From Maricaulis sp. (lineage in GTDB: Bacteria; Pseudomonadota; Alphaproteobacteria; Caulobacterales; Maricaulaceae), in assembly GCA_017643585.1 (NCBI GenBank), contig JAEPND010000004.1, positions 151,011 to 215,010 on the forward strand: 64,000 bases of DNA, in the 5' to 3' direction. Made by a program: the position numbers and the translations under genes. Positions 1-64,000 of the stretch are shown here, one piece after another. Every line of letters starts with the position of its first letter. Positions within the stretch are counted from its first letter, which is position 1. Below the pieces are notes generated by a model, which saw only the letters and a list, made by a program, of their open reading frames with translations, was not told the origin of the DNA and did no database searches.

Positions 1-732
1 GGCCTGGTGGTCGCCGGCGGGCTCGCTGCTGCCTTATCAACGGCCGCAGGCCTGTTGATGGTGATTTCATCTGCGGTGTCCCATGATCTGTGCAAGAAGG
101 TCCTCATGCCCGACATGAGCGAGACCCGGGAATTGCTGATCGCCCGTTCTGCCGCTGTCGGCGCTGTACTGATCGCAATCCTGGCAGGCATCTACCCACC
201 CGGATTTGTCGCAGCGGTTGTGGCATTCGCGTTCGGTCTGGCCGCAGCCAGCTTCTTCCCGGCGATCTTCCTGGGCATTTTCTGGAAACGCATGAACAAG
301 GAAGGCGCGATCGCCGGCATGACCACCGGCTTGTTGATCACCGGCGTCTATATCATCCACTTCAAGATCGGGTTCTCCTCCATCGTCCTCGGCGTGCTGG
401 CCCTGATCCTGGCGATTGCCTCGGCAATCCTGTTCCTGGGCACACGGACGGGACAAACATCGACGCCACCCCTGCTCTATGCAGCCGGTGCCTTGGCTCT
501 CGCCGGATTGCTGGGTGTGCTGGGTCTACTGCCAGCGATCGCGATGGGAACGCCGGACCAATGGATACTCGGCATTTCGCCCGAGGGCTTCGGCACGGTC
601 GGGATGCTGGTCAGTTTCGCCGTCTCCGTCGGCGTGTCACTGGCAACCCAGGCGCCTCCGCAGGACGTGCAGGACCTGGTAGAAGAGATCCGCATTCCAT
701 CCATCCGCGCGCATCCTGTTAAGGATCCATAG
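1..732 (+). CDS. Sodium:solute symporter, acetate-type (5' truncated by window edge)
   Basis: The frame is open from the first base and ends with TAG at 730-732, giving the last 243 residues of an SSS-family carrier. About six hydrophobic segments are visible. The stretch that begins MVISSAVSHDLCKKVL resembles the cation/acetate symporter branch (ActP or VC_2705 type), in which a conserved SxxSHD segment follows a helix near the sodium site. The protein would sit in the inner membrane and import a small carboxylate such as acetate with sodium. The start and any partner gene lie outside the window, so substrate is inferred from family resemblance only. It is separated from the carbohydrate genes by the degraded region at 757-1210. 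Confidence 0.8.
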   Translation, partial: GLVVAGGLAAALSTAAGLLMVISSAVSHDLCKKVLMPDMSETRELLIARSAAVGAVLIAILAGIYPPGFVAAVVAFAFGLAAASFFPAIFLGIFWKRMNKEGAIAGMTTGLLITGVYIIHFKIGFSSIVLGVLALILAIASAILFLGTRTGQTSTPPLLYAAGALALAGLLGVLGLLPAIAMGTPDQWILGISPEGFGTVGMLVSFAVSVGVSLATQAPPQDVQDLVEEIRIPSIRAHPVKDP

Positions 733-756
733 CCGCGCCAGGACCGATCAAAACCG

Positions 757-1065
757 TCAGCTGTCGGCACCTGCCATCAGGCGGAACAGCAACAGCAAGC
801 CAATCATTTCCAGAGATTCCTCGACGGTGGCGAACAGGTCCCGCTTGAGATCGCTCACCCCCAGATGGTCCGGGTCGATTTCAGCGATATAACTGCCGGC
901 GATCAATTCGATCCCCACCGCACCGGACAAATAGATCACCCCGGCCAGCGCAAACCCCAGCGCCAATGATCGCGGCAGGGCAAAGAACCAGCGCCCCAGC
1001 ACCGAACCGACAATCAGCACGCCCGCCAGATACGGGATAGGCCAGACCACATAGGGCAGGGCGAA
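757..1065 (-). pseudogene. C-terminal remnant of an integral membrane protein
   Basis: Only the last ~100 codons look like protein: from about GFALPYVVWPIPYL onwards there are three hydrophobic segments and an ending with the pattern VEESLEMIGLLLLFRLM. An EE-LEM helix like this is seen at the C terminus of a family of uncharacterised multi-helix membrane proteins. The same frame is open further upstream to 1272, but that part is arginine- and serine-rich and is the wrong frame of the adjoining rpoN fragment. There is therefore no credible start, and the gene is read as 5'-truncated. What is seen: the tail and the frame switch near 1065-1085. What is inferred: a deletion that joined two unrelated genes. 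Confidence 0.5.
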
Positions 1066-1084
1066 GCCAGAGCGGCTGCTCCGT

Positions 1085-1210
1085 AATGAGCGGATTGGCT
1101 TCACAGATTTCCGCGACCTCTCGCTCCAGCTCGTCCTGGGCCAGCCCGAGCAGATGCAGCGCGCACTGCATTCCGGGGGAGAGGGATTGACGCTGAACTG
1201 TCCTAAAATT
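1085..1210 (-). pseudogene. rpoN: Fragment of sigma-54 (RpoN) region I
   Basis: Read on the minus strand from 1198, the translation VQRQSLSPGMQCALHLLGL, followed by an AQDELEREV.EICEANPLI segment, matches the glutamine- and leucine-rich region I of sigma-54 (the usual form is QSLxxTPQLQQAIxLLQLSxxELxxxIxxELExNPLLE). An in-frame TAG lies at 1211-1213 and there is no ATG or GTG between it and the motif. The similarity stops at the NPLI residues, where the membrane-protein remnant starts in another frame. The rest of RpoN is absent. It is therefore a headless and tailless remnant that should not yield a sigma factor. A functional rpoN elsewhere in the genome would be expected. Confidence 0.55.
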
Positions 1211-1215
1211 CTAGG

Positions 1216-1247
1216 AAAAACTGTGTATGGGAACCTCCACACACAGT
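1216..1247 (-). terminator. Rho-independent terminator without an obvious gene
   Basis: On the minus strand an 11-base stem (ACTGTGTGTGG with CCATACACAGT, one mismatched pair) closes a 6-base loop and is followed by five T. It would end transcription coming from the right, but no convincing minus-strand gene lies between here and galE. It is probably left over from the rearrangement that produced the neighbouring fragments. Confidence 0.55.
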
Positions 1248-1489
1248 ATCCCAGAAAGGCAATAATTCTCATATAGATATATTTTTCAGATATTTAGGCA
1301 ATTCGCATTGCAGCCTGCAAGACAGCATGGCGCACATTGCGGCATCAAAAACCGCAGTTTGCATCGCGCTGGAGGCGACACCGCACCGACCGTCGCCGAA
1401 AGCCCAAGGTATAGCTGCGATTCTGGCGCTGTTCGCTGCCGCGGCCATACCCTTGCAGCGAGACCTCCTGAAACACAAGGGAGATCTGA
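1248..1489. other. Intergenic region with no convincing gene
   Basis: About 240 bases precede galE. A 69-codon minus-strand frame (1269-1478) stops 22 bases before the terminator, but it has an odd cysteine- and alanine-rich composition, no clear ribosome site and no recognisable motif. The galE ribosome-binding site (GGGAG, about 1479-1484) is the only element I can support. Confidence 0.5.
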
Positions 1490-2497
1490 ATGACGCGAAA
1501 GGTGCTTGTACTCGGCGGAGCCGGCTATATCGGCTCGCACGTCGCCAAGGCGCTGGCCTTGCGCGGTGACATCCCGATCGTCATTGACAACCTGTCTTCC
1601 GGCCACGAGGCATTCGTGCGTTGGGGGCCTCTTCTCAAGGCGGATATCCGGGAACAGGCAGCCCTGGATGCGGCGTTTCGCACATTCAAACCCGATGCGG
1701 TCATGCACTTCGCGGCATCGATCGAAGTCGGACTGGGCGAGCAAAATCCCATCGAGTTCTGGAACAATAATGTCGCGGGCTCTCTCAGCGTGCTTTCGGC
1801 CACGAAGACGCATGGCTGCCGCAATCTCGTCTTCTCATCGACCTGTGCCGTATACGGGACCCCGGAACGACTTCCGCTCAGCGAGACCCATCCGCGGCGT
1901 CCTATCAATACCTATGGACGTACCAAGCTGGCGATCGAACAGGCGCTGGAGGACGCGGCGCGCGCTGGTGAGATCAATTTTGCCGCCCTGCGCTACTTCA
2001 ATGCCGCTGGAGCCAGCCCGGACGGAGATCTGGGCGAGGCCCATGACCCGGAAACCCATCTGATCCCGCTAGCGCTGCAGGCTGCTGACGGAACCGGCAC
2101 CCCCCTCAAACTCTTCGGCACCGATTACGACACCCCAGACGGAAGCTGTGTGCGCGATTTCATCCATGTCAGCGACCTGGCACGCGGACACTTGCGCGCG
2201 CTGGATCGCCTGCTGGGACGTGATGAAAGCTTCGCCTGCAATCTGGGCACCGGACATGGCGTGTCCGTACTGGAGGTCCTGAAGGCTGTGGCAGAGGTCG
2301 TCGGGCGGCCAGTACCCCATTCTGTACATGCACGCCGGGCCGGTGATCCGGCAGAGCTCTACGCAAATACCGGTTACGCCTGCCACATGCTGGGTTTCAA
2401 GACATTCCGGTCCTCCATCAAGGGCATTGTCACCGATGCCTGGAACTATCACCGCATGAACGCCCAGGCTCCGGCCCCGATGCTCGCCGCTCGATGA
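1490..2497 (+). CDS. galE: UDP-glucose 4-epimerase (first copy)
   Basis: This 335-residue extended short-chain dehydrogenase interconverts UDP-glucose and UDP-galactose in the cytoplasm. The NAD-binding glycine motif GGAGYIGSH is at residues 9-17, the catalytic SSTCAVYG segment at about 116-123 and the YxxxK pair is Y142/K146. CVRDFIHVSDLA is the usual late signature. A GGGAG ribosome site sits 6 bases before the ATG. It is a paralogue of the galE in the galactose operon at 34786-35763 (large blocks identical, for example VMHFAASIEVG and SCVRDFIHV). It stands alone here rather than with galK/galT, which suggests a role in envelope polysaccharide or nucleotide-sugar supply rather than galactose catabolism; that role is inferred. 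Confidence 0.93.
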   Translation: MTRKVLVLGGAGYIGSHVAKALALRGDIPIVIDNLSSGHEAFVRWGPLLKADIREQAALDAAFRTFKPDAVMHFAASIEVGLGEQNPIEFWNNNVAGSLSVLSATKTHGCRNLVFSSTCAVYGTPERLPLSETHPRRPINTYGRTKLAIEQALEDAARAGEINFAALRYFNAAGASPDGDLGEAHDPETHLIPLALQAADGTGTPLKLFGTDYDTPDGSCVRDFIHVSDLARGHLRALDRLLGRDESFACNLGTGHGVSVLEVLKAVAEVVGRPVPHSVHARRAGDPAELYANTGYACHMLGFKTFRSSIKGIVTDAWNYHRMNAQAPAPMLAAR

Positions 2498-2503
2498 GCG
2501 GCA

Positions 2504-2523
2504 AGCCGGCGGGCCAGCCGGCT
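2504..2523. terminator. Hairpin downstream of galE
   Basis: A perfect 7-base stem (AGCCGGC / GCCGGCT) with a 6-base loop lies 6 bases after the galE stop. It has no T tract, so it is either a weak terminator or an mRNA-stabilising hairpin between galE and mobA. Confidence 0.4.
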
Positions 2524-2627
2524 GAGGATGCGCGAAATTGGGTCGCGCGACCGACCTGATCAGCGTAAACAAGCGCCAGGCCTGGGTCACACATGGTCCG
2601 GCCCCAACCCTCTGGGAGAGTTCGCGA

Positions 2628-3167
2628 ATGAGCGGATCGGGCATTATTGGTGTCGTGCTTGCCGGTGGTGAATCCTTGCGCATGGGCCAGGAAAAGGCCG
2701 GACTTGTCTGGAACGGGCAGAGCCTGCTTGCTCGAGCGCAGACCATTCTCGCGGAGGCAGGATGCACAAGCATCTGGGTCAGCGGCCGCCCCGACCTGCC
2801 CAATGGATTCGCGGATTCGCATCGCGATGCTGGCCCCGCCCACGCCCTGCTGGATGCACTGGAACGACTGCCTGGCGATGCGCCGGGCTTGCTCGCCCTG
2901 GCCGTCGACATGCCGCTGGTCGCAGTCGAGGATCTCGTGGCGCTGACCCGGCCCGCTCCGGAACACGCACGCGCCTGGTGCGAACACCCCCTGCCGGTTT
3001 ACCTGCCCGCCGATTGCCCTCGCCCCGACCGCAAGGATGTCTGGTCCATCCGCAAACTGGTGACGCCGATGCAGATCGAGTGGCTGGAGACCAGCCCAGC
3101 GCGGCGCGAGCGATTGCGCAATATCAACACGCCTGAAGATTTCGAGCGTCTTCAGACCGAGCGGTAA
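2628..3167 (+). CDS. mobA: Molybdenum cofactor guanylyltransferase-like protein
   Basis: This 179-residue nucleotidyltransferase is predicted to attach GMP to molybdopterin to form the MGD cofactor in the cytoplasm. The N-terminal signature LAGGESLRMGQEKAGL (residues 9-24) is the MobA-type GTP-binding loop LAGGxSxRMGxDK, and ALAVDMPLV is the metal-binding DMP motif. The frame is open 30 codons further upstream, but ATG 2628 has a GGGAGAG ribosome site and places the conserved loop at the normal distance. At 179 residues it is slightly shorter than most MobA. It precedes the moaD-moeA cluster by about 120 bases, which supports the function; a general MobA/GlmU-type NTP-transferase is the alternative. 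Confidence 0.85.
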   Translation: MSGSGIIGVVLAGGESLRMGQEKAGLVWNGQSLLARAQTILAEAGCTSIWVSGRPDLPNGFADSHRDAGPAHALLDALERLPGDAPGLLALAVDMPLVAVEDLVALTRPAPEHARAWCEHPLPVYLPADCPRPDRKDVWSIRKLVTPMQIEWLETSPARRERLRNINTPEDFERLQTER

Positions 3168-3286
3168 CGGCCGCCAGGGGCGCTGGACCAGATCATGGCA
3201 TTGAGCTCCAAAGCACATACATGTGAAAGATCGGGATGTGTCCGCGCGCCCGGTTCGCGCATAATGTCGATCACAGGAGGCAAAAC

Positions 3287-3532
3287 ATGTCGATCACCGT
3301 CAGATACTTTGCGGCCCTGCGTGAACGCATGGGGACGGCCGAGGAGGTCATTGATGCCCCCGCCGGCACCGCGGCTGAACTGGTCGCGTGGCTGGTCGCG
3401 CGGGATGACCAGGCTGATGCGCTGGCCCACCCTTCGACCCGCCTGATCGTGAATGATGAAATCGTCTCGCGCGAACACGCGCTGAGCTCCGGCGATGTCA
3501 TCGCATTCTGCCCGCCCTTCTCGGGAGGTTGA
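3287..3532 (+). CDS. moaD: Molybdopterin synthase small (sulfur carrier) subunit
   Basis: This 81-residue beta-grasp, ubiquitin-like protein ends in the required Gly-Gly (PPFSGG), whose C-terminal thiocarboxylate donates sulfur to precursor Z. The start at 3287 has a strong AGGAGG ribosome site 6 bases upstream; the open frame to 3236 is not used. A CATAAT at 3260-3265 could serve as a -10 element for the cluster. It is first in a tight run moaD-moaE-moaB-moaC-moeA and would form a heterotetramer with MoaE. The adenylating enzyme MoeB is not in the window. Confidence 0.92.
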   Translation: MSITVRYFAALRERMGTAEEVIDAPAGTAAELVAWLVARDDQADALAHPSTRLIVNDEIVSREHALSSGDVIAFCPPFSGG

Positions 3533-3539
3533 GACCGTG

Positions 3540-4004
3540 ATGCTGATCCGGGTCCAGGCAGAGCGTTTCGACGCGGGTGCTTTGCTCAACAAGATGAGCG
3601 GCGCGGACAGCGATTGCGGGGCCGTGGCCAGCTTCTCCGGCCAGGTCCGGGGCGGAAACGGCCTGACCGCACTGGAGCTGGAACACTATCCCGGTGTCAC
3701 CGAGAAAGCCCTGACCCGTATTGCCACTCACGCCTGCAAGCGCTGGGATCTGCGACAGGCAGTGATCCTGCATCGGATCGGTCGCATGGAGGTGGGCGAG
3801 GAAATCGTCTTCATCGGGGCCACGGCGCCTCACCGGCGTGCAGCACTTGAAGCGGTCAGCTTCATGATCGATACCCTGAAAACCCAGGCCCCGTTCTGGA
3901 AGAAGGAATTCGACGCCCAGGGCGAACGCTGGGTCGAAACCAGGGCCGAGGATGACAGGGCTGCCGCCCGATGGCTGCAAGAGGAAGAGGACATGTCTGC
4001 ATGA
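3540..4004 (+). CDS. moaE: Molybdopterin synthase large (catalytic) subunit
   Basis: This 154-residue protein carries the MoaE landmarks: GAVASFSGQVRG near the N terminus, LELEHYPGVTEKAL, HRIGRMEVGEE, the HRRAA basic patch and PFWKKEF with the catalytic lysines. It converts precursor Z to molybdopterin with MoaD in the cytoplasm. The start is either GTG 3537 or ATG 3540; both follow the GGGAGG at 3523-3528 that overlaps the end of moaD. It overlaps the next gene by an ATGA junction, so translation is coupled. Confidence 0.93.
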   Translation: MLIRVQAERFDAGALLNKMSGADSDCGAVASFSGQVRGGNGLTALELEHYPGVTEKALTRIATHACKRWDLRQAVILHRIGRMEVGEEIVFIGATAPHRRAALEAVSFMIDTLKTQAPFWKKEFDAQGERWVETRAEDDRAAARWLQEEEDMSA

Positions 4005-4516
4005 CCCAAATACCGGACACGGTCGGCTTTGCCGTCATGACCGTATCAGATACGCGCGATACCCACAGCGACCGGACGGGGCCCTGGCTGCGCGAGCAGA
4101 TCGCTGCAGAGGGACACGCTGTCATCGCGCACGCCATTGTCCCAGACCAGATCAGCAACATCCAGAGCCAGTTGCGCAGCTGGATTGCGGACCCGGAAAT
4201 CCACGCGATCATCGCCACCGGGGGGACCGGCCTGACGGGGCGCGATGTCACACCGGAAGCCTTCAAGCCGCTCTATGACAAGGAGATGGACGGGTTCAGC
4301 GCGGTCTTCCATGCCATCAGCTTCAAGTCCGTCGGCGTATCCACCATCCAGTCCCGCGCCACTGCCGGCATCGCAGCTGGGACCTATCTGTTCGCCATTC
4401 CCGGTTCGATGGGCGGATGCAAGGATGCCTGGAATCACGTACTCCGGGACGAGTTTGACCGCTCACACAGACCCTGCAATCTGGTCGAACTTATCCCTCG
4501 CCTGACGGAGCGCTGA
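4001..4516 (+). CDS. moaB: Molybdopterin adenylyltransferase-like protein MoaB
   Basis: This 171-residue MogA/MoaB-family protein has [17 protein letters not shown] near the start, [17 protein letters not shown] in the middle and [14 protein letters not shown] near the end, the typical molybdopterin-binding motifs (GGTG and PGS). It is thought to adenylate molybdopterin before MoeA inserts molybdate. The ATG at 4001 overlaps the moaE stop (ATGA). The MoaB call rather than MogA rests on the length and on [14 protein letters not shown], seen in MoaB proteins. Confidence 0.9.
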
Positions 4517-4518
4517 TC

Positions 4519-5016
4519 ATGCCTTCCTCATCCGGACTGACCCACCAAGGCAGTGATGGCCGCATCCGCATGGTGGATGTCGGCGACAAGACTGTGACCC
4601 GCAGGACGGCCGTTGCGCGCGCCCGGATCACCATGGCGCCCTGCGCCTTCACTGCGATCCGGGAAGGTCAGGGGCCCAAGGGTGATGCCCTGCAAACAGC
4701 CGAACTGGCCGGCATCATGGCCGCCAAGCGAACCTCGGACCTGATCCCCCTTTGCCACCCCTTGCCCCTGACCAAGGCGCGGGTGAGCATCGAACCGGTG
4801 ACCGGTGAAACAGCCTTCGAAATCCGCGCAGAGGTCCGCACCGACGGCAAGACAGGCGTTGAGATGGAAGCGCTGACCGCCGCCTCCGTCGCCGCGCTGA
4901 CCCTCTATGACATGGCCAAGGCGCTCGATAAGTCGATGACCATCTCGGAGCTGCAACTGGTCGAGAAAACCGGCGGAAAGTCCGGCGATTTCACCCGTGA
5001 CGAGGCAAGCGAATGA
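4519..5016 (+). CDS. moaC: Cyclic pyranopterin monophosphate synthase
   Basis: This 165-residue protein has [18 protein letters not shown] at the start, the [12 protein letters not shown] motif in the middle and [11 protein letters not shown]...[10 protein letters not shown] towards the C terminus, all typical of MoaC. It acts after MoaA to build cyclic pyranopterin monophosphate in the cytoplasm. MoaA itself is not in this window, so the first step of the pathway must be encoded elsewhere. The gene overlaps moeA by 4 bases (ATGA). Confidence 0.94.
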
Positions 5017-6203
5017 TTCCGGTGGACGTGGCCAGAGACCGGATACTCAACGCCCTTTCCCCCACAGCGACACACACGCTTGATTACACACACGCCCTGG
5101 GCCGCGTGCTGGCTGCGCCCTTGATGGCCGCGCGCACCCAACCGCCCTTTGATGCGTCAGCCATGGATGGATACGCCGTTCGCTCCGCCGACCTGGCGAC
5201 GCCTGATAACCGCTTCGGTCTGCAAGGCGAATCCGCCGCCGGTCATGGTTTCCGACCAGACCTGGAACCCGGCAGTGCAATCAGGATCTCCACAGGCGCA
5301 CCGATACCGGCGGGCGCCGACCAGGTGGTGATCCAGGAAAATGCGGAACGCGACGGGGACAGCCTCGTCCTGCACGCCGAACCGAAACCCGGGGCGAATA
5401 TCCGCCATGCCGGCATTGATTTCTTTGAAGGGGATACGCTGGTCCCGGCCGGCGTCCGGGCGAACCCGGACATGATCGCACTGGCGGTCGGCGCAGGACA
5501 GGTCGAGCTGACCGTACACCGACAGCCACGGATCGGCATCGTGTCCACCGGAGACGAGCTGGTGGAGCCGGGCGAAGCCACCGGGCCCGACCAGATCATC
5601 AATTCCGTGTCCAAGGGACTGTCCGCTCTTATCGAAGCGGCCGGTTGTGAACCCGTGTATCTGGGCATCGCACGCGACACGCCACAGAGTGTTCGCGAAC
5701 GCTTTGCCGACGCCGCCGGCCTGGACCTTGTGGTCACCATCGGGGGGGCTTCAGTCGGCGATCATGATCATCTTCGTCACGTCTTCGCGGAAGATGGCGG
5801 CGTACTGGCGTTCGAAAAAATCGCCCTGAAGCCGGGCAAGCCGACCTGGTTCGGCACGCTGTCGGGAACACCGGTGCTGGGACTGCCGGGCAACCCGGTC
5901 TCCGCGCTCGTCGTGGCGCGCCTGCTCCTGCTCCCGGCCGTGGCTCGGTTGAATGGACAGAACAAGCCACCCGTTTTTTCCCACGCGATCTGTGCGGTGG
6001 ACCTCCCCGGCAATGATCACCGGGAGACGTATCTGCGAGGCCAAATCAATGGCGATGGACGGGTGCAGCCGCTGAACAATCAGGATTCCTCAGCCCTGTC
6101 TGCCCTGGTGCGTGCGACATGCTTGATCCGTCGCCCCATCCACGCCGACGCCATTGCGCCTGGCGACAGCGTCGAGATCCTGCCGCTCTTGAACCGGGAC
6201 TGA
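5013..6203 (+). CDS. moeA: Molybdopterin molybdotransferase
   Basis: This 396-residue protein inserts molybdate into adenylated molybdopterin. It shows [13 protein letters not shown] near residue 45, [11 protein letters not shown] around 94, the [12 protein letters not shown] motif near 180, [12 protein letters not shown] near 240 and [10 protein letters not shown] near 293, in the order found in MoeA. It is the last gene of the cofactor cluster and is convergent with the minus-strand GH3 gene, only 12 bases separating the two stops. The clean ATGA overlaps from moaE onwards point to one co-translated operon. Confidence 0.94.
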
Positions 6204-6215
6204 GTTCCGTTCTGC

Positions 6216-8429
6216 TCAGGCCTTCAACAGGCGCAACGACGTGTGCAGGTCCGCGCGGGAATCGCCTCCCACCCAGATATCGAAATCACCCGGTTCGGCT
6301 TGGAAGCTTCCATCGCGATGATAATAGGCGAGTTCATTCACACTGAGCTGGAACTCGACCTGTACACTCTCGCCTGGAGCCAGCTCCTGCCGCCGGAACG
6401 CCTTGAGCTCCCGCACCGGCCGGGTAATCCGAGCCACGCGGTCACGGATGTAGAGCTGGGTGATCTCGCTGGCCGTACGCGTACCGGTATTGATTACGGT
6501 CGCGGTGACGATGGCCATCTCTTTCTCCGTCATTTCGTGGCGGTCGATATGCAGGTCGCTGTAGGCAAACTGCGTATAGCTCAGACCGAAACCGAAGGGG
6601 AAAAGCGGCTCATAGCCCGCATCTAGCAGAAAGCTCGTCATGCCCAGGGACGTCTGCGGAGCACCTTTCTCGATATCGTCGATATGGATCACCTTGTCGG
6701 CCTCCGGCGGACGGCCGGTATTCTTGTGCCCGTAATAGATCGGAACCTGTCCGGAGACCTTCGGGAACGTCACCGGAAGCTTGCCGCTGGGCACCGCGCG
6801 ACCGAACAGGAGGTCGGCCAGGGCCGGACCGGACATCGAACCGCCGTGCCAGGCGTAAACGAGGGCATCGAACTCTTCGATGACATCGCCCAGTGCCAGC
6901 GGCCGCCCCGCCATGATCACGCCGATGACCGGTTTTCCGGTCTGGCGAATGGCGCGGACAAGATCGGCCTGGGCACCCGGCAGGGTGATATCGGCACGAC
7001 AATGCGCCTCGCCAGAGAGGATCGCCTCTTCACCGATAAAGAGGACAGCCACATCACATGATGCAGCCGCTTCAACCGCACGCGTGAAAAGTGTCTTGTC
7101 GTGGCTGCGCGTTGTCTCCAGGCCCGGTTCGAAATCAACTTCGGCCTGTCCCTCCAGCACGCTCGTGATCGCATCAAGCGGCGTGACACTGCGTTCCGAC
7201 TTGCCATCGAAAACCCACGTGCCCATCTGCTCGGCCGGCTCGTTGGCCATGGGACCGATCACTGCAAGGCTGGAAATCTGGTCACTCGCAAGCGGCAGCG
7301 TGTCCTTCTCGTTGCGCAGAAGCACGCAGCTCTCGGTCGCGGCCTGGCGCGCCACCGCAAGAGCCGTCAGGCGTGCCGGCTCTTCGGTGTGCTGATCCAG
7401 CCGGTCACCGTCAATGAGACCGGCCCGGATCTTGGTGCGCAGGATATTGCCGACCAGTTGGTCGATGCGATCCATCGAGATTTCACCGGATTCGCACAGG
7501 TGTGGCAGGTGAGCGCTATAGAGACCGCCAACCATATCCATATCCACGCCGGCCTGTGCCGCGACGAGTGCCGCGTCGACCTCATCCTCACACATGCCGT
7601 GCGTACACAGCTGGGTGATGGACTCCCAGTCACTGACGACCATGCCGTCGAATGACCATTCCTCGCGCAGGACGTCGGTCAGAAGCCATTCATTGCCGCT
7701 GGCGGGAACACCATCGATATCCCCAAAGGACGTCATGAACGTAGCGACGCCCGCCTCAACAGCAGCCTTGAACGGCGGCAGATGCACATTGCGCATCTCG
7801 TTGGGCGGGATGTTGGTGGAGTTGTAGTCCCGTCCACCTTCTGACGCGCCATAGCCGGCGAAGTGCTTGGCGCAGGCCAGGATCGTATCCGGCGACGCCG
7901 GATCGGAGGTCTGATAACCGTCGATCATCGCAGCGCCCAGGACACTGGTCAGATACGGATCTTCGCCAAAACTTTCGGCAACCCTTCCCCAACGCGGATC
8001 GCGGCTTACGTCGATCATGGGAGCAAATGTCCAGTTGACACCGGTGACTGCGGCTTCTTGCGCGGAGATCCGGGCACAATCGCGCACAAGCTCGGGGTTC
8101 CAGCTGGAGGCCTGGGCGAGCGGAAGCGGCATCACGGTGTGGAAACCGTGAATGACATCGCGACCGATCAGAAGCGGAATGCCGTGACGGCTTTCCTGGC
8201 GCGCGATGGTTTGCAGCGCATCCACAGCCGCACGATCAACGAGATTGATCACCGAGCCAACCCGGCCCGCACGCACGTCGTCGGCCAGGGCATCAAACGC
8301 TTCCCAGCCATTCCACTGGACCTGGTTGAGTTGGCCAGTCTTCTCCTCGAGCGTCATCTCCGTCAACAGGTTGCGGATGCGTTCCTCGATCGCCATCTCC
8401 GACGAGTTGTATTCGTTCGCCATATCCAT
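6216..8429 (-). CDS. GH3 beta-glucosidase, cytosolic
   Basis: This 737-residue glycoside hydrolase family 3 enzyme begins at the ATG at 8429, 8 bases after an AGGGA; longer upstream codons are the wrong-frame tail of the transporter region. There is no signal peptide, so it should act in the cytoplasm on imported beta-glucosides. Domains: GH3 barrel (about 20-320, with MTLEEKTGQL at 25-34, ACAKHFAGYG near 185 and nucleophile D267 in VVSDWES), GH3 C-terminal sandwich (about 380-610), and a fibronectin-III-like end (about 660-737, RPVRELKAFRR). It is last in the minus-strand operon GH16-transporter-GH3, which suggests hydrolysis of laminarin oligosaccharides. Exact linkage preference cannot be read from sequence. 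Confidence 0.9.
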   Translation of the reverse strand: MDMANEYNSSEMAIEERIRNLLTEMTLEEKTGQLNQVQWNGWEAFDALADDVRAGRVGSVINLVDRAAVDALQTIARQESRHGIPLLIGRDVIHGFHTVMPLPLAQASSWNPELVRDCARISAQEAAVTGVNWTFAPMIDVSRDPRWGRVAESFGEDPYLTSVLGAAMIDGYQTSDPASPDTILACAKHFAGYGASEGGRDYNSTNIPPNEMRNVHLPPFKAAVEAGVATFMTSFGDIDGVPASGNEWLLTDVLREEWSFDGMVVSDWESITQLCTHGMCEDEVDAALVAAQAGVDMDMVGGLYSAHLPHLCESGEISMDRIDQLVGNILRTKIRAGLIDGDRLDQHTEEPARLTALAVARQAATESCVLLRNEKDTLPLASDQISSLAVIGPMANEPAEQMGTWVFDGKSERSVTPLDAITSVLEGQAEVDFEPGLETTRSHDKTLFTRAVEAAASCDVAVLFIGEEAILSGEAHCRADITLPGAQADLVRAIRQTGKPVIGVIMAGRPLALGDVIEEFDALVYAWHGGSMSGPALADLLFGRAVPSGKLPVTFPKVSGQVPIYYGHKNTGRPPEADKVIHIDDIEKGAPQTSLGMTSFLLDAGYEPLFPFGFGLSYTQFAYSDLHIDRHEMTEKEMAIVTATVINTGTRTASEITQLYIRDRVARITRPVRELKAFRRQELAPGESVQVEFQLSVNELAYYHRDGSFQAEPGDFDIWVGGDSRADLHTSLRLLKA

Positions 8430-8482
8430 GACTGATTTCCCTGCGTACGCTGCCTCTTCGCCAAATGGCGGGGCTTTACTTT

Positions 8483-9949
8483 TTAGTTGTTGCTTGTGGA
8501 GTCTGCGGCGGCCGTCGTGCCCCGGCGTGCCTCGAGTATCTTGCGCACCTCGGCTGCCTTTTCCCGGCTGATATCCAGCGTGGTTACCAGCCAGATCGCC
8601 ACCAGGTAAAAGACGACCGGAATCGTGACGTCCCACACACGCAGCCAGAACAAGGTGGATTCTGCCTGATCGCCACCCAGCGCCTGGTCAAATCCGGTAC
8701 TGGCCAGCAGGAAGCCACCCATGGCCGTTGCCATGCCCTGGCCGAGCTTGACCACCCACCAGAAAATCGAGGCGAACATGCCCTCACGACGCTGGTGGGA
8801 GCGCACTTCGTCCATGTCGACGACATCGGCCACCATCGAGGGCATCAGGGTGAAAAGACCACCCAGGCCGAACGCCATCAGCGGCGCGGCAAAATACAAC
8901 AGCCAGGGCGCTTCCGGATTGTAGAGGAACCATTTCAAGCCATAGCCGAGGGCCGCGAGACCGATCGCGATCCCGAACATCTTCCGCTTGCCGATCCGTG
9001 TGGCGAACCAGGCCACCGCCGCCACGGCCACGAAGGAGAACAAGATGCGAAGCGAATCCACGGCGCCATTGTGTGCAGCGCCGGCCTCGAGGTCGCCGGC
9101 AAAGATGTAATAGGCCACCACATAGAACTGGAAGGCCGCGATCATGATGAAACCGTTGAAGACAAGGAATGTCGCGGCGCACAGCTTCAAGAAAGGCACG
9201 AAAGACAGGGCCGTTCCGAAGCCCTTCATGAAGTCCCAGACATTGCCGATAATGCCCAGGCGCTGATCCTTGGTTTCGTCGAGCTCTTTGGCAGCAACTT
9301 CCGCCATGCGCTCGCGCAGGAAAATGGCCGGTAGAATACCGAAGAACGCCACCAGACCCGCCAACACCCAGGCGATGACCGCCGTGCCCTGAACCATGTT
9401 GTCGAACATGTCATTCTGCGCCCAGAGCACGAGCCAAGGCGGAATGAAATACGCCATCTGCGCGATGAAGTTCTGGGTTCCCATCAGCAGATTGCGCTGG
9501 TCGTAATCCGGCGTCAGCTCATAGCCCAGCGCCACCCACGGGGTCGCAAACAGCGTGTAAGCGAGGAAGAAGATGAAAGACCCGATCAGGAAGTACCAGA
9601 AATAGAACATCTCGCTCTGACCGGCCGGGAATTGCCAGAGCATGGCAAAGGAAATAGCCGCCGCGATCGCACCGAAGAAGATGAAGGGCCGGCGCCGGCC
9701 CCACTTCGTGCGTGTCCGGTCCGAGATATAGCCCACGATCGGGTCAGTAATGGCGTCGAAGAAGCGCGGCAGACCGCCGAGAAGTCCAACCAGGACCGGA
9801 TCCATGCCCAGACCGATATTGAGCACGACCATCATCGCACCGATCGAGCCCGCCAACAGGTTGTTGGCAAAGGCACCGGATCCGTAGATCAGGCGATGAA
9901 AAATCGAAATACGGTCCTCGGGACGCGTCGTCGCGGTGCTCTCGGTCAC
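8483..9949 (-). CDS. GPH-family (MelB-like) sugar:cation symporter
   Basis: This 488-residue inner-membrane carrier has about 12 hydrophobic segments. The signature DAITDPIVGYISDRTRTKWG, immediately followed by RRRPF, is the cytoplasmic loop of the glycoside-pentoside-hexuronide family. It starts 17 bases after the GH16 stop and ends 53 bases before the cytosolic GH3, so it is the likely importer of gluco-oligosaccharides released outside by GH16 and split inside by GH3. The coupling ion and the substrate are inferred from this context. A second, more distant GPH carrier is at 41900-43225. Confidence 0.88.
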   Translation of the reverse strand: MTESTATTRPEDRISIFHRLIYGSGAFANNLLAGSIGAMMVVLNIGLGMDPVLVGLLGGLPRFFDAITDPIVGYISDRTRTKWGRRRPFIFFGAIAAAISFAMLWQFPAGQSEMFYFWYFLIGSFIFFLAYTLFATPWVALGYELTPDYDQRNLLMGTQNFIAQMAYFIPPWLVLWAQNDMFDNMVQGTAVIAWVLAGLVAFFGILPAIFLRERMAEVAAKELDETKDQRLGIIGNVWDFMKGFGTALSFVPFLKLCAATFLVFNGFIMIAAFQFYVVAYYIFAGDLEAGAAHNGAVDSLRILFSFVAVAAVAWFATRIGKRKMFGIAIGLAALGYGLKWFLYNPEAPWLLYFAAPLMAFGLGGLFTLMPSMVADVVDMDEVRSHQRREGMFASIFWWVVKLGQGMATAMGGFLLASTGFDQALGGDQAESTLFWLRVWDVTIPVVFYLVAIWLVTTLDISREKAAEVRKILEARRGTTAAADSTSNN

Positions 9950-9966
9950 AATCTTGATCCTTTGGC

Positions 9967-10983
9967 CTATTGGCCCGTTTCAGCGCTGGAACGGCAGGAA
10001 ATCGCCGTTTCAATATCCGCTGGACAATCGAATACGCGTACCCAGTCAATCAGGATGGAGCGCGGGAGTGCCTCGTAATCCACCCCACCCAGATTGCGGC
10101 TCTCGGCGAGGTGCCCGCCGATTGCCAGATTCAAAATGAGGTAAAATTCCTGGTCGAACGGCGCGAACGGCCGACCGTCTGCCCGCTCGGAGTCCGAGTG
10201 CCAGTCGGCTTCGGTCAGGAAGCCATAGCTCTCGCCATCGAGGAACCATTCCACACGGCCTTCGGTCCATTCCGCCGCGAAGACGTGGAATTGCTGGTTG
10301 CCGCGCTCGGTGACGGGCAGGTAGGCCTCGCGATTGCGATAGGTATTGTGCGGCCAGGCGCCGCCAAAGTGCAACGTTCCCAGAACGTGGTTCTCGTTCC
10401 CGCCCGGACATGTCGGGCAGGGCTCGCCGAGATTGACGGTTTCCAGGATGTCGATCTCGCCGGAAAGCGCCCATCCGCCATAATATTCATCGCTCGGCAG
10501 CATCCAGAACGCCGGCCAGCTGCCCTGCCCCTCGGGCAGCCTTGCACGCACTTCAATGCGTCCATAGCGCCAGTCGGCTTTGCCCTGCGTGTTGAGACGG
10601 GCGGACGTGACCGGTTGGGTCCGGATTTCAGCCCTCTGCTCTTCCGTCAGGCCCTCATGCAGGCGCGCGGGCCAGGCCGGGCCCGTCGATTCCTCAAGAT
10701 GGGCCTCGATGACAAGGCAACCATCCTCAAGGCGGGAATTGCGCGGGGAGTCCGTATAACACTGGCGTTCATCATTGCCGCCGCCCCAACAATCGGTTTC
10801 CCGATTCCATTTGGACGCGTCGAGCTCATCGGCATTGAATTCGTCAGACCAGGCCAGACGCCATCCCGACGGCATGGCACTGACATCGGCGTCGAGCGTG
10901 CAGGACGCATACGCATCAGCACTGATCAAGCACAATGCCGCTGCCGCAAGCGACGCAGAATAAAGACCGTTTTTGACCCGCAT
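9967..10983 (-). CDS. Secreted GH16 endo-beta-1,3-glucanase (laminarinase)
   Basis: This 338-residue enzyme starts MRVKNGLYSASLAAAALCLI and has a signal peptide likely cut after ADAYA. The upstream ATG at 11007 lacks a ribosome site, while the chosen one follows GGGGTGA. The GH16 core has WRLAWSDEFN near 41-50, WPAFWMLP near 156-163 and the catalytic ExDxxE box with E176, D178 and E181 (GEIDILETVN). The ending IDWVRVFDC is normal for the family. It would cut beta-1,3- or mixed-linkage glucan in the periplasm or outside the cell and feed the carrier and GH3 downstream. No carbohydrate-binding domain is attached. Confidence 0.9.
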   Translation of the reverse strand: MRVKNGLYSASLAAAALCLISADAYASCTLDADVSAMPSGWRLAWSDEFNADELDASKWNRETDCWGGGNDERQCYTDSPRNSRLEDGCLVIEAHLEESTGPAWPARLHEGLTEEQRAEIRTQPVTSARLNTQGKADWRYGRIEVRARLPEGQGSWPAFWMLPSDEYYGGWALSGEIDILETVNLGEPCPTCPGGNENHVLGTLHFGGAWPHNTYRNREAYLPVTERGNQQFHVFAAEWTEGRVEWFLDGESYGFLTEADWHSDSERADGRPFAPFDQEFYLILNLAIGGHLAESRNLGGVDYEALPRSILIDWVRVFDCPADIETAISCRSSAETGQ

Positions 10984-11042
10984 CGGATCAGTCACCCCAA
11001 AGATCATTTAAGCCATTGAACAGGCTATCGCCGGGGGCCGCC

Positions 11043-11080
11043 TTGTCAACAAAATTGTCCAACCTTGTCATGTCGACATG
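11043..11080. promoter_or_regulatory. Candidate operator cluster upstream of the GH16 operon
   Basis: Three TTGTC boxes at 11043, 11055 and 11065 are spaced 12 and 10 bases apart, near one helical turn. The last two form, on the minus strand, TGACAAGGTTGGACA (11056-11070), closely like the site at 29245-29259. Directly next to it is a perfect 12-base palindrome CATGTCGACATG (11069-11080). The cluster ends about 60 bases before the GH16 start, so it is well placed for control by the adjacent LacI protein. Confidence 0.45.
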
Positions 11081-11116
11081 CGCCGACCGGGAGACAGTTT
11101 TGCAGAGCCTGGCAGG

Positions 11117-12151
11117 TCAGGATGCCGGCGGTGCCGTGGAGTGCCGGAGCTTGATTTCATAACCCAAAGTCAGCACATCGAGCGCTCCGGACGACGCCTG
11201 ATGACCCTCAGATGCAGTCAGTTTTTCAACGGCCGCACGGGTCATTTCCTCGTAAGGCTGGGCAACAGTTGTCAGGGTAGGCCAGATGGTCTGGGCGATC
11301 GGCACGTCATCGAATCCGACAACCGACAGGTCCTCCGGAATCCGCAGTCCCAGCTTGCTCGCCACGAAATAGACCGCAGATGCCATTTCATCGTTTGCAG
11401 CGAAAATCGCCGTTGGCCGATCGGGAGATGACAGCATTTCTTCCGCCGCTTCCACCGCACGCTCGAAGGCGAAGAAGCCGCGCTTGACCCAATTGGAATC
11501 CCCCCCCTCGGAGCGCCCTTCGCTGGCAGCAAGCTCCTGCATTGCGTCTTCATAGCCGCCGAGGCGCAATTCCGAGGAAATATGATCCGGCGCGCCGGAC
11601 AGATGACCGATTTTTCGATGCCCCAGACCAATGAGATGCTCGGTGATCTCGCGTGCCGCGCGGCGGTCATCGATACAGATCGAAGCTGCGTTCGGGGTGT
11701 GCTGTGTCGGCGAGATAAGAACAAAGGACACGCCCCGGTCCATAAGGGTCTTGTGCAGGACGGTTGATCCACAGATCGGAGGGATCAGGATCATGTTCTG
11801 AACCCGCGTGCGCGCCAGGAACGCGCTCAGCTGTCGGTCCCAGTCCTTCGCGGTTTCGTCGAAAAATCCTCCGGCCAGGAAGTATCCGGCAGCGTCACAT
11901 GCTCGCAGTGCGGCATGGTGAAAACGCGCCTGGAAGCCGCTTTCGGTCGCGCCGAACAACATGCCGATGGACCGGGAGCGCCTTGAGCGCAATTCCCGCG
12001 CCGCATGGCTCGGGCTGTAATTGAGCTCCTTCATGGCAGCAACGACACGCTCGCGCGTCGACTCGCGTACGCGCGGGGCGTGATTCATCACGCGAGATAC
12101 GGTCTTCACCGATACACCGGCTTTTTTCGCGACGTCGAAAATGTTCGCCAT
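11117..12151 (-). CDS. LacI-family transcriptional regulator
   Basis: This 344-residue repressor has the N-terminal helix-turn-helix ANIFDVAKKAGVSVKTVSRV, the hinge helix PSHAARELRSRRS at about 48-60 and a periplasmic-binding-protein-like effector domain (RRAAREITEHLIGLGHRKIG; PTAIFAANDEMASA; LSVVGFDDVPIA). The recognition-helix residues equivalent to LacI Y17/Q18/R22 are V, K and R, nearly the same as in the second regulator at 40866-41882. It lies directly upstream of and in line with the GH16-transporter-GH3 operon, so it is the natural repressor of that operon. It may also bind the palindrome found through the window. The inducer is probably a gluco-oligosaccharide or glucose; that is inferred. 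Confidence 0.9.
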   Translation of the reverse strand: MANIFDVAKKAGVSVKTVSRVMNHAPRVRESTRERVVAAMKELNYSPSHAARELRSRRSRSIGMLFGATESGFQARFHHAALRACDAAGYFLAGGFFDETAKDWDRQLSAFLARTRVQNMILIPPICGSTVLHKTLMDRGVSFVLISPTQHTPNAASICIDDRRAAREITEHLIGLGHRKIGHLSGAPDHISSELRLGGYEDAMQELAASEGRSEGGDSNWVKRGFFAFERAVEAAEEMLSSPDRPTAIFAANDEMASAVYFVASKLGLRIPEDLSVVGFDDVPIAQTIWPTLTTVAQPYEEMTRAAVEKLTASEGHQASSGALDVLTLGYEIKLRHSTAPPAS

Positions 12152-12303
12152 GTTACCCGGATCTCTCCCTACTCATCTGTGAACGGATGGATCGGCCACC
12201 CGTACAGAAGGTCCAATAAAGCACAGCCCCCACTCACACAACGATCTGGCGTTGCAACATCACACCACTTTTCGTCCCATCCAGCCCCAGGGCGACGCGG
12301 TAA

Positions 12304-12343
12304 CGGGCCCCGGCCGCCCGCTCAGCGGACGATCTGGGGCCCG
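12304..12343 (-). terminator. Hairpin terminator after the GH3 lipoprotein gene
   Basis: CGGGCCCC at 12304-12311 pairs perfectly with GGGGCCCG at 12336-12343 over a 24-base loop, 21 bases beyond the GH3 stop on the minus strand. No T run follows. The rest of the 12152-12364 gap holds only a short GTTGCAAC palindrome at 12251-12258 and the regulator's ribosome site. Confidence 0.35.
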
Positions 12344-12364
12344 GACCGGGGCAAGGACAACGCG

Positions 12365-14959
12365 CTAGAGTTCACACGCCGCGCTCTCGCTGGCCTCGCC
12401 ACCGACAGAGACATCATCGATCCACAATTCGAGACCGTCGGATCCGGTGATCAACAGCGGCGCGTCAACACCGGCCAGGTCGACCCCTGCATCGGCGAAA
12501 CAACGCATCGGGATCTGCGCCTCGCGCCACCCCTTGCCTTCTGCCAGGCGAATTCCGGCGGTGACATCCAGACTCCCCTCGCACGCTTCGCCACATGCCA
12601 TCGCCAGATATGCCCGGCCTTCACCGCGACTTGTCACCTGGTAGGAGATCTGGAGGAGCTGATCGCCCTCGAACGGGCCTACAGCCCCCTCAACCCGGAC
12701 AGATGCGGCTCCGGCCCAGTTGATCCTGCGGCTGTCATCCTGAACATCGCGATCATCCAGGGTGAGGCTGACATTGCCGGCGGCGCTGACCGCGTCGGGT
12801 CCTGACACCGCAAGCGTCTCGCCACCATCCACGAGGACCAGCTGCAAACTTCCCGCAGGGCGGCCACTTTGCATCAGCGCGATACTGTCACCGGACGCCG
12901 CATCCGGTAGTCCATCCTCTTCGCTCAGCGCGCCCAGGCTCTCGCCCGGCTCGGCGTAAGAGAGCCCATAACCAAACGCGAACAGCGGGTCATAGCCCTC
13001 ATCATGAGGGTTGAGCACGGTCTGGTCTGCGCGCTGCGGCCAGGAATAGGACAGCCGGCCTGTGAAATCATGACGCGCATCTCCGTCTGCATCTGCGACG
13101 AGCACATCAGCGATGCCGCCACCTTCAGAGCCCGGCAGCCATGCAGCGACAAAAGCGTCGGAGGCGTTGAGCTCGCGGTTCATCCAAAGCGGACGACCGG
13201 ACAGGAACACCGCGACGGTCGGGATGGCTTCCGCCTGGAATTGTCGCAGCAAGTCCAGACCGGACTCGTCCGGGAAGTTGACATAGTCCTGGTCACCGAC
13301 AAATTCCGCGTACGGTTCTTCGCCAAAGACCACGACCGCAACATCGGGACGGTCGCTATAGCTGCCATCCTCGCTCAGGGTCACATTGCCACCAGCGGCC
13401 GAGAACACGTCCTGGAACCCGTCAAAGATGGACTGGCCGCCCGGGAATTGTTCATTGGTGTGACCATCACCTTGCCAGTTGATGGTCCAGCCACCGGATT
13501 GCTTGCGAATATTGTCGGCGCCATCTCCGGCGAGCAGGATATTGCTGCCCGGGTCGAGCGGCAGCAGCCCACCTTCATTCTTCAGCAATACCAGCGAGCC
13601 CCGCACGGCTTCGCGGGCAACTGCACGGTGTGCATCGCTACCGATCAGGTCGAAATCACCGGCATGCGTCCGCGCAGAGGGCGCAACGCCATCGAACAGC
13701 CCCGCCCGCGCCTTCACGCGGAGGATCCGGGTCACCGCCTCGTCAAGCCGCTCCATCGGGATTGTGCCATCCTCGACCTGGGCCAGCAGGTTGCCATAAA
13801 GCTCCTGCCAGCTTGCCGGAGCCATGTACATGTCCACGCCTGCGAGCAGGGCCTGGGGACAGTTTTCATTCTCGCATCCGGCGATCTGACCATGCCCCTC
13901 CCAGTCGCCAACGACAAAGCCGTCAAAGCCCATGCGGTCCACCAGGACATCAGTCAACATCGCGCCATTGCCGTGCATTTTCACGCCATGCCAGGAGTTG
14001 AACGACGCCATCACCGTCTGCACCCCGGAGGCGATCGCCGGCATGTATCCTGCTGCATGGATGTCGCGCATTTCAGCTTCCGTCGAACGGTTATCGCCCT
14101 GGTCCAAACCGCGAACCGTGCCGCCATCTCCGACCCAGTGCTTCGCGGTCGCGACGATATGGTCAGCCCCAAGCAGATCGTCACTGTCCGGGGCGCCCTG
14201 CAGGCCTTCCACCATCGGTCCACTCAGATTGGCAACGATTTCCGGGCGCTCGGAATAGCCTTCATAGGTCCGGCCCCAGGTATCATTCTGGACGACGGCG
14301 AGAGTCGGCGCGAAGGTCCAGTCCTGCCCCGTGGCGCGGATTTCCAGCGCGGTAATTTCGCCGATACGCCGGATCAGATCGGGATCATTGGCCGCGCCGA
14401 GGCCAATATTGTGCGGGAAGAGCGTGGCGCCGACGATATTGGAGTGTCCATGCACGGCATCGGTTCCCCAGATAATCGGGATACCCAGTCCACCGTCCGA
14501 CGTATCCGTCGACGCGAAATAGTATTCATCGGCGAGTTCGAGCCACGCAGCCGGCGGTGCGAAGTTATCGTCGCCCGGACCGGAATTACCGCCATTCAGC
14601 ACCGAGCCGAGGTTGTATTCAGCAGCCAGCTGAGGCGTGACTTCCGAGATATCCGCCTGAATGACTTGTCCGACCTTTTCCTCGACGGTCATGCGCGAGA
14701 CCAGATCAGCGATGAACGCCTCGATTTCCGGATCGCGCTCGACGCCGGAGCGTCCCTCCGGCCAGTTGGCCGGGTCGATCACCACACTGTCCGTGCCATT
14801 GGACACGGTAATGGCCGAGCTCTCCTCGGCAGGCGCCGCCGGAGTTGCATCGCTCGCATCAGCCGGAGCGTTGTCGGCCGCGGGCTGACACGCTGAGAGC
14901 GTCAATGCGAACGCTGAAACCAGCGGCAAGCGGGTCGACAGGTCGAGGTTAAAAGTCAT
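12365..14959 (-). CDS. GH3 exo-beta-glucan hydrolase, lipoprotein (module A)
   Basis: This 864-residue lipoprotein starts MTFNLDLSTRLPL; the lipobox LSAC puts the lipidated cysteine at residue 24. Domains: GH3 barrel (about 80-400, MTVEEKVGQVIQ near 90, nucleophile D352 in VVGDWEGHGQ), GH3 sandwich (about 430-640, with SGGWTINWQGDG) and an ExoP-like galactose-binding-type C-terminal domain (about 690-864). This layout is that of exo-1,3/1,4-beta-glucanases such as marine ExoP. It would release glucose in the periplasm from oligosaccharides brought in by the TBDR next door. It is a paralogue of the GH3 at 54306-56879 in module B. It is separated from the TBDR by a strong terminator, so it must have its own promoter. 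Confidence 0.9.
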   Translation of the reverse strand: MTFNLDLSTRLPLVSAFALTLSACQPAADNAPADASDATPAAPAEESSAITVSNGTDSVVIDPANWPEGRSGVERDPEIEAFIADLVSRMTVEEKVGQVIQADISEVTPQLAAEYNLGSVLNGGNSGPGDDNFAPPAAWLELADEYYFASTDTSDGGLGIPIIWGTDAVHGHSNIVGATLFPHNIGLGAANDPDLIRRIGEITALEIRATGQDWTFAPTLAVVQNDTWGRTYEGYSERPEIVANLSGPMVEGLQGAPDSDDLLGADHIVATAKHWVGDGGTVRGLDQGDNRSTEAEMRDIHAAGYMPAIASGVQTVMASFNSWHGVKMHGNGAMLTDVLVDRMGFDGFVVGDWEGHGQIAGCENENCPQALLAGVDMYMAPASWQELYGNLLAQVEDGTIPMERLDEAVTRILRVKARAGLFDGVAPSARTHAGDFDLIGSDAHRAVAREAVRGSLVLLKNEGGLLPLDPGSNILLAGDGADNIRKQSGGWTINWQGDGHTNEQFPGGQSIFDGFQDVFSAAGGNVTLSEDGSYSDRPDVAVVVFGEEPYAEFVGDQDYVNFPDESGLDLLRQFQAEAIPTVAVFLSGRPLWMNRELNASDAFVAAWLPGSEGGGIADVLVADADGDARHDFTGRLSYSWPQRADQTVLNPHDEGYDPLFAFGYGLSYAEPGESLGALSEEDGLPDAASGDSIALMQSGRPAGSLQLVLVDGGETLAVSGPDAVSAAGNVSLTLDDRDVQDDSRRINWAGAASVRVEGAVGPFEGDQLLQISYQVTSRGEGRAYLAMACGEACEGSLDVTAGIRLAEGKGWREAQIPMRCFADAGVDLAGVDAPLLITGSDGLELWIDDVSVGGEASESAACEL

Positions 14960-15014
14960 CTGCAGGTCTCCATGGCGGCTGATAGCCGGGCGCTGTGTCA
15001 GCGCCGCCTTTGTC

Positions 15015-15030
15015 ATCAATCACGATTGAT
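15015..15030. promoter_or_regulatory. Palindrome upstream of the module A GH3 gene
   Basis: ATCAATC-AC-GATTGAT is a perfect 7+7 inverted repeat centred about 63 bases before the GH3 start and unlike the TGACAACGTTGTCA operator. Nearby are a short hairpin (GGCGCTG-tgt-CAGCGCC, 14989-15005) and a run of nine G (15035-15043). A regulator-binding site is plausible but unproven. Confidence 0.35.
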
Positions 15031-15159
15031 CACCGGGGGGGGGCGGGTCGCTCTGCCTGCCACTCGATGGGTTCTTCGAGGCGATGCGCGCGACCGGGAT
15101 CCACCCAAAATTTCAACTAGAAAACAGAAACATCGTCACGATCAGGTCAGCTGCCCCGA

Positions 15160-15197
15160 TCAACAAGAAAAGGGGGCAGGCTGTTACGCCTGCCCCC
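15160..15197 (-). terminator. Rho-independent terminator of the module A TBDR gene
   Basis: A perfect 10-base GC-rich stem (GGGGGCAGGC / GCCTGCCCCC, 15172-15181 with 15188-15197) and 6-base loop is followed on the minus strand by TTTTCTTG. It begins 36 bases after the TBDR stop. Confidence 0.85.
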
Positions 15198-15233
15198 TCC
15201 TTAAGCTTCAGTGTCTGTTCGTCACCATTCGAT

Positions 15234-18200
15234 TTAGAATGTGTAGCTCAGACCAAATTCGAAGCGACGATCATTGTCGAAGACTGAACGGGCATATGTC
15301 TGACCCGCAGCATCGACCTCCTGGCGAGCCGTCGCCTGCGTATCAAGCAGGTTCGCGGCCTGTACACGGAACTGCAGATTGTCCGTGACGTCCCAGCGGA
15401 ATGAAGCATCGAGGAAACCGATGTCATCCTGGAGGATCGGGTTACCCGTGACGAAGTCGCGGTACGAGCTGTAGTAAGCGGAACGCCAGTTGTAGGCGAC
15501 GCGAACCTCGAAGCGATCATCCTGGTAGATACCGATCAGGTTGTAGGACGTGTCAGACAGACCCAGCAGGTCGCTGACTTCCCAGCGATAGACAGAGAGG
15601 AAGCCCTCTACGCCATCACCCTCGGTGTCACGAACGGACGGAAGCGCCGTCGTTTCGGAGTCGAGCAGGGTCAGGTTCGCCTGGACACCCAGATTACCCC
15701 ACAGTCCCGGCCACTGGGTGAAGAACTGCTGGTACGACAGTTCCAGACCTTCAACCGTACCGTCGTTGAGGTTCAGGTTACCGGAGTAGATGACCGGAAC
15801 CGTGTAACCATCCAGCGTAACCGCATCGATGGTCTCGTCACCGTATACGATGATGTTGCTCAGATCCTTGTGGAACAGGGATGCGGAGAACAGGCCATCG
15901 TCACCAAAATACCACTCGTAGGAGAGGTCGATATTGGTGGACTCAACCGGGTTCAGGTCCGGATTACCGCCATAGACACGCAGGGCGCCCAGGACGATGT
16001 CGGAGATAACCGGCGGCGTTGCGGTGTCATCAACCACGTAGCCGAGCTCGGCGATGGTCGCCTGGTTCGAGTTCAGGGCAGCGATGTCAGCCGGAGCGAT
16101 GGCTTCGCTGAACGCGAAACGCACCAGCATCTCATCATTCAGGTCCCAACGCAGGTTGAAGGACGGCAGGAAGTACTCGTAGCTGGCGTCGATCGTGTTG
16201 GCCGTGTTGGCCTGATCGAGGAACGCAGCGGTTTCCGGCAGGAAGTCACGCGGCTGAAGCGGGTCAGCCGGGTTGTCCTCAGCCATTTCCGCGAAGGAGG
16301 CGATACCGCCACCGGTGGTCTCGGTGCGGACATAACGCAGACCAAAATTACCGCTGACAGACTGGCCGTTGGAGAATTCCTGGCCGTAGTTGAACTGGGC
16401 GTAGAGGTTGGTGGTCTCCTCCCGCACGGAGCCTTCGCTGCCGCGATTGACATAGTCGACCATGCCGTTCTGACGCAGCGGCACCCAGTCACCAATCTGA
16501 AGGTTTCCGTCACCGTTCGGGCCGGAAGCGATCAGCGGCTCATTGGCCAGCGAGTTCACGAACGCTTCGTAGTCCTGCATTTGCATGCGGCTCGGGAAGA
16601 CGATCGAGGTGATATCACCGAGGAACACGCCGCCACCTTGGAAGCCAGAGAAGTCGGCCACGTCGTAGGCGCCAGCATCCGCGCGGTTCGCGTAAGGCAG
16701 GTAGCCACCAGCCCACGGCGGAGCGATACCACCCCAGTTCAGGCCGGCATTGCGGTTGGTCTGCTCGCGCTGCGAGAAGCGTGCACCGAATTCGACAGAG
16801 TCGAACCAGCCGTCACCATCGAACTCATACAGGGCATCACCGCGCAGAGCGTAGAGGTCACCCGTATTGTCTTCGAACTGGTCAGCTGCATATAGCAGGA
16901 AGGCGTAACGCGGATCAGCGAGATCACCCAGGACACCCGGGTCAGCACCACGGAAAGTTCCACCCCAATCGGCGAGGCGAACAGAATCCGACAGGAACAG
17001 CTCGATTTCCGGATTTTCGGTGTCGGAGAAATCGAAACGATAGTCGGCGAAGTGGTTACCACCGGCCCACAGACGCTCCAGTGTCGCTTCCGCATCGGTG
17101 TAGTGACCATCGAGCTCGATGTAGAGACGATCGTTCACACGCCACTGGAAGTTGGCGCTGAAATCTTGCGTCACTGACTCGTTCGTCTGGGCAATCGCCA
17201 GCGACTGCAGCGGTGTCTGCAGGTTGCCGGTCTGACCCAGCCAGTCACGAAGGTTGTTGGAGACCACCCCGGACTCCATCAAACCACCATCGATCGGGAT
17301 CAGGTTTTCACAGATGCCGATACCACCATTGGCAGCTTCGCCCGCACCACTACAACGCGGAATGCCCGCAGACGTGAACGGAATGATATTACGCGAGCTG
17401 GAGTCCTCCAGGATGGACCAGGCTGCCCAGGATTCCGCATCGGTGAAGAATTCGATCGTGCGCTCGTCCGTCTGAACGGTGTTCTCAACGCGGGTCGCCT
17501 TGAGCGTCAGCTCCATGTCGCCATCGTTGGAGCGCCACTGACCAGCAACGTAAAAGCTGTCACGGTCACGACCGATTTCGGCATCACGTGCCTGCCAGCC
17601 ACCCGGCAGAGCCATGGTGGTGCCCGGCGCGTCCGGGTTCGGAACCGCGAGGAGCGGGCCGTACTGGAAACCGTTGATGGAAGACTGGAGTTCGGACGTC
17701 GAGAAAGAACCCAGCAGGCCGAATTCACCGGCGTCGGTTTCCCAGCGATCGCCGAGGATCACGCTGAGACCCGGGCTCCACTCTTCAGCCTGGTCGGTAT
17801 AGATCGTGTCAGCGACCACGACAGCAATACGATCATTGCGATCGAACGGCTCGAGCGTGCGCAGGTTCACGGTACCGGCAAGACCGCCTTCGATCATGCT
17901 GGCCGTCTGGTTCTTGAAGACCTCAACCGCACCGATCAGCTCCGGCGGGATGCTGGCCCATTCCAGGGCACGACCACCGTTGGCAGAGAATGCGTCACGA
18001 CCGTTGAATTCGGAACGGACGTACTGGAGACCACGGACGATATTGCCGGAGCCTTCCGGAGAGGGGAAGTCCCCGTCACTGCCGCCAAGCTCGAAGCGCT
18101 GGGTCACGACCCCCGGTACGCGAGCGAGCGCCTCGGCGACGGAGAGGTCCGGCAGCTGCGAGACGTCAGTGGCTGTGATGGAGTCCACGAAAGTGTCTGC

Positions 18201-18392
18201 TTCACGCTTGGTGTTACGAGCGGTCTGCAGAGCAGCGCGGACACCCGTTACGGTGATCACTTCGGTGTCCTCATCCGTCTCAGCGTCCTGAGCGTATGCG
18301 GCCTGGGTCCCCATGGCCGTCATGAGCGCGCTGGTTCCCATCAGCGCATATTTGGTAAGCCGCCAACGGCCCGTTTTGTTTGTCTTTGTCAC
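15234..18392 (-). CDS. TonB-dependent receptor (module A)
   Basis: This 1052-residue outer-membrane receptor has a signal peptide ending near QAAYAQ, a TonB-box-like EVITVTG just after it, a plug domain (about 55-175, with LPDLSVAEALARVPGV and VEVFKNQTASMIEGG) and a large beta-barrel ending in the aromatic terminus FGLSYTF. It would import oligosaccharides with TonB energy. The GGGGAG ribosome site is too close to ATG 18398 and fits GTG 18392 (7-base spacer, the same as for the module B receptor), so GTG is preferred. The barrel is longer than siderophore receptors and of the size seen in alphaproteobacterial carbohydrate TBDRs. It is divergent from the halogenase array across an operator at 18454-18467. 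Confidence 0.93.
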   Translation of the reverse strand: MTKTNKTGRWRLTKYALMGTSALMTAMGTQAAYAQDAETDEDTEVITVTGVRAALQTARNTKREADTFVDSITATDVSQLPDLSVAEALARVPGVVTQRFELGGSDGDFPSPEGSGNIVRGLQYVRSEFNGRDAFSANGGRALEWASIPPELIGAVEVFKNQTASMIEGGLAGTVNLRTLEPFDRNDRIAVVVADTIYTDQAEEWSPGLSVILGDRWETDAGEFGLLGSFSTSELQSSINGFQYGPLLAVPNPDAPGTTMALPGGWQARDAEIGRDRDSFYVAGQWRSNDGDMELTLKATRVENTVQTDERTIEFFTDAESWAAWSILEDSSSRNIIPFTSAGIPRCSGAGEAANGGIGICENLIPIDGGLMESGVVSNNLRDWLGQTGNLQTPLQSLAIAQTNESVTQDFSANFQWRVNDRLYIELDGHYTDAEATLERLWAGGNHFADYRFDFSDTENPEIELFLSDSVRLADWGGTFRGADPGVLGDLADPRYAFLLYAADQFEDNTGDLYALRGDALYEFDGDGWFDSVEFGARFSQREQTNRNAGLNWGGIAPPWAGGYLPYANRADAGAYDVADFSGFQGGGVFLGDITSIVFPSRMQMQDYEAFVNSLANEPLIASGPNGDGNLQIGDWVPLRQNGMVDYVNRGSEGSVREETTNLYAQFNYGQEFSNGQSVSGNFGLRYVRTETTGGGIASFAEMAEDNPADPLQPRDFLPETAAFLDQANTANTIDASYEYFLPSFNLRWDLNDEMLVRFAFSEAIAPADIAALNSNQATIAELGYVVDDTATPPVISDIVLGALRVYGGNPDLNPVESTNIDLSYEWYFGDDGLFSASLFHKDLSNIIVYGDETIDAVTLDGYTVPVIYSGNLNLNDGTVEGLELSYQQFFTQWPGLWGNLGVQANLTLLDSETTALPSVRDTEGDGVEGFLSVYRWEVSDLLGLSDTSYNLIGIYQDDRFEVRVAYNWRSAYYSSYRDFVTGNPILQDDIGFLDASFRWDVTDNLQFRVQAANLLDTQATARQEVDAAGQTYARSVFDNDRRFEFGLSYTF

Positions 18393-18453
18393 GTGCATTC
18401 TCCCCTGAAATGTATCCGTGGACTGAATCCCTTCAGCCAACCCTTTCTGTAAT

Positions 18454-18467
18454 TACCAACGTTGTCA
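18454..18467. promoter_or_regulatory. LacI-type operator between TBDR A and halogenase array A
   Basis: TACCAACGTTGTCA (on the minus strand TGACAACGTTGGTA) matches the window's recurring palindrome TGACAACGTTGTCA at 12 of 14 positions. Its centre is 68 bases from the TBDR GTG and 55 bases from the halogenase ATG, so one bound repressor could silence both divergent promoters. Confidence 0.7.
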
Positions 18468-18515
18468 TAACTCAGTTGCTTTTTGCAATAGGCAATCCAT
18501 ATTGGGCGGAGAAAA

Positions 18516-20066
18516 ATGAGCCATCGAGGGCCGACCGTGAGCGTGATTTCACGAATTTGTATTTTGGGTGGAGGAACAGCCGGCTGGATGACAGCGGCCG
18601 CATTGTCTCACAAATTCAAAGACTTAAATATTGATATATCTCTGGTTGAATCGGACCATATTGGCACCGTAGGTGTCGGTGAGGCAACATTGCCACATAT
18701 TCGGTTTTTCAATCAGGCCCTCGGCATTGACGAAGCCACGTTCATGAAATCGACCGAGGCAACCTTCAAGCTCGGCATTGAATTTTGCGATTGGGGCCGG
18801 AAGGGTGACCACTACATTCATCCCTTCGGTGATTATGGTGTCCCGATCGATGAACTGGACTTCCATCAATTCTGGCTGAAGCTGCGCAAGGCCGGTGGCA
18901 CGCACCGGCTCAGCGATTACTCCTATCCCATCCTGGCCGCCGAACAGGGCCGATTCCGCATACCGGAAGGCGACCTCAATGAGATCGGCTCCAATTTTGG
19001 TTACGCCTACCAGTTCGACGCCGGCCTCTATGCCAAGTTTCTCCGGACGTTCAGCGAGGCGAACGGTGTCCGCCGGGTCGAGGGGCGCGCCGTTGAAGTC
19101 GGAATCGATGGAGAGAGCGGCAATATCAGCTCCATCAAGCTCGAGGACGGGCACGTCATCGAAGCGGACCTCTTCGTCGATTGCTCGGGCTTTCGCGGCC
19201 TGTTGATCGAACAGGAACTGAAGACAGGTTATGATGACTGGAGCCACTGGCTGCCTTGTAACCGGGCCGTCGCCGTGCCGTGCGAGTCACGCGGTGAGCT
19301 GCGGCCCTACACCCGGGCAACCGCACGCACCGCAGGCTGGCAGTGGCGAATTCCACTCCAGCACCGCACCGGCAATGGCCATGTCTACTGGAACGAGTTC
19401 ATCTCCGACGATGAGGCGACACACCAGTTGATGAGCACGCTGGATGGCCCGGCCCTGGCGGAGCCCAAGCAGCTTTTCTTCAAGACAGGTCGACGCAAGA
19501 AGTTCTGGAACCGCAACGTGGTGTCGATCGGTTTATCGGCAGGCTTCCTCGAGCCCCTTGAGTCGACGTCGATACACCTGATCCAGGAAGGCATTACGAC
19601 GCTGATAGAATTGTTCCCGCGCGATGGCGTCAATCCGCTGGACATCAACGAATACAATGCGCGCATGGGCCTGAACTTCGAGCGCGTTCGGGACTTCCTG
19701 CTATTGCACTATGTGGCCACCCAACGCGATGACAGTGAGATGTGGCGCTATTTCCAGGCCATGGAGCTACCCGACAGCCTGCAGGAAAAATTGTCGGCGT
19801 GGAACGCGCGCGGCTACGTCCTGCAATACGAGTTCGGCGTTTTCCTGCCACCCAGCTGGGTCGCCGTCATGCACGGCCAGAACCTCATTCCAGAAGGCCA
19901 CGACCCACGTGTCGACCGCTATTCGATCGCTGATATTGAAGCCCGACTTGAGCAAATTCGTCTCGACACTGTCCGTGAAGTTGAGACGACACCAACGCAA
20001 GTGGACTTCCTGCGCCGGCATGGCGCCGCCTCCGGCTCCCCGCTCGTCAGCGCCGGCAAGATGTGA
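18516..20066 (+). CDS. Flavin-dependent (tryptophan) halogenase family protein, array A gene 1
   Basis: This 516-residue protein carries the FAD motif GGGTAG (18-23), the GVGEAT segment, the halogenase lysine K85 in FKLGIEF, the WxWxIP signature (WQWRIP, 275-280) and the catalytic-type glutamate E349 in GFLEPLESTS. The family uses FADH2, oxygen and halide to make a lysine-bound hypohalous species. Members in TBDR loci such as BrvH act on indole in vitro, but natural substrates are unknown. The ribosome site GGCGGAG precedes ATG 18516. It heads a four-gene run divergent from the TBDR, and its product has no signal peptide, so it should be cytosolic. No flavin reductase is encoded nearby. Confidence 0.88.
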   Translation: MSHRGPTVSVISRICILGGGTAGWMTAAALSHKFKDLNIDISLVESDHIGTVGVGEATLPHIRFFNQALGIDEATFMKSTEATFKLGIEFCDWGRKGDHYIHPFGDYGVPIDELDFHQFWLKLRKAGGTHRLSDYSYPILAAEQGRFRIPEGDLNEIGSNFGYAYQFDAGLYAKFLRTFSEANGVRRVEGRAVEVGIDGESGNISSIKLEDGHVIEADLFVDCSGFRGLLIEQELKTGYDDWSHWLPCNRAVAVPCESRGELRPYTRATARTAGWQWRIPLQHRTGNGHVYWNEFISDDEATHQLMSTLDGPALAEPKQLFFKTGRRKKFWNRNVVSIGLSAGFLEPLESTSIHLIQEGITTLIELFPRDGVNPLDINEYNARMGLNFERVRDFLLLHYVATQRDDSEMWRYFQAMELPDSLQEKLSAWNARGYVLQYEFGVFLPPSWVAVMHGQNLIPEGHDPRVDRYSIADIEARLEQIRLDTVREVETTPTQVDFLRRHGAASGSPLVSAGKM

Positions 20067-20089
20067 AGCAGAGGCTGATACGCGACCCC

Positions 20090-21523
20090 ATGACCACCCG
20101 GAGCAAAACCATCATCATCTGCGGCGGCGGCCTGGCCGGCAGCCTCGCTACACTCAGTCTGTCGCTGAGCCTGGGCAGCGAGTACCACATTGTCCAGGTT
20201 GGCGGCATCAACGCCCGGCATGAGGACCACCTGTATGGTGGAGCGACCGATCCGGGCTCTTACAACTTTCTGCTCCGGCTCGGGCTCGATGAGCCGACGC
20301 TCATGCTGCGGAGCGCGACATCATTCTCGTTCGGCACCCATTTTCGACAGTGGCTGGACGGCCGGTCGTGGATGCAGTGCCACCACGCGCCGCTGCCGAC
20401 GCCCAGCGGCATTCCGCTGCGCCACTATCTGACACGTGAAAACGCGGGGCTGGAACCCCTGCTCATCTCCGCCCAGGCGGCCCTTGCCGGCAAGTTCGCC
20501 CATCCTCCGGCCGATCCGAGATCGGTACTGGCCAGCGCCGAGTACGGCTATCAGTTCGACGCCGACGAGTGGGTGGCCCTGCTTGACCGCAAGATCGGAG
20601 AGACCAGCGCCCGGCGTATCAACGCAGAGATCCGCTCGATCATCCATGAAAGTGCTACCCGCTCCGTCGTTAACCTGGACACCGGCGAACCCCTTGAAGC
20701 GGACCTGGTTGTGGATGCGAGCGGCCTGTCGCGATATCCCATTGAAGCAGCCGGAGGCACATTCCGCACCTCTCGCAGTATCGGCTTCAGCCTGTCCAAG
20801 ACCCCGAGCGACGCCCTGGGCCCGCCCTGTCGCACCATCGATGCCGATGAGACCGGCTGGAAGGCGACGACACATCTGCAGAACGCACGACACACGCTGC
20901 GTGTCAGTGAAGCCGGGATGGCCTCGGATGAGGCGGCGGCGCACACCGCCGCGCTGGGACATCTGGTGGAGGCATGGGTTGGCAATTGCGTCGCGATCGG
21001 ACATGCGGCCAGCGTCTTCGAACCGCTGACCCCGGCGCCGATGATGATGCTGCAGCGTGATATCGAGCGGCTCCTGGAACTGATCCCGACCCACGCCGAT
21101 CCTGGTATCGAACGCCGCGAATTCAACCGGCGCTTCCGGAATGATGTGGAACATGTCGCAATCTTCCACGGTGCCCTTATTACAATAGATAGCGCGCCGG
21201 AGACAGAATACTGGCGGGCCGCACGCGAACAGACGGCAAGCGGGAAACTGGATCGCAAGCTTGCTCAGTTCTCCAACCGGGGTCTCCTGACTAGCTTTGA
21301 TCTGGAACCGTTTAACGAGGAAGACTGGACCATCGCACATTGGGGAATGGGGCGAAGGCCGCACCAGCATAACCGCCAGGTCGACGGTGTCAGCGACACA
21401 CAATCGCAGTCCGAACTTGGCCAGATCCGCAATTCCGTCCAGCAACTTGTCACCAAGATGCCACCGCATCACTTGTATGTGGGCAAGCTGAAGCAATATC
21501 TCGAGAAACAGAATTATGCCTGA
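20090..21523 (+). CDS. Halogenase-like pseudoenzyme, array A gene 2
   Basis: This 477-residue protein keeps the halogenase fold outline: an N-terminal GGGLAGS Rossmann loop, YGYQFDADEWVALL, LEADLVVDASGL and a C-terminal helix region. It has lost the functional residues. The FKLGI lysine is replaced by a segment reading FSFGTHFRQW, the WxWxIP motif by ETGWKATTH, and PLEST by FEPLTPAP. It should therefore not halogenate. GTG 20063, overlapping the previous stop, is an alternative start; ATG 20090 aligns better with paralogues. It overlaps gene 3 by 8 bases. The equally placed gene in array B (48091-49323) is also degenerate. A regulatory or partner subunit role is an inference. Confidence 0.75.
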   Translation: MTTRSKTIIICGGGLAGSLATLSLSLSLGSEYHIVQVGGINARHEDHLYGGATDPGSYNFLLRLGLDEPTLMLRSATSFSFGTHFRQWLDGRSWMQCHHAPLPTPSGIPLRHYLTRENAGLEPLLISAQAALAGKFAHPPADPRSVLASAEYGYQFDADEWVALLDRKIGETSARRINAEIRSIIHESATRSVVNLDTGEPLEADLVVDASGLSRYPIEAAGGTFRTSRSIGFSLSKTPSDALGPPCRTIDADETGWKATTHLQNARHTLRVSEAGMASDEAAAHTAALGHLVEAWVGNCVAIGHAASVFEPLTPAPMMMLQRDIERLLELIPTHADPGIERREFNRRFRNDVEHVAIFHGALITIDSAPETEYWRAAREQTASGKLDRKLAQFSNRGLLTSFDLEPFNEEDWTIAHWGMGRRPHQHNRQVDGVSDTQSQSELGQIRNSVQQLVTKMPPHHLYVGKLKQYLEKQNYA

Positions 21524-23039
21524 GACAGCGCCCGACACCATCAAGCAGATCGTTATCGTCGGCGGTGGCTCGGCAGGCTGGATGACTGCAGCTGCCTTGT
21601 CGAGCATGCTGCCAGCCCACGCGGTGCGGATTTCGCTGGTTGAATCGGAGCAGATCGGCACGATTGGCGTCGGTGAGGCGACGATCCCGGACATCATCAA
21701 TTTCAACGCCATGCTCGGCATCCCTGAGGCCGAATTCCTCAAGGCGACGAACGGGACGTTCAAGCTGGGCATCAAGTTTGTGAACTGGGGGCGGCTCGGC
21801 GAGGACTATCTCCACCCGTTCGGCCCTCACGGGGCCGACATGAACGGGATTGATTTCCATCAGTTCTGGCTGCGCCATCTCGAGCAGAACCCGTCCAGCA
21901 CGATCGAGGACTTCAGCCTGAGCGCTGTTGCTGCCAAGGCCGGCAAGTTCGCAATGCCGGACCCCAATCCGCGCTCCGTGCTCTCACAACTGAGATACGC
22001 CTATCACTTCGATGCGACCAAATACGCGCTTTTCTTGCGCAATTATGCGGAGCAACGCGGTGTGCGCCGGATCGAGGGCAAGGTGACCGAGGTGCGCCAG
22101 GATCCGGAAACTGGGTTTATCCAACAGATCGAACTGGAAGATGGCTCAGCCATACCGGGCGAGTTGTTCTTCGATTGCACCGGCTTTCGGGGCCTGCTTA
22201 TCGACAAGGCGCTGGACGTGCCGTTCAAGGACTGGTCCCACTGGCTGCCGTGCGATACCGCGCAGGCCGTCGCCTGTGAGCTGTCGGGCGATATCCTCCC
22301 CTACACCATCTCGACGGCCAAGGAGGCCGGCTGGCAGTGGCGGATACCGACCCAGCACCGGACCGGGAATGGCCATATCTATTCCAGCAGCCTGATGAGC
22401 GATGATGCGGCGATCGACAGCCTGCTCAAGGACCTCGACGGACCTGCAATCGGATCGCCTCGCAAGATCCGCTTCCGGACCGGACATCGCGCCCGGCTGT
22501 GGGAGAAGAATTGCGTCGCCATCGGGCTGTCAGGTGGCTTCCTGGAACCCCTGGAATCAACATCGCTCTTCCTGATCCAGGAAGGTATCAGCAAGTTCAT
22601 CGCGCTGTATCCGTCGGCAGACCTGCCGGCCAGTGTTCGTGACGAATATAACCGCCAGCTCGTGAAAAAGTTTGAGCAGGTACGGGACTTTATCATCCTG
22701 CACTACAAGGCCACCGAGCGGGACGACAGCCCCTTCTGGAACCATACGCGCACGATGGATGTGCCCGACTCCCTGACCCAGCGGATCGAGCTGTTCCGGG
22801 AGGCGGGTCGTGTCTTCCGCTATGAAGACGAACTGTTTTCCAAACCCAGCTGGGTCGCCGTCCTGCTGGGTCAGAATATCGTGCCGAAATCCGTTGACCC
22901 GATCGTGGGCACCGTCGACCGTGCGGGAATTGCCAGAAGTCTGCAGTCCATGACAACAGCAATGACCAACGCCGTCACCCAGATGCCAACGCATCGGGCG
23001 TTCTTGGAAAAGTATGCGTGGTCAGGGGCCAGCGCCTAG
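21516..23039 (+). CDS. Flavin-dependent (tryptophan) halogenase family protein, array A gene 3
   Basis: This 507-residue protein has a complete motif set: GGGSAG (16-21), GVGEAT near 51, lysine K83 in FKLGIKF, WQWRIP (273-278) and E347 in GFLEPLESTS. The following residues are LFLIQ rather than the IHLIQ of its neighbours. Function and cofactor needs are as for other halogenases of this class, and the substrate is unknown. Its ATG lies inside the end of gene 2 (8-base overlap), so production is probably coupled to that of the pseudoenzyme. It is likely cytosolic, with no signal peptide. Confidence 0.88.
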   Translation: MPETAPDTIKQIVIVGGGSAGWMTAAALSSMLPAHAVRISLVESEQIGTIGVGEATIPDIINFNAMLGIPEAEFLKATNGTFKLGIKFVNWGRLGEDYLHPFGPHGADMNGIDFHQFWLRHLEQNPSSTIEDFSLSAVAAKAGKFAMPDPNPRSVLSQLRYAYHFDATKYALFLRNYAEQRGVRRIEGKVTEVRQDPETGFIQQIELEDGSAIPGELFFDCTGFRGLLIDKALDVPFKDWSHWLPCDTAQAVACELSGDILPYTISTAKEAGWQWRIPTQHRTGNGHIYSSSLMSDDAAIDSLLKDLDGPAIGSPRKIRFRTGHRARLWEKNCVAIGLSGGFLEPLESTSLFLIQEGISKFIALYPSADLPASVRDEYNRQLVKKFEQVRDFIILHYKATERDDSPFWNHTRTMDVPDSLTQRIELFREAGRVFRYEDELFSKPSWVAVLLGQNIVPKSVDPIVGTVDRAGIARSLQSMTTAMTNAVTQMPTHRAFLEKYAWSGASA

Positions 23040-23056
23040 GAAATTGGGGAAGAGAA

Positions 23057-24559
23057 ATGCGAGACGAGAACATCAGGGAAATCGTGATTGTCGGCGGCGG
23101 AACGGCCGGCTGGATGGCAGCCGCAGCCTTCTCCATCTTGCTCCGCAATCCCAAAATCCGGATCCGACTGATTGAATCCGAAGAGATCGGCACAGTCGGG
23201 GTCGGCGAGGCGACCATTCCGCATATCCGCTATTTCAACAAGCTCGTCGGGCTTGATGAAAAGGAATATCTGCGCCGCACCAATGCCACCTTCAAACTGG
23301 GCATCGAGTTCGTGAACTGGGGACAGATCGGCGACCGGTATTTCCACCCGTTCAGCCCGTATGGTGTGAACATGGAAGGCATCCATTTCCACCATTTCTG
23401 GCTTCGCCATTCGCGCAAGGCCGACGCTCATCCCATCGATGACTACAATCTCCAGGTCCTGGCGTCCAAGGTGAACAAGTTTGCTCACCCGAACCCGAAT
23501 GTTCAGGGCTCGCCCCTCGCCACGATCGAGTACGCCTACCAGTTCGATGCCAGCCTCTACGGCAAGTATATGCGAGAGGTCGCGGAGTCTCGCGGCGTAC
23601 AACGCATCGAGGGCAAGGTCGTAGAGGTCAAGCAGCGCCCGGAAGACGGCTTCATTGATCGTGTGAAACTGGAATCCGGGGAGGAAGTGTCTGGTGACCT
23701 CTTCATCGACTGCACCGGGTTCCGCGGCCTGCTCACCGAGCAGACCCTGAAGTCGGGATATGACGACTGGTCTCATTACCTGCCGGTCGACCGGGCTGTC
23801 GCCCAGACCTGCGAGCTCGCAGGGCCCAATACGCCGTTTACGCGTGCAACCGCACACGAATCCGGATGGCAATGGCGCATCCCGTTGCAAAACCGCCTTG
23901 GCAATGGCCATGTCTACTGCAGCGAATACATCAGCGACGACGAAGCCTGCGCGAAGCTGCAATCCGGGCTGGACGGCGCGCCGATCTCGGAGCCGCGCTT
24001 CCTGCGCTTCAAGACCGGAATTCGCAAGAAGCCCTGGAACAAGAATGTTGTGGCACTGGGGCTCGCCGGAGGCTTCCTCGAGCCACTGGAATCGACGTCG
24101 ATCCACCTGATCCAGACCGCAATCGCGCGCCTGATGACGAATTTCCCGGACAAGCATTTCAACGAGCGCGACATCGAATACTACAACGAGCGCACATTGG
24201 CCGAATTCGAACAGGTGCGAGACTTCATTATCCTGCACTACTGCGCCACGCAGCGAACGGATAGCCCGTTCTGGAACTACATCCGTAACATGGAAATTCC
24301 CGAAACCCTGCGCCAGCGCATCGGCATCTACCTGGAGAACGGGCGGCTCTATCGACACGATAACGAGCTGTTTGGCGAGCACAGCTGGTTTGCCGTCTTC
24401 CAGGGACAGAATCTGCATCCGAAGCGCTACCATCCGGTCATCGATCACCTGTCCGACGAAATGCTCGATCGGAGAATGGCCGAAATCCGTCGCGCCATGC
24501 ACAAATGCCTCGAACAGTTCGAGGATCACGACCAGTATCTGAGCAAACAGATCCAGTAA
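23057..24559 (+). CDS. Flavin-dependent (tryptophan) halogenase family protein, array A gene 4
   Basis: This 500-residue protein has GGGTAG (13-18), GVGEAT near 48, K80 in FKLGIEF, WQWRIP (271-276) and E345 in LEPLESTSIHLIQ. The start at 23057 follows GGGGAAGAG; the longer frame upstream overlaps gene 3 without a ribosome site. It is the last gene of array A and ends 100 bases before the stop of the convergent SSS transporter. By motif content it should be an active enzyme. Its closest counterpart by position is 50843-52375 in array B. Confidence 0.88.
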   Translation: MRDENIREIVIVGGGTAGWMAAAAFSILLRNPKIRIRLIESEEIGTVGVGEATIPHIRYFNKLVGLDEKEYLRRTNATFKLGIEFVNWGQIGDRYFHPFSPYGVNMEGIHFHHFWLRHSRKADAHPIDDYNLQVLASKVNKFAHPNPNVQGSPLATIEYAYQFDASLYGKYMREVAESRGVQRIEGKVVEVKQRPEDGFIDRVKLESGEEVSGDLFIDCTGFRGLLTEQTLKSGYDDWSHYLPVDRAVAQTCELAGPNTPFTRATAHESGWQWRIPLQNRLGNGHVYCSEYISDDEACAKLQSGLDGAPISEPRFLRFKTGIRKKPWNKNVVALGLAGGFLEPLESTSIHLIQTAIARLMTNFPDKHFNERDIEYYNERTLAEFEQVRDFIILHYCATQRTDSPFWNYIRNMEIPETLRQRIGIYLENGRLYRHDNELFGEHSWFAVFQGQNLHPKRYHPVIDHLSDEMLDRRMAEIRRAMHKCLEQFEDHDQYLSKQIQ

Positions 24560-24597
24560 GACCGGCCTCAAGGCCCGCGCGTGAGCGTATCAGAGCC

Positions 24598-24632
24598 CCA
24601 AACAAAACTGCGCCCGGCTGAACCGGGCGCAG
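24598..24632 (-). terminator. Terminator between array A and the SSS transporter gene
   Basis: A perfect 10-base stem (CTGCGCCCGG / CCGGGCGCAG, 24608-24617 with 24623-24632) has a T-rich tail (TTTTGTTT) on the minus strand, so it serves the SSS gene. It may also work, more weakly, for the plus-strand halogenase array that converges here. Confidence 0.8.
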
Positions 24633-24659
24633 ATACTGTTCGATCATTCGCGTTCAGTG

Positions 24660-26306
24660 TTACCAGAACAGGACATAGATCGTGATGAGGGTCGCGATGA
24701 TCGCCAGGCTGGCCATATTGAAGACCGGCTGCGTCGCGAACTTGATGCCTGACAGATCCACCGGACGACCTTCCTTGGGTTTGCCGGTGACGACCGATAC
24801 GAACATGCCGATCAACAGGCAGGCGAGGAAGACAATCCAGATCCGTACGACAAACGGCAGGTCGAGAGCCTCGAGGCCGATCGCGCCCAGCAATTGCTGG
24901 CCCGCGCCGCCCAGGGCAACCGGATTGGCCATCAGCCAGAACAGGAATGACAGCACGACCGAGCTGATGAGCAGTGCGAACGCGCCCATCGTGTTGGTCC
25001 GCTTCCAGAAGAAGCCCAGCAGGAAGACGGCCACGACGCCGGGCGCGACGAACCCGGTATATTCCTGGATCGTCTGGAACGCGCTTTCCATACCGCCCAG
25101 GAAGGGCTGGGCGAGGACGAGCGCGATCGCCATTGCAGCAAAAGCTGTCACACGGCCGACCGTCACATAGTGGTGTTCGGATTTCTTGGGACGCATCGAG
25201 CGATAGAGATCCATCGTGAAGATCGTCGAGATGGAGTTCATCATCGAAGCCAGGGACGACACCACCGCGGCGATCAGTGCTGCAAAGACGAGCCCCCGAA
25301 TGCCGGTCGGAACCAGCGTCATCAGCACGCCGTAGGTACTGTCCGGGCGGGCGTCCAGAGCGGACTGATCAAGCATGCCATTCTGCGCCAGGTGAAGCGC
25401 TGCGATACCCGGGACAACCACGATCACCGGGATGAGCAGTTTCAAGCTTGCCGCGAAGGCAAGGCCCTTGCGGGCTTCCGCCAGGCTCTTGGAGCCCAGT
25501 GCGCGCTGGATGATGTACTGGTTGAAACCCCAGTATGAGAAGTGCAGGACCCACAGGCCGCCGAGCAAGGTCCAGATGCCCGGCAGGTCGGAATAGTTGG
25601 GATGCTCGGGGCTGAGGATCATGTTGAAATGACCCGGAATACCGCTCAGCAGGGTCTGGAAGCCTGCGAGCGCGCCAGCGCCTGCCCCCACCAGATCCAG
25701 GGCGATCCAGGTGATGAGCACACCGCCAACGATCAAGATGACGACCTGGATGATATCCGTCAGAGCGACAGCCTTGAGGCCGCCATACAGGGAATAAAGC
25801 ACTGCGAAGGCCGCAAGCGCGATCATGCCCGGCAGAACGGCCAATCCGGTGACGGCGTTGATCGCCAACCCGCCCAGCCAGAGCACACTTGTCAGGTTCA
25901 CGGCGGTGTAAAGCGCAATCCAGAACACGGCCATGATGGATTTGACGCCGCCGCCGAACCGCTGATCCAGGAATTGCGGCATCGTATAGACATTGCGTTC
26001 CAGGAAAATCGGCAGGAAGTACTTCGCGACGACCAGCAAGACGATTGCGGCCTGCCATTCATAGGCGGCGATCGCGAGGCCGACGACATAGCCCTGTCCG
26101 GACTGCCCGATAATCTGCTCGGCAGATATGTTCGCAGCGATCAGGGAGGCGCCGACCGCCCACCAGGGCAATGCCTTGCCGGCCAGGAAGTAGTCGGTGG
26201 AATCCTTAGTGTGCCCAGCCTTCTCCCGGCTGACCAGTGTGGCGATTGCAATCAGCCCCACGGCGTAGCCGAGGACGATTACGAGATCGATTATTGAAAG
26301 TGCCAT
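24660..26306 (-). CDS. Sodium:solute symporter, sugar (SGLT-like) type
   Basis: This 548-residue SSS carrier has about 14 hydrophobic segments. Typical SGLT-type blocks are YFLAGKALPWWAVGASLIAA near residue 40, YSLYGGLKAVALTD near 170, FSYWGFNQYIIQRALGSKS near 255 and GLVFAALIAAVVSSLASMMN near 335. A clear GGGGAGAGAA ribosome site precedes ATG 26306. It should import a monosaccharide such as glucose with sodium across the inner membrane. It is closely similar to the carrier at 62131-63711, whose operon carries the palindromic operator; this one instead has a different inverted repeat upstream (26397-26410). Confidence 0.9.
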   Translation of the reverse strand: MALSIIDLVIVLGYAVGLIAIATLVSREKAGHTKDSTDYFLAGKALPWWAVGASLIAANISAEQIIGQSGQGYVVGLAIAAYEWQAAIVLLVVAKYFLPIFLERNVYTMPQFLDQRFGGGVKSIMAVFWIALYTAVNLTSVLWLGGLAINAVTGLAVLPGMIALAAFAVLYSLYGGLKAVALTDIIQVVILIVGGVLITWIALDLVGAGAGALAGFQTLLSGIPGHFNMILSPEHPNYSDLPGIWTLLGGLWVLHFSYWGFNQYIIQRALGSKSLAEARKGLAFAASLKLLIPVIVVVPGIAALHLAQNGMLDQSALDARPDSTYGVLMTLVPTGIRGLVFAALIAAVVSSLASMMNSISTIFTMDLYRSMRPKKSEHHYVTVGRVTAFAAMAIALVLAQPFLGGMESAFQTIQEYTGFVAPGVVAVFLLGFFWKRTNTMGAFALLISSVVLSFLFWLMANPVALGGAGQQLLGAIGLEALDLPFVVRIWIVFLACLLIGMFVSVVTGKPKEGRPVDLSGIKFATQPVFNMASLAIIATLITIYVLFW

Positions 26307-26396
26307 TTCTCTCCCCTGGAAACGACGGTACCTGGCGCGCTTTTGCTCGTCCTCGACCGTCGCGACGGCAAGCCAATTGCCGCCCCCTATTAGTTT

Positions 26397-26410
26397 TGTT
26401 AGCGCGAACA
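26397..26410. promoter_or_regulatory. Candidate operator upstream of the SSS gene
   Basis: TGTTAGCGCGAACA is an inverted repeat (TGTT...AACA around GCGC) about 97 bases before the SSS start. Its GCGC centre is a form seen in other LacI/GntR operators and differs from the ACGT centre of the palindrome repeated elsewhere. The remaining intergenic stretch to 26650 is A+T-richer and shows nothing else I can name. Confidence 0.35.
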
Positions 26411-26655
26411 GTCCCTTTGCGCAACGCGCCCCGCTCTGAGCATCTCTTCACCGGATCATCAATAAAACAGAGCCCCGAACGACGCCGATGAGCAAATAAA
26501 AACAGTCACTTGATCCATTTTTCGACTGATTTTATCTCGTTGAGGAATGTCGCCAGCTGGGCATCCCCGATCTCGGCTGGCCGTTCCCAAATTCACTTTC
26601 AGGTCTATTTGCACTTGATCAAACATAACGAATTCGAGACAACTAACAACAAAAT

Positions 26656-26669
26656 TACTAACGTTGTCA
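26656..26669. promoter_or_regulatory. LacI-type operator upstream of the CBM-like gene
   Basis: TACTAACGTTGTCA matches the recurring palindrome at 12 of 14 positions (on the minus strand TGACAACGTTAGTA). It is centred 47 bases before the CBM-like start codon, the same distance class as at TBDR B and the module B GH3. Confidence 0.68.
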
Positions 26670-26709
26670 TTTCGTCATTGAGGTCGTGAGTACCGGGAGG
26701 AAATTTGCT

Positions 26710-27282
26710 ATGATGAAAACTCGAACAAGCCTTGCCGCCGTCGCTGCGATCATGATCGCGTTCACGCTCGAGGCCGGATTTGCCTTTTCTGGTCCGAGCA
26801 TGGCCATGGTCAGTGACCCGCTGAATGACCGTTTCTCAGTCCGCTGGGACACGGAAGGCGGAAACATGCGACGCCGGATCGTTGAGTCACCCACCGCGCC
26901 GGGCGGGGCTGCGCTGGAAGTCACCATGCGCCGCCGGATCAATGAAGCCTGGCGGTCTCGGGTAACGGTTCCGATTATCAACGACATCCGGGCCGGCGAT
27001 GAAGTCGTGCTGCGCGTCTGGATCCGCGCCGAAGATCCGATCCGCGGACAGGAAACCGGCAATCTGGACCTGCAAATTGTTCGCACCAGCGAGCCCTATG
27101 ACAACATTTTCAGCGAGAATATTCGTCCCACGAGCGAGGGCCAGTACTACACCGTACGCGGTGTCGCGCAGGCTGATTTCGACGCTGATGATGTGGTGTT
27201 CGGTGCCAACCTTGGTTACGGCCGCCAGACCATCCAGTTTGGTCCGATCTTCATTGATCGTGTTGCTCCAGCTGCCGAATAA
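26710..27282 (+). CDS. Secreted single-domain carbohydrate-binding-like protein
   Basis: This 190-residue protein has a signal peptide (MMKTRTSLAAVAAIMIAFTL..., likely cleaved near residue 25-30) and then one beta-rich domain. The pattern is that of CBM4/9-type jelly rolls: an early W, IRAGDEVVLRVWIRAED in the middle, then YYTVRGVAQADFDADDV and GYGRQTIQFGPIFID at the end. Two tandem ATGs (26710, 26713) follow a GGGAGG. No catalytic domain is present. With its own palindromic operator it belongs to the beta-glucan regulon and may bind glucan in the periplasm or at the surface. The CBM assignment is from pattern only; a general galactose-binding-like fold is the alternative. Confidence 0.65.
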   Translation: MMKTRTSLAAVAAIMIAFTLEAGFAFSGPSMAMVSDPLNDRFSVRWDTEGGNMRRRIVESPTAPGGAALEVTMRRRINEAWRSRVTVPIINDIRAGDEVVLRVWIRAEDPIRGQETGNLDLQIVRTSEPYDNIFSENIRPTSEGQYYTVRGVAQADFDADDVVFGANLGYGRQTIQFGPIFIDRVAPAAE

Positions 27283-27352
27283 AGCCTGAAGCTGGCAAGC
27301 TAACGGCTGGGCGCCCCGCGATACGGGTGCCCAGCCCTCTTGCCGATCGGCG

Positions 27353-28306
27353 CTAGCCGCGCTTGCCGAACCGCTCGGCCATCACCCGCTTGGGACGGCG
27401 ATCAAGTCTGAACAGGCCCCAGTGCTTCTCCGGTTCATCCGGATCCGGGGACCCCTTCCAGGGTTCATCAAAGGCCTCAAAGACAAAGGTCAGGATACCC
27501 TCGGCCTTGGTCCAGCTCATCAGCTGTTCGTAATACAGGCGCTGCAAGTCCTCGCTGGCATTGCCCGGATCTATCCCGCGACCATTGGAGCGCGTCGTCC
27601 ATCCCGCCTCGGTGATCACCACCGGCTTGTCGGGATAACGCCCTTTCACCGCGTAATAGTTTTCCTGGGTATAGGCGAGCGCCTCTTCGATGCCCTTGTA
27701 TTCCCAGACCGGATAAGTGTGTACGCCAAGCACGTCGAGATGCGCCGCGAGAGGACGCAGCTTGTCTGTCCAGGGCACGTAGTTCTCGCAGAATGTGACC
27801 GGGTGCCGGGCCTTCCGCCCCAGCTGCTTGGCAAATTCGATCAGCCTTTCGACAGGGACCATGTGGTCATTCCAGTCCACACTGGCCTCATTGCCGATCG
27901 AGACAGCCATGACTTCCTTGCGGTAGAGACGTGAGAGAGCGGCCATACGAGCCAGCTCCTCGTCATTGGCGCGCCGGTTGGCCGCGAGCACCGCGTCATC
28001 ATAGACCCCGCCCCAAGGGCAGTTCGGATTGCTGACTTCCGCCCCCAGTCCCATGCCGAGCATCACCTGAAGCGGCAGAGCCTCGTCGCGTATGACCTTG
28101 AGCACCGTCTCGGCGTGCTGCGTGCAGTCATAGACCCGCAGATAGCGCCAGTGGCGAACAAGGAGCAGCAGATCCTCTCGGACCTGTTCATAGCTCGGGA
28201 AAACACCAGAAGGCGGACTTTGTCCCTCCCGGTAGCCGGAATAGCAGATCGCATTGGCGTGCGAGGGCGCGAACCGGCGCCGGTCGGAAGAAAAAATCCC
28301 AAACAT
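27353..28306 (-). CDS. GH17-family beta-1,3-glucan enzyme without signal peptide
   Basis: This 317-residue TIM-barrel protein shows GH17 landmarks: RVYDC near 57-61, the acid/base region VSIGNE with E140, LGVHTYPVWEY near 193 and the nucleophile region VITEAGW with E233. GH17 enzymes cleave or transglycosylate beta-1,3-glucan. There is no N-terminal signal, so it should act in the cytoplasm. Its ATG (28306) overlaps the stop of the preceding GH17 gene (TGATG), so the two are translated together. Endo-glucanase, exo-enzyme or transglucosylase activity cannot be told apart here. Confidence 0.8.
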   Translation of the reverse strand: MFGIFSSDRRRFAPSHANAICYSGYREGQSPPSGVFPSYEQVREDLLLLVRHWRYLRVYDCTQHAETVLKVIRDEALPLQVMLGMGLGAEVSNPNCPWGGVYDDAVLAANRRANDEELARMAALSRLYRKEVMAVSIGNEASVDWNDHMVPVERLIEFAKQLGRKARHPVTFCENYVPWTDKLRPLAAHLDVLGVHTYPVWEYKGIEEALAYTQENYYAVKGRYPDKPVVITEAGWTTRSNGRGIDPGNASEDLQRLYYEQLMSWTKAEGILTFVFEAFDEPWKGSPDPDEPEKHWGLFRLDRRPKRVMAERFGKRG

Positions 28307-29196
28307 CACATACTGCAGTATTTCGGCTTGCCGTCCTTGTCCCAGAGTCCCCAATAGGCGCCTACATCGCCCTCCTTGGCAACCTTCCAGGCTTCATCAA
28401 ATCCCGCGAAATAGAACAGGTCGATGTTCTCCTTTCGGGTCCACTCCACCGCATCGATGAAGTATTTCATGGCATTGATACGGGACGGGACGGCACCGCG
28501 GTCGCGTGTACCGATATTCGGCCAACCGGTCTCGGCGATGATGACCTTCTTGCCCTCGGCAACCCGCTGGGCCCGCCGATACATCTCGCGCATGTAGATG
28601 TGAGCGTGCTCGATCGGGTAGCCTTCCCAGAACGGATAACAATTGACCAGCAACACGTCACACGCCGCGGCCACGCGCGGGTGATTTTCGAACAGGAAAT
28701 AGGCGTCTACATATCCAACGGGGACATCGACCTCGGCCTTGGCGCGCTCGATGTAGGCAATCAGCTGATCTTCCGTCAGCTCCTCGCGAAGCAAAACTTC
28801 ATTACCGATCGCCAGTATGCCCGCATGTCCTTGCCGGGCCAACTCGATACCCTTGGCCAACTCCATTTCATTGCGCTCGACATCATCATCAACCCACACA
28901 CCCACCATGGATTTGAGGCCGAGTTCGCTGGCGATGACAGGAGCCGCCTCATTGCCGCGCGTGCAGGAGAAGGTGCGCACCCAGTCGGTGTGGGGCGCTA
29001 GCATCGCCATCCGCGCCCGGATCTGTTCCGGCGACACGTCACACATATTGTCCTGGCCATCGACATAGGGGCTGAAGGCCAGCCCGTGCAGACCTTCGCC
29101 CAGCATCGCTTCGATGCGGGCGGCCATGCCGGCTTCACCAATGACAGCGGGGTCGATGCCCGCCAGAGCAAGTTTGCGATTATACGGATTGGACAT
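28306..29196 (-). CDS. GH17-family beta-1,3-glucan enzyme, second copy
   Basis: This 296-residue protein has FSPYVDGQD near 41 and WVRTFSC near 72, acid/base E133 in LAIGNEVLL, LLVNCYPFWEG near 182 and nucleophile E222 in IIAETGWP, all typical of GH17. The start at 29196 has GGGGAAAGTG just before it; the earlier ATG at 29208 has no ribosome site. No signal peptide is seen. It is distant in sequence from its operon partner, so the pair may differ in activity, for example one hydrolase and one transglucosylase. It is divergent from the SSS carrier at 29353. Confidence 0.8.
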   Translation of the reverse strand: MSNPYNRKLALAGIDPAVIGEAGMAARIEAMLGEGLHGLAFSPYVDGQDNMCDVSPEQIRARMAMLAPHTDWVRTFSCTRGNEAAPVIASELGLKSMVGVWVDDDVERNEMELAKGIELARQGHAGILAIGNEVLLREELTEDQLIAYIERAKAEVDVPVGYVDAYFLFENHPRVAAACDVLLVNCYPFWEGYPIEHAHIYMREMYRRAQRVAEGKKVIIAETGWPNIGTRDRGAVPSRINAMKYFIDAVEWTRKENIDLFYFAGFDEAWKVAKEGDVGAYWGLWDKDGKPKYCSM

Positions 29197-29244
29197 CACT
29201 TTCCCCATCTCGAAACCGTGGCTTTCGCCATTGGCATGCCATTA

Positions 29245-29259
29245 TGACAACGATGGACA
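29245..29259. promoter_or_regulatory. Variant operator between the GH17 pair and the SSS carrier
   Basis: TGACAACGATGGACA keeps the left half of the TGACAACGTTGTCA palindrome (11 of the first 14 positions match) but the right half reads TGGACA. Nearly the same sequence lies upstream of the GH16 gene (11056-11070, minus strand). It sits in the 156-base divergent gap and could control both directions. Confidence 0.5.
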
Positions 29260-29352
29260 TTTGGCAAGCCGGAAACGATTACAGCGCTCCCTCTCGCTAG
29301 TCTCTTGTGTCTGCGCGCAAATTTCTCCACCGTGTCGGCCGGGGAGATCATC

Positions 29353-30795
29353 ATGACGAACAATCTTGCGCTGAATCCGTTGCAGATCGGCATTTTCCTG
29401 GTGTTGACGCTGGCCATCGGGGGCCTGACCTGGTGGCGCGTATCCGCCATGAAAAAGACCGCAGGAGCCGACGATGAAAGCGAATATTTTCTCGCCGGCC
29501 GGAGCCTCGGCTGGATCCTGGTCGCCGGCTCGATCACGCTGACGAACCTGTCGACAGACCAGCTAGTCGGGATGAATGGCAACCAGATGTTGCTGCTGGC
29601 CTGGTGGGAGCTTGCCGCCGTTGCCGGCCTGGTCATTCTCGCCTTTGTCTTCCTGCCCATCTACTACAAGAATAATTGCCGGACGACGACCGAGCTTCTG
29701 GGACAGCGCTATAACGACAAGAACATCCGGGCCCTGATCGCCTTCCTGTTCCTGGCCGGCAATATCATCGTCTTCCTGCCGGTCATGCTCTATACGGGCT
29801 CGCTGTTCCTGAAATCCATGTTCGGCGTGGACTGGCCGATCCTCGCCTTTGCCATTCCGCTCGCGCTGATCGGTTCGGCCTATGCCATTTTCGGCGGTCT
29901 GCGTGCCGTCGCCGTGTCCGACGCCATTTCCGGTGTCGGCGTGCTCGGCGTTGCGGTTCTGGTCGTGGTGCTGGCCCTCAAGGCGATCGATTTCGACCTG
30001 TCCGGCATTCCCGCCGAACGCCTCACCCTGATCGGCGACAATGACTCGCCGATCCCGTGGCACACCCTGCTGACGGGCATGATCTTCATCCAGATCTTCT
30101 ACTGGAGCACCAACCAGACCATCACCCAGCGCGCCATGGCGGCCAAGAGCCTGAAGGAAGCCCAGAAAGGCGTCATCGCAGCGGCGGGCATCCGCCTGCT
30201 TATCGTGCCGGCGATCGTCGTCATCCCCGGTATCGTCGCCTTCAAGCTGTTCGGTGATGTGGGCGATGCAGCCTACGGCCAGATCGTTGCTGCCGTCCTG
30301 CCGCCCTGGCTGTCCGGCGCGTTTGCCGCCATGATCGCCGCGGCGGTGTTGACGAGCTTCAACTCGGTGTTGAACTCGTCAACCACGCTCTATGTGCTGG
30401 ATATCCACGAGACCTATTTCGACTCCACACCCAATGTCGGCCGGATGAACATGATCATCACGCTGGTGTTTGTCGGCAGTTCCATCGCGCTCGTGCCGGT
30501 CTATCAGAGCGCGGAAAGCATCATTAACCTGGTCCAGCAATTGTTCGGCCTGTTGTCGATGCCGATCCTGTCCGCCTTCATCGTCGGACTGGTCTTCCGC
30601 AATGTCGGTGCCGGCGCCGCGATGACAGGTGTCCTGTCGGGCACGGCGCTCTACGCGATCTTCACCTTTGCCTGGACGCCGTTGCACTACATCCACCTGA
30701 TGCTGATCACCCTGGTCTGCTCGATCAGTATCGCGCTGATCTTCAACCGGGTCGTGCTGGGCAATCGCGAGGAGTTTGTCGGCCTGCCGCGCTAG
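29353..30795 (+). CDS. Sodium:solute symporter family carrier
   Basis: This 480-residue protein has about 13 hydrophobic segments, with YFLAGRSLGWILVAGSITLT near 40, AYAIFGGLRAVAVSDAISG near 175, FYWSTNQTITQRAMAAKSL near 245 and SFNSVLNSSTTLYVLDI near 336, all typical of SSS sugar carriers. It is shorter and clearly different from the pair at 24660 and 62131. The start at 29353 follows GGGGAG; the longer frame is not supported. It is divergent from the GH17 genes and may import glucose or laminaribiose. Its stop codon overlaps that of the convergent GH42 gene. Confidence 0.87.
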   Translation: MTNNLALNPLQIGIFLVLTLAIGGLTWWRVSAMKKTAGADDESEYFLAGRSLGWILVAGSITLTNLSTDQLVGMNGNQMLLLAWWELAAVAGLVILAFVFLPIYYKNNCRTTTELLGQRYNDKNIRALIAFLFLAGNIIVFLPVMLYTGSLFLKSMFGVDWPILAFAIPLALIGSAYAIFGGLRAVAVSDAISGVGVLGVAVLVVVLALKAIDFDLSGIPAERLTLIGDNDSPIPWHTLLTGMIFIQIFYWSTNQTITQRAMAAKSLKEAQKGVIAAAGIRLLIVPAIVVIPGIVAFKLFGDVGDAAYGQIVAAVLPPWLSGAFAAMIAAAVLTSFNSVLNSSTTLYVLDIHETYFDSTPNVGRMNMIITLVFVGSSIALVPVYQSAESIINLVQQLFGLLSMPILSAFIVGLVFRNVGAGAAMTGVLSGTALYAIFTFAWTPLHYIHLMLITLVCSISIALIFNRVVLGNREEFVGLPR

Positions 30796-32732
30796 AGGCG
30801 CCAGGCCGCCACGCCTGCAGGCGCAAGCTCGCTACCGCCGAGTACATATTCGGCGCCTTCGGGCGCCGTGCCCTGCAGGCTGACCGGCTCCGGGCCGTAG
30901 TTGAAGGCAAAACGCAATCCGCCCAGCGATCGCAGGCGCACATCCTCGTGCACCGGCATGATGGTGAGACCAGCCTCCCGGCACAGCTCGGCCAGAACGG
31001 CGGCAAGCAACTCGCCCTCCGGCCATCCGGCGAGGTAGGAGAAACGGCTTTCCTTAATCCAGAACGGTGCGCCGTCAGCATAAAACGCCCGGACCGGCAG
31101 CGCTGTCTCGACCGCTTCGCGCCAGCGCTGCACGCCATGTGCCTGACCGTCCAGGTCAACACGCTCTTCGATCCCTGCACGCAGGCTTTCAACCCGGGTC
31201 ACCTTCAACGCCATCAGATCCTGCAATAGCCCCGGGGCCAGATTGGCCGGCACCTGGAAATTCAGGGTTTTCGACCCGCTCCGGCACAACATCAACACCT
31301 GTGCGGAACAGGTTTCCAACTCGCGCAGCAAGGCTGTTTCGATATGCGGCAAGCCCGGCACGACAACGAGCTGATAGCCCGCCAGATCGGCGACCGGAGA
31401 TACGATATCCACATCCAGACCCAGGCGACGCAGGACCGTATAGGTCTCGAACGCCTGGCGCAGCAGGTCGAGCCCCTGCCCCTGCGGCTGCGCCTGGTGG
31501 ATCCACTGCCCGTCATAGGACCAGACCAGCGCGACCGGCGCCTGGCGGGTTGTCTCGTCGGAAATCAGTGCCACATCCCGCGCCACCTCGGCGGCCTCGA
31601 CAAAGGCGGGAGCCGGTTCCGCATCGACACGTAACAGCCCGGCATGCATCTGCTCCTGGGCGAACGGACATTGCCGCCAGCGGAACCAGCTGACCAGGTC
31701 CGCGCCATGAGCGAGCGCCTCAAGGCTCCACAGGCGGACCATGCCGTCCAGCGGAGCCGGGTTATTGGGCGCCCAGTTCACAGGCCCCGGCTGCTGCTCC
31801 ATCACGCCCCATTTGCGCGAACAGCCGCGATAAAGATCGTGGTGAAACGCCTGGAAGTCGGGATGACCCTGGCGCAGATAGCGCCGTTTTTCGGCGTCGG
31901 AGAAAGGTGAGATGTCGAGGAAACCCAGCGGATAGCTGTCCCAGGTCGCCACATCGATGTCCGCACCCACTGCGTGGTGGTCAAAGGCCGTAAACCCGCC
32001 CATGAAGTTGTGGGTGATCTCGCGTCCGGGGCTCAGCCGCCGCAGGATCTCAACCTGTTCGTCATTGAAACTGCGCACCTGGTCGGAACTGAAGCGCTGG
32101 AAATCGACGACGTGCGACGGGTTGGGCTCGGTAACCGTTCCAACCGGTGGATCAACCTCGTCGAAGGACCTGTATTCCTGGCTCCAGAACACCGTTCCCC
32201 AGGCGGTATTCAAGGCGGCGATCTTCCCGTACTGCATCTCCAGCCAGCGCCGGAAGGCCTGGCGCGCGTTCTCGGAATAGCTCTCGATCGTGTCGTGACA
32301 GCCGTACTCGTTATCGGTCTGCCACATCGCCACAGCGGGATGCTCGCCATACCGCTCGGCCATGGCCGTGACGATGCGGCGGCACTCGGCGCGATAGGTT
32401 TCGCTGGAAAAGCAATAATGCCGACGCGAGCCGAAACCGCGGATCTGGCCCTGGGCATCAACCGCAAACATGTCCGGATCGCGATCCACCAGCCATTTGG
32501 GCGGTGTCGCGGTGGGCGTCCCCAGGATGACTTTCAGGCCGGCGGCGGCCAGCGTGTCGATCGCGCGGTCAAACCAGGCCCAGTCATATTGGCCCGGTTC
32601 CGGCTCGAAACGTGACCAGGCAAACTCGCCGATGCGGATGAGCGAGAGGCCCAGCCCGGCCATCTGTCGCGCATCCTCGGCCCACCGGCTTTCCGGCCAG
32701 TGTTCAGGATAATAACAAACACCCAGACGCAT
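30792..32732 (-). CDS. GH42 beta-galactosidase
   Basis: This 646-residue enzyme begins MRLGVCYYPEHWPE, the normal GH42 start. The acid/base is E142 in MWQTDNEYG and the nucleophile E312 in VMEQQPGPVNW. After the barrel come the trimerisation domain (about 395-590) and a short C-terminal beta domain. There is no signal peptide, so it hydrolyses beta-galactosides in the cytoplasm. It is last in the operon galT-galK-galE-GH36-GH42; its ATG overlaps the GH36 stop (TGATG). The enzyme family usually accepts short galacto-oligosaccharides and plant or algal galactosides. Linkage is not readable. Confidence 0.93.
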   Translation of the reverse strand: MRLGVCYYPEHWPESRWAEDARQMAGLGLSLIRIGEFAWSRFEPEPGQYDWAWFDRAIDTLAAAGLKVILGTPTATPPKWLVDRDPDMFAVDAQGQIRGFGSRRHYCFSSETYRAECRRIVTAMAERYGEHPAVAMWQTDNEYGCHDTIESYSENARQAFRRWLEMQYGKIAALNTAWGTVFWSQEYRSFDEVDPPVGTVTEPNPSHVVDFQRFSSDQVRSFNDEQVEILRRLSPGREITHNFMGGFTAFDHHAVGADIDVATWDSYPLGFLDISPFSDAEKRRYLRQGHPDFQAFHHDLYRGCSRKWGVMEQQPGPVNWAPNNPAPLDGMVRLWSLEALAHGADLVSWFRWRQCPFAQEQMHAGLLRVDAEPAPAFVEAAEVARDVALISDETTRQAPVALVWSYDGQWIHQAQPQGQGLDLLRQAFETYTVLRRLGLDVDIVSPVADLAGYQLVVVPGLPHIETALLRELETCSAQVLMLCRSGSKTLNFQVPANLAPGLLQDLMALKVTRVESLRAGIEERVDLDGQAHGVQRWREAVETALPVRAFYADGAPFWIKESRFSYLAGWPEGELLAAVLAELCREAGLTIMPVHEDVRLRSLGGLRFAFNYGPEPVSLQGTAPEGAEYVLGGSELAPAGVAAWRL

Positions 32733-34789
32733 CAGCCTGTCCTTTCAATGTGTATCAACCGCCCGGTCAGCGCTCGCCCCGGATCAAGATTGAGACCCTC
32801 ATTCATCAAACCTGCGCCGGAGAACGTCCCCAGCGGCCAGTGGGTCGGTGTGCCTTCCAGCGCGATTTCGCTGAGGCTGTAGCCTGCCGCCGGGTCCAGC
32901 CCGGCCAGACGCAACCGGGATTGTAGCGGGCGCATCGGCGTCCCGACCCGCATCACCCGCAGCAGGGCCTGGCGACCATCATCCGAGCGGACCAGCTGGA
33001 CATCCGGGTCCGTGTCCGGTTCGGACAGGTTCAACAAGTCCCCCGCATGCATCCAGTCGCGGTGCTGTTTGTAGATCTCGATTCCGCGCGTGAGTACGCG
33101 CCTGTCATCCTCCGAGACCTTCTCGGGATCCGCTTCGATACCGAAATGACCGAACAGCGCGGCGAGCACCCGGAAGGACACGGATACCTGCCGCCCGGTC
33201 ATCGGGTTCGGGCTGGGTCCCACATGGGCGCCCAGGCGTTCGTGCGGCATGATCAGGCTGGCGGCCCGCTGTATTTTCAGGCGGTCGATCGCATCCGTCG
33301 CATCGCTCGTCCAGAACCGGTCGGTTCGTGCCGCGATCCCGGCATCAATTCGCCCGCCACCACTTGCGCAACTCTCGATCTCTACCGGATAGCGCGCGCG
33401 CAATCGGTCCAGCAGCCTGTAGAGCCCTTCGGTCTGGGCCCCGGCGCGCACGACGCCGTCCCGGGTTGCCGGATAGAGATCACGATTACAGTCCCATTTG
33501 AGATAGGAGATGGCATAACGATCCAGGAGGTCCGAGATGACGGTGAACAGGTGCTCGCGAACCGGTTCCAGCGCCAGGTCCAGCACCAGCTGGTTGCGTC
33601 CGGTCGGCGGTTCCCTCTCCGGCCAACCCAGAACCCAATCGGGATGCGCGCGATAGAGATCACTGTCCGGGCTGACCATTTCCGGTTCCAGCCACAGGCC
33701 AAACTCCATGCCCTCGGCATGCACCGCATTGATCAACGGGGTCAGCCCGTTGGGAAAGAGGTCCGCATCGACAGTCCAGTCACCAAGGCTGGTCTGGTCA
33801 TTGCGCCGCCCCTTGAACCAGCCATCATCCAGCACGAAACGCTCCGCGCCAAGCGCTGCAGCCCCCTTGGCCAGGGCGATACAATCGGCTTCCGCGACAC
33901 TGAAATAGCGCGCTTCCCAGGTGTTGAAATGCACCGACCGCCGCAACAACCGGCCCTGTCGTCTCTGGCGCGCGTGCAGGCGCGTACTGATCCCGTTCGA
34001 CCCATCGGCGGACCGGGTCATCAGCGCAGCCGGCAGATCCAGCGTCTCGCCGCTGCGCAAACATGCCTCTCCGGGCAGGAACAGGCGTTCGGCGAGAACC
34101 TGCCCGCTGCCATCCGTCGCCCGCTCTGCGGCCAGCCGGAACGGACCGCTCCAGGCCAGGTGCACGGTCAGCCAGCGCCCGTGCGCAACACCGGCATTCG
34201 TCTCGGTCAGGCTGAGCGTCGGCCCGCCATCAAATCCGGGACGCCCGCTGCGCCCCGATTGCTCGATCCGCCCCGCCGTCCAGCGATGCGTGACCAGATG
34301 ACCCTCGCGCCCCCAGGCTCCGGCATGTGTGCGCACCTCGCTCGCCCAGTCCGGCGCCGGAAGCAGCAGGCTCGCAGCGCGCTGCAGGGACAGGGTGTGC
34401 GCGCCCGTATTGCTGACCGAGCCCTCCTGAACCAGGACATCGCCATCAAAATACAGCCGCGTTCGAACCGCCAGGCCGAGAGCTGCATCCTCCGCGGTCA
34501 GGAGGATCTGCCCGCCCTGTTCAATCAGTTCGGGCTGACCCAGGCGGATCCGGCGCTGCGTCGCCGTACAATGTCCTTCCACCTGGCTGATGCCATGAAA
34601 ACCACGCCCGTGTTCGGGCAGCAGGGTCGGCCCCACCGCAATATCCGGACTGGCGGGCAGGCGCTGGAAGGCCGGCGTAGCGGCCATCTCCTCGTCGGCC
34701 TGCGGACCGAACCAGGTCAGGTGGGCAAGCCCGTCCTCGCCCTGATCAATGATCAAGGACAGCGTGTCGCCGAGGATGCGCGCGCTCAC
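32732..34789 (-). CDS. GH36 alpha-galactosidase
   Basis: This 685-residue enzyme has an N-terminal beta-supersandwich (about 1-280), a central barrel and a C-terminal beta domain. The nucleophile is D433 in LKWDCNRD and the acid/base D496 in WTSDATD; FVLDDGWFKGRR and GLWLEPEMV are family signatures. It begins with GTG overlapping the galE stop (GTGA) and has no signal peptide, so it acts in the cytoplasm. With GH42 it makes free galactose from both alpha- and beta-galactosides for the Leloir enzymes in the same operon. Confidence 0.93.
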   Translation of the reverse strand: MSARILGDTLSLIIDQGEDGLAHLTWFGPQADEEMAATPAFQRLPASPDIAVGPTLLPEHGRGFHGISQVEGHCTATQRRIRLGQPELIEQGGQILLTAEDAALGLAVRTRLYFDGDVLVQEGSVSNTGAHTLSLQRAASLLLPAPDWASEVRTHAGAWGREGHLVTHRWTAGRIEQSGRSGRPGFDGGPTLSLTETNAGVAHGRWLTVHLAWSGPFRLAAERATDGSGQVLAERLFLPGEACLRSGETLDLPAALMTRSADGSNGISTRLHARQRRQGRLLRRSVHFNTWEARYFSVAEADCIALAKGAAALGAERFVLDDGWFKGRRNDQTSLGDWTVDADLFPNGLTPLINAVHAEGMEFGLWLEPEMVSPDSDLYRAHPDWVLGWPEREPPTGRNQLVLDLALEPVREHLFTVISDLLDRYAISYLKWDCNRDLYPATRDGVVRAGAQTEGLYRLLDRLRARYPVEIESCASGGGRIDAGIAARTDRFWTSDATDAIDRLKIQRAASLIMPHERLGAHVGPSPNPMTGRQVSVSFRVLAALFGHFGIEADPEKVSEDDRRVLTRGIEIYKQHRDWMHAGDLLNLSEPDTDPDVQLVRSDDGRQALLRVMRVGTPMRPLQSRLRLAGLDPAAGYSLSEIALEGTPTHWPLGTFSGAGLMNEGLNLDPGRALTGRLIHIERTG

Positions 34790-35763
34790 AGGGACCAGTC
34801 CTTGCGGTGGAAACGCCAGGCATCGGCGACGATCGTTTCGATGTCGGAACGTTCCGGATTGAAAGCCAGCAGGTCCCTGGCGCGCTGCGTATTGGACGAG
34901 AGGATGGCCGCATCCCCTTCACGACGGGGGTGCAGTTTCAGCGGAACAGGAAGACCCGTCACTTTCTCGACGGCATCAATCACCTGCTTGACGGAAATGC
35001 CCTCACCCGTGCCGAGATTACAGGCAAAACTCTCTGCACCGGAGGCGAGCCGGTCAACGGCGGCGAGATGTCCAATCGCCAGATCATCGACATGGATGAA
35101 ATCGCGCACACAGGTTCCGTCAGCGGTCGGATAATCATCTCCGAACAGGGTGAATTCCGGCAGCAAACCGGCCGCCGCCTTCAGCGCGTTTGGAATGAGA
35201 TGGGTTTCAGGGTCGTGTTTCTCGCCGATTTCAGCGCTCGGACTGGCTCCCGCAGCATTGAAATAGCGCAATCCCGCATACCGCAGGGCCCCGGTTCGGC
35301 TGAGGTCTTCCAGTGCCGTTTCCACGGCGAGCTTGGTGCGGCCGTACACATTGCCGGGCTTGCGGCTCTCGGCCTCGGTGATGGGGACAATCTCCGGCTG
35401 GCCATAGACGGCGCAGGTCGATGAGAAGACAATCACCTTGCACCCATGGCGCTGCATGGCGGCGAAGACGCTGAGCGAGCCGGAAACATTGTTGTCCCAG
35501 AAGGCCAGGGGTTCGCGCTCGCCGATGCCGACCTCGATGGAGGCGGCAAAATGCATCACGGCATCCGGTTGATGGGCGGCAAAGGCGTGGTCCAGCGCGT
35601 CACCGTCACGGATATCGCCCTCGACGAGCGGTCCCCAGCGCACGAAATCCCGATGCCCGGCGGACAGGTTGTCAAATACAACCGGGGTGTCGCCCCGGGC
35701 GGCAATCGCCTTGCAGACGTGGGAGCCGATATAGCCCGCCCCACCCAGCACCAGGATTTTCAT
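34786..35763 (-). CDS. galE: UDP-glucose 4-epimerase (galactose operon copy)
   Basis: This 325-residue protein has GGAGYIGSH at 7-15, SSTCAVYGQP near 114 and a YGRTK active-site motif near 140. ATG 35763 follows AGGGAG; a TTG at 35769 overlapping the galK stop is a less likely start. It regenerates UDP-glucose from UDP-galactose in the Leloir pathway and sits between galK and GH36. Many blocks are identical to the galE at 1490-2497, so the two are paralogues. Confidence 0.94.
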   Translation of the reverse strand: MKILVLGGAGYIGSHVCKAIAARGDTPVVFDNLSAGHRDFVRWGPLVEGDIRDGDALDHAFAAHQPDAVMHFAASIEVGIGEREPLAFWDNNVSGSLSVFAAMQRHGCKVIVFSSTCAVYGQPEIVPITEAESRKPGNVYGRTKLAVETALEDLSRTGALRYAGLRYFNAAGASPSAEIGEKHDPETHLIPNALKAAAGLLPEFTLFGDDYPTADGTCVRDFIHVDDLAIGHLAAVDRLASGAESFACNLGTGEGISVKQVIDAVEKVTGLPVPLKLHPRREGDAAILSSNTQRARDLLAFNPERSDIETIVADAWRFHRKDWSL

Positions 35764-35765
35764 GC

Positions 35766-36776
35766 TCAACTCCCTATCTCGCAGACCAGGCGGGCCGCCG
35801 GGTGTTTGTCCAGCACAGGCTGGACCCAGTCCTGCCCGGCCCCTGCCGGCTTGAGCACCACGATGCAGCCGCCAAAGCCGGCCCCGGTGATGCGTGCGCC
35901 CGGTGCCCCATGCGCCAGAAAATCCGCCACCAGCCGGTCAATTTCGGGGGTGGAGACGTCGAAATCGTCGCGCAGCGAGATGTGCGAAGCGGTCATCAGA
36001 CGCCCGAACGTCTCGGCCTCTCCCGCCTCGAGGGCCCGGATCGCTTCAAGCGCACGCCGGTTCTCGCTGGTGACGTGACGGGCAATGGCCTGGTGCTCCG
36101 GGTCGAGCGCGGACAGGTCGGTGGCATCACACAGCCATTCCTGCTCCAGCTGGTCCGCGGCCTCCAGACACGCCGTTCGCCGCGTCTTGTAGCGCCCGTC
36201 GGCCAGTTTGCGTTGTACACCGGAGTGCAGGACTGCGAACCGCCACCCGGATGGCAGGTCAATCGTCTGGAGGGACAGGGTGCGGGTATCCAGCGCCAGG
36301 GCTTCTCCTGGACGGGTATGGGCGACGGCCATCTGGTCCATGATGCCGCACGGCACGCCGATAAAGCGGTTCTCGATCTCGCGGGCCAGGACCGCCAGCT
36401 CAGTGGCGTCCGTGTCTGCCGGCGCCAGCGCACGCAATACGCCGAGGGTCACGGCAGCAGAGGATGAAACGCCCGCGCCTGCAGGTATATCGCTGGACAG
36501 CTCGGCCCGCGCCCCGCCCGTCAGCCAGCCTTTGCGGCGCGCGTACTGCAAGGCGCCAAATACGTAATCGGCCCAGTGACCGCTCGCCCGGGCATCCAGC
36601 TCGGCTTCGGCCAGCCCCTCGAACTGGGCGGATCCAACAATATCGCGCGTGCCGCCGATCTGGGTCACGTCGATCGCCACACCAAGGGGCAGCGCCGCAG
36701 GCAGGACCCAGCCACCGTTGAAATCAACCCATTCGCCAATCAGATTGACGCGCCCGGGTGTCCAGCTCTTCGCCAT
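35766..36776 (-). CDS. galK: Galactokinase
   Basis: This 336-residue GHMP-family kinase phosphorylates galactose at C1. It has GRVNLIGEWVDFNGGWVLP at residues 8-26 (the usual GRVNLIGEHTDYNxG, here with W-V in place of H-T), the ATP-binding SSDIPAGAGVSSSAA near 95 and RITGAGFGGCIVVL near 294. It is somewhat shorter than E. coli GalK. The junctions are TGATG with galT and near-overlap with galE, so the genes are co-translated. Confidence 0.92.
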   Translation of the reverse strand: MAKSWTPGRVNLIGEWVDFNGGWVLPAALPLGVAIDVTQIGGTRDIVGSAQFEGLAEAELDARASGHWADYVFGALQYARRKGWLTGGARAELSSDIPAGAGVSSSAAVTLGVLRALAPADTDATELAVLAREIENRFIGVPCGIMDQMAVAHTRPGEALALDTRTLSLQTIDLPSGWRFAVLHSGVQRKLADGRYKTRRTACLEAADQLEQEWLCDATDLSALDPEHQAIARHVTSENRRALEAIRALEAGEAETFGRLMTASHISLRDDFDVSTPEIDRLVADFLAHGAPGARITGAGFGGCIVVLKPAGAGQDWVQPVLDKHPAARLVCEIGS

Positions 36777-37849
36777 CAGACGACCTCTCTCAAGGCGGCC
36801 GCAGCGGCCTCGGGATCAACATCGACCGTGAAGACGCCTGTCGCCTGTTCGACACCGGCCAGGTACTTCAGACGCCCCGCCGATCGCATCAGCGGGTAGA
36901 ACTGGACGGAGAACTGGTATCTGCCGCAGGTCTCGGCGGGCGCGGCATGAAAACTCATCATATAGGGCATCGGCTCGCCGAAGAGCCGGTCGTAACGCGC
37001 CACGACATCTCCGAGCAGACTGGCCAGTCCCTCGACCTCTTCCGCCGAGAACAGCCAGGGACCTGCCGTGCGTGATCGCGGGGTAATCCAGACCTCATAG
37101 GGAAAGCGGGACCAGGGCGGACAGTGCGCCGTCAGTCCGCCCGCGTCCGCGATGGTGAAGGCCTCACCCCAGCTCACCCGATCCGCCTCCAGATCATACC
37201 CGCCGGCGAACCCGGCCTCGGCGCGCGCCTGCGGCCCCGGCACCCCCGGGAACGCATAGATCTGACCATGCGGATGATGCAGCGTCACGCCCACGGCTTC
37301 TCCACGGTTTTCGAACGGCAGGACATAGGCTGCTCCCGCATCGAAATGCTGCTGATAACGGTCGATGATCGCCTCGACCAACAGCACACGCCGCGCCTGG
37401 TCCAGGGTCGCCAGACTTCCGTCATCCTGCGGCGAAAAGACAATGACCTCTGCGTCACCGATCGCCGGTCGGCTCAGCCACGGCGCGTCGGGCGGTTGCG
37501 GCGCCTCGGGATGGAGGCTGGGAAAACGATTGCCGAAAACGGCCAGTTCGAAATCAGCGAACGGGATCTCGGTGACCGGTGCCCCGGGACGGGCCGGCGC
37601 CAGCGGATTGGCCGCCTTGGAAGGCTTGAACGTCCGCGCCTGGCGGTGCGGCGCGAACAGGGTCCACTCCTGTCGCAGCGGGTGAAACCGCATTTCTGAC
37701 CGCGCCGAAACCGCATCCTCGAACTCGGGGCCCGCAACGCCCTCATGCGGCTCGTAGCCATACAGCGACAACGTCCGCCCGTCCGGTTTCTGGTGGTCCC
37801 GCCGATAGAATCCGCGCGCGCGCCCCTGCAGGAAGTTCTGCATGTTCAT
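36776..37849 (-). CDS. galT: Galactose-1-phosphate uridylyltransferase
   Basis: This 357-residue enzyme transfers UMP from UDP-glucose to galactose-1-phosphate. It has FHPLRQEWTLFAPHRQ near 55-70, FGNRFPSL near 105 and the active-site HHPHGQ at 191-196, followed by WITPRSR and the metal-site region FHAAPAE. The ATG at 37849 has ACGGGAAA upstream; the longer frame to 37900 lacks support. It is the first gene of the galT-galK-galE-GH36-GH42 operon. The upstream gap (37850-37981) holds no clear operator, so how the operon is controlled is not visible. Confidence 0.93.
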   Translation of the reverse strand: MNMQNFLQGRARGFYRRDHQKPDGRTLSLYGYEPHEGVAGPEFEDAVSARSEMRFHPLRQEWTLFAPHRQARTFKPSKAANPLAPARPGAPVTEIPFADFELAVFGNRFPSLHPEAPQPPDAPWLSRPAIGDAEVIVFSPQDDGSLATLDQARRVLLVEAIIDRYQQHFDAGAAYVLPFENRGEAVGVTLHHPHGQIYAFPGVPGPQARAEAGFAGGYDLEADRVSWGEAFTIADAGGLTAHCPPWSRFPYEVWITPRSRTAGPWLFSAEEVEGLASLLGDVVARYDRLFGEPMPYMMSFHAAPAETCGRYQFSVQFYPLMRSAGRLKYLAGVEQATGVFTVDVDPEAAAAALREVV

Positions 37850-37981
37850 TTTCCCGTCCAACCGCCGCGGATTGTGTGCTGTTTGCGTGCTCCAGATCAA
37901 TCAAGAAACGCGCCCGTCAAGAGCGAAGCCCTGCAACTGGTCTGCATCGACACACCCGGTACGCTGGGCTAAGCAAATAGC

Positions 37982-39367
37982 ATGTTGACGATGAAACCAG
38001 GCGCTCTGGCCGCCGCTTTCGCCGGGACAGTGCTGTCCCTGTTTGCCGTTCTGACATCGCTCACGGTGGCCCAGCCCACCGAAAGCGAGGCCCTGCACCC
38101 TGCGACACCGGACATCCTGCCGCTGCGCGACCGCGCGGACGTCATCGACATGGTCATTGCCGACCGCCTGGAAACGGTGATTCCCGAGATCATGCGCGAA
38201 AGCGGCGTGTCGATGTGGTTGTTGATGGCGCGCGAATATTTCGAGGAACCGGTCATCGAGAGCATGCTGGACGCCCGCAGCATGGCCGCGCGTCGCCGCA
38301 CCATCCTGATTTTCTTTGACCCGGGTGAGGGCCGGCCGATCGAGCGGCTCACCGTCTCGCGCTATGGCCTGGCTGGTCTGTTCGAACCGTCCTGGGATCC
38401 GGCCGAACAGCCGGATCAATGGCAGGCGGTCGCAGACATCATCGCCGAACGCGACCCGGCCAGCATTGCCATCAACTACTCAGATCTGTCCGCCTTTGGC
38501 GATGGCATGACGCTGAGCCAGTACCGACTGATGATGGCCGCCCTGCCGGAACGTTTCCACGACCGCATCACCTCCGGTGAAACCCTGGCTGTCCGGTGGC
38601 TGGAGACCCGTACGGCACGCGAGATGACGATCTATCCGGACATTGTTCGCACCGCCCACTGGATCATGTCGCGCGCCTTTTCCACGGCGGTCATCGAGCC
38701 GGGCGTGACGACCGCCGATGATGTGGTCTGGTGGTATCGCGAGGAATTGTCACGCCTGGGAATCCGGCCCTGGTTCCACCCGTCGGTCGGCATCCAGCGC
38801 GCTGGCCAGGACGGCATGCTGTACGGCGACACCGTGATCGAGCCCGGCGATCTGCTGTGGACCGATTTCGGTATCACCTATCTCCGGCTCAACACCGATA
38901 CCCAGCACCTGGCCTATGTGCTGCGGGAGGGAGAGACAGCCGCACCGCAGGGGCTGGTCGACGGCCTGGCAGCATCGAACCGGGTACAGGACATCCTGCG
39001 TGAGCACATGCAAGTCGGCCTGACCGGCAATGAAATCCTGGCCCGGGCCCGCGCCCAGGCCATCGCGGAGGGCATAAATCCCTCGATCTACAGCCACCCG
39101 ATCGGGCTGCATGGCCATGGTGCCGGCACCGCCATCGGTTTCTGGGACAATCAAAACGGCGACCCGCGCAGTGAATACCCGCTGTACGCGGATACCGCAT
39201 GGTCGATCGAACTCACAACGTTTGGCGCGGTTCCGGAATGGGGTGGCCAGGTCGTCGATTTTCGGACCGAGGAAGACGCCTTCTTTGATGGTGAGACCGT
39301 GCGTTTTCTCGACGGACGTCAAACAGAGCTCATCCTGATCGGTGCGGACGCGAGCCCTGCTCAATAA
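37982..39367 (+). CDS. M24-family metallopeptidase (Xaa-Pro aminopeptidase-like), exported
   Basis: This 461-residue protein has a hydrophobic signal sequence (residues about 5-30), an N-terminal creatinase-like domain and a C-terminal pita-bread fold. The likely metal ligands are the aspartates of LLWTDFGITYLRLNTD, the histidine of GLHGHG, the glutamate of AWSIELTTF and that of FRTEEDAFF. It would trim peptides or dipeptides in the periplasm. There is no ribosome site of note, and the start could be ATG 37982 or 37991. It is unrelated in function to the surrounding sugar genes. Confidence 0.82.
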   Translation: MLTMKPGALAAAFAGTVLSLFAVLTSLTVAQPTESEALHPATPDILPLRDRADVIDMVIADRLETVIPEIMRESGVSMWLLMAREYFEEPVIESMLDARSMAARRRTILIFFDPGEGRPIERLTVSRYGLAGLFEPSWDPAEQPDQWQAVADIIAERDPASIAINYSDLSAFGDGMTLSQYRLMMAALPERFHDRITSGETLAVRWLETRTAREMTIYPDIVRTAHWIMSRAFSTAVIEPGVTTADDVVWWYREELSRLGIRPWFHPSVGIQRAGQDGMLYGDTVIEPGDLLWTDFGITYLRLNTDTQHLAYVLREGETAAPQGLVDGLAASNRVQDILREHMQVGLTGNEILARARAQAIAEGINPSIYSHPIGLHGHGAGTAIGFWDNQNGDPRSEYPLYADTAWSIELTTFGAVPEWGGQVVDFRTEEDAFFDGETVRFLDGRQTELILIGADASPAQ

Positions 39368-39429
39368 ATTTCCAGTCCGGCACGCATTGGCCCTTGTCAG
39401 ACCGGGCCAACGGCTCCACCTTGGTTAAG

Positions 39430-39442
39430 TGAACGGCGTTCA
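39430..39442. promoter_or_regulatory. Palindrome upstream of the P450 gene
   Basis: TGAACG-G-CGTTCA is a perfect 6+6 inverted repeat centred 27 bases before the P450 start. Its size and place fit a TetR-family operator that would block transcription start. No TetR gene is in the window. Confidence 0.45.
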
Positions 39443-39462
39443 TTAACTAGTCGGAGGCGGCC

Positions 39463-40839
39463 ATGCAGCTGGTCAGTGATGTCATCCTGGAAGACCGGGC
39501 CCAACTCGCTCCCACCCATGAAGCGATCTATCCCAGCCTGTCCGGCTTCGAGTTGTGGGATCCGAACGCCTGGACGTCCGGGCATCCACACGAATTTTTC
39601 AAACAGATGCGCGAGAGCGCGCCGGTCATGTGGTCTAAGGCCGACGCCAAGCGTGCGGGCTTCTGGTCGATCACCCGCTACGAAGACATCAAGACCGTGG
39701 AGCTGGCCTCTGACGTGTTTTCCTCCGAGCGCGGCAGCATCAACATGTTCGTCATGCCGCGACGCGAGTGGAAGCCGAAGAAACTCATCCCCGCCGCCTT
39801 CAACTCGATCATCAATCTGGACCAGCCGCACCACATGGAGATGCGGATCCAGCAGAAGGATTATTTCATTCCCCGTTTCGTCGCCGAACTGTCCCAGCGG
39901 GTCGAGGCGAAAGTGGACCAGCTGCTCGATGACATGGAGCGGCAGGGGCCGGTGGTCGACTTTGTCAGCCTGTTCTCACAGGAACTGCCGCTGTTTACTC
40001 TTTGCGAGATGCTCGGTGTGGACGAGGCTGACCGCCCCAAGATCATCAAGTGGATGCATTATCTCGAGCTGGCCAACCAGTATTTCGTGAGCCCCTGGCC
40101 ACTGTTGACGCGCCGGCCCTGGTTCCCGCTCAAATTCTTCCACTACGTCAACCAGATGTTTGACTATGGCGAGCGCGTCATGGCCGACCGACGGGAAAAT
40201 CCGCGCCAGGACCTGATGACCGCGATCGCCAATACGCGCATGGCCGGAAAGCCCTTGCCACAGGAATACCTCGACGGGTCCTGGTTGCTGATCATCTTCG
40301 CGGGCAATGACACGACACGAAACTCGCTCTCCGGCACCATCCGGCTGTTGACGCAATTTCCGGAACAGCGCGCCCGGGTTCTGGCTGAGCCGGACCTCAT
40401 CCCGCGCATGTCCCACGAGGCGATCCGCATGATCTCGCCGGTCCAGCACATGCGCCGGACGGCACTTGAGGAGACCGAGCTGAACGGCCAGCGCATCGCC
40501 AAGGACGAGAAAGTCATCCTCTGGTACCCGGCGGCCAATCGCGATCCGGATGTGTTTGCCAATCCGGATATGTTCGACCTGGACCGTGAGAATTTTGACC
40601 GGCATGTCGCCTTCGGACACGGCCCGCACAAATGCCTCGGCCAGAAGATTGCGCTCATGCAATTGCAGACCGCATTCCGGAAAATCCTGGAGCGCTTCCC
40701 CGACATCGCCTGGACCGGCAAGCAGAGCATTGCGCCCAATACGCTGGTGCACGGCGTATCCAGCCTTGAGGTTGCGCTCTACGGGCTGGGCAAGGAACGC
40801 CCGACCCAGATCGCGGTGAAGGCCGTCGCCGCCGAGTAG
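39463..40839 (+). CDS. Cytochrome P450
   Basis: This 458-residue soluble P450 has the I-helix AGNDTTRN at 280-287, the K-helix EAIRM (ExxR, 319-322) and the heme loop FGHGPHKCLG with cysteine C391. It resembles bacterial P450s that oxidise fatty acids, terpenes or sterol side chains; substrate is unknown. It has no membrane anchor. No ferredoxin or reductase gene is adjacent, so redox partners must come from elsewhere. The ribosome site is GGAGGCGG. Confidence 0.92.
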   Translation: MQLVSDVILEDRAQLAPTHEAIYPSLSGFELWDPNAWTSGHPHEFFKQMRESAPVMWSKADAKRAGFWSITRYEDIKTVELASDVFSSERGSINMFVMPRREWKPKKLIPAAFNSIINLDQPHHMEMRIQQKDYFIPRFVAELSQRVEAKVDQLLDDMERQGPVVDFVSLFSQELPLFTLCEMLGVDEADRPKIIKWMHYLELANQYFVSPWPLLTRRPWFPLKFFHYVNQMFDYGERVMADRRENPRQDLMTAIANTRMAGKPLPQEYLDGSWLLIIFAGNDTTRNSLSGTIRLLTQFPEQRARVLAEPDLIPRMSHEAIRMISPVQHMRRTALEETELNGQRIAKDEKVILWYPAANRDPDVFANPDMFDLDRENFDRHVAFGHGPHKCLGQKIALMQLQTAFRKILERFPDIAWTGKQSIAPNTLVHGVSSLEVALYGLGKERPTQIAVKAVAAE

Positions 40840-40865
40840 GCGGTCTCCGCAGTGCAGAGTGCCGG

Positions 40866-41882
40866 TCAGATCCGGGCGACGGATTCCCGTTCGATAAGGC
40901 GATAGTCCAGGCACTCGATGGCACCGGAGACATCATCTTCGCCCATCGACTCAATCAGTCTGGAGATCGCGACGGCGCCGTATTCCAACAGGGGCTGGCG
41001 CACCGTTGTCAGCGCCGGCCAGGTTTTGTCTGCGATCTCTGAGTCATCGAAGCCGACGACAGACAATTCGTCCGGAACCGATACACCCAGCCGGTGTGCT
41101 GCCATGATAATGCCGGCCGCCATATCATCATTGGCGGCGAAAACGGCACTGGGGCGCTCTTTCCGCCGCAACAATTCATCCCCGGCTTTCAGGCCGGAGG
41201 CAAATTCAAAGGATCCGGGAAGCACGAGCTCCGGCCGGAACGGCAGACCCGCAGTCTCAAGGGCTTCCCGATACCCCTTGAACCTTTCCTGGGTGGCGTT
41301 CTGATCTTCCTTGCCGCGCTGGAACGCGATGGATTTGTGCCCATGATCGATCAGATAGTTGGTGAGGTCGCGAGCAGCGGCGCGCTCATCAATCATCACA
41401 GTGCGAATAGAACCGCTCAGATCATGCGGCCCCACCCGAGCGATGCGAACATCGAACTCGCTGAGCACCTCCGCCAGCCGGTCATCATTGGAAAGCGGCG
41501 GCACCAGGAGAAGCCCGTCCGGTCGGCTCGCCTCCATCAATTTCGCAAACTTCGCGTGCAGCTGCCCCCAGTCCAGATCGGCGATATTCTCGACCAGGGA
41601 AATCATCAGTTGATACCCCTTTTCCTGACAGGCCTGGACGGCACCGAACTGGACCGCGTTGACATAGCTGGACCGGTGCGAGTGGGAAATCATGTGGATG
41701 GAATAGCTGCGGCGCCCGCGCAACTGACGTGCAGACGTCGATGGCACATAGCCAACCTCCTCCGCCGCCTTGCGCACACGCTCGCGAAGATCCTCCCTCA
41801 CATGCGGCTCATTGTTCAAGACTCGTGAAACGGTCTTGATCGACACGCCTGCCTTTTCGGCAACATCCACCATGCGAGCCAT
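40866..41882 (-). CDS. LacI-family transcriptional regulator (second copy)
   Basis: This 338-residue regulator has the helix-turn-helix MVDVAEKAGVSIKTVSRVLN, hinge helix PSTSARQLRGRRS and effector domain with RAAARDLTNYLIDHGHKSIA, PSAVFAANDDMAAG and LSVVGFDDSEIA. The recognition positions are I, K and R, nearly as in the first LacI protein (V, K, R). It is co-directional with and 17 bases after the GPH carrier gene, and lies between module A and module B. It may control the adjacent TBDR/halogenase divergon or its own operon; which of the two LacI proteins uses which site cannot be settled from sequence. Confidence 0.9.
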   Translation of the reverse strand: MARMVDVAEKAGVSIKTVSRVLNNEPHVREDLRERVRKAAEEVGYVPSTSARQLRGRRSYSIHMISHSHRSSYVNAVQFGAVQACQEKGYQLMISLVENIADLDWGQLHAKFAKLMEASRPDGLLLVPPLSNDDRLAEVLSEFDVRIARVGPHDLSGSIRTVMIDERAAARDLTNYLIDHGHKSIAFQRGKEDQNATQERFKGYREALETAGLPFRPELVLPGSFEFASGLKAGDELLRRKERPSAVFAANDDMAAGIIMAAHRLGVSVPDELSVVGFDDSEIADKTWPALTTVRQPLLEYGAVAISRLIESMGEDDVSGAIECLDYRLIERESVARI

Positions 41883-41899
41883 GTGCGGGACCTCCGGGT

Positions 41900-43225
41900 C
41901 TAACTATTCCTGATGCGGTCGACGATTTCCGCATGCAGTGTTCGATTGAGTGGCAATTGCGACAAAACCAGTGCGGAGAGAAACAGCAGAATGGCTGGAG
42001 CAGCGAAGATGTAAAGCTGTAAACGCCCAGCTGTTTCAGCCGTTTGCTGTTCCAGTCCCGTATCATACCCGATCCAGGTCAATACCATTCCCACCGCCAG
42101 GCCCATCAGGCCACCAGCGGATTTCTGTACCAAAAGCACCGAGCCGAACACGGCGCCTTCATTGCGCTTGCCACTCTGCCATTGGCCATATTCAACCGTG
42201 TCCGGCACCAAAGCCCAGACCAGCACGCCAAACCCGCCAAAGCCAATACCATAAAGCAGGATCTGCACGGGAACGCCGGCGACCAGGATGGGCTGAGTCA
42301 GCGCCAGCCAGACCCCGCCACTGATCACGATCCAGCATGCGGCAAGCCAGGCGCGTTTTTTCCCATATCGATGGACCGCCATCGTCCAGACCGGCACCGA
42401 AAGCAGGATAGCGATCGCATAGACCGTCAGCACCGTTTCCTTGGCCGCAAACATGTGGCTGTGCGCCTCGATATAAAAGGCAAGCGTGATCTGGAAGGTC
42501 GCCCCGGCTGCCGATTGCAGGAAAATCGCTCCGAGCAACACCCTCAAGGCGGCGTTGGACAGGATCGCCCTGACGAAACCCGCGATTGAAAAATCGCTGC
42601 TATCGCCCTTGCCCAGCGGCTCTTCCCGGGTCGAGAAGAAACACAGTGTCAGGGCGGCTGTGGCCAGAACCCCGCCGATCAGGGCCGCAACCAGGAACCC
42701 GCCCGGAGCCGTATCCGAACCATCCCCGAAGAAGCGAACCACCGGAAACCATCCGCCCGAGATCACGAACAGGCCTAGAAACGCAAATCCCATCCGCGTT
42801 CCCGAAAGCAGGGTTCTCTCGCCGCTATCATAGCTCAGCCGGGATGCGAGAGCGGAATAGGGAACGGCCACCAGCGTGTAGCTGAGGCGAAACAGCATGT
42901 GGGTCGCCACCATGAACAGGAACAGCATCAACCCCTGTAGCGGCGGGATCCAGAACAGCAGCACAAAACAGGCGCCAAGCAGGGCCCCGCCTCCAAGAAG
43001 ATAGGGCCTGTACGTGCCCCAGCGTGTTCGCGTCCTCTGGGCCCAATTGGCGACGGCCACGTCAGAAACGGCATCCCACATCGTGCCGATGAAATAGATC
43101 AGGCCCGCCTGGTCGGGTGGCAAACCCACGACTTCCGCGTACCAGAAGACCAGGATCAGCGAGAGCGCGTTCCAATAGATGTTCAGGCCGAAATCGCCGA
43201 CGCCGTATCCCAAATAGGTTCGCAC
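41900..43225 (-). CDS. GPH-family (MelB-like) sugar transporter
   Basis: This 441-residue carrier has 11-12 hydrophobic segments and the loop DAVSDVAVANWAQRTRTRWG followed by TYRPYL, the GPH signature with RxRTRWG. A second half-signature, WALVPDTVEYGQWQSGKRNEG, is typical of the family. It is transcribed away from TBDR B in the same direction, after that gene's terminator, with the LacI gene behind it. It likely imports the oligosaccharide or monosaccharide processed by module B. It differs from the carrier at 8483-9949. Confidence 0.87.
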   Translation of the reverse strand: MRTYLGYGVGDFGLNIYWNALSLILVFWYAEVVGLPPDQAGLIYFIGTMWDAVSDVAVANWAQRTRTRWGTYRPYLLGGGALLGACFVLLFWIPPLQGLMLFLFMVATHMLFRLSYTLVAVPYSALASRLSYDSGERTLLSGTRMGFAFLGLFVISGGWFPVVRFFGDGSDTAPGGFLVAALIGGVLATAALTLCFFSTREEPLGKGDSSDFSIAGFVRAILSNAALRVLLGAIFLQSAAGATFQITLAFYIEAHSHMFAAKETVLTVYAIAILLSVPVWTMAVHRYGKKRAWLAACWIVISGGVWLALTQPILVAGVPVQILLYGIGFGGFGVLVWALVPDTVEYGQWQSGKRNEGAVFGSVLLVQKSAGGLMGLAVGMVLTWIGYDTGLEQQTAETAGRLQLYIFAAPAILLFLSALVLSQLPLNRTLHAEIVDRIRNS

Positions 43226-43284
43226 ACCTGCCCCGTTTCAGAATCAGTTTTTCTCACCGCATGTTGAGTGGATCATCCAGAGAT

Positions 43285-43299
43285 TGTCCACCGATGTCG
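43285..43299. promoter_or_regulatory. Possible variant operator upstream of the GPH/LacI operon
   Basis: On the minus strand CGACATCGGTGGACA agrees at 12 of 15 positions with the variant site at 29245-29259 and ends 60 bases before the GPH start. It matches the main palindrome poorly (8 of 14), so confidence is low. Confidence 0.3.
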
Positions 43300-43304
43300 G
43301 CCCC

Positions 43305-43341
43305 GAATAGAAAAGGCGGCGGGTTACAGGAACCCGCCGCC
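43305..43341 (-). terminator. Rho-independent terminator of the module B TBDR gene
   Basis: A perfect 11-base stem (GGCGGCGGGTT / AACCCGCCGCC, 43315-43325 with 43331-43341) and 5-base loop is followed on the minus strand by TTTTCTATTC. It starts 28 bases after the TBDR stop. Confidence 0.85.
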
Positions 43342-43369
43342 AGTTACCCTGGAGAGAGGGTCTACAGGC

Positions 43370-46300
43370 CTAGAACCGGCCGCGCACGATGAAGGCGAAA
43401 CGCCTGTCATTGCGGAAGAAGCTGCGCGGCGCGGTGATCAGTTGCTCATTGATGACCGAGCTGGTCTCAGAGACCTCGTCCAGCAGGTTCACGCCCTGGA
43501 CCCCGACCGTGATGCTGTCCGTCAGATTGTAGAAGAACGAACCATCCAGCTGTCCGGTGGACTCGTGCACGATCGGAGTGAACGGATAGATCACATCGCG
43601 CACCGTCAGCGTGTAGTCGGAGCGCCAGTTATACGCGAGGCGCGCACTCCAGCTGTCGGTCTCCATGAAGCCCACCATGTTGAACGTATGGTCCGACATG
43701 AGCGGCAGGCCAAGCTGGGAGACGTCGAAGTTTGGTGCGCCGCCGCGACCATTGGGTTCGTCGTTCTTGGGACCGATATTCGGTACACCCTGGGCGTCGA
43801 TATACGTGTAGTTCGCCTGGACGCCGAGACCGGACCAGATGCCCGGCAAGTGATCGAACGTCTGCTGATAGGCCACCTCGAAACCCTGGATTTCTCCGCT
43901 TTCAGAGGCATTGCCCACACCGTCGATATCGACCGTGAAGGTCTGACCGTTATTCTCGATATCGCGCTGGATCACAGCCGGGACAATGTAGTTGTCCAGG
44001 CTCTTGTGGAAGAGCGAGAAGGTCAGCGAACCGACTTCCGCGAAATACCACTCGAAGGCCAGGTCGAACTGATCGGCCAGGATCGGGTCGAGCTGGACAT
44101 TGCCCGTCGAGACTTGCGGCCCCAGCCAGGCCCCTGTCACCGGGTCATCATCACCCCGAGCGATCACGAGATTGCTCTTCATCAGGCCAAAGTCCGGACG
44201 ACGCATGGCCCGCGAAGCGCCAAAGCGGATCTGGAACTCGTCGGAGACACCAAACAGCACGTTCAGGCTGGGCAACCAGTTGTCATAGCTGTAGCTGTCA
44301 GACACCTCGGTATTCGTGCCGTCAGCCCACTGGGCGAACGCATTTCGAACCGCAGACGTCTCGAGACACAATCCGGGCGGCGCGCCGATGATTGCCGCGC
44401 AGAAGTCATCCGGAGTTTGAGCCCCGAAATAGAGCGACGCATCCGGGAATGAGAGCGCCCCCAGCGATGTCGTCTCCGTTTCCACATACCGCAGGCCAAC
44501 ATTACCACTGATGGTCATGCCGGACGCGAATGCTTCATTGGAGAAGTCCAGGCGGCCGTAGAAAGCGGTTGTGTCCTGACTGACGTCAGTGATTTCTGAC
44601 GGCAGGAACGGCGTGCCCGACACGACACCACCTCGCTGGGCCAGCGGCACCCAGCCGCCATTACCCGCAGCGTCACGCAGGGCCATGATTTCAGAGACCG
44701 CGAGGTCATAGTTTTCCCCGAGCACTCCGGTATAGAAGGGAACGCCGCCCTCTAGCCCGGTCACCATGCCGCGCTGGTAATCATTGAAGTCATGAAGCTC
44801 GAACGCTCCGGCCGGGATGGCTGGATTGTCCAGTGCGAACGGCGAATTCCAGGTCGCAGAGATGTTGCCCCAGTTATAGGTCGAGCTACGCACGATCTGG
44901 TCCCGTTGGGAACGGCGGGCGCCAAAGCGTACCGATTGCAGCCAGCTATCCCCTTCGAAGTCGTACTCCGCGTCACCGCGGAAGGAGACCGCCTCACCCT
45001 CGTTATCGGAGAGATGATCCATCGCAGACCGGATGTAGTAGTTCCCAAGATCACTGAAATATGGATCAGAACCGTCGCTTGGCGCACGGTAGATCACACT
45101 TGGCACTTCGCCGCCCATGTCCAGTTCAATATCCGAGAAGAAGGCCGCATGGATGGTGACATCCGCGATATCAACCTCGGAATCCACGAACTGAAGATCA
45201 AAGCTCGTCCGGAAACGGTCGGTCGGCGCCCAGCTGAGATTGAAACCCCAGTCCGTCGTGACGGACTCGTCAACCTTGCCTCGGGTCAGCGCCAGCTGAC
45301 GCACACCATTGAGCGGATGGGTCGGGTCATTCGAACGCCAGCCCACACTCTCGGAGATCACACCGCTTTCGAACAGACCGTCATCACCGAATTCAAAGCT
45401 GGTACCGGCCGCCGGGATAATGGTCGGCCCGCTGTCGATGCTCGGCTCGACCGCACGTTCGCTCCAGGCGTTTTCATAGGATGCCCGGAAGAACTGGGCG
45501 GTTGCTTCAAGGCTACCGTCTGCGCTGCGCCACTGGGCTGCAGCGGAGATCGTGTCCCGGGTGCGATCAAACAATTGCGTCCGCACACCGGCGCCTGACG
45601 GCACATAAAGGTCATCGCCATCGTTCGGGTCACGGTCCAGCCACTCAGCGACCAGCGTACCATCGGCGCGGGATTGGAGAATGGAATGCGAGGCGCCGAT
45701 CAGGAAACCAAACTCGGATCCGTCGGACATCTCCCAGCTATCGGCATAGATACCGGACGCGGTCGGCGTCAGCTCTCCAGCAAAATCGGTGTAATTGCCT
45801 TCAAGCGTGAATGCGAGCAGTCGGCCGTTCTCGTCAAATGGAAGGCGCGTATTGAGGTTCACCGTACCGGCAAGACCGCCCTCGATCATGTCGGCGGACT
45901 GGTTCTTGAAGACCTCAACGGAACCCAGCATTTCGGGTGAGACGTCATTGAAGCCGATTTGCTGCCCGTTATCGGCAGAGAAAACATCGCGCCCGTTCAA
46001 CTCACTGCGCGCAAAGTTCAAGCCGCGAATAATCGCGCCTGATCCCTCAACGGAGAAGTGGTCCGGGTCGTTCTCGCCGTCAAACCGGGTGATGTTGATG
46101 CCCGGTACGCGCTGAAGGGCTTCCGACACGGAGCGATCCGGCAGGGCGCCGATATCCTCTGCCGTGACGGCGTCCACCAGGACGTCCGAGTTGCGACGAA
46201 TTTCCTGCGCAGACCGCAGGCTGGACCGGATCCCCCGCACGACGATGACTTCGGAGTCACTCGCCTGCGCCTCTTCATCTGCATCCTGGGCAAGCGCAGC

Positions 46301-46402
46301 GGGTGCGCCCATCGCCATTGCCAAAGCCAGGACGGAAGCACCCGCCCACGCCTTCGTTCTGAAATCCGGTTTCGATTTTCCGGATACACCGTTGAATTTC
46401 AT
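43370..46402 (-). CDS. TonB-dependent receptor (module B)
   Basis: This 1010-residue receptor has a signal peptide ending near APAALAQ, a TonB-box-like SEVIVVRG, a plug (about 60-175, with LPDRSVSEALQRVPGI and VEVFKNQSADMIEGG) and a barrel ending in FIVRGRF. The plug shares many blocks with that of the module A receptor, and the barrel is more diverged, which suggests a different ligand. GGGGAG with a 7-base spacer precedes ATG 46402. It is divergent from halogenase array B over the operator at 46440-46453. The likely role is TonB-driven import of gluco-oligosaccharides across the outer membrane. Confidence 0.93.
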   Translation of the reverse strand: MKFNGVSGKSKPDFRTKAWAGASVLALAMAMGAPAALAQDADEEAQASDSEVIVVRGIRSSLRSAQEIRRNSDVLVDAVTAEDIGALPDRSVSEALQRVPGINITRFDGENDPDHFSVEGSGAIIRGLNFARSELNGRDVFSADNGQQIGFNDVSPEMLGSVEVFKNQSADMIEGGLAGTVNLNTRLPFDENGRLLAFTLEGNYTDFAGELTPTASGIYADSWEMSDGSEFGFLIGASHSILQSRADGTLVAEWLDRDPNDGDDLYVPSGAGVRTQLFDRTRDTISAAAQWRSADGSLEATAQFFRASYENAWSERAVEPSIDSGPTIIPAAGTSFEFGDDGLFESGVISESVGWRSNDPTHPLNGVRQLALTRGKVDESVTTDWGFNLSWAPTDRFRTSFDLQFVDSEVDIADVTIHAAFFSDIELDMGGEVPSVIYRAPSDGSDPYFSDLGNYYIRSAMDHLSDNEGEAVSFRGDAEYDFEGDSWLQSVRFGARRSQRDQIVRSSTYNWGNISATWNSPFALDNPAIPAGAFELHDFNDYQRGMVTGLEGGVPFYTGVLGENYDLAVSEIMALRDAAGNGGWVPLAQRGGVVSGTPFLPSEITDVSQDTTAFYGRLDFSNEAFASGMTISGNVGLRYVETETTSLGALSFPDASLYFGAQTPDDFCAAIIGAPPGLCLETSAVRNAFAQWADGTNTEVSDSYSYDNWLPSLNVLFGVSDEFQIRFGASRAMRRPDFGLMKSNLVIARGDDDPVTGAWLGPQVSTGNVQLDPILADQFDLAFEWYFAEVGSLTFSLFHKSLDNYIVPAVIQRDIENNGQTFTVDIDGVGNASESGEIQGFEVAYQQTFDHLPGIWSGLGVQANYTYIDAQGVPNIGPKNDEPNGRGGAPNFDVSQLGLPLMSDHTFNMVGFMETDSWSARLAYNWRSDYTLTVRDVIYPFTPIVHESTGQLDGSFFYNLTDSITVGVQGVNLLDEVSETSSVINEQLITAPRSFFRNDRRFAFIVRGRF

Positions 46403-46439
46403 CGAAGTTCTCCCCTCATTGAAGCACGCCGCTTTTTAT

Positions 46440-46453
46440 TGACATCGTTGTCA
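46440..46453. promoter_or_regulatory. LacI-type operator between TBDR B and halogenase array B
   Basis: TGACATCGTTGTCA matches the TGACAACGTTGTCA consensus at 13 of 14 positions, flanked by AT and AT to give a longer inverted repeat. It is centred 44 bases before the TBDR start and about 136 bases before the first halogenase start. Confidence 0.75.
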
Positions 46454-46582
46454 ATTGCTGTCACCATCACCTAAACACTTCGACCTGTCAACAATAGCAA
46501 TTCGAAGAAGTTGAAAGTTTAGTGCCCAGAACAAGCAAACCATGCGTGATTTTCAGGGCGGCACGGGGGAGAAAAATCGGCC

Positions 46583-48094
46583 ATGAAGGCGAAGCGTCGC
46601 ATCGTCATCGTTGGTGGAGGGACAGCGGATTGGATGGCTGCTGCAGCCCTGTCGGCAATGCTTCCCAGACAGGGTTTTTCAATAAATCTCGTCAAGTCGG
46701 AGCAGATCGGTATCATCGGTGTGGGCGAAGCCACGCTGCCCCATCTACGCCATTTCAACGACACCATCGGCATCCAGGAAGCCGAGTTCGTGCAGGCCAC
46801 GTCCGCAACCATGAAACTCGGCATCGAATTCGTGAACTGGGGCGATATCGGCGACCGCTATATTCACCCGTTTGGCACGTTCGGACACGCCATTCAGGGG
46901 GTGAAATTCCACCAAGCCTGGCGCAAATTGAATGCGGACGCCGGGGCCGGTGAGATTGGCAAATATTCATTGCCGGTGCGCATGTTCCAGGCCGGAAAAT
47001 TCGACATTCCAGGAAGTATTTACCGTTCTATTACATTGAGTTATGGTTATGCATACCATTTCGACGCAAACCGTTACGCACCCTTCCTGCGTCAAATCTC
47101 CGAACGGCGCGGCGTGGTCCGCACCGAAGGAGATGTCAACGTTGTCATTCCAAATCCTGAAAACGGCGAGATACACTCGATCCTGCTGGACAACGGCGCA
47201 CAACTCGAGGGCGATTTCTTCATCGATTGCACCGGGTTTCGAGGCGTCCTCATCGAGCAGGCGCTCGAAGCGGGATATGAGGACTGGTTCCACTGGTTGC
47301 CGTGTGATCGTACAATCGCTGTCCCGTCTGCGGCCAGCATTCCGACGCCGCCCAATACGCGAGCGACAGCCCACGCGGCGGGCTGGCAATGGCGCATCCC
47401 GCTGCAACACCGCATGGGAAATGGTCACGTCTATGCCAGCGGGTTCATGGATGAGGACGAAGCCGAAAGCATCCTGCGCGCGAACATTGAGGGCGAGCTC
47501 ATCGCCGAGCCGCGCCCGCTCCGCTTCACAACCGGTCGACGCAAGCAGTTCTGGGCCAAGAACTGTATCTCGGTCGGCCTGGCCAGCGGCTTCCTTGAAC
47601 CGCTGGAATCGACCAGCATCCATCCTACCCAGCTGGCGATCACCAATTTCATCGAACTCCTGCCCGTCACCTCTGACATGTCCCGTGAGCGCGACGAGTA
47701 CAACACGATCATGGCGCGCGAATTCGAACGGGTTCGCGACTTCCTGATCTTGCACTACCATGTGACCAGGCGACAGGATTCAGAGTTCTGGAACTATGTT
47801 CGCACCATGGAAATCCCCGCATCGCTTCAGGAAAAGATCGACCTGTACTCGGCGCGGGGGCGGGTCGCGCGCTACCAACAGGGTCTGTTTCTCGAACCCA
47901 GCTGGCTCGCTGTCTATCTTGGTCAGGGCCTGGTGCCGGGCCAGCCGGACCCGTCGGCGGCACCGCTCGACCTTGCGGACCTGGCAAGTCAGTTCAAGGC
48001 GCTTGACCAGGACATCACCGCCGCATTGGCCAGCATGCCCGGACACGACCACCGACTGGCTGAAATGCTCGAAACCGTGAGCCATACACAATGA
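46583..48094 (+). CDS. Flavin-dependent halogenase family protein, array B gene 1, altered FAD motif
   Basis: This 503-residue protein keeps the lysine K78 (MKLGIEF), WQWRIP (268-273) and E342 (LEPLESTS), so the halogenating end looks intact. Two FAD-binding residues are not. The Rossmann loop reads GGGTAD (11-16) instead of GGGTAG, putting Asp for the third glycine, and the strand-2 residue that holds the FAD ribose is K38 (NLVKSEQ) where all intact paralogues have Glu (LVES or LIES). The IHLIQ segment after the glutamate is IHPTQ. Both first changes could come from single G-to-A mutations. FAD binding is probably weakened or lost. The ribosome site GGGGGAG is 11 bases from the ATG. Confidence 0.82.
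   Translation: MKAKRRIVIVGGGTADWMAAAALSAMLPRQGFSINLVKSEQIGIIGVGEATLPHLRHFNDTIGIQEAEFVQATSATMKLGIEFVNWGDIGDRYIHPFGTFGHAIQGVKFHQAWRKLNADAGAGEIGKYSLPVRMFQAGKFDIPGSIYRSITLSYGYAYHFDANRYAPFLRQISERRGVVRTEGDVNVVIPNPENGEIHSILLDNGAQLEGDFFIDCTGFRGVLIEQALEAGYEDWFHWLPCDRTIAVPSAASIPTPPNTRATAHAAGWQWRIPLQHRMGNGHVYASGFMDEDEAESILRANIEGELIAEPRPLRFTTGRRKQFWAKNCISVGLASGFLEPLESTSIHPTQLAITNFIELLPVTSDMSRERDEYNTIMAREFERVRDFLILHYHVTRRQDSEFWNYVRTMEIPASLQEKIDLYSARGRVARYQQGLFLEPSWLAVYLGQGLVPGQPDPSAAPLDLADLASQFKALDQDITAALASMPGHDHRLAEMLETVSHTQ
47134..47147. promoter_or_regulatory. Operator-like palindrome inside the first halogenase gene of array B
   Basis: TGTCAACGTTGTCA matches the consensus at 13 of 14 positions but lies in coding sequence (DVNVVIP), 694 bases downstream of the operator at 46440-46453. 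It could act as an auxiliary site for repressor looping, or be a coincidence. Confidence 0.35.
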
Positions 48095-49323
48095 CCCGAC
48101 CTATCAGACGCATAGCGATCCTGGGCTCGGGACTTGAAGCGGTGCTTGCCGAGTTTGTGCTGGCCCAGCGCACCGGTCTGGAGGTTGCGCGCTATTCGGA
48201 ATCGAATACTCCAGCCCTGTCGGCGGCGCATAGTGTGCTCACCCCGCAGGCCCTGCAACAGCTCGAACATGCGGGGTTGAGTCTGCGCGACCTGCTGGGT
48301 CTTCCGGGCTCGCTTCCGACCCTGGGCGCCCGGTTGAGCAAAGAGGGCCAGACGCGTTGCCGCCCGTTTGGCCCCTGCGGTCTCGACTGGGCAGGCACTG
48401 GATTTCATCACCATTGGCTTCGTGCACGACACGGAGGGCTGGCCGTACCGTACGCAGCCTTCTCGCCAGCCTACCGTGCCATGCAGGAAAACCGATTTGC
48501 GCCACCCGACCGTCGCAACCGGATCGGGGCACTTCAGCATGAATCCGGGCTGCATGTGCATCCGGCTGCCCTCTTCGATCGGCTGGCACAGGCTCGGCAA
48601 GCCCACCCCATCCATCCGGGCCTGGACGTCGACGCAGACCTGATTATCGATGCCCGCGAGGTCACACCGGGGCTCGAGCGCGCCGAAACCGGGATCGTCC
48701 AGCCCTGTTCGGAATGGACGTGCGAGGTCGGCGAGTTGCACGTGTCGATCCCCTTGCGTGGAGAAACGCTTGAACAGCGCATAGCTCCAGCTTCACCAAC
48801 CACCGCAATCCTGCCCCCGTGGACCGGAAACAGGGTCAGCATCGGCCAGGCAGCGCATGCTGGACCGTGTCTGCCAGGCCTTGCCGTGGAACGCCTCCTG
48901 TTTGAACTGGATTTGCTGATCGAGCTCATGCCCGATGCTGCGTGCGACCCGGCAGAGACCCTCGAATACAACCGGATCTGGATCGAGGAGATGAAAGAAG
49001 TAGACGCCCTGGTCTCGCTCTATTTGGATGTTGAGAACCCGCGCGCGTCGGAGCGATTGCAAATGTTCCAACACAGAGGCTATGTCCGCTCGCTCGACAC
49101 CAGCCTGGTCACGGAGAGCGACTGGATTTCCCATGCCCTGGCGCTGGGTCATATTCCTCGACACCACGACCCGCTGTCACACCGTCTCGACGACAGCCGC
49201 CTGAAACTGGAGCTCGGACAACTGCTCCAGAAGGTGAATACCGTGAGCGGCGAGTTTCCACCCTTCGCCGTCTATCTCGAGGCCATCGACAAGGCCCTTG
49301 GCCGCGCGGAGGAAACCGCATGA
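48091..49323 (+). CDS. Halogenase-like pseudoenzyme, array B gene 2
   Basis: This 410-residue protein is shorter than its neighbours by about 95 residues and strongly diverged. The N terminus RRIAILGSGLEAVLAEFVLA still looks like a Rossmann start, and the C-terminal part (ETLEYNRIWIEEMKEVDALV, PPFAVYLEAIDKAL) follows the halogenase pattern. The FKLGI lysine, the WxWxIP motif and the PLEST glutamate are all absent; the last region reads AAHAGPCLPGLAVERLL. It cannot be a normal halogenase. Start and stop overlap genes 1 and 3 by ATGA junctions, so it is translated with them. It takes the same place as the pseudoenzyme of array A, from which it differs greatly. Confidence 0.72.
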   Translation: MTRPIRRIAILGSGLEAVLAEFVLAQRTGLEVARYSESNTPALSAAHSVLTPQALQQLEHAGLSLRDLLGLPGSLPTLGARLSKEGQTRCRPFGPCGLDWAGTGFHHHWLRARHGGLAVPYAAFSPAYRAMQENRFAPPDRRNRIGALQHESGLHVHPAALFDRLAQARQAHPIHPGLDVDADLIIDAREVTPGLERAETGIVQPCSEWTCEVGELHVSIPLRGETLEQRIAPASPTTAILPPWTGNRVSIGQAAHAGPCLPGLAVERLLFELDLLIELMPDAACDPAETLEYNRIWIEEMKEVDALVSLYLDVENPRASERLQMFQHRGYVRSLDTSLVTESDWISHALALGHIPRHHDPLSHRLDDSRLKLELGQLLQKVNTVSGEFPPFAVYLEAIDKALGRAEETA

Positions 49324-50846
49324 GCGCACGTCCAGTCTCCAAGGTCCTGATCGCAGGCGGTGGTACCGCCGGCTGGATGACCGCGGCAGCTTTGAGCAAG
49401 TTTATCCTGCCGGCCGGGGTCAGCGTGGAACTCGTCGAATCCGATGCCATCGGCACGGTGGGCGTCGGTGAAGCCAGCATTCCCGGGATCGCGGATTTCA
49501 ACCGCATGCTGGGTATCTCGGAGCCAGATTTCATCGCCGCCACCAGGGGCAGTTTCAAACTTGGCATCGAGTTTGTGAACTGGGGAGCGATTGGCGAAAG
49601 TTATCTGCATCCTTTTGGCGATTACGGGTTCGCGCTGCAGGGCGAGGATTTCCACCATTTCTGGAACCGCGCACGGCTGCACGGTGACGCCCATGCGCTG
49701 GAGACATATTCGATGTGTTGCATGGCGGCCCGCGCCGGCAAGTTCATGCTGCCGGCCAGCGATCTGCAATCTCCCGTCTCCCAGATGCGTCACGCCTATC
49801 ATTTCGACGCCGGCCTCTATGCCCGCTTGCTTCGCAGTTTCGCTGAAAGACGCGGCGTGGTCCGCCGGGAGGGGCGTATATCCGGAATTGAGCGTGATGG
49901 TCAGAGCGGAGCGATTCTGGCCCTGACGCTTGATGACGGATCCCGCCTGGAAGCGGATCTGTTTGTCGACTGCACAGGTTTTCGCGGCCTGTTGATCGGT
50001 GATGAACTGGGCGTCGCGTACGAGGATTGGAGACAGTGGCTTCCCTGTGATCGTGCCATCGCCCTGCCAACAGCCAGAGGCGAGACAACGCCACCCTTCA
50101 CGCGCGCCACGGCGCGGGAAGCCGGCTGGCAATGGCGGATCCCGCTCCAGCATCGTGTTGGCAATGGTTACGTCTACTCCTCTGCTCATACAGATGATGA
50201 TCGTGCGCTGGACGTATTGACCCGGAACATGGACGGGAACGTCCTGGCCGAACCCAACCGGCTTCGCTTCACCCCCGGCCGGCGCACACGTTTCTGGGAG
50301 AAGAACTGCGTTGCGATCGGATTGTCATCGGGTTTCCTGGAGCCGCTTGAATCAACCTCCATCCAGCTGATTCAGGAAGGCGTGAGCAAGCTCCTGGCAC
50401 TGTTCCCAAGGGATGGCATGAGCCCGCTGGAAACCAAGCGCTACAATACGATCATGGCAGACGCCTTCGACTATATTCGGGACTTCCTGATCCTGCACTA
50501 TCACGCGACGCGCCGGGACGACTCGCCGTTCTGGAACCACGTTCGAACGATGGATATTCCCGACAGCCTCGCCGAGACGCTGGACCTGTTCCGCGGAAAT
50601 GGCCGCTTCTTCGCCCACAAGGGCGATCTTTTCACTCTGACAAGCTGGCTCGCCGTGATGGTGGGACAGGGCATCGAGCCCAAGGCCTACTCCCCCGTTG
50701 CGGACAGTCTTGCCAGCGCCGAACTGACCACGACGCTGAAAGACATGCGGGAAACCTATGCCCTGGCGGCGAGCAAAATGCCGCCACACGACGCCTTCAT
50801 CGCGCATATGCTCAAGAAGGCCAGTATCCAAGGAGAGCATGCATGA
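49320..50846 (+). CDS. Flavin-dependent (tryptophan) halogenase family protein, array B gene 3
   Basis: This 508-residue protein has the full motif set: GGGTAG (13-18), VELVES then GVGEAS, K80 in FKLGIEF, WQWRIP (270-275) and E344 in FLEPLESTSIQLIQ. It is likely a working FADH2-dependent enzyme of unknown substrate, with no signal peptide. ATGA overlaps join it to genes 2 and 4. By position it corresponds to 21516-23039 in array A. Confidence 0.88.
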   Translation: MSARPVSKVLIAGGGTAGWMTAAALSKFILPAGVSVELVESDAIGTVGVGEASIPGIADFNRMLGISEPDFIAATRGSFKLGIEFVNWGAIGESYLHPFGDYGFALQGEDFHHFWNRARLHGDAHALETYSMCCMAARAGKFMLPASDLQSPVSQMRHAYHFDAGLYARLLRSFAERRGVVRREGRISGIERDGQSGAILALTLDDGSRLEADLFVDCTGFRGLLIGDELGVAYEDWRQWLPCDRAIALPTARGETTPPFTRATAREAGWQWRIPLQHRVGNGYVYSSAHTDDDRALDVLTRNMDGNVLAEPNRLRFTPGRRTRFWEKNCVAIGLSSGFLEPLESTSIQLIQEGVSKLLALFPRDGMSPLETKRYNTIMADAFDYIRDFLILHYHATRRDDSPFWNHVRTMDIPDSLAETLDLFRGNGRFFAHKGDLFTLTSWLAVMVGQGIEPKAYSPVADSLASAELTTTLKDMRETYALAASKMPPHDAFIAHMLKKASIQGEHA

Positions 50847-52375
50847 CCGTCAAGCCGATCCGTTCCGTTACGATCGTCGGTGGAGGCACGGCCGGCTGGA
50901 TGACCGCTGCGGCCATGTCCAAGATTTTCGCGGATCATGATCTCAAGATTGCGCTCATCGAGTCCGAACAGATCGGTACGGTGGGTGTCGGTGAGGCCAC
51001 CATCCCGCAGATCCTGCTGTTCAACCGGATGCTGGGCATCGATGAGAACGCGTTCATCAAGGCCACCCAGGCCACTTTCAAACTGGGTATCGAGTTTGAG
51101 GGCTGGCGTCGGCAGGGACATTCCTACCTCCACCCGTTCGGCTCGTATGGCAGTGACATGGACGGGGTGATGTTTCATCACTTCTGGCTCAATGCGCGGC
51201 AGCGTGGTTACGAAGTCGAGCTGCCGGAATTCTGCTTACAGGTACTCGCGGCGCGCGAGGGACGCTTTCTGCGTCCGGTGCCCAATGCCAAGAACTCGCC
51301 GCTTGGCCATATTGCCTACGCCTTCCAGTTCGATGCCGGACTCTATGCGAAATACTTGCGTGACTATGCCGAGGCGCGCGGGGTCGAGCGGATCGAGGGT
51401 CGTGTCGAACACACATCCCTGCACCCGGAGAATGGTCACCTCGCCTCGGTGAGCCTGCAGGACGGTCGAGAGTATTCCGCCGACTTTTTCATCGATTGTT
51501 CCGGTTTCCGCGGCCTCTTGATCGAACAGGCCCTGGAGACCGGTTACGAGGACTGGAGCGACTGGCTCCCGTGCAATCGGGCCCTGGCCGTGCCTTCAGA
51601 GCGTGTCCGTGCACCCGACCCGTTCACGCGCTCGACCGCTCGTCCCGCGGGCTGGCAATGGCATATCCCGCTGCAACACCGCACCGGAAACGGACATGTC
51701 TATTGCTCGGATCATATGCGCGATGATGAGGCCGCCGCGATCCTGCTGGACAATCTGGAGGGCCGGGCGCTGCGCGACCCGATCCAGCTGCGCTTTGTCA
51801 CCGGCCACCGCCGCAAATTCTGGAACCGGAATGTGCTGGCCATTGGTCTGGCGGCCGGGTTCATGGAACCTCTGGAGTCGACCAGCATCCATCTGATCCA
51901 GAGTGGTATCGCGCGCCTGATGACGCTCTTCCCCGACCGGAGTTTCAATCCGGCAGACATCGAGGAATACAATCGCCTGACGTTGCAAGAGTATGAGTAT
52001 GTGCGTGACTTCCTGGTGTTGCACTATCGTCAGACCGAGCGTGACGACAGCGAGTTCTGGCGTCGGTGCCGAAATCTTCCGATGACCGATCACCTCGCGC
52101 GCAAGCTGGAGCTCTACCGTACGAATGGCCGCGTCTACCGGGAGAAGGACGAGCTGTTCAATGAGACCAGCTGGCTCGCCGTGATGGACGGGCAAGGTGT
52201 TGTACCGGAGGGTCACCACCCTCTTGTGGCCAGTCTCGGCGAGATGGAAGTCGATGCCCGCCTTGAGCAAATACTCTCAGTGATCCGGGCATCAGCAGAT
52301 CACATGCCTCGTCATGAGGAATTTATCGCGCAACATTGCGCCGCCGAACCTGATTTACTGTCAGAGAACGTGTAG
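50843..52375 (+). CDS. Flavin-dependent (tryptophan) halogenase family protein, array B gene 4
   Basis: This 510-residue protein has GGGTAG (13-18), GVGEAT near 48, K80 in FKLGIEF, the tryptophan signature as WQWHIP (271-276, still WxWxIP) and E345 in FMEPLESTSIHLIQ. The residues after FKLGIEF are EGWRRQG instead of the usual VNWG, so the pocket may differ. It starts by ATGA overlap with gene 3, and its stop lies 10 bases before the start of the GH9 gene, joining the halogenase array to a glucanase in one operon. Confidence 0.88.
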   Translation: MTVKPIRSVTIVGGGTAGWMTAAAMSKIFADHDLKIALIESEQIGTVGVGEATIPQILLFNRMLGIDENAFIKATQATFKLGIEFEGWRRQGHSYLHPFGSYGSDMDGVMFHHFWLNARQRGYEVELPEFCLQVLAAREGRFLRPVPNAKNSPLGHIAYAFQFDAGLYAKYLRDYAEARGVERIEGRVEHTSLHPENGHLASVSLQDGREYSADFFIDCSGFRGLLIEQALETGYEDWSDWLPCNRALAVPSERVRAPDPFTRSTARPAGWQWHIPLQHRTGNGHVYCSDHMRDDEAAAILLDNLEGRALRDPIQLRFVTGHRRKFWNRNVLAIGLAAGFMEPLESTSIHLIQSGIARLMTLFPDRSFNPADIEEYNRLTLQEYEYVRDFLVLHYRQTERDDSEFWRRCRNLPMTDHLARKLELYRTNGRVYREKDELFNETSWLAVMDGQGVVPEGHHPLVASLGEMEVDARLEQILSVIRASADHMPRHEEFIAQHCAAEPDLLSENV

Positions 52376-52385
52376 GAGTGGCCCC

Positions 52386-54218
52386 ATGCTCGTTCTAGCC
52401 GCCAGCCTGCTCGGAGTTCTGCAAGCCACACCAGACTGTGCGCTCGCAGAAGACTTCCCTCCGATTGTCATGAACCAGACCGGTTTCGAAGCAAATGGCC
52501 CCAAGCTCGCCATTTTGCGGACCAGCACCGAGACCGCCGTGGGCTGGCGTATTGTGGACGCGGATGGCCAGGCTCTGGCCGCAGGCATGAGCGATCCGTT
52601 CGGCTTTGACCACACCGCTGGCGAAGCACTTCACCGCATCGACCTTGGCTCTGTTACGGCGACCGGGGACGGCTTCACCATCGAAGCCTGTGGCGTGCGT
52701 TCGCGGTCATTCTCGATCGGAGAGCGGCCCTATGCGGAACTGGCGGAAGACAGTTTGCGCTATTTCTATCTGAATCGACTTGGAACGGACCTCGACCCGG
52801 CCTTTACCGCAGGAGAGGCGTGGGCCCGCGAAGGCGGATTTTTCGACAGTCGCGTCACCTGCTTCAGCGGGAGGGACATGACAGGAAGCCAATGGCCCGG
52901 CTGCGCTTATGAGCTGGATACAACCGGCGGCTGGGCGGATGCCGGCGATTATGGCCAATACGTCGTCAATGGCGGCATTTCGGTCTGGACGCTGCAACAC
53001 GTCTACGAGCGCTTCAATGCGCGCGGACAACTTGACGAGCTCGGCTGGGATGGTGCGCGGGTCGCCTTGCCCGAGAGCCAGGACGGGATCAGCGAGATCC
53101 TGCTTGAGGCCCGCTGGCAACTGGAATTCATGCTGGCCATGCAGGTCCCCGACGGGGCCGCAGTCTGGGTCGATGCCCGCGAACCGGGCGCAGAACAGTC
53201 ACATCCGGCCCACATAGACGGCTCGGGCCTCGCCCATCACAAGCTTCACGAACGGTCCTGGCTGCCGCTCCCCCTCTTGCCAGAGGATGCCGAGGAAACC
53301 CGGTACCTGATCCCCCCGACGACAGCAGCCACGCTCAACCTGGCAGCGTCAGCCGCCCAGTGCTCCCGTCTCTGGCGCGCCCTGGACGACGCGTTCGCCG
53401 CACGCTGCCTGGCCGCAGCCCGTCGCGCTTTCCAGGCCGCCGAGCGGCACCCGGACCTGTTGGCATACAATACGTTCGACGGCGGAGGCGCCTATGGTGA
53501 CCTCATCGTTGCAGATGAGTTTTACTGGGCTGCGGTCGAGCTCTACCTGTCCACGGGTGAGCCGGAATACCGCCAATCCGCACTGCGTTATCGAGGGCAA
53601 ATGGAGACCCGTCGCGCGATCTTCTGGGCCAACACCGAAATACTGCCCGAACTCTCGCTCTCGCTGGCCGCTCCGGACAATCAGCTGCGCAATCAGGCCG
53701 AGGAACTGATCGTGGCAACCGCCGCCCAGTATCACGAAGAAATGGCGGCCACCGGCTATCACTATCCACTGACTCCATCTGAGATAACCTGGGGCTCCAG
53801 CGCCAACCTGCTCAACCGGGCGCTGGTCCTTGCAGCGGCACATGATATCGATCCGGACCGCGGCTTCCGCGACGGTGTCGTCCACGCGATGGATTACCTG
53901 CTGGGACGCAACCCGCTCGACCAGAGCTATATCGCTGGCCATGGCGCACGGCCGATGCGCTTTCCCCATCACCGGTTCTGGGCGAATGGCGCCGACCCCG
54001 AATTTCCCGAAGCCCCACCAGGTGCTCTGTCCGGCGGTCCGAATTACCGCATTATGACCGACCCGATTGCAAGGGAGATGGACGGTCAGTGTGCGCCCCA
54101 GACCTGCTGGGCCGACCATGTTGACGCTTATGCGCTGAATGAAGTGGCCATCAACTGGAACGCGCCACTCTTCGCCATATCCGCCTATCTTGACGCCTCA
54201 CAAGCCGAACACGACTAA
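52386..54218 (+). CDS. GH9 endo-beta-1,4-glucanase, exported
   Basis: This 610-residue enzyme starts at ATG 52386 (AGGAG upstream) with a short signal peptide ending near ALAED. An N-terminal immunoglobulin-like CelD-type domain (about 24-112, PIVMNQTGFEANGPK) precedes the alpha/alpha barrel. The catalytic aspartates D185 and D188 are in GGWADAGDYG, the conserved HHRFW lies near 524 and the acid E586 in ALNEVAINWNAP. It hydrolyses cellulose-like or mixed-linkage beta-glucan in the periplasm. Encoded directly after the halogenases and before a GH3 exo-enzyme, it suggests module B handles beta-1,4 or mixed-linkage glucan. Confidence 0.9.
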   Translation: MLVLAASLLGVLQATPDCALAEDFPPIVMNQTGFEANGPKLAILRTSTETAVGWRIVDADGQALAAGMSDPFGFDHTAGEALHRIDLGSVTATGDGFTIEACGVRSRSFSIGERPYAELAEDSLRYFYLNRLGTDLDPAFTAGEAWAREGGFFDSRVTCFSGRDMTGSQWPGCAYELDTTGGWADAGDYGQYVVNGGISVWTLQHVYERFNARGQLDELGWDGARVALPESQDGISEILLEARWQLEFMLAMQVPDGAAVWVDAREPGAEQSHPAHIDGSGLAHHKLHERSWLPLPLLPEDAEETRYLIPPTTAATLNLAASAAQCSRLWRALDDAFAARCLAAARRAFQAAERHPDLLAYNTFDGGGAYGDLIVADEFYWAAVELYLSTGEPEYRQSALRYRGQMETRRAIFWANTEILPELSLSLAAPDNQLRNQAEELIVATAAQYHEEMAATGYHYPLTPSEITWGSSANLLNRALVLAAAHDIDPDRGFRDGVVHAMDYLLGRNPLDQSYIAGHGARPMRFPHHRFWANGADPEFPEAPPGALSGGPNYRIMTDPIAREMDGQCAPQTCWADHVDAYALNEVAINWNAPLFAISAYLDASQAEHD

Positions 54219-54254
54219 TCCAGAACCGCCTGCAGGTCGCCTTGATCGCAAGAT

Positions 54255-54268
54255 TGACAACGTTGTCT
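54255..54268. promoter_or_regulatory. LacI-type operator upstream of the module B GH3 gene
   Basis: TGACAACGTTGTCT matches the consensus at 13 of 14 positions, centred 44 bases before the GH3 ATG and 36 bases after the GH9 stop. It gives the GH3 its own regulated promoter. Confidence 0.75.
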
Positions 54269-54305
54269 AAATACGATCATCTAACCTCAAACAGGGGAGC
54301 CACTC

Positions 54306-56879
54306 ATGCCGTTTCATCGTCCGTCCACAACCGCTGTCTCTTTGCTGGCCCTTTCAGCTGCGCTGGGTCTGGCAGGTTGCCAACCCTCCTCTCAGAGTGA
54401 GCAGACGACCCAGGAATCCGCGACGACCGAACCGGTTTTTGTCGACCTCCCCGAGGCGGCAACGGCCGATCCGGACAACTGGCCAGCGATTGCCCCGCTG
54501 CCCCTGGACCCCGAGATCGAAGCGCGTATCGACGAAATCCTCGCGCTGATGACGGTCGAGCAGAAGGTCGGCCAGACGATCCAGGCAGACAGCGGCTCCG
54601 TCACCGCCGAGGAAGTTCGGGATTACCGCCTGGGTTCGGTCCTCAGCGGCGGCAATTCTGCACCCGGCCCACGCCCGTATGCGGACGCCGAATCCTGGTT
54701 GGCGGCTGCGGACGCCTATTTCAACGCGTCTATCGACCCGGAGGGTGTTGAGATTGCAATCCCGATGATCTGGGGCATCGACGCCGTACACGGGCATGCC
54801 AACCTGCGCGGTGCCGTCGTCTTCCCGCACAATATCGGCCTGGGGGCGGCCAATAATCCGGATCTGATTGAAGATATCTACCGCATCACGGCTCGCGAAT
54901 TGTCCGTATCCGGTCACGACTGGACCTTTGCGCCGACGCTCGCCGTGCCACGCGATGACCGTTGGGGTCGGACGTATGAAGGCTTCTCGGAAGATCCGGA
55001 CATCGTTCGCGCCTATGGAGAACGCATCGTATGGGGTCTGCAGGGCCGTCCGGGCACGGATGAATTCATGGCGACAGGCCGGGTGATTTCCAGCGCCAAA
55101 CACTTCCTCGCCGACGGGGGCACGGTTGATGGTCGCGACCAGGGCGACGCCCAGATCAGCGAGGCCGAGCTTCGGGACATTCACGCCCAGGGTTATTACA
55201 CCGCCATCCCGGCCGGCGTTCAGACCGTCATGGCGTCTTTCTCAGGCTGGAATGGCGTACGCATGCACGGCAACCACTCGCTGTTGAATGATGTGTTGAA
55301 GGACCGCATGGGCTTTACCGGCTTTGTGGTCGGAGACTGGAATGGTCACGGCCTGGTCGCTGGGTGTACGGCGACAGACTGCCCCGAAAGCTTCAATGCG
55401 GGTGTCGACATGTACATGGCACCGGACAGCTGGCGGGAGCTGTATGACTCGACCCTGGAGCATGTCCGGGCCGGCCGCATTTCCATGGACAGGCTGGACG
55501 ATGCCGTCCGCCGTATCCTGCGTGTGAAAATCCAGTCTGGCCTGTTTGAACAGGTCGCACCCAGCCAGCGTCCCTTGGCCAATGATACAAGTGTTCTGGC
55601 CGCAGACGAACATCGCGCCGTTGCGCGCCAGGCCGTGCGGGAATCTCTTGTCCTCCTCAAGAACCAGGACAACCTCCTGCCACTCGACCCGGGTCTGACC
55701 GTGTTGGTGGTGGGTGACGGCGCGGACCATATCGGCAAGGCGTCTGGCGGATGGACACTGTCCTGGCAGGGCGGCGACTATCCCAATGAGGAATTCCCGG
55801 CCGGCCAGACCATTCTTGATGGCATCCGCGAGGTCGTGGAGGCCGCTGGCGGGCGCGTGATCTTTGATCCGGAAGGGGATGAAACGCACGATGCCGATGC
55901 CGTCATCGCCGTGTATGGCGAGAACCCCTATGCCGAATTCCAGGGGGATCGCGAGCATCTCGACTTCGTACCCAATGGCTTCGATACCGAGCGACTGGAA
56001 CTCCTGGCCAGCCAAGGCACGCCGGTCGTCAGTGTTTTCCTCTCCGGACGCCCGCTGTGGACCAACCCGGAGATCAATGACTCCGACGCCTTCATCGCCG
56101 CATGGCTTCCCGGGACGGAAGGCGGTGGCATCGCCGACATGCTCTTCAGGACTGAGCCCGACTACGACTTCACGGGTCGCCTGTCCTTCTCATGGCCAGC
56201 GAGTGCCGTCAGCGCACCGGTCAATCGAGGTGATGCCGACTATGCCCCGCTTTTCGCGTATGGATACGGGCTGAGTTACGGCGATATCGAGGACGTTGCT
56301 TCACTGTCTGAAGTGTCCGGCCTGTCAGCGGAAGATCTCGCCCCCAGCGGCGCCTTCTACCGGCTTGGCCAGTCGGTGGCGCCCTGGTCTGTTCAGACCG
56401 GTGTCGCCGGACAGTGGTCGGACGCGCCTGAGGACCGATTCGAGACCGAGACCCTGACCCTTGCACGCACCGATCGCACGGCTCAGGAGGATTCTCTCCA
56501 CTTCATCTGGCGGGAGGCTGGCGCCGGTGTGCGCCTGTCCACGTCGGAGCCGCATGACCTCTCGCGGGAAGCCAATGGCGCTATGGAAATCTCGTTCCGC
56601 GCTCGAGGCTTCAACAGCCGCGATACCTGGGTCGAGGTTGGCATGTCTTGTCACTCTGGCGAGGAATGCAGCCATTTCGTCCCCGTGCGCATCACACAGG
56701 GCCCATGGCAGGAATATCGCGTCAGCCTGAGCTGTTTCACGCAAGCAGGCGTCGACCTCACCAACACCGAAGCCGCTTTCATCCTGCGTTCGAACGAGGA
56801 CGATGGCGAAATCGGTCTCGGAGATATCGTGCTCGCCTCAGATACCGATGCCGCTCAGACATGCGGTGACACGCCCTAG
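54306..56879 (+). CDS. GH3 exo-beta-glucan hydrolase, lipoprotein (module B)
   Basis: This 857-residue lipoprotein has lipobox LAGC with C25, then a GH3 barrel (about 70-400, LMTVEQKVGQTIQ near 81, SAKHFLADGG near 263, nucleophile D344 in VVGDWNGHG), a GH3 sandwich (about 425-630) and an ExoP-type beta domain (about 690-857). The layout is the same as that of the module A enzyme at 12365-14959, with many identical blocks. It should release glucose from beta-gluco-oligosaccharides in the periplasm. AGGGGAG precedes the ATG. The gene is convergent with the gluconate permease gene, with 3 bases between the stops. Confidence 0.91.
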   Translation: MPFHRPSTTAVSLLALSAALGLAGCQPSSQSEQTTQESATTEPVFVDLPEAATADPDNWPAIAPLPLDPEIEARIDEILALMTVEQKVGQTIQADSGSVTAEEVRDYRLGSVLSGGNSAPGPRPYADAESWLAAADAYFNASIDPEGVEIAIPMIWGIDAVHGHANLRGAVVFPHNIGLGAANNPDLIEDIYRITARELSVSGHDWTFAPTLAVPRDDRWGRTYEGFSEDPDIVRAYGERIVWGLQGRPGTDEFMATGRVISSAKHFLADGGTVDGRDQGDAQISEAELRDIHAQGYYTAIPAGVQTVMASFSGWNGVRMHGNHSLLNDVLKDRMGFTGFVVGDWNGHGLVAGCTATDCPESFNAGVDMYMAPDSWRELYDSTLEHVRAGRISMDRLDDAVRRILRVKIQSGLFEQVAPSQRPLANDTSVLAADEHRAVARQAVRESLVLLKNQDNLLPLDPGLTVLVVGDGADHIGKASGGWTLSWQGGDYPNEEFPAGQTILDGIREVVEAAGGRVIFDPEGDETHDADAVIAVYGENPYAEFQGDREHLDFVPNGFDTERLELLASQGTPVVSVFLSGRPLWTNPEINDSDAFIAAWLPGTEGGGIADMLFRTEPDYDFTGRLSFSWPASAVSAPVNRGDADYAPLFAYGYGLSYGDIEDVASLSEVSGLSAEDLAPSGAFYRLGQSVAPWSVQTGVAGQWSDAPEDRFETETLTLARTDRTAQEDSLHFIWREAGAGVRLSTSEPHDLSREANGAMEISFRARGFNSRDTWVEVGMSCHSGEECSHFVPVRITQGPWQEYRVSLSCFTQAGVDLTNTEAAFILRSNEDDGEIGLGDIVLASDTDAAQTCGDTP

Positions 56880-56882
56880 GGG

Positions 56883-58244
56883 TCAGGCAAGCACGCCCAG
56901 GGCGAGACAGGCGATCAATCCGGTGATGCTGAGCAGGGTGGTCGAGACAGTCCACGTCTTCAGCGTCGCCGCTTCGCTAAGTCCGAAGATGCGATTGACC
57001 AGCCAGAAACCGCTATCATTGACATGGGACAAGGCCGACGCCCCTGCTGCAATGGCGATGACCACCAGCGCCTGGGCGAAACCTGTCATATCCTGCCCCG
57101 CCAGGAGCGGCGCTGTCATGCCTGCCGCTGTAATCATCGCCACCGTGGCACTGCCTTGGGCAACACGGATGATCACAGCCAGCACATAGCCCAGCACTAT
57201 GGGCGTCAGGCCAAAGCCGAGAACCAGTCCGGCCAGTTGCCCGCCTGCCCCCGTATCAACCAGCACCTGCTTGAACGCCCCGCCTGCGCCCGTCACCAGA
57301 ATGACGGCGCCGGCCGGAGCAAAGGCTTCAGCAATGCCCAGGCGGACGCGACCACGGATGGTCTGCGACTTGCCTGCGACCACCACCCCGGCAGCTGCAC
57401 AGCCAATCATCAGGGCGGCAAACGGATGCCCGACAACGGCCAGGGCCCCGGCCAGAGCTCCGTTTGCACCCGTAAGGGCGAGCAGGGCTTGCGCCAGGAT
57501 CAGGACGAGCGGTAACAGGATGAGTGCCAGAACCATGTGTCCACTCACGCCGTCGTCGGGTGCGGCCTCGGTCTCGATCTGGTCAAGCCTGGCCTCCGGC
57601 AATTGGCCCGTGCGTTCCAGCACAGTCGCAAACACCGGACCGGCGACGAGCAAAGCCGGAACACCTGCCGCCAACCCGGCCAGCATCACCCAGGCCAGGT
57701 CCGCGCCGAGGATCTCGGCGACGGCGACTGGCCCGGGTGTCGGAGGGATAAAGGCATGGGCAATCGCCAGACCTGCCAGCAGAGGCAGACCGAAGGCCAG
57801 AACCGGCCGGCCGGCTTGCCTGGCGAGCGCCACGACAACGGGCGCCAACACGATCAGCGCGACGTCAAAGAAAACCGGGATGGCAACGACCAGTCCGATA
57901 AGTCCGGCCATAACCTGGCCACCAAAACCGCGGCGCTGCCCGATCAGGAGCCGCGCCAGTTTTGGCAGGCCGCCTCCTGCCTCGAGCAATGCCCCGAACA
58001 GACTGCCCAGCCCGACAATCACCGCAATGAAGCCGAGCGTACCGCCCATACCGGCGGTGATCGTTGCGTATGCTGACTCCGCACTCATACCAGCGGCCAG
58101 CGCCGCAATGAGACTGACACCTATCAGGGCGGTGAAGGCCGGGATTTTCCATTTCAGAACTAGCCACAACAGCAGCGGGATCGCTGCGAGGGTGGCAAAC
58201 AATGGGCGCAAATCTGACAATGAATCCAGGCCTAGCTCCGCCAT
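56883..58244 (-). CDS. Gluconate:proton symporter (GntP family)
   Basis: This 453-residue membrane protein has about 12-13 hydrophobic segments and GntP-family blocks: HAFIPPTPGPVAVAEILGAD near 165, GTLGFIAVIVGLGSLFGALL near 68 and ALSHVNDSGFWLVNRIFGLS near 400. It imports gluconate or a related aldonate across the inner membrane. The start at 58244 overlaps the end of the SMP-30 gene by 13 bases; the longer frame is not supported. As the last gene of the SSS-gntK-GH3-SMP-30-gntP operon, it completes a gluconate route fed by periplasmic sugar oxidation. Confidence 0.9.
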   Translation of the reverse strand: MAELGLDSLSDLRPLFATLAAIPLLLWLVLKWKIPAFTALIGVSLIAALAAGMSAESAYATITAGMGGTLGFIAVIVGLGSLFGALLEAGGGLPKLARLLIGQRRGFGGQVMAGLIGLVVAIPVFFDVALIVLAPVVVALARQAGRPVLAFGLPLLAGLAIAHAFIPPTPGPVAVAEILGADLAWVMLAGLAAGVPALLVAGPVFATVLERTGQLPEARLDQIETEAAPDDGVSGHMVLALILLPLVLILAQALLALTGANGALAGALAVVGHPFAALMIGCAAAGVVVAGKSQTIRGRVRLGIAEAFAPAGAVILVTGAGGAFKQVLVDTGAGGQLAGLVLGFGLTPIVLGYVLAVIIRVAQGSATVAMITAAGMTAPLLAGQDMTGFAQALVVIAIAAGASALSHVNDSGFWLVNRIFGLSEAATLKTWTVSTTLLSITGLIACLALGVLA

Positions 58245-59257
58245 TGCAAGCCCCGGGTGTTGGAGCGCAAACGCAGCAATCGATCGTGAGCAGTGATGTA
58301 GAGCCAGTCTCCATTGGCGCCGCCAAAGGCGCAATTCGCGGTTGCTCGACCCGTGCGAATACGCGCGAGCAATTCACCGCCTGGAGACAGGACCAGAACA
58401 CCCCCCGGCCCCGTCGCGAAGACCAGCCCGTCTTCACTGACACACATTCCGTCCGGCAGCCCCGGATCGCCGGCCGCGAGGAAGTGCGACGCGTCATACC
58501 AAAGCGCGAGTGGTCCTGTCGGCCGCCCATTCCGCAAGGGCGCCCGGTAGATGTGCGGAGCGTTCGGGTCAGACTGGGCGACATAGAGCCAGTCCTCGTC
58601 AGGAGATAGCGCGATACCATTCGGGAAGGTGAGATGATCGAACAAGCGCTCGCACTCTCCATCCGGGCTCAATCGATAGACGCCATTGACAGCCATCTCC
58701 TTGAGCGGCGAAGCGTCCAACCCTTCCAGCCCATAGGGCGGATCCGTGAAATAGATCGACCCATCGGCGGCCCGAACAAGATCATTGGGGCTGTTGAAAC
58801 GCTGGCCGGAATGATCCCTCACGAGGGTCTCTCTCTCGAGCGTGTCCAAACGCAGGCGTTGCACGGCCCGCTCACCATGATTGCAGAGATAGAGCCAGCC
58901 ATCCGCGCCAAACCAGAGGCCATTCGCACCCGCCTCGCGCATGCCGGTCGCCGCCGACGCCTCGACACCGGACGGCTCCAGAAACACCTCCAGCCCCGCC
59001 GCGTCGGACCAGCGATAAGCCCGGTTTGCCGGGACATCGGTGAAATAGAGACATTGTCGCTGCCTGTCCCATGACGGGCCCTCACTCCAGATGAAACCGT
59101 CCGCCAAATGCTCCAGCGTCCAGCGATCATCGAACAGCGCCTGAGCGCCGGCCTTGTGAAGCTCGACCGAGTCCGGCAGCCCGCGCCCGGCACATCCACC
59201 CAGTCCAGCAGTCGCGATGGCTCCGAGCGCGGCCAGCGTTTCTCTTCGGGTTTGCAT
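58232..59257 (-). CDS. SMP-30/gluconolactonase-like protein, exported
   Basis: This 341-residue beta-propeller has a twin-arginine-like start (MQTRRETLAALGAIATAGLG) and then a lipobox-like GLGGC with C22, so it is probably a Tat-exported periplasmic lipoprotein. Metal-site residues of the family are seen in WSEGPSWD, RFNSPNDLVRAADGSIYFTD and LPDGMCVSEDGLVFATG. It should open gluconolactone to gluconate. Its ATG overlaps the GH3 stop (TGATG). Together with the gluconate permease and kinase this gives a consistent pathway; the glucose dehydrogenase needed to make the lactone is not in the window. Confidence 0.87.
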   Translation of the reverse strand: MQTRRETLAALGAIATAGLGGCAGRGLPDSVELHKAGAQALFDDRWTLEHLADGFIWSEGPSWDRQRQCLYFTDVPANRAYRWSDAAGLEVFLEPSGVEASAATGMREAGANGLWFGADGWLYLCNHGERAVQRLRLDTLERETLVRDHSGQRFNSPNDLVRAADGSIYFTDPPYGLEGLDASPLKEMAVNGVYRLSPDGECERLFDHLTFPNGIALSPDEDWLYVAQSDPNAPHIYRAPLRNGRPTGPLALWYDASHFLAAGDPGLPDGMCVSEDGLVFATGPGGVLVLSPGGELLARIRTGRATANCAFGGANGDWLYITAHDRLLRLRSNTRGLQWRS

Positions 59258-61593
59258 CACTCCGTCTCCCCGCGTGTTGCAATCGCTGCTGCGGGCACGT
59301 CGGAGATGAACCCGTCCTCGATGGTGACCTCGACCGAAGAGGCCAGGTACAGCGAGCTCCCGCCAACATGGAAAACCAGCTGCCCGGGCTCGACCTGCCA
59401 GACGCCGGGCGATTGGAAGACTGCAGCCTGCGCCGGGCTCAACGTGAAATGCACCGTCGTACTCGCACCAGGCTCCAGTGAAATCCGCCTGAAGCCCCGC
59501 AGCTCGATACGCGGGCGGGCAACCGATGCGACCGGGTCACGCATGTAGAGCTGAACCACCTCGTCAGCAGCGCGATCGCCCGAATTGGTGACGTCAACCG
59601 CAAGGCGGATCTCACCCTGGACGACACCACCGCTGAGCGCTCCATAATCGAAGGTCGAATAGGAAAGGCCGTGGCCAAAGCCATAAAGCGGCGTGATCGG
59701 CTGATCCATGTACCGATTGGTGTCACGCGCCAGATCAGGATCTGCCGGACGGCCACCGGGGTATTCGGAATAGGTGAAAGGCGCCGCTCCGGTGGAGCGC
59801 GGGAAACTCACGGGAAGTCGACCCGCCGGGGACGTCTCGCCGTAGATGATATCAGCCAGGGCAGGCCCGGCCTCAACGCCCAGCATCCACGCGTTCAATA
59901 CCGCATCCGCGCGCGCCGCGATGTCGGGAATAGCCAGGGGGCGCCCCGTAACCAGAATCACTGAAACGGGCTGACCTGTGTCCAGAATGGCTGAGGCCAG
60001 CGCGCGCTGACTGTCAGGAAGGAAAAGATCGGATCGACTGCGGGCCTCGCCTGACATGTCGAAATTCTCGCCCACCACCAGCACAACACGATCAGCAGAG
60101 CGGGCCAGGGCGACAGCTTCTTCGAGACCTGAGAGATCATCGCTGAGCGGATCGGCACCCGCTGCGTAGACAATCTCAACCCCCTCGGGCGCCCCTTCGC
60201 GCAGCCCGTCAAGCAGGCTGACCACATCTTCCGGACGACCTTGTGCCCGCCAGGAGCCCAGCTGCGTCGATGCATCGGCAGCCAGGGCGCCGATGACAGC
60301 CACACGCCCTTCGGACAACTCCAGCGGCAAGGCCGCGTTCTCATTCTTCAGCAGGACAACACTGCGGGCGGCGATGGCCCGCGCCGCCTCGCGATGGTCC
60401 GCGGCCAGCAGTTCGGCCTGTTCACGCTGAACCTGGTGATAGACCATCGGATCATCAAACAAGCCGAGGCGTTCCTTGGCTGTAAGGATGCGTCCCACCG
60501 CCAGGTCCAGGTCTGCTTCGAGGGCCGGATCTGCATCGATCGCCTGGCGCAATTCCTCCACGAAAATGCCACTGGTCATGTCCATATCGACACCCGCCTG
60601 CAGGGCCAGCGCGCCTGCAGCCGCGCGGGTCTCGGCGACGCCGTGATTCATCAGCTCGGCAATTGCGTTCCAGTCGCTGACAATCAGCCCGTCAAACGCC
60701 CAACGGGCTCGCAATGTTCCGTCGATCAGCGCTTCGTTCGAGGTGGAGGGCACACCGTCAATGTCATTGAAGGCGGTCATCATCGAGCCTGCACCGGCAC
60801 GCGTCGCCGCGTAAAATGGCGGCAGATAGGCTTCGTACAGACTGCGCTCGCCGATCTCGGCCGTCCCGTAGTCGCGACCACCGGTCGGCACCCCATAGGC
60901 CCCGAAATGCTTGGCGGTCGCCAGCAAGGTATCGCCAGCCGCGAGGCTCTCTCCCTGATAGCCCTGCACCTGGGCCACGGCCATGCGCGACCCAAGGTAA
61001 GGATCGGACCCCGCGCCTTCGACAATGCGGCCCCAACGCGGATCGCGACCAATGTCTATCATGGGGGCAAAGGTCCAGTGCAGACCGGCTGCGGACGCCT
61101 CTTCGGCAGAAATCCGGGCTGCACGCTGCCAATCTGTTTCGTCCCAGGTCGATGCCATGGCGATCGGCACCGGGAATATGGTGCGGTAACCGTGCACCAC
61201 ATCCATGGCAAACAGGAGGGGGATGCCCAGACGGCTTTCCTCGACGGCGACACGCTGCAATTCCGCCAACGGCTGAGCGCCCGCCACGTGAAGGTAGGAG
61301 CCGACGGCGCCTGCCCGCACCCGGTCCAGCTCCTCCGGCGTCAAGCGGGAGTTGAGATTGCGACTACGACCACCGGCGGCCTGATGCAGCTGACCGAGCT
61401 TCTCCTCCAGGGTCATCTCGGCAAGCAAACCCTCAACGCGCTGGGAGAATTGGGTTTGGGCACGGGTCACTGCCGTTTCGTCCCGCGTGCTCTGTGAAAC
61501 GGCATCATCCTGACAAGCGGCCAGCGCCAGCAGAGACGCCGAGATCGTGACAGCGCGCACGCCCCTTTTGACAACGTCGTCAATTTTGAACAT
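59257..61593 (-). CDS. GH3 beta-glucosidase, lipoprotein
   Basis: This 778-residue enzyme has lipobox LAAC with C27, GH3 barrel (about 45-340, EMTLEEKLGQLHQ near 60, ATAKHFGAYG near 225, nucleophile D307 in IVSDWNAI), GH3 sandwich (about 405-625) and a fibronectin-III-like end (about 680-760). The layout is that of BglX-type periplasmic beta-glucosidases, unlike the two ExoP-type enzymes. ATG 61593 follows AAGGGGA. Codons 4-9 (IDDVVK) contain a near-perfect copy of the regulon palindrome (61569-61582), which gives the signal peptide an unusual acidic pair before its hydrophobic part. It is the middle gene of the gluconate operon. Confidence 0.9.
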   Translation of the reverse strand: MFKIDDVVKRGVRAVTISASLLALAACQDDAVSQSTRDETAVTRAQTQFSQRVEGLLAEMTLEEKLGQLHQAAGGRSRNLNSRLTPEELDRVRAGAVGSYLHVAGAQPLAELQRVAVEESRLGIPLLFAMDVVHGYRTIFPVPIAMASTWDETDWQRAARISAEEASAAGLHWTFAPMIDIGRDPRWGRIVEGAGSDPYLGSRMAVAQVQGYQGESLAAGDTLLATAKHFGAYGVPTGGRDYGTAEIGERSLYEAYLPPFYAATRAGAGSMMTAFNDIDGVPSTSNEALIDGTLRARWAFDGLIVSDWNAIAELMNHGVAETRAAAGALALQAGVDMDMTSGIFVEELRQAIDADPALEADLDLAVGRILTAKERLGLFDDPMVYHQVQREQAELLAADHREAARAIAARSVVLLKNENAALPLELSEGRVAVIGALAADASTQLGSWRAQGRPEDVVSLLDGLREGAPEGVEIVYAAGADPLSDDLSGLEEAVALARSADRVVLVVGENFDMSGEARSRSDLFLPDSQRALASAILDTGQPVSVILVTGRPLAIPDIAARADAVLNAWMLGVEAGPALADIIYGETSPAGRLPVSFPRSTGAAPFTYSEYPGGRPADPDLARDTNRYMDQPITPLYGFGHGLSYSTFDYGALSGGVVQGEIRLAVDVTNSGDRAADEVVQLYMRDPVASVARPRIELRGFRRISLEPGASTTVHFTLSPAQAAVFQSPGVWQVEPGQLVFHVGGSSLYLASSVEVTIEDGFISDVPAAAIATRGETE
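61569..61582. promoter_or_regulatory. LacI-type operator inside the first codons of the GH3 gene
   Basis: TGACAACGTCGTCA (minus strand TGACGACGTTGTCA) matches the consensus at 13 of 14 positions and is flanked by T and A. It covers codons 4-8 of the GH3 lipoprotein, 17 bases beyond the start codon on average, so a bound repressor would act as a roadblock or control an internal promoter. Confidence 0.6.
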
Positions 61594-61625
61594 CAATTTC
61601 CCCTTGTTGTTTTTTGTCCCTCAGC

Positions 61626-62126
61626 TCAGCGGGCGGCAGGCGCCAGGAGCCGGGTTTTCATAGCGTTGAGTGTGTGAGCGAGCGGCAAGGTGGCATCGAG
61701 TTGCCAGGCCGCTGCGGGCGGGTCGAGCGCCTCGAACTGGCTGCGCACAAGCGCTGTCGGCATATAGTGTCCGGCCCTGGACTGAACACGCTCCCGGGCG
61801 GTCGTTTCATCCAGCTTGAGCCAACACCAGGACACATCACGGTCCAGACCATCCACCAGCCAGCCGCGCACGGTCTCGTTCAGAGCCGAACAAGTCGCAA
61901 TCACGGTGTGATCCGACAGGGCTTCGATCGCGCGCCGCATGGCCCGGATCCAGCCCTCGCGGTCAGCATCGGTCAGCGTCTGCCCCGCCGTCATCTTGCG
62001 AACATTCTCCGGCGGATGAAAGTCATCGGCCTCCAGGTATGGCCAACCGGTCTGCTCGGCCAGAGCGCCGGCCAGGGTCGATTTTCCACTTCCGGAAACG
62101 CCCATGATGACGACCAGCCGAGCCAT
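61626..62126 (-). CDS. gntK: Gluconokinase
   Basis: This 166-residue P-loop kinase has Walker A GVSGSGKS at 9-16, YLEADDFHPPENVRKM near 31 and HYMPTALVRSQFEALDPP near 120, the standard GntK landmarks. It phosphorylates gluconate to 6-phosphogluconate in the cytoplasm, for the Entner-Doudoroff or pentose phosphate route. The start at 62126 lies 4 bases after the SSS stop, and translation probably depends on coupling since the AGGCGG is too close to the ATG. It is the second gene of the operon. Confidence 0.93.
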   Translation of the reverse strand: MARLVVIMGVSGSGKSTLAGALAEQTGWPYLEADDFHPPENVRKMTAGQTLTDADREGWIRAMRRAIEALSDHTVIATCSALNETVRGWLVDGLDRDVSWCWLKLDETTARERVQSRAGHYMPTALVRSQFEALDPPAAAWQLDATLPLAHTLNAMKTRLLAPAAR

Positions 62127-62130
62127 CCGC

Positions 62131-63711
62131 CTACCAGAACGCCCAGTAGAGCAGGCCAAGCGTCACCACCACGACCAGTGCACCGAGATTGTAGAGGCTG
62201 GAGGTGGAAAAGGAGACACCATCGATGGACACGGCTTTCTCACCCTGATCCTTGCGCTCGATCATGGCCATGGCGAACATGATCCCCAGACAGGCCAGGA
62301 AGATCCAGCCGACGCGGTCGAGGAAAGGCATCCAGTCCAGATAAAGCTTGCCGAGCACCGAGAGACCGAAGGATCCGATCGCTGCGGCCAGGGCGCCATT
62401 GGCCGTTGCCGATTTCCAGAACACACCGAGCACGAACAGCGCCACAATGCCCGGCGTGAAGAAGCCGGTGAATTCCTGGATAAACTGGAAGGCCTGCGGG
62501 AAATTGCCCAGCAGGGGCTGCGCCACAGCGACGGCGATGATCACCGCACAGATGGAAACCAGACGCCCCACAGTCACCAGATGCCCCTCGCTCGCAGAGT
62601 CGCGCATCGGTTTGTAGATATCCAGCGTGAAGATGGTGGAGATGGAATTCATCATCGATCCCAGCGACGAGACGATGGCCGCAATCAGCGCCGCGAAGAT
62701 CAGGCCTCGAATACCCACCGGGGTCAGTGCCATCAAGGCCGGATAGGCGGCATCCGGCCGCCCCACCTCGATCCCGCTCGTGGCGTCCTGGGCCAGCACG
62801 AAAGCGGCAATGCCGGGGACCACGATGATCAACGGCATGAAGAGTTTCAGGAAGGCGGCGAAGACAATGCCGCGCTGGGCCTCATCCACCGACTTGGCCC
62901 CCAGCGCACGCTGGATGATGTACTGGTTAAAACCCCAATAGGAGAAGTGCATCACCCACATGCCGATCATCAATACGCCGATGCCGGGCAGGTTCATGTA
63001 TTCCGGATGATCGCTGTCCAGGATCATGTCGAACTTGCCGGGCGCCTCGTCGATCAGCACGCCCATTCCTGCGATGACCCCCGCACCGTCGCTGACTTCA
63101 TTGAGGGCAATCCAGGTGATCAGGCACCCGCCACCGACCAGCATGGCGACCTGGATGATGTCTGTCAGGGCAACCGCTTTCAGGCCGCCATAAATGGAAT
63201 AGGCCACCGCAAAGCCTGCCAGGACGATCAGCGCGAAGGTGATGTCAAAACCCGTCAGGGCATTGATCGCTGTCGCGCCCAGCCAGAGGATCGCCGTCAG
63301 GTTCACAAACGTGTAGAGCGCCAGCCAGAAGATCGACATCACCGTCTTGACCCGGCCATCATAACGCCGCTCCAGAAACTGCGGCATCGTGTAGATCTCG
63401 TTCTTCAGGAAGACCGGCAGGAAGAACTTGCCAACCACGATCAATGTCACGGCCGCCAGCCATTCATAAGTCGCGATTGCCAGCCCGACGACATAGCCCG
63501 AGCCGGACATGCCGATGATCTGTTCGGCCGAGATATTCGCGGCAATCAGCGAGGCACCGACCGCCCACCACGGCAGAGCCTTGCCGGCCAGGAAAAAATC
63601 GGAGGAGTCCTTTTGATGGCCCGCCCTCTCGCGGCTGACCAGGGTCGCGATGGCGATCAGTGCGATGGCATAGCCAAACACGATCACCAGATCGAAGGTT
63701 GATAATTGCAT
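62131..63711 (-). CDS. Sodium:solute symporter, sugar (SGLT-like) type, gluconate operon
   Basis: This 526-residue SSS carrier is a close paralogue of the one at 24660-26306. Shared blocks are FFLAGKALPWWAVGASLIAA near 37, YSIYGGLKAVALTDIIQ near 165, FSYWGFNQYIIQRALGAKS near 250 and GLIFAALIAAIVSSLGSMMN near 335, and it has about 14 hydrophobic segments. GGGGGAG precedes ATG 63711. It should take up glucose or a related monosaccharide. As first gene of the operon it is placed directly behind the operator at 63762-63775. Confidence 0.9.
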   Translation of the reverse strand: MQLSTFDLVIVFGYAIALIAIATLVSRERAGHQKDSSDFFLAGKALPWWAVGASLIAANISAEQIIGMSGSGYVVGLAIATYEWLAAVTLIVVGKFFLPVFLKNEIYTMPQFLERRYDGRVKTVMSIFWLALYTFVNLTAILWLGATAINALTGFDITFALIVLAGFAVAYSIYGGLKAVALTDIIQVAMLVGGGCLITWIALNEVSDGAGVIAGMGVLIDEAPGKFDMILDSDHPEYMNLPGIGVLMIGMWVMHFSYWGFNQYIIQRALGAKSVDEAQRGIVFAAFLKLFMPLIIVVPGIAAFVLAQDATSGIEVGRPDAAYPALMALTPVGIRGLIFAALIAAIVSSLGSMMNSISTIFTLDIYKPMRDSASEGHLVTVGRLVSICAVIIAVAVAQPLLGNFPQAFQFIQEFTGFFTPGIVALFVLGVFWKSATANGALAAAIGSFGLSVLGKLYLDWMPFLDRVGWIFLACLGIMFAMAMIERKDQGEKAVSIDGVSFSTSSLYNLGALVVVVTLGLLYWAFW

Positions 63712-63761
63712 GCTCTCCCCCGTCAGTTCTGTCGACTTGAGACGCAAGCCCGAACTTTAAT

Positions 63762-63775
63762 TGATAACGTTGTCA
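63762..63775. promoter_or_regulatory. LacI-type operator of the gluconate/GH3 operon
   Basis: TGATAACGTTGTCA matches the consensus at 13 of 14 positions. Including flanking AATT on both sides it forms the longest inverted repeat of the set (63759-63778). It is centred 57 bases before the SSS start. Confidence 0.75.
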
Positions 63776-63778
63776 ATT

Positions 63779-64000
63779 GATCACCCAATCGCCGATGATT
63801 GTCAATTCGGGCAGTACCCGTGATCGCGAAGGTGGGGTCGCAATTTTGCACCAACAGAGTTCGCCATGACAGCGCCGCTCTCTGGCACCATGTCCAGGAC
63901 ACTGCCCAGACGGTCGGCATGGTGCTGTCATGTGTGGACGGCCCCTGTTCTGCAAGGTCTGATTTGAGTGATTTCTGATCATTGCGGGTTGCGGTCATGT
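63779..64000. other. Terminal stretch with no supported gene
   Basis: The last ~220 bases hold only short frames without motifs. GCACCATG (63885-63892) and CATGGTGC (63918-63925) form an 8-base inverted repeat with a 25-base spacer. This may belong to an element that continues beyond the window. Confidence 0.4.

Follow-up and report, generated by a model that had tools for sequence, protein, structure and literature searches.

The closest described relative of the proteins considered here is BrvH, a flavin-dependent halogenase that brominates indole. In the accessible text of its report (PMC5945002), from which the names of the halogenase motifs used below are also taken, K83 and E349 are the counterparts of catalytic residues, the K83A mutation abolishes activity, and halide binding is assigned to the backbone amides of T351 and S352. 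The active site is open and MibH-like and was proposed to admit larger substrates, MibH itself needing a peptide substrate; low activity led the authors to doubt that indole is the natural substrate, and none is named for the BrvH group in that text. Among solved structures, BrvH (6frl, the closest), Xcc4156 (6y1w) and the Pseudoalteromonas L11 halogenase (9luq) are the nearest relatives of A1, the first gene product of one of the two arrays described here. MibH and the tryptophan halogenases RebH, PrnA and PyrH share fold and catalytic residues with positions 1, 3 and 4 of these arrays, and the tryptophan enzymes show the same dimer in crystals, according to the accessible part of PMC7336383. 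The main text of PMC5945002, of PMC8269204 and of PMC7336383 makes no mention of TonB. Publications naming both a halogenase and a TonB-dependent receptor (TBDR) do exist.

A second point of comparison is an operon seen in relatives, in which a TBDR is accompanied by SapC, Cupin_8 and a single halogenase. In two genomes (G001 and G005) it is part of a comparable locus with LacI, GH16 and GH3-ExoP genes, a TBDR, two short genes and one halogenase; the short genes are SapC and Cupin_8 in G001, and a SapC match occupies the same place in G005. Literature searches, with a scope that excludes most subscription journals and bioRxiv, found no published description of this operon, of halogenase arrays of the kind reported below or of halogenase pseudoenzymes.

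Two receptor-facing arrays in Maricaulis

The window, i.e. the whole stretch of 64,000 nucleotides that was analysed, corresponds to C41:151011-215010 of a 3.1 Mb Maricaulis genome. A sequence-only reading had proposed twin modules, A (12365-24559) and B (43370-56879), and Pfam and NCBIfam profile scans establish that both are real. In each of them a TBDR on the minus strand faces four PF04820 genes on the plus strand, with a GH3 gene as part of the module:

11117..12151, minus strand, LacI-family regulator adjoining module A (PF00356)
12365..15019, minus strand, GH3 exo-glucanase-type lipoprotein with Exop_C, module A (PF00933, PF01915, PF18559; LSAC, lipobox-like by eye)
15234..18440, minus strand, TBDR_A (TIGR01782, 568.6 bits; Plug and barrel domains)
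18516-24559, plus strand, PF04820 array A, four genes (Pfam)
40866..41882, minus strand, LacI-family regulator adjoining module B (PF00356, Peripla_BP_3)
43370..46402, minus strand, TBDR_B (TIGR01782, 638.7 bits)
46583-52375, plus strand, PF04820 array B, four genes (Pfam)
52314..54218, plus strand, GH9 glucanase, module B (PF00759, PF02927)
54306..56879, plus strand, GH3 exo-glucanase-type lipoprotein with Exop_C, module B (PF00933, PF01915, PF18559)

Both receptors exceed the curated cut-off of the TIGR01782 family (TonB-Xanth-Caul receptor, 310 bits). As had been noticed, array genes overlap; the three overlaps measure 4, 8 and 22 bp in array A and 4 bp each in array B. The gap between TBDR and array, measured with mechanical starts, is 75 bp in A and 180 bp in B. 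The ExoP-type C terminus ascribed to each GH3 enzyme is matched by Exop_C (PF18559) next to the GH3 N and C domains, and a lipobox-like Cys behind a signal-like N terminus, visible by eye in both modules, agrees with their description as lipoproteins. The GH3 genes depart from the common plan, as they differ between the two modules in both side and strand. Module A is surrounded by GH16, GH17 and GH3 genes, and module B contains GH9 and GH3. Two gene starts need adjustment: the TTG start of TBDR_A is mechanical, with a likely ATG 14 codons further in, and the first start codon of the GH9 gene overlaps B4, so that its true start is probably later.

In the whole genome PF04820 gives 11 match rows, which represent ten genes, all inside C41:129-204 kb. 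The two halogenases not yet mentioned, at C41:129554 and 131158, are located ∼20 kb beyond the window, next to a third TIGR01782 TBDR, in a locus that we take from its GH families to be of alpha-glucan type. Four TIGR01782 TBDRs in the genome pass the cut-off and three of them are adjacent to halogenases; contig C17, which carries the fourth, is free of halogenases. Reduced flavin would come from elsewhere in the cell, since the one Flavin_Reduct match over cut-off lies on contig C22, away from the arrays. MibH and the tryptophan halogenases differ from the arrays in context, a Pfam scan of 39 window proteins having shown no biosynthetic genes. The difference from the SapC-containing operon is equally plain, namely four halogenase-family genes against one and neither SapC nor Cupin_8 in the window modules. 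This absence, already remarked upon from the sequence, is confirmed by a profile search of the genome, in which the sole SapC (PF07277) match lies on contig C12 and the sole Cupin_8 (PF13621) match, under cut-off, on contig C43.

A degenerate second member in a recurrent order

That each array contains four halogenase-family genes is correct by PF04820 (cut-off 21 bits), and the sequence-only reading overlooked that the second gene is degenerate in both:

18516..20066, plus strand, A1, intact flavin-dependent halogenase, position 1 (PF04820 630.6 bits; K, WxWxIP, EPLESTS)
20063..21523, plus strand, A2, pseudo-halogenase, position 2 (PF04820 174.5 bits; motifs lost)
21516..23039, plus strand, A3, intact halogenase, position 3 (PF04820 610.9 bits; motifs intact)
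23018..24559, plus strand, A4, intact halogenase, position 4 (PF04820 630.2 bits; motifs intact)
46583..48094, plus strand, B1, halogenase, position 1 (PF04820 592.5 bits; K, WxWxIP, EPLESTS intact)
48091..49323, plus strand, B2, shortened, strongly degenerate pseudo-halogenase, position 2 (PF04820 match split in two, 63.6 bits)
49320..50846, plus strand, B3, intact halogenase, position 3 (PF04820 623.6 bits; motifs intact)
50843..52375, plus strand, B4, intact halogenase, position 4 (PF04820 647.3 bits; motifs intact)

Scores of the six intact genes (592.5-647.3 bits) thus stand far from those of A2 (174.5) and B2 (63.6). When A1 is aligned with BrvH, the catalytic residues fall on the Lys in FKLGI and on the second Glu in EPLESTS. 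In A2, FKLGI has become FSFGT, WQWRIP has become WKATTH and EPLESTS has become EPLTPAP; in B2 no catalytic motif is left. Across 11 arrays, K, WxWxIP and EPLESTS occur together in 33/33 proteins of positions 1, 3 and 4, whereas at position 2 the K is found in 1/11 and the two other motifs in 0/11 each. The FAD motif GGGxxG is present in 32 of the 33 proteins, the exception being B1 with GGGTAD for GGGTAG.

A wider motif table includes 47 degenerate members, of which 45 are second genes in runs and 2 belong to pairs; none has the catalytic Lys and Glu together. Single features survive here and there: Lys alone in seven, Glu alone in two (L111 and, within a poorly aligned region, L024) and WxWxIP in one. 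The T-S pair is retained in 0/47, with L102 lacking residues at the EPLESTS site and rows of B2 type being poorly aligned in this table. The least clear case is position 2 of L105, where Lys and WxWxIP are kept and Asp occupies the Glu site; degeneration is therefore graded and some position-2 proteins might retain activity. Positions 1, 3 and 4 mostly read K-W-E-T-S, apart from a few cut by contig ends, and departures are limited to Q for T at position 4 of L097-L105 and to differences at S in positions 3 and 4 of L111. Proteins of A2 type have Pro at the second site of the T/S pair. Because halide binding in BrvH proceeds via backbone amides (accessible text of PMC5945002), side-chain losses at T and S are only suggestive. 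New residues, among them FSxGT, FAHPP and EPLTPAP, are common to 20 A2-type proteins.

AlphaFold models of A2 (pLDDT 92.7, TM 0.86 to BrvH) and B2 (pLDDT 86.7, TM 0.81 to BrvH) match BrvH best and have as their nearest folds the three solved relatives of A1 (6frl, 6y1w and 9luq); as the underlying alignments included canonical halogenases, the models show a fit to the fold and not its blind recovery. By family score and predicted structure, position 2 is placed within the PF04820 halogenase fold. With Lys, WxWxIP and Glu all gone, A2 and B2 are, as judged from their motifs, not flavin-dependent halogenases of the active type, and positions 1, 3 and 4 qualify by the same motifs as BrvH-type enzymes that are presumably active. 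No signal peptide is visible by eye in array proteins. BrvH resembles the arrays in its family motifs and also in having a second FHal gene upstream (accessible text of PMC5945002). What sets the arrays apart is the run of three or four genes, the catalytically dead protein at position 2 and the tie to a TBDR.

The same four-gene order was expected in other genomes, and it recurs. Among 19 Maricaulis genomes, 12 have a PF04820 match, and the order full-degenerate-full-full is found in 11/11 four-gene arrays, the two of the window included; the seven genomes without a match comprise two that are <70% complete. A survey of 46 genomes of the family, 32 with a match, adds at least 14 further four-gene arrays, all full-degenerate-full-full among the matches listed, with some arrays partial at contig ends. 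Three adjacent full-length genes in G342 belong to another score class (∼435 bits) and are not counted as an array system. In the order, relatives of A2 (E ≤ 1e-40) occur in 22/348 genomes and 12/55 genera, and those of B2 (E ≤ 1e-12) in 12/348 genomes and 4/55 genera; a C-type query (E ≤ 1e-45) reaches at least 116/348 genomes, a number that also covers canonical halogenases and is not a distribution figure. A scan of named genomes, restricted to the best 80 of 339 relatives, recovers loci of A2 type in, among others, Asticcacaulis, Parvularcula, Litorimonas, Sphingomonas, Qipengyuania, Alteromonas and Colwellia, with Caulobacter and Brevundimonas in the weaker tail. Tail loci L174, L176 and L178 were matched via a full-length gene, and their second gene is still degenerate.

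After removal of duplicates, 139 halogenase runs consist of 100 with at least three genes, 34 single genes and five pairs. The second gene is degenerate in all 100 longer runs (98 by script, two by inspection). L174 and L179 appeared to break the order and were rejected as exceptions, their second frames having been hidden by an overlap filter. Two single genes score as degenerate (L175 and L177), and the pairs are full-full twice (L112 and L186) and full-degenerate three times, once cut by a contig end. Since position-2 queries retrieved most of the 100 runs, the genus and family surveys constitute the fairer test. Collectively, the layout of TBDR plus array recurs in many alpha- and gammaproteobacteria, across families and classes.

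History of the arrays and their constant neighbour

Trees had been suggested as a means of recognizing duplication of a whole module, and they favour it in the main, at positions 1 and 2 and through rejection of array-wise grouping, and contradict it for an exclusive clade at position 4. In a genus tree of 63 halogenases, A1, B1 and C1 form a clade (99/94) and A2, B2 and C2 constitute one side of a branch (100/100), while grouping of A3, B3 and C3 is not rejected (p-AU 0.41). Exclusivity of A4, B4 and C4 is rejected (p-AU 0.000675), because pair and single halogenases nest among the position-4 genes. The converse pattern, with genes of one array grouped together, was named beforehand as speaking against module duplication and is not found: trees that unite A1, A3 and A4 (p-AU 0.0174) or B1, B3 and B4 (p-AU 0.00067) are rejected, which indicates that the modules diverged anciently. 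The duplication is old, since genes of each of the types A, B and C cluster with their counterparts from other genomes. Raw identity gives no sign of positional pairing, as the best match of A1 in array B is B4 (54%); it amounts to 36% between TBDR_A and TBDR_B and to 47% between the two GH3 enzymes. A tree of 26 arrays hand-picked from the 100 runs separates position 1 from all other genes by a single branch (SH-aLRT 99), and likewise position 2 (SH-aLRT 100); four changes are required for position 3 and as many for position 4. Grouping of position 2 could be helped by long-branch attraction, its branches being long in both trees.

Codon comparisons show position 2 to be under purifying selection. 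NG86 dN/dS is 0.11-0.39 in 15/16 pairs and undefined in one, for pairs that were hand-picked, with some loci common to several and some dS values saturated. It exceeds that of the halogenase neighbours in 14/15 pairs, the sole exception (L104/L103) having a mispaired position 3; this position, as well as the TBDRs of L104/L103 and L176/L183, was left out. In a search with A2, 22/23 rows are devoid of internal stops and the remaining one, G160, falls within an open frame of 476-478 aa.

The linkage of the arrays is to the TBDR and not to any CAZyme. With neighbours clustered within 9 kb, the TBDR family is present in 93/100 array loci (55/61 of A type, 38/39 of other types), and a TBDR-family gene lies within 2.5 kb of 91/100 runs. 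Six of the nine runs without a near TBDR lie on contigs or fragments that end shortly beyond the array; in L102 the receptor frame is split, and L084 and L183 show none. The next most frequent neighbours are GH3 (20/61 A-type loci) and a 597-aa family (17/39 other loci; example, L023 GH43). Besides halogenases and TBDR, no gene recurs in most clustered loci, CAZymes included. Sets of CAZymes beside arrays vary (GH16/GH17/GH3, GH9/GH3 or GH10/GH43/GH115), and some of them we read as laminarin- or xylan-type loci; arrays are also found in Asticcacaulis, Caulobacter and Sphingomonas 'Leaf' isolates, whose habitat is judged from their names to be non-marine. Aromatic groups on algal polysaccharide, one target suggested from the sequence, are not supported, given these varied CAZymes, none of which recurs in most loci, the occurrence in Asticcacaulis, Caulobacter and the 'Leaf' isolates, and the absence of signal peptides as judged by eye. 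Control of the uptake system, the other function suggested, may apply; a TBDR accompanies nearly all arrays. In one relative (L041), a xylan-type TBDR is reduced to roughly its first 208 residues and a single C4-like halogenase survives, whereas the GH43 is retained. SapC occurs in four scanned loci, none of them with an array, and in 0/99 array loci, and Cupin_8 in 23/99, the window being counted once in both cases.

Receptor and array may share part of their history. The seven arrays from Alteromonadales are united in a single clade both in the TBDR tree (99) and in that of the third halogenase (98), and a Lysobacteraceae array is found in both (100 and 95) inside an 18-row set with 17 alphas. 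Attachment of the Alteromonadales clade differs between the two trees and is weakly supported in that of the halogenase. The receptor of L104 was mispaired and left out, and the third gene of some three-gene runs (e.g. L156) may be a position-4 gene. Within these bounds the pattern is compatible with, and no proof of, a receptor and an array that travel together. Correlations of distances among the four halogenases and the TBDR are 0.63-0.87 for 44 loci, with partial correlations for position 2 of 0.27-0.34 with positions 1, 3 and 4 and of −0.27 with the TBDR, so that no partner is singled out for position 2 in these 44 loci. A special partnership between positions 1 and 2, indicated by r values of 0.68 (H1-H2) and 0.53 (H2-H3) in 55 loci, is gone when 44 complete arrays are used.

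Function and regulation of the arrays

As the TBDR is the only other near-constant gene, function is best placed at the receptor, and for a conserved dead member among active paralogues, in a family with a crystal dimer (accessible part of PMC7336383), the simplest reading is that of a hetero-oligomer subunit. The explanation that we favour, with a probability of roughly 0.4, is a cytoplasmic halogenase hetero-oligomer with a dead position 2, dedicated to the co-encoded TBDR and acting on or for it. Each TonB-dependent polysaccharide receptor would have its own halogenase set, composed of three enzymes with complete motifs (positions 1, 3 and 4) and an obligate partner of dead halogenase fold (position 2), and the four co-translated proteins would form one or more hetero-oligomers. 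Position 2 may act as scaffold, adaptor or regulator of the active subunits. Its most likely action would be oxidation or halogenation of aromatic side chains in the receptor polypeptide, prior to export of the latter. Modification of the receptor itself is the boldest step. Linkage to the TBDR may also come from co-transfer of the uptake locus in the absence of any action on the receptor. Such an assembly would be supplied by array genes that are linked to a receptor and not to one sugar enzyme. A generalization in which this is a widespread protein-modifying machine, one per polysaccharide receptor, with aromatic residues of the cognate TBDR as target and the pseudo-halogenase (SapC in the alternative operon) as receptor-recognizing adaptor, is rather unlikely.

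The layout of transporter plus array suggests a dedicated multi-part enzyme. Assays of single array members may then miss the true activity and reconstitution would need all four proteins; a fixed order with a conserved dead subunit, tied to a receptor, narrows the search for a substrate to the receptor and to complexes.

A free small molecule as the substrate of the active enzymes is possible, if somewhat doubtful. It could be an indole or phenol signal or an aromatic freed in glycan breakdown, linkage to the TBDR would then reflect shared regulation and position 2 would be a regulator or a second flavin-binding protein. Bromination of indole by BrvH (PMC5945002), the cytoplasmic appearance of array proteins by eye and an operator-like repeat (see below) that links TBDR_B and array B with GH3 and SSF genes are in line with such a substrate. 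Yet the doubts of the BrvH authors about indole apply here, only halogenases and the TBDR recur in most clustered loci, and arrays stand beside laminarin-, GH9- and xylan-type enzymes as well as in genera that are non-marine by name.

It is less probable still, and on the whole unlikely, that the array serves the receptor in ways other than halogenation, as flavoprotein chaperones or redox sensors for expression or assembly of the TBDR. The near-constant presence of the TBDR, the loss of the catalytic pair at position 2 and the mutual exclusion of SapC and array in the loci scanned would all be accommodated. K, WxWxIP and E are, however, kept at positions 1, 3 and 4 over a large divergence, which points to catalysis at these positions, and the T/S departures (position 4 of L097-L105; positions 3 and 4 of L111) are small. 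That position 2 is a decaying, functionless pseudogene beside ordinary halogenases, as lost motifs and the fastest evolution among array genes could imply, is highly improbable given its presence in 100/100 runs, at the same place across families and classes, with open frames (22/23 rows, and G160), dN/dS ≤0.39 and new residues common to 20 proteins.

A LacI-type operator common to both modules had also been proposed from the sequence. It is retained for module B only:

46439..46454, plus strand, operator-like palindrome TTGACATCGTTGTCAA in the gap between TBDR_B and B1 (0 mismatches)
54254..54269, plus strand, operator-like copy preceding the GH3 gene of module B (1 mismatch)
18453..18468, plus strand, weak operator-like site in the gap between TBDR_A and A1 (3 mismatches)

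A scan with TTGACATCGTTGTCAA, a pattern taken from the B site after it had been seen, gives six matches against 0.55 expected, a number reached in 0/100 shuffles; one of them lies inside B1 (47133), and further one-mismatch copies are located at 61568 and 63761. For module A, the three mismatches and the absence of a match between TBDR and array in five A-type relatives (L025, L026, L029, L030 and L079) rule out a shared operator. In the B-type relatives L024 and L027, one-mismatch sites are present between TBDR and array and also upstream of the GH3 gene. The LacI regulator at 40866..41882 is a candidate reader of the palindrome, and its relatives (76% and 94%) are encoded beside the B-type arrays of L024 and L027.

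Receptors and halogenases beyond the two modules

A third TBDR of the TIGR01782 family adjoins a convergent pair of halogenases on the source contig, outside the window.

G000:C41:129554-132528 (positions 11534-14547 of extracted locus L012): two convergent halogenases, both intact

Its neighbours include alpha-amylase, CBM48 and MFS genes, and from these gene families we take the locus to be of alpha-glucan type. Halogenase pairs in convergent orientation are found too in six relatives (G002, G003, G005, G008, G010 and G015).

A possible remnant of receptor and array occurs in locus L041, of xylan type as judged from its gene families.

L041 770-3399 (G008:C23): partial TBDR match and single halogenase

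The receptor match is limited to about residues 4-208, and the one halogenase kept resembles C4, the position-4 enzyme of C-type arrays (70%); the GH43 of the locus and that of its relative share 90% identity. Receptor and array may possibly have eroded jointly in this single case, which lies close to a contig end.

Genes between and around the arrays

Two neighbour families recur near A-type arrays, those resembling module A. One, of 244 aa, is present in 15 of 61 loci, the L091 example carrying TPR repeats; relatives of window gene 26686-27282 appear in 14/61, with a CBM4_9 match in one.

L091 5186-5878, L083 1661-2305 and window 26686-27282: features of these two families
Window 30792-37900: galactoside block between modules A and B (GH42, GH36, epimerase-family, galactokinase-type and galactose-1-phosphate uridylyltransferase-type genes)
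Window 37982-40839: two adjacent genes near module B, one coding for a member of the M24 family, the other for a cytochrome P450

Variant halogenases

The Thr of the EPLESTS motif is replaced by Gln in position-4 enzymes of L097-L105 (family f3, genus g26). At G342:C267:5474-10199 three halogenase genes lie next to each other; all are full-length, their scores of about 435 bits place them in a separate class, and the run lacks a degenerate member.
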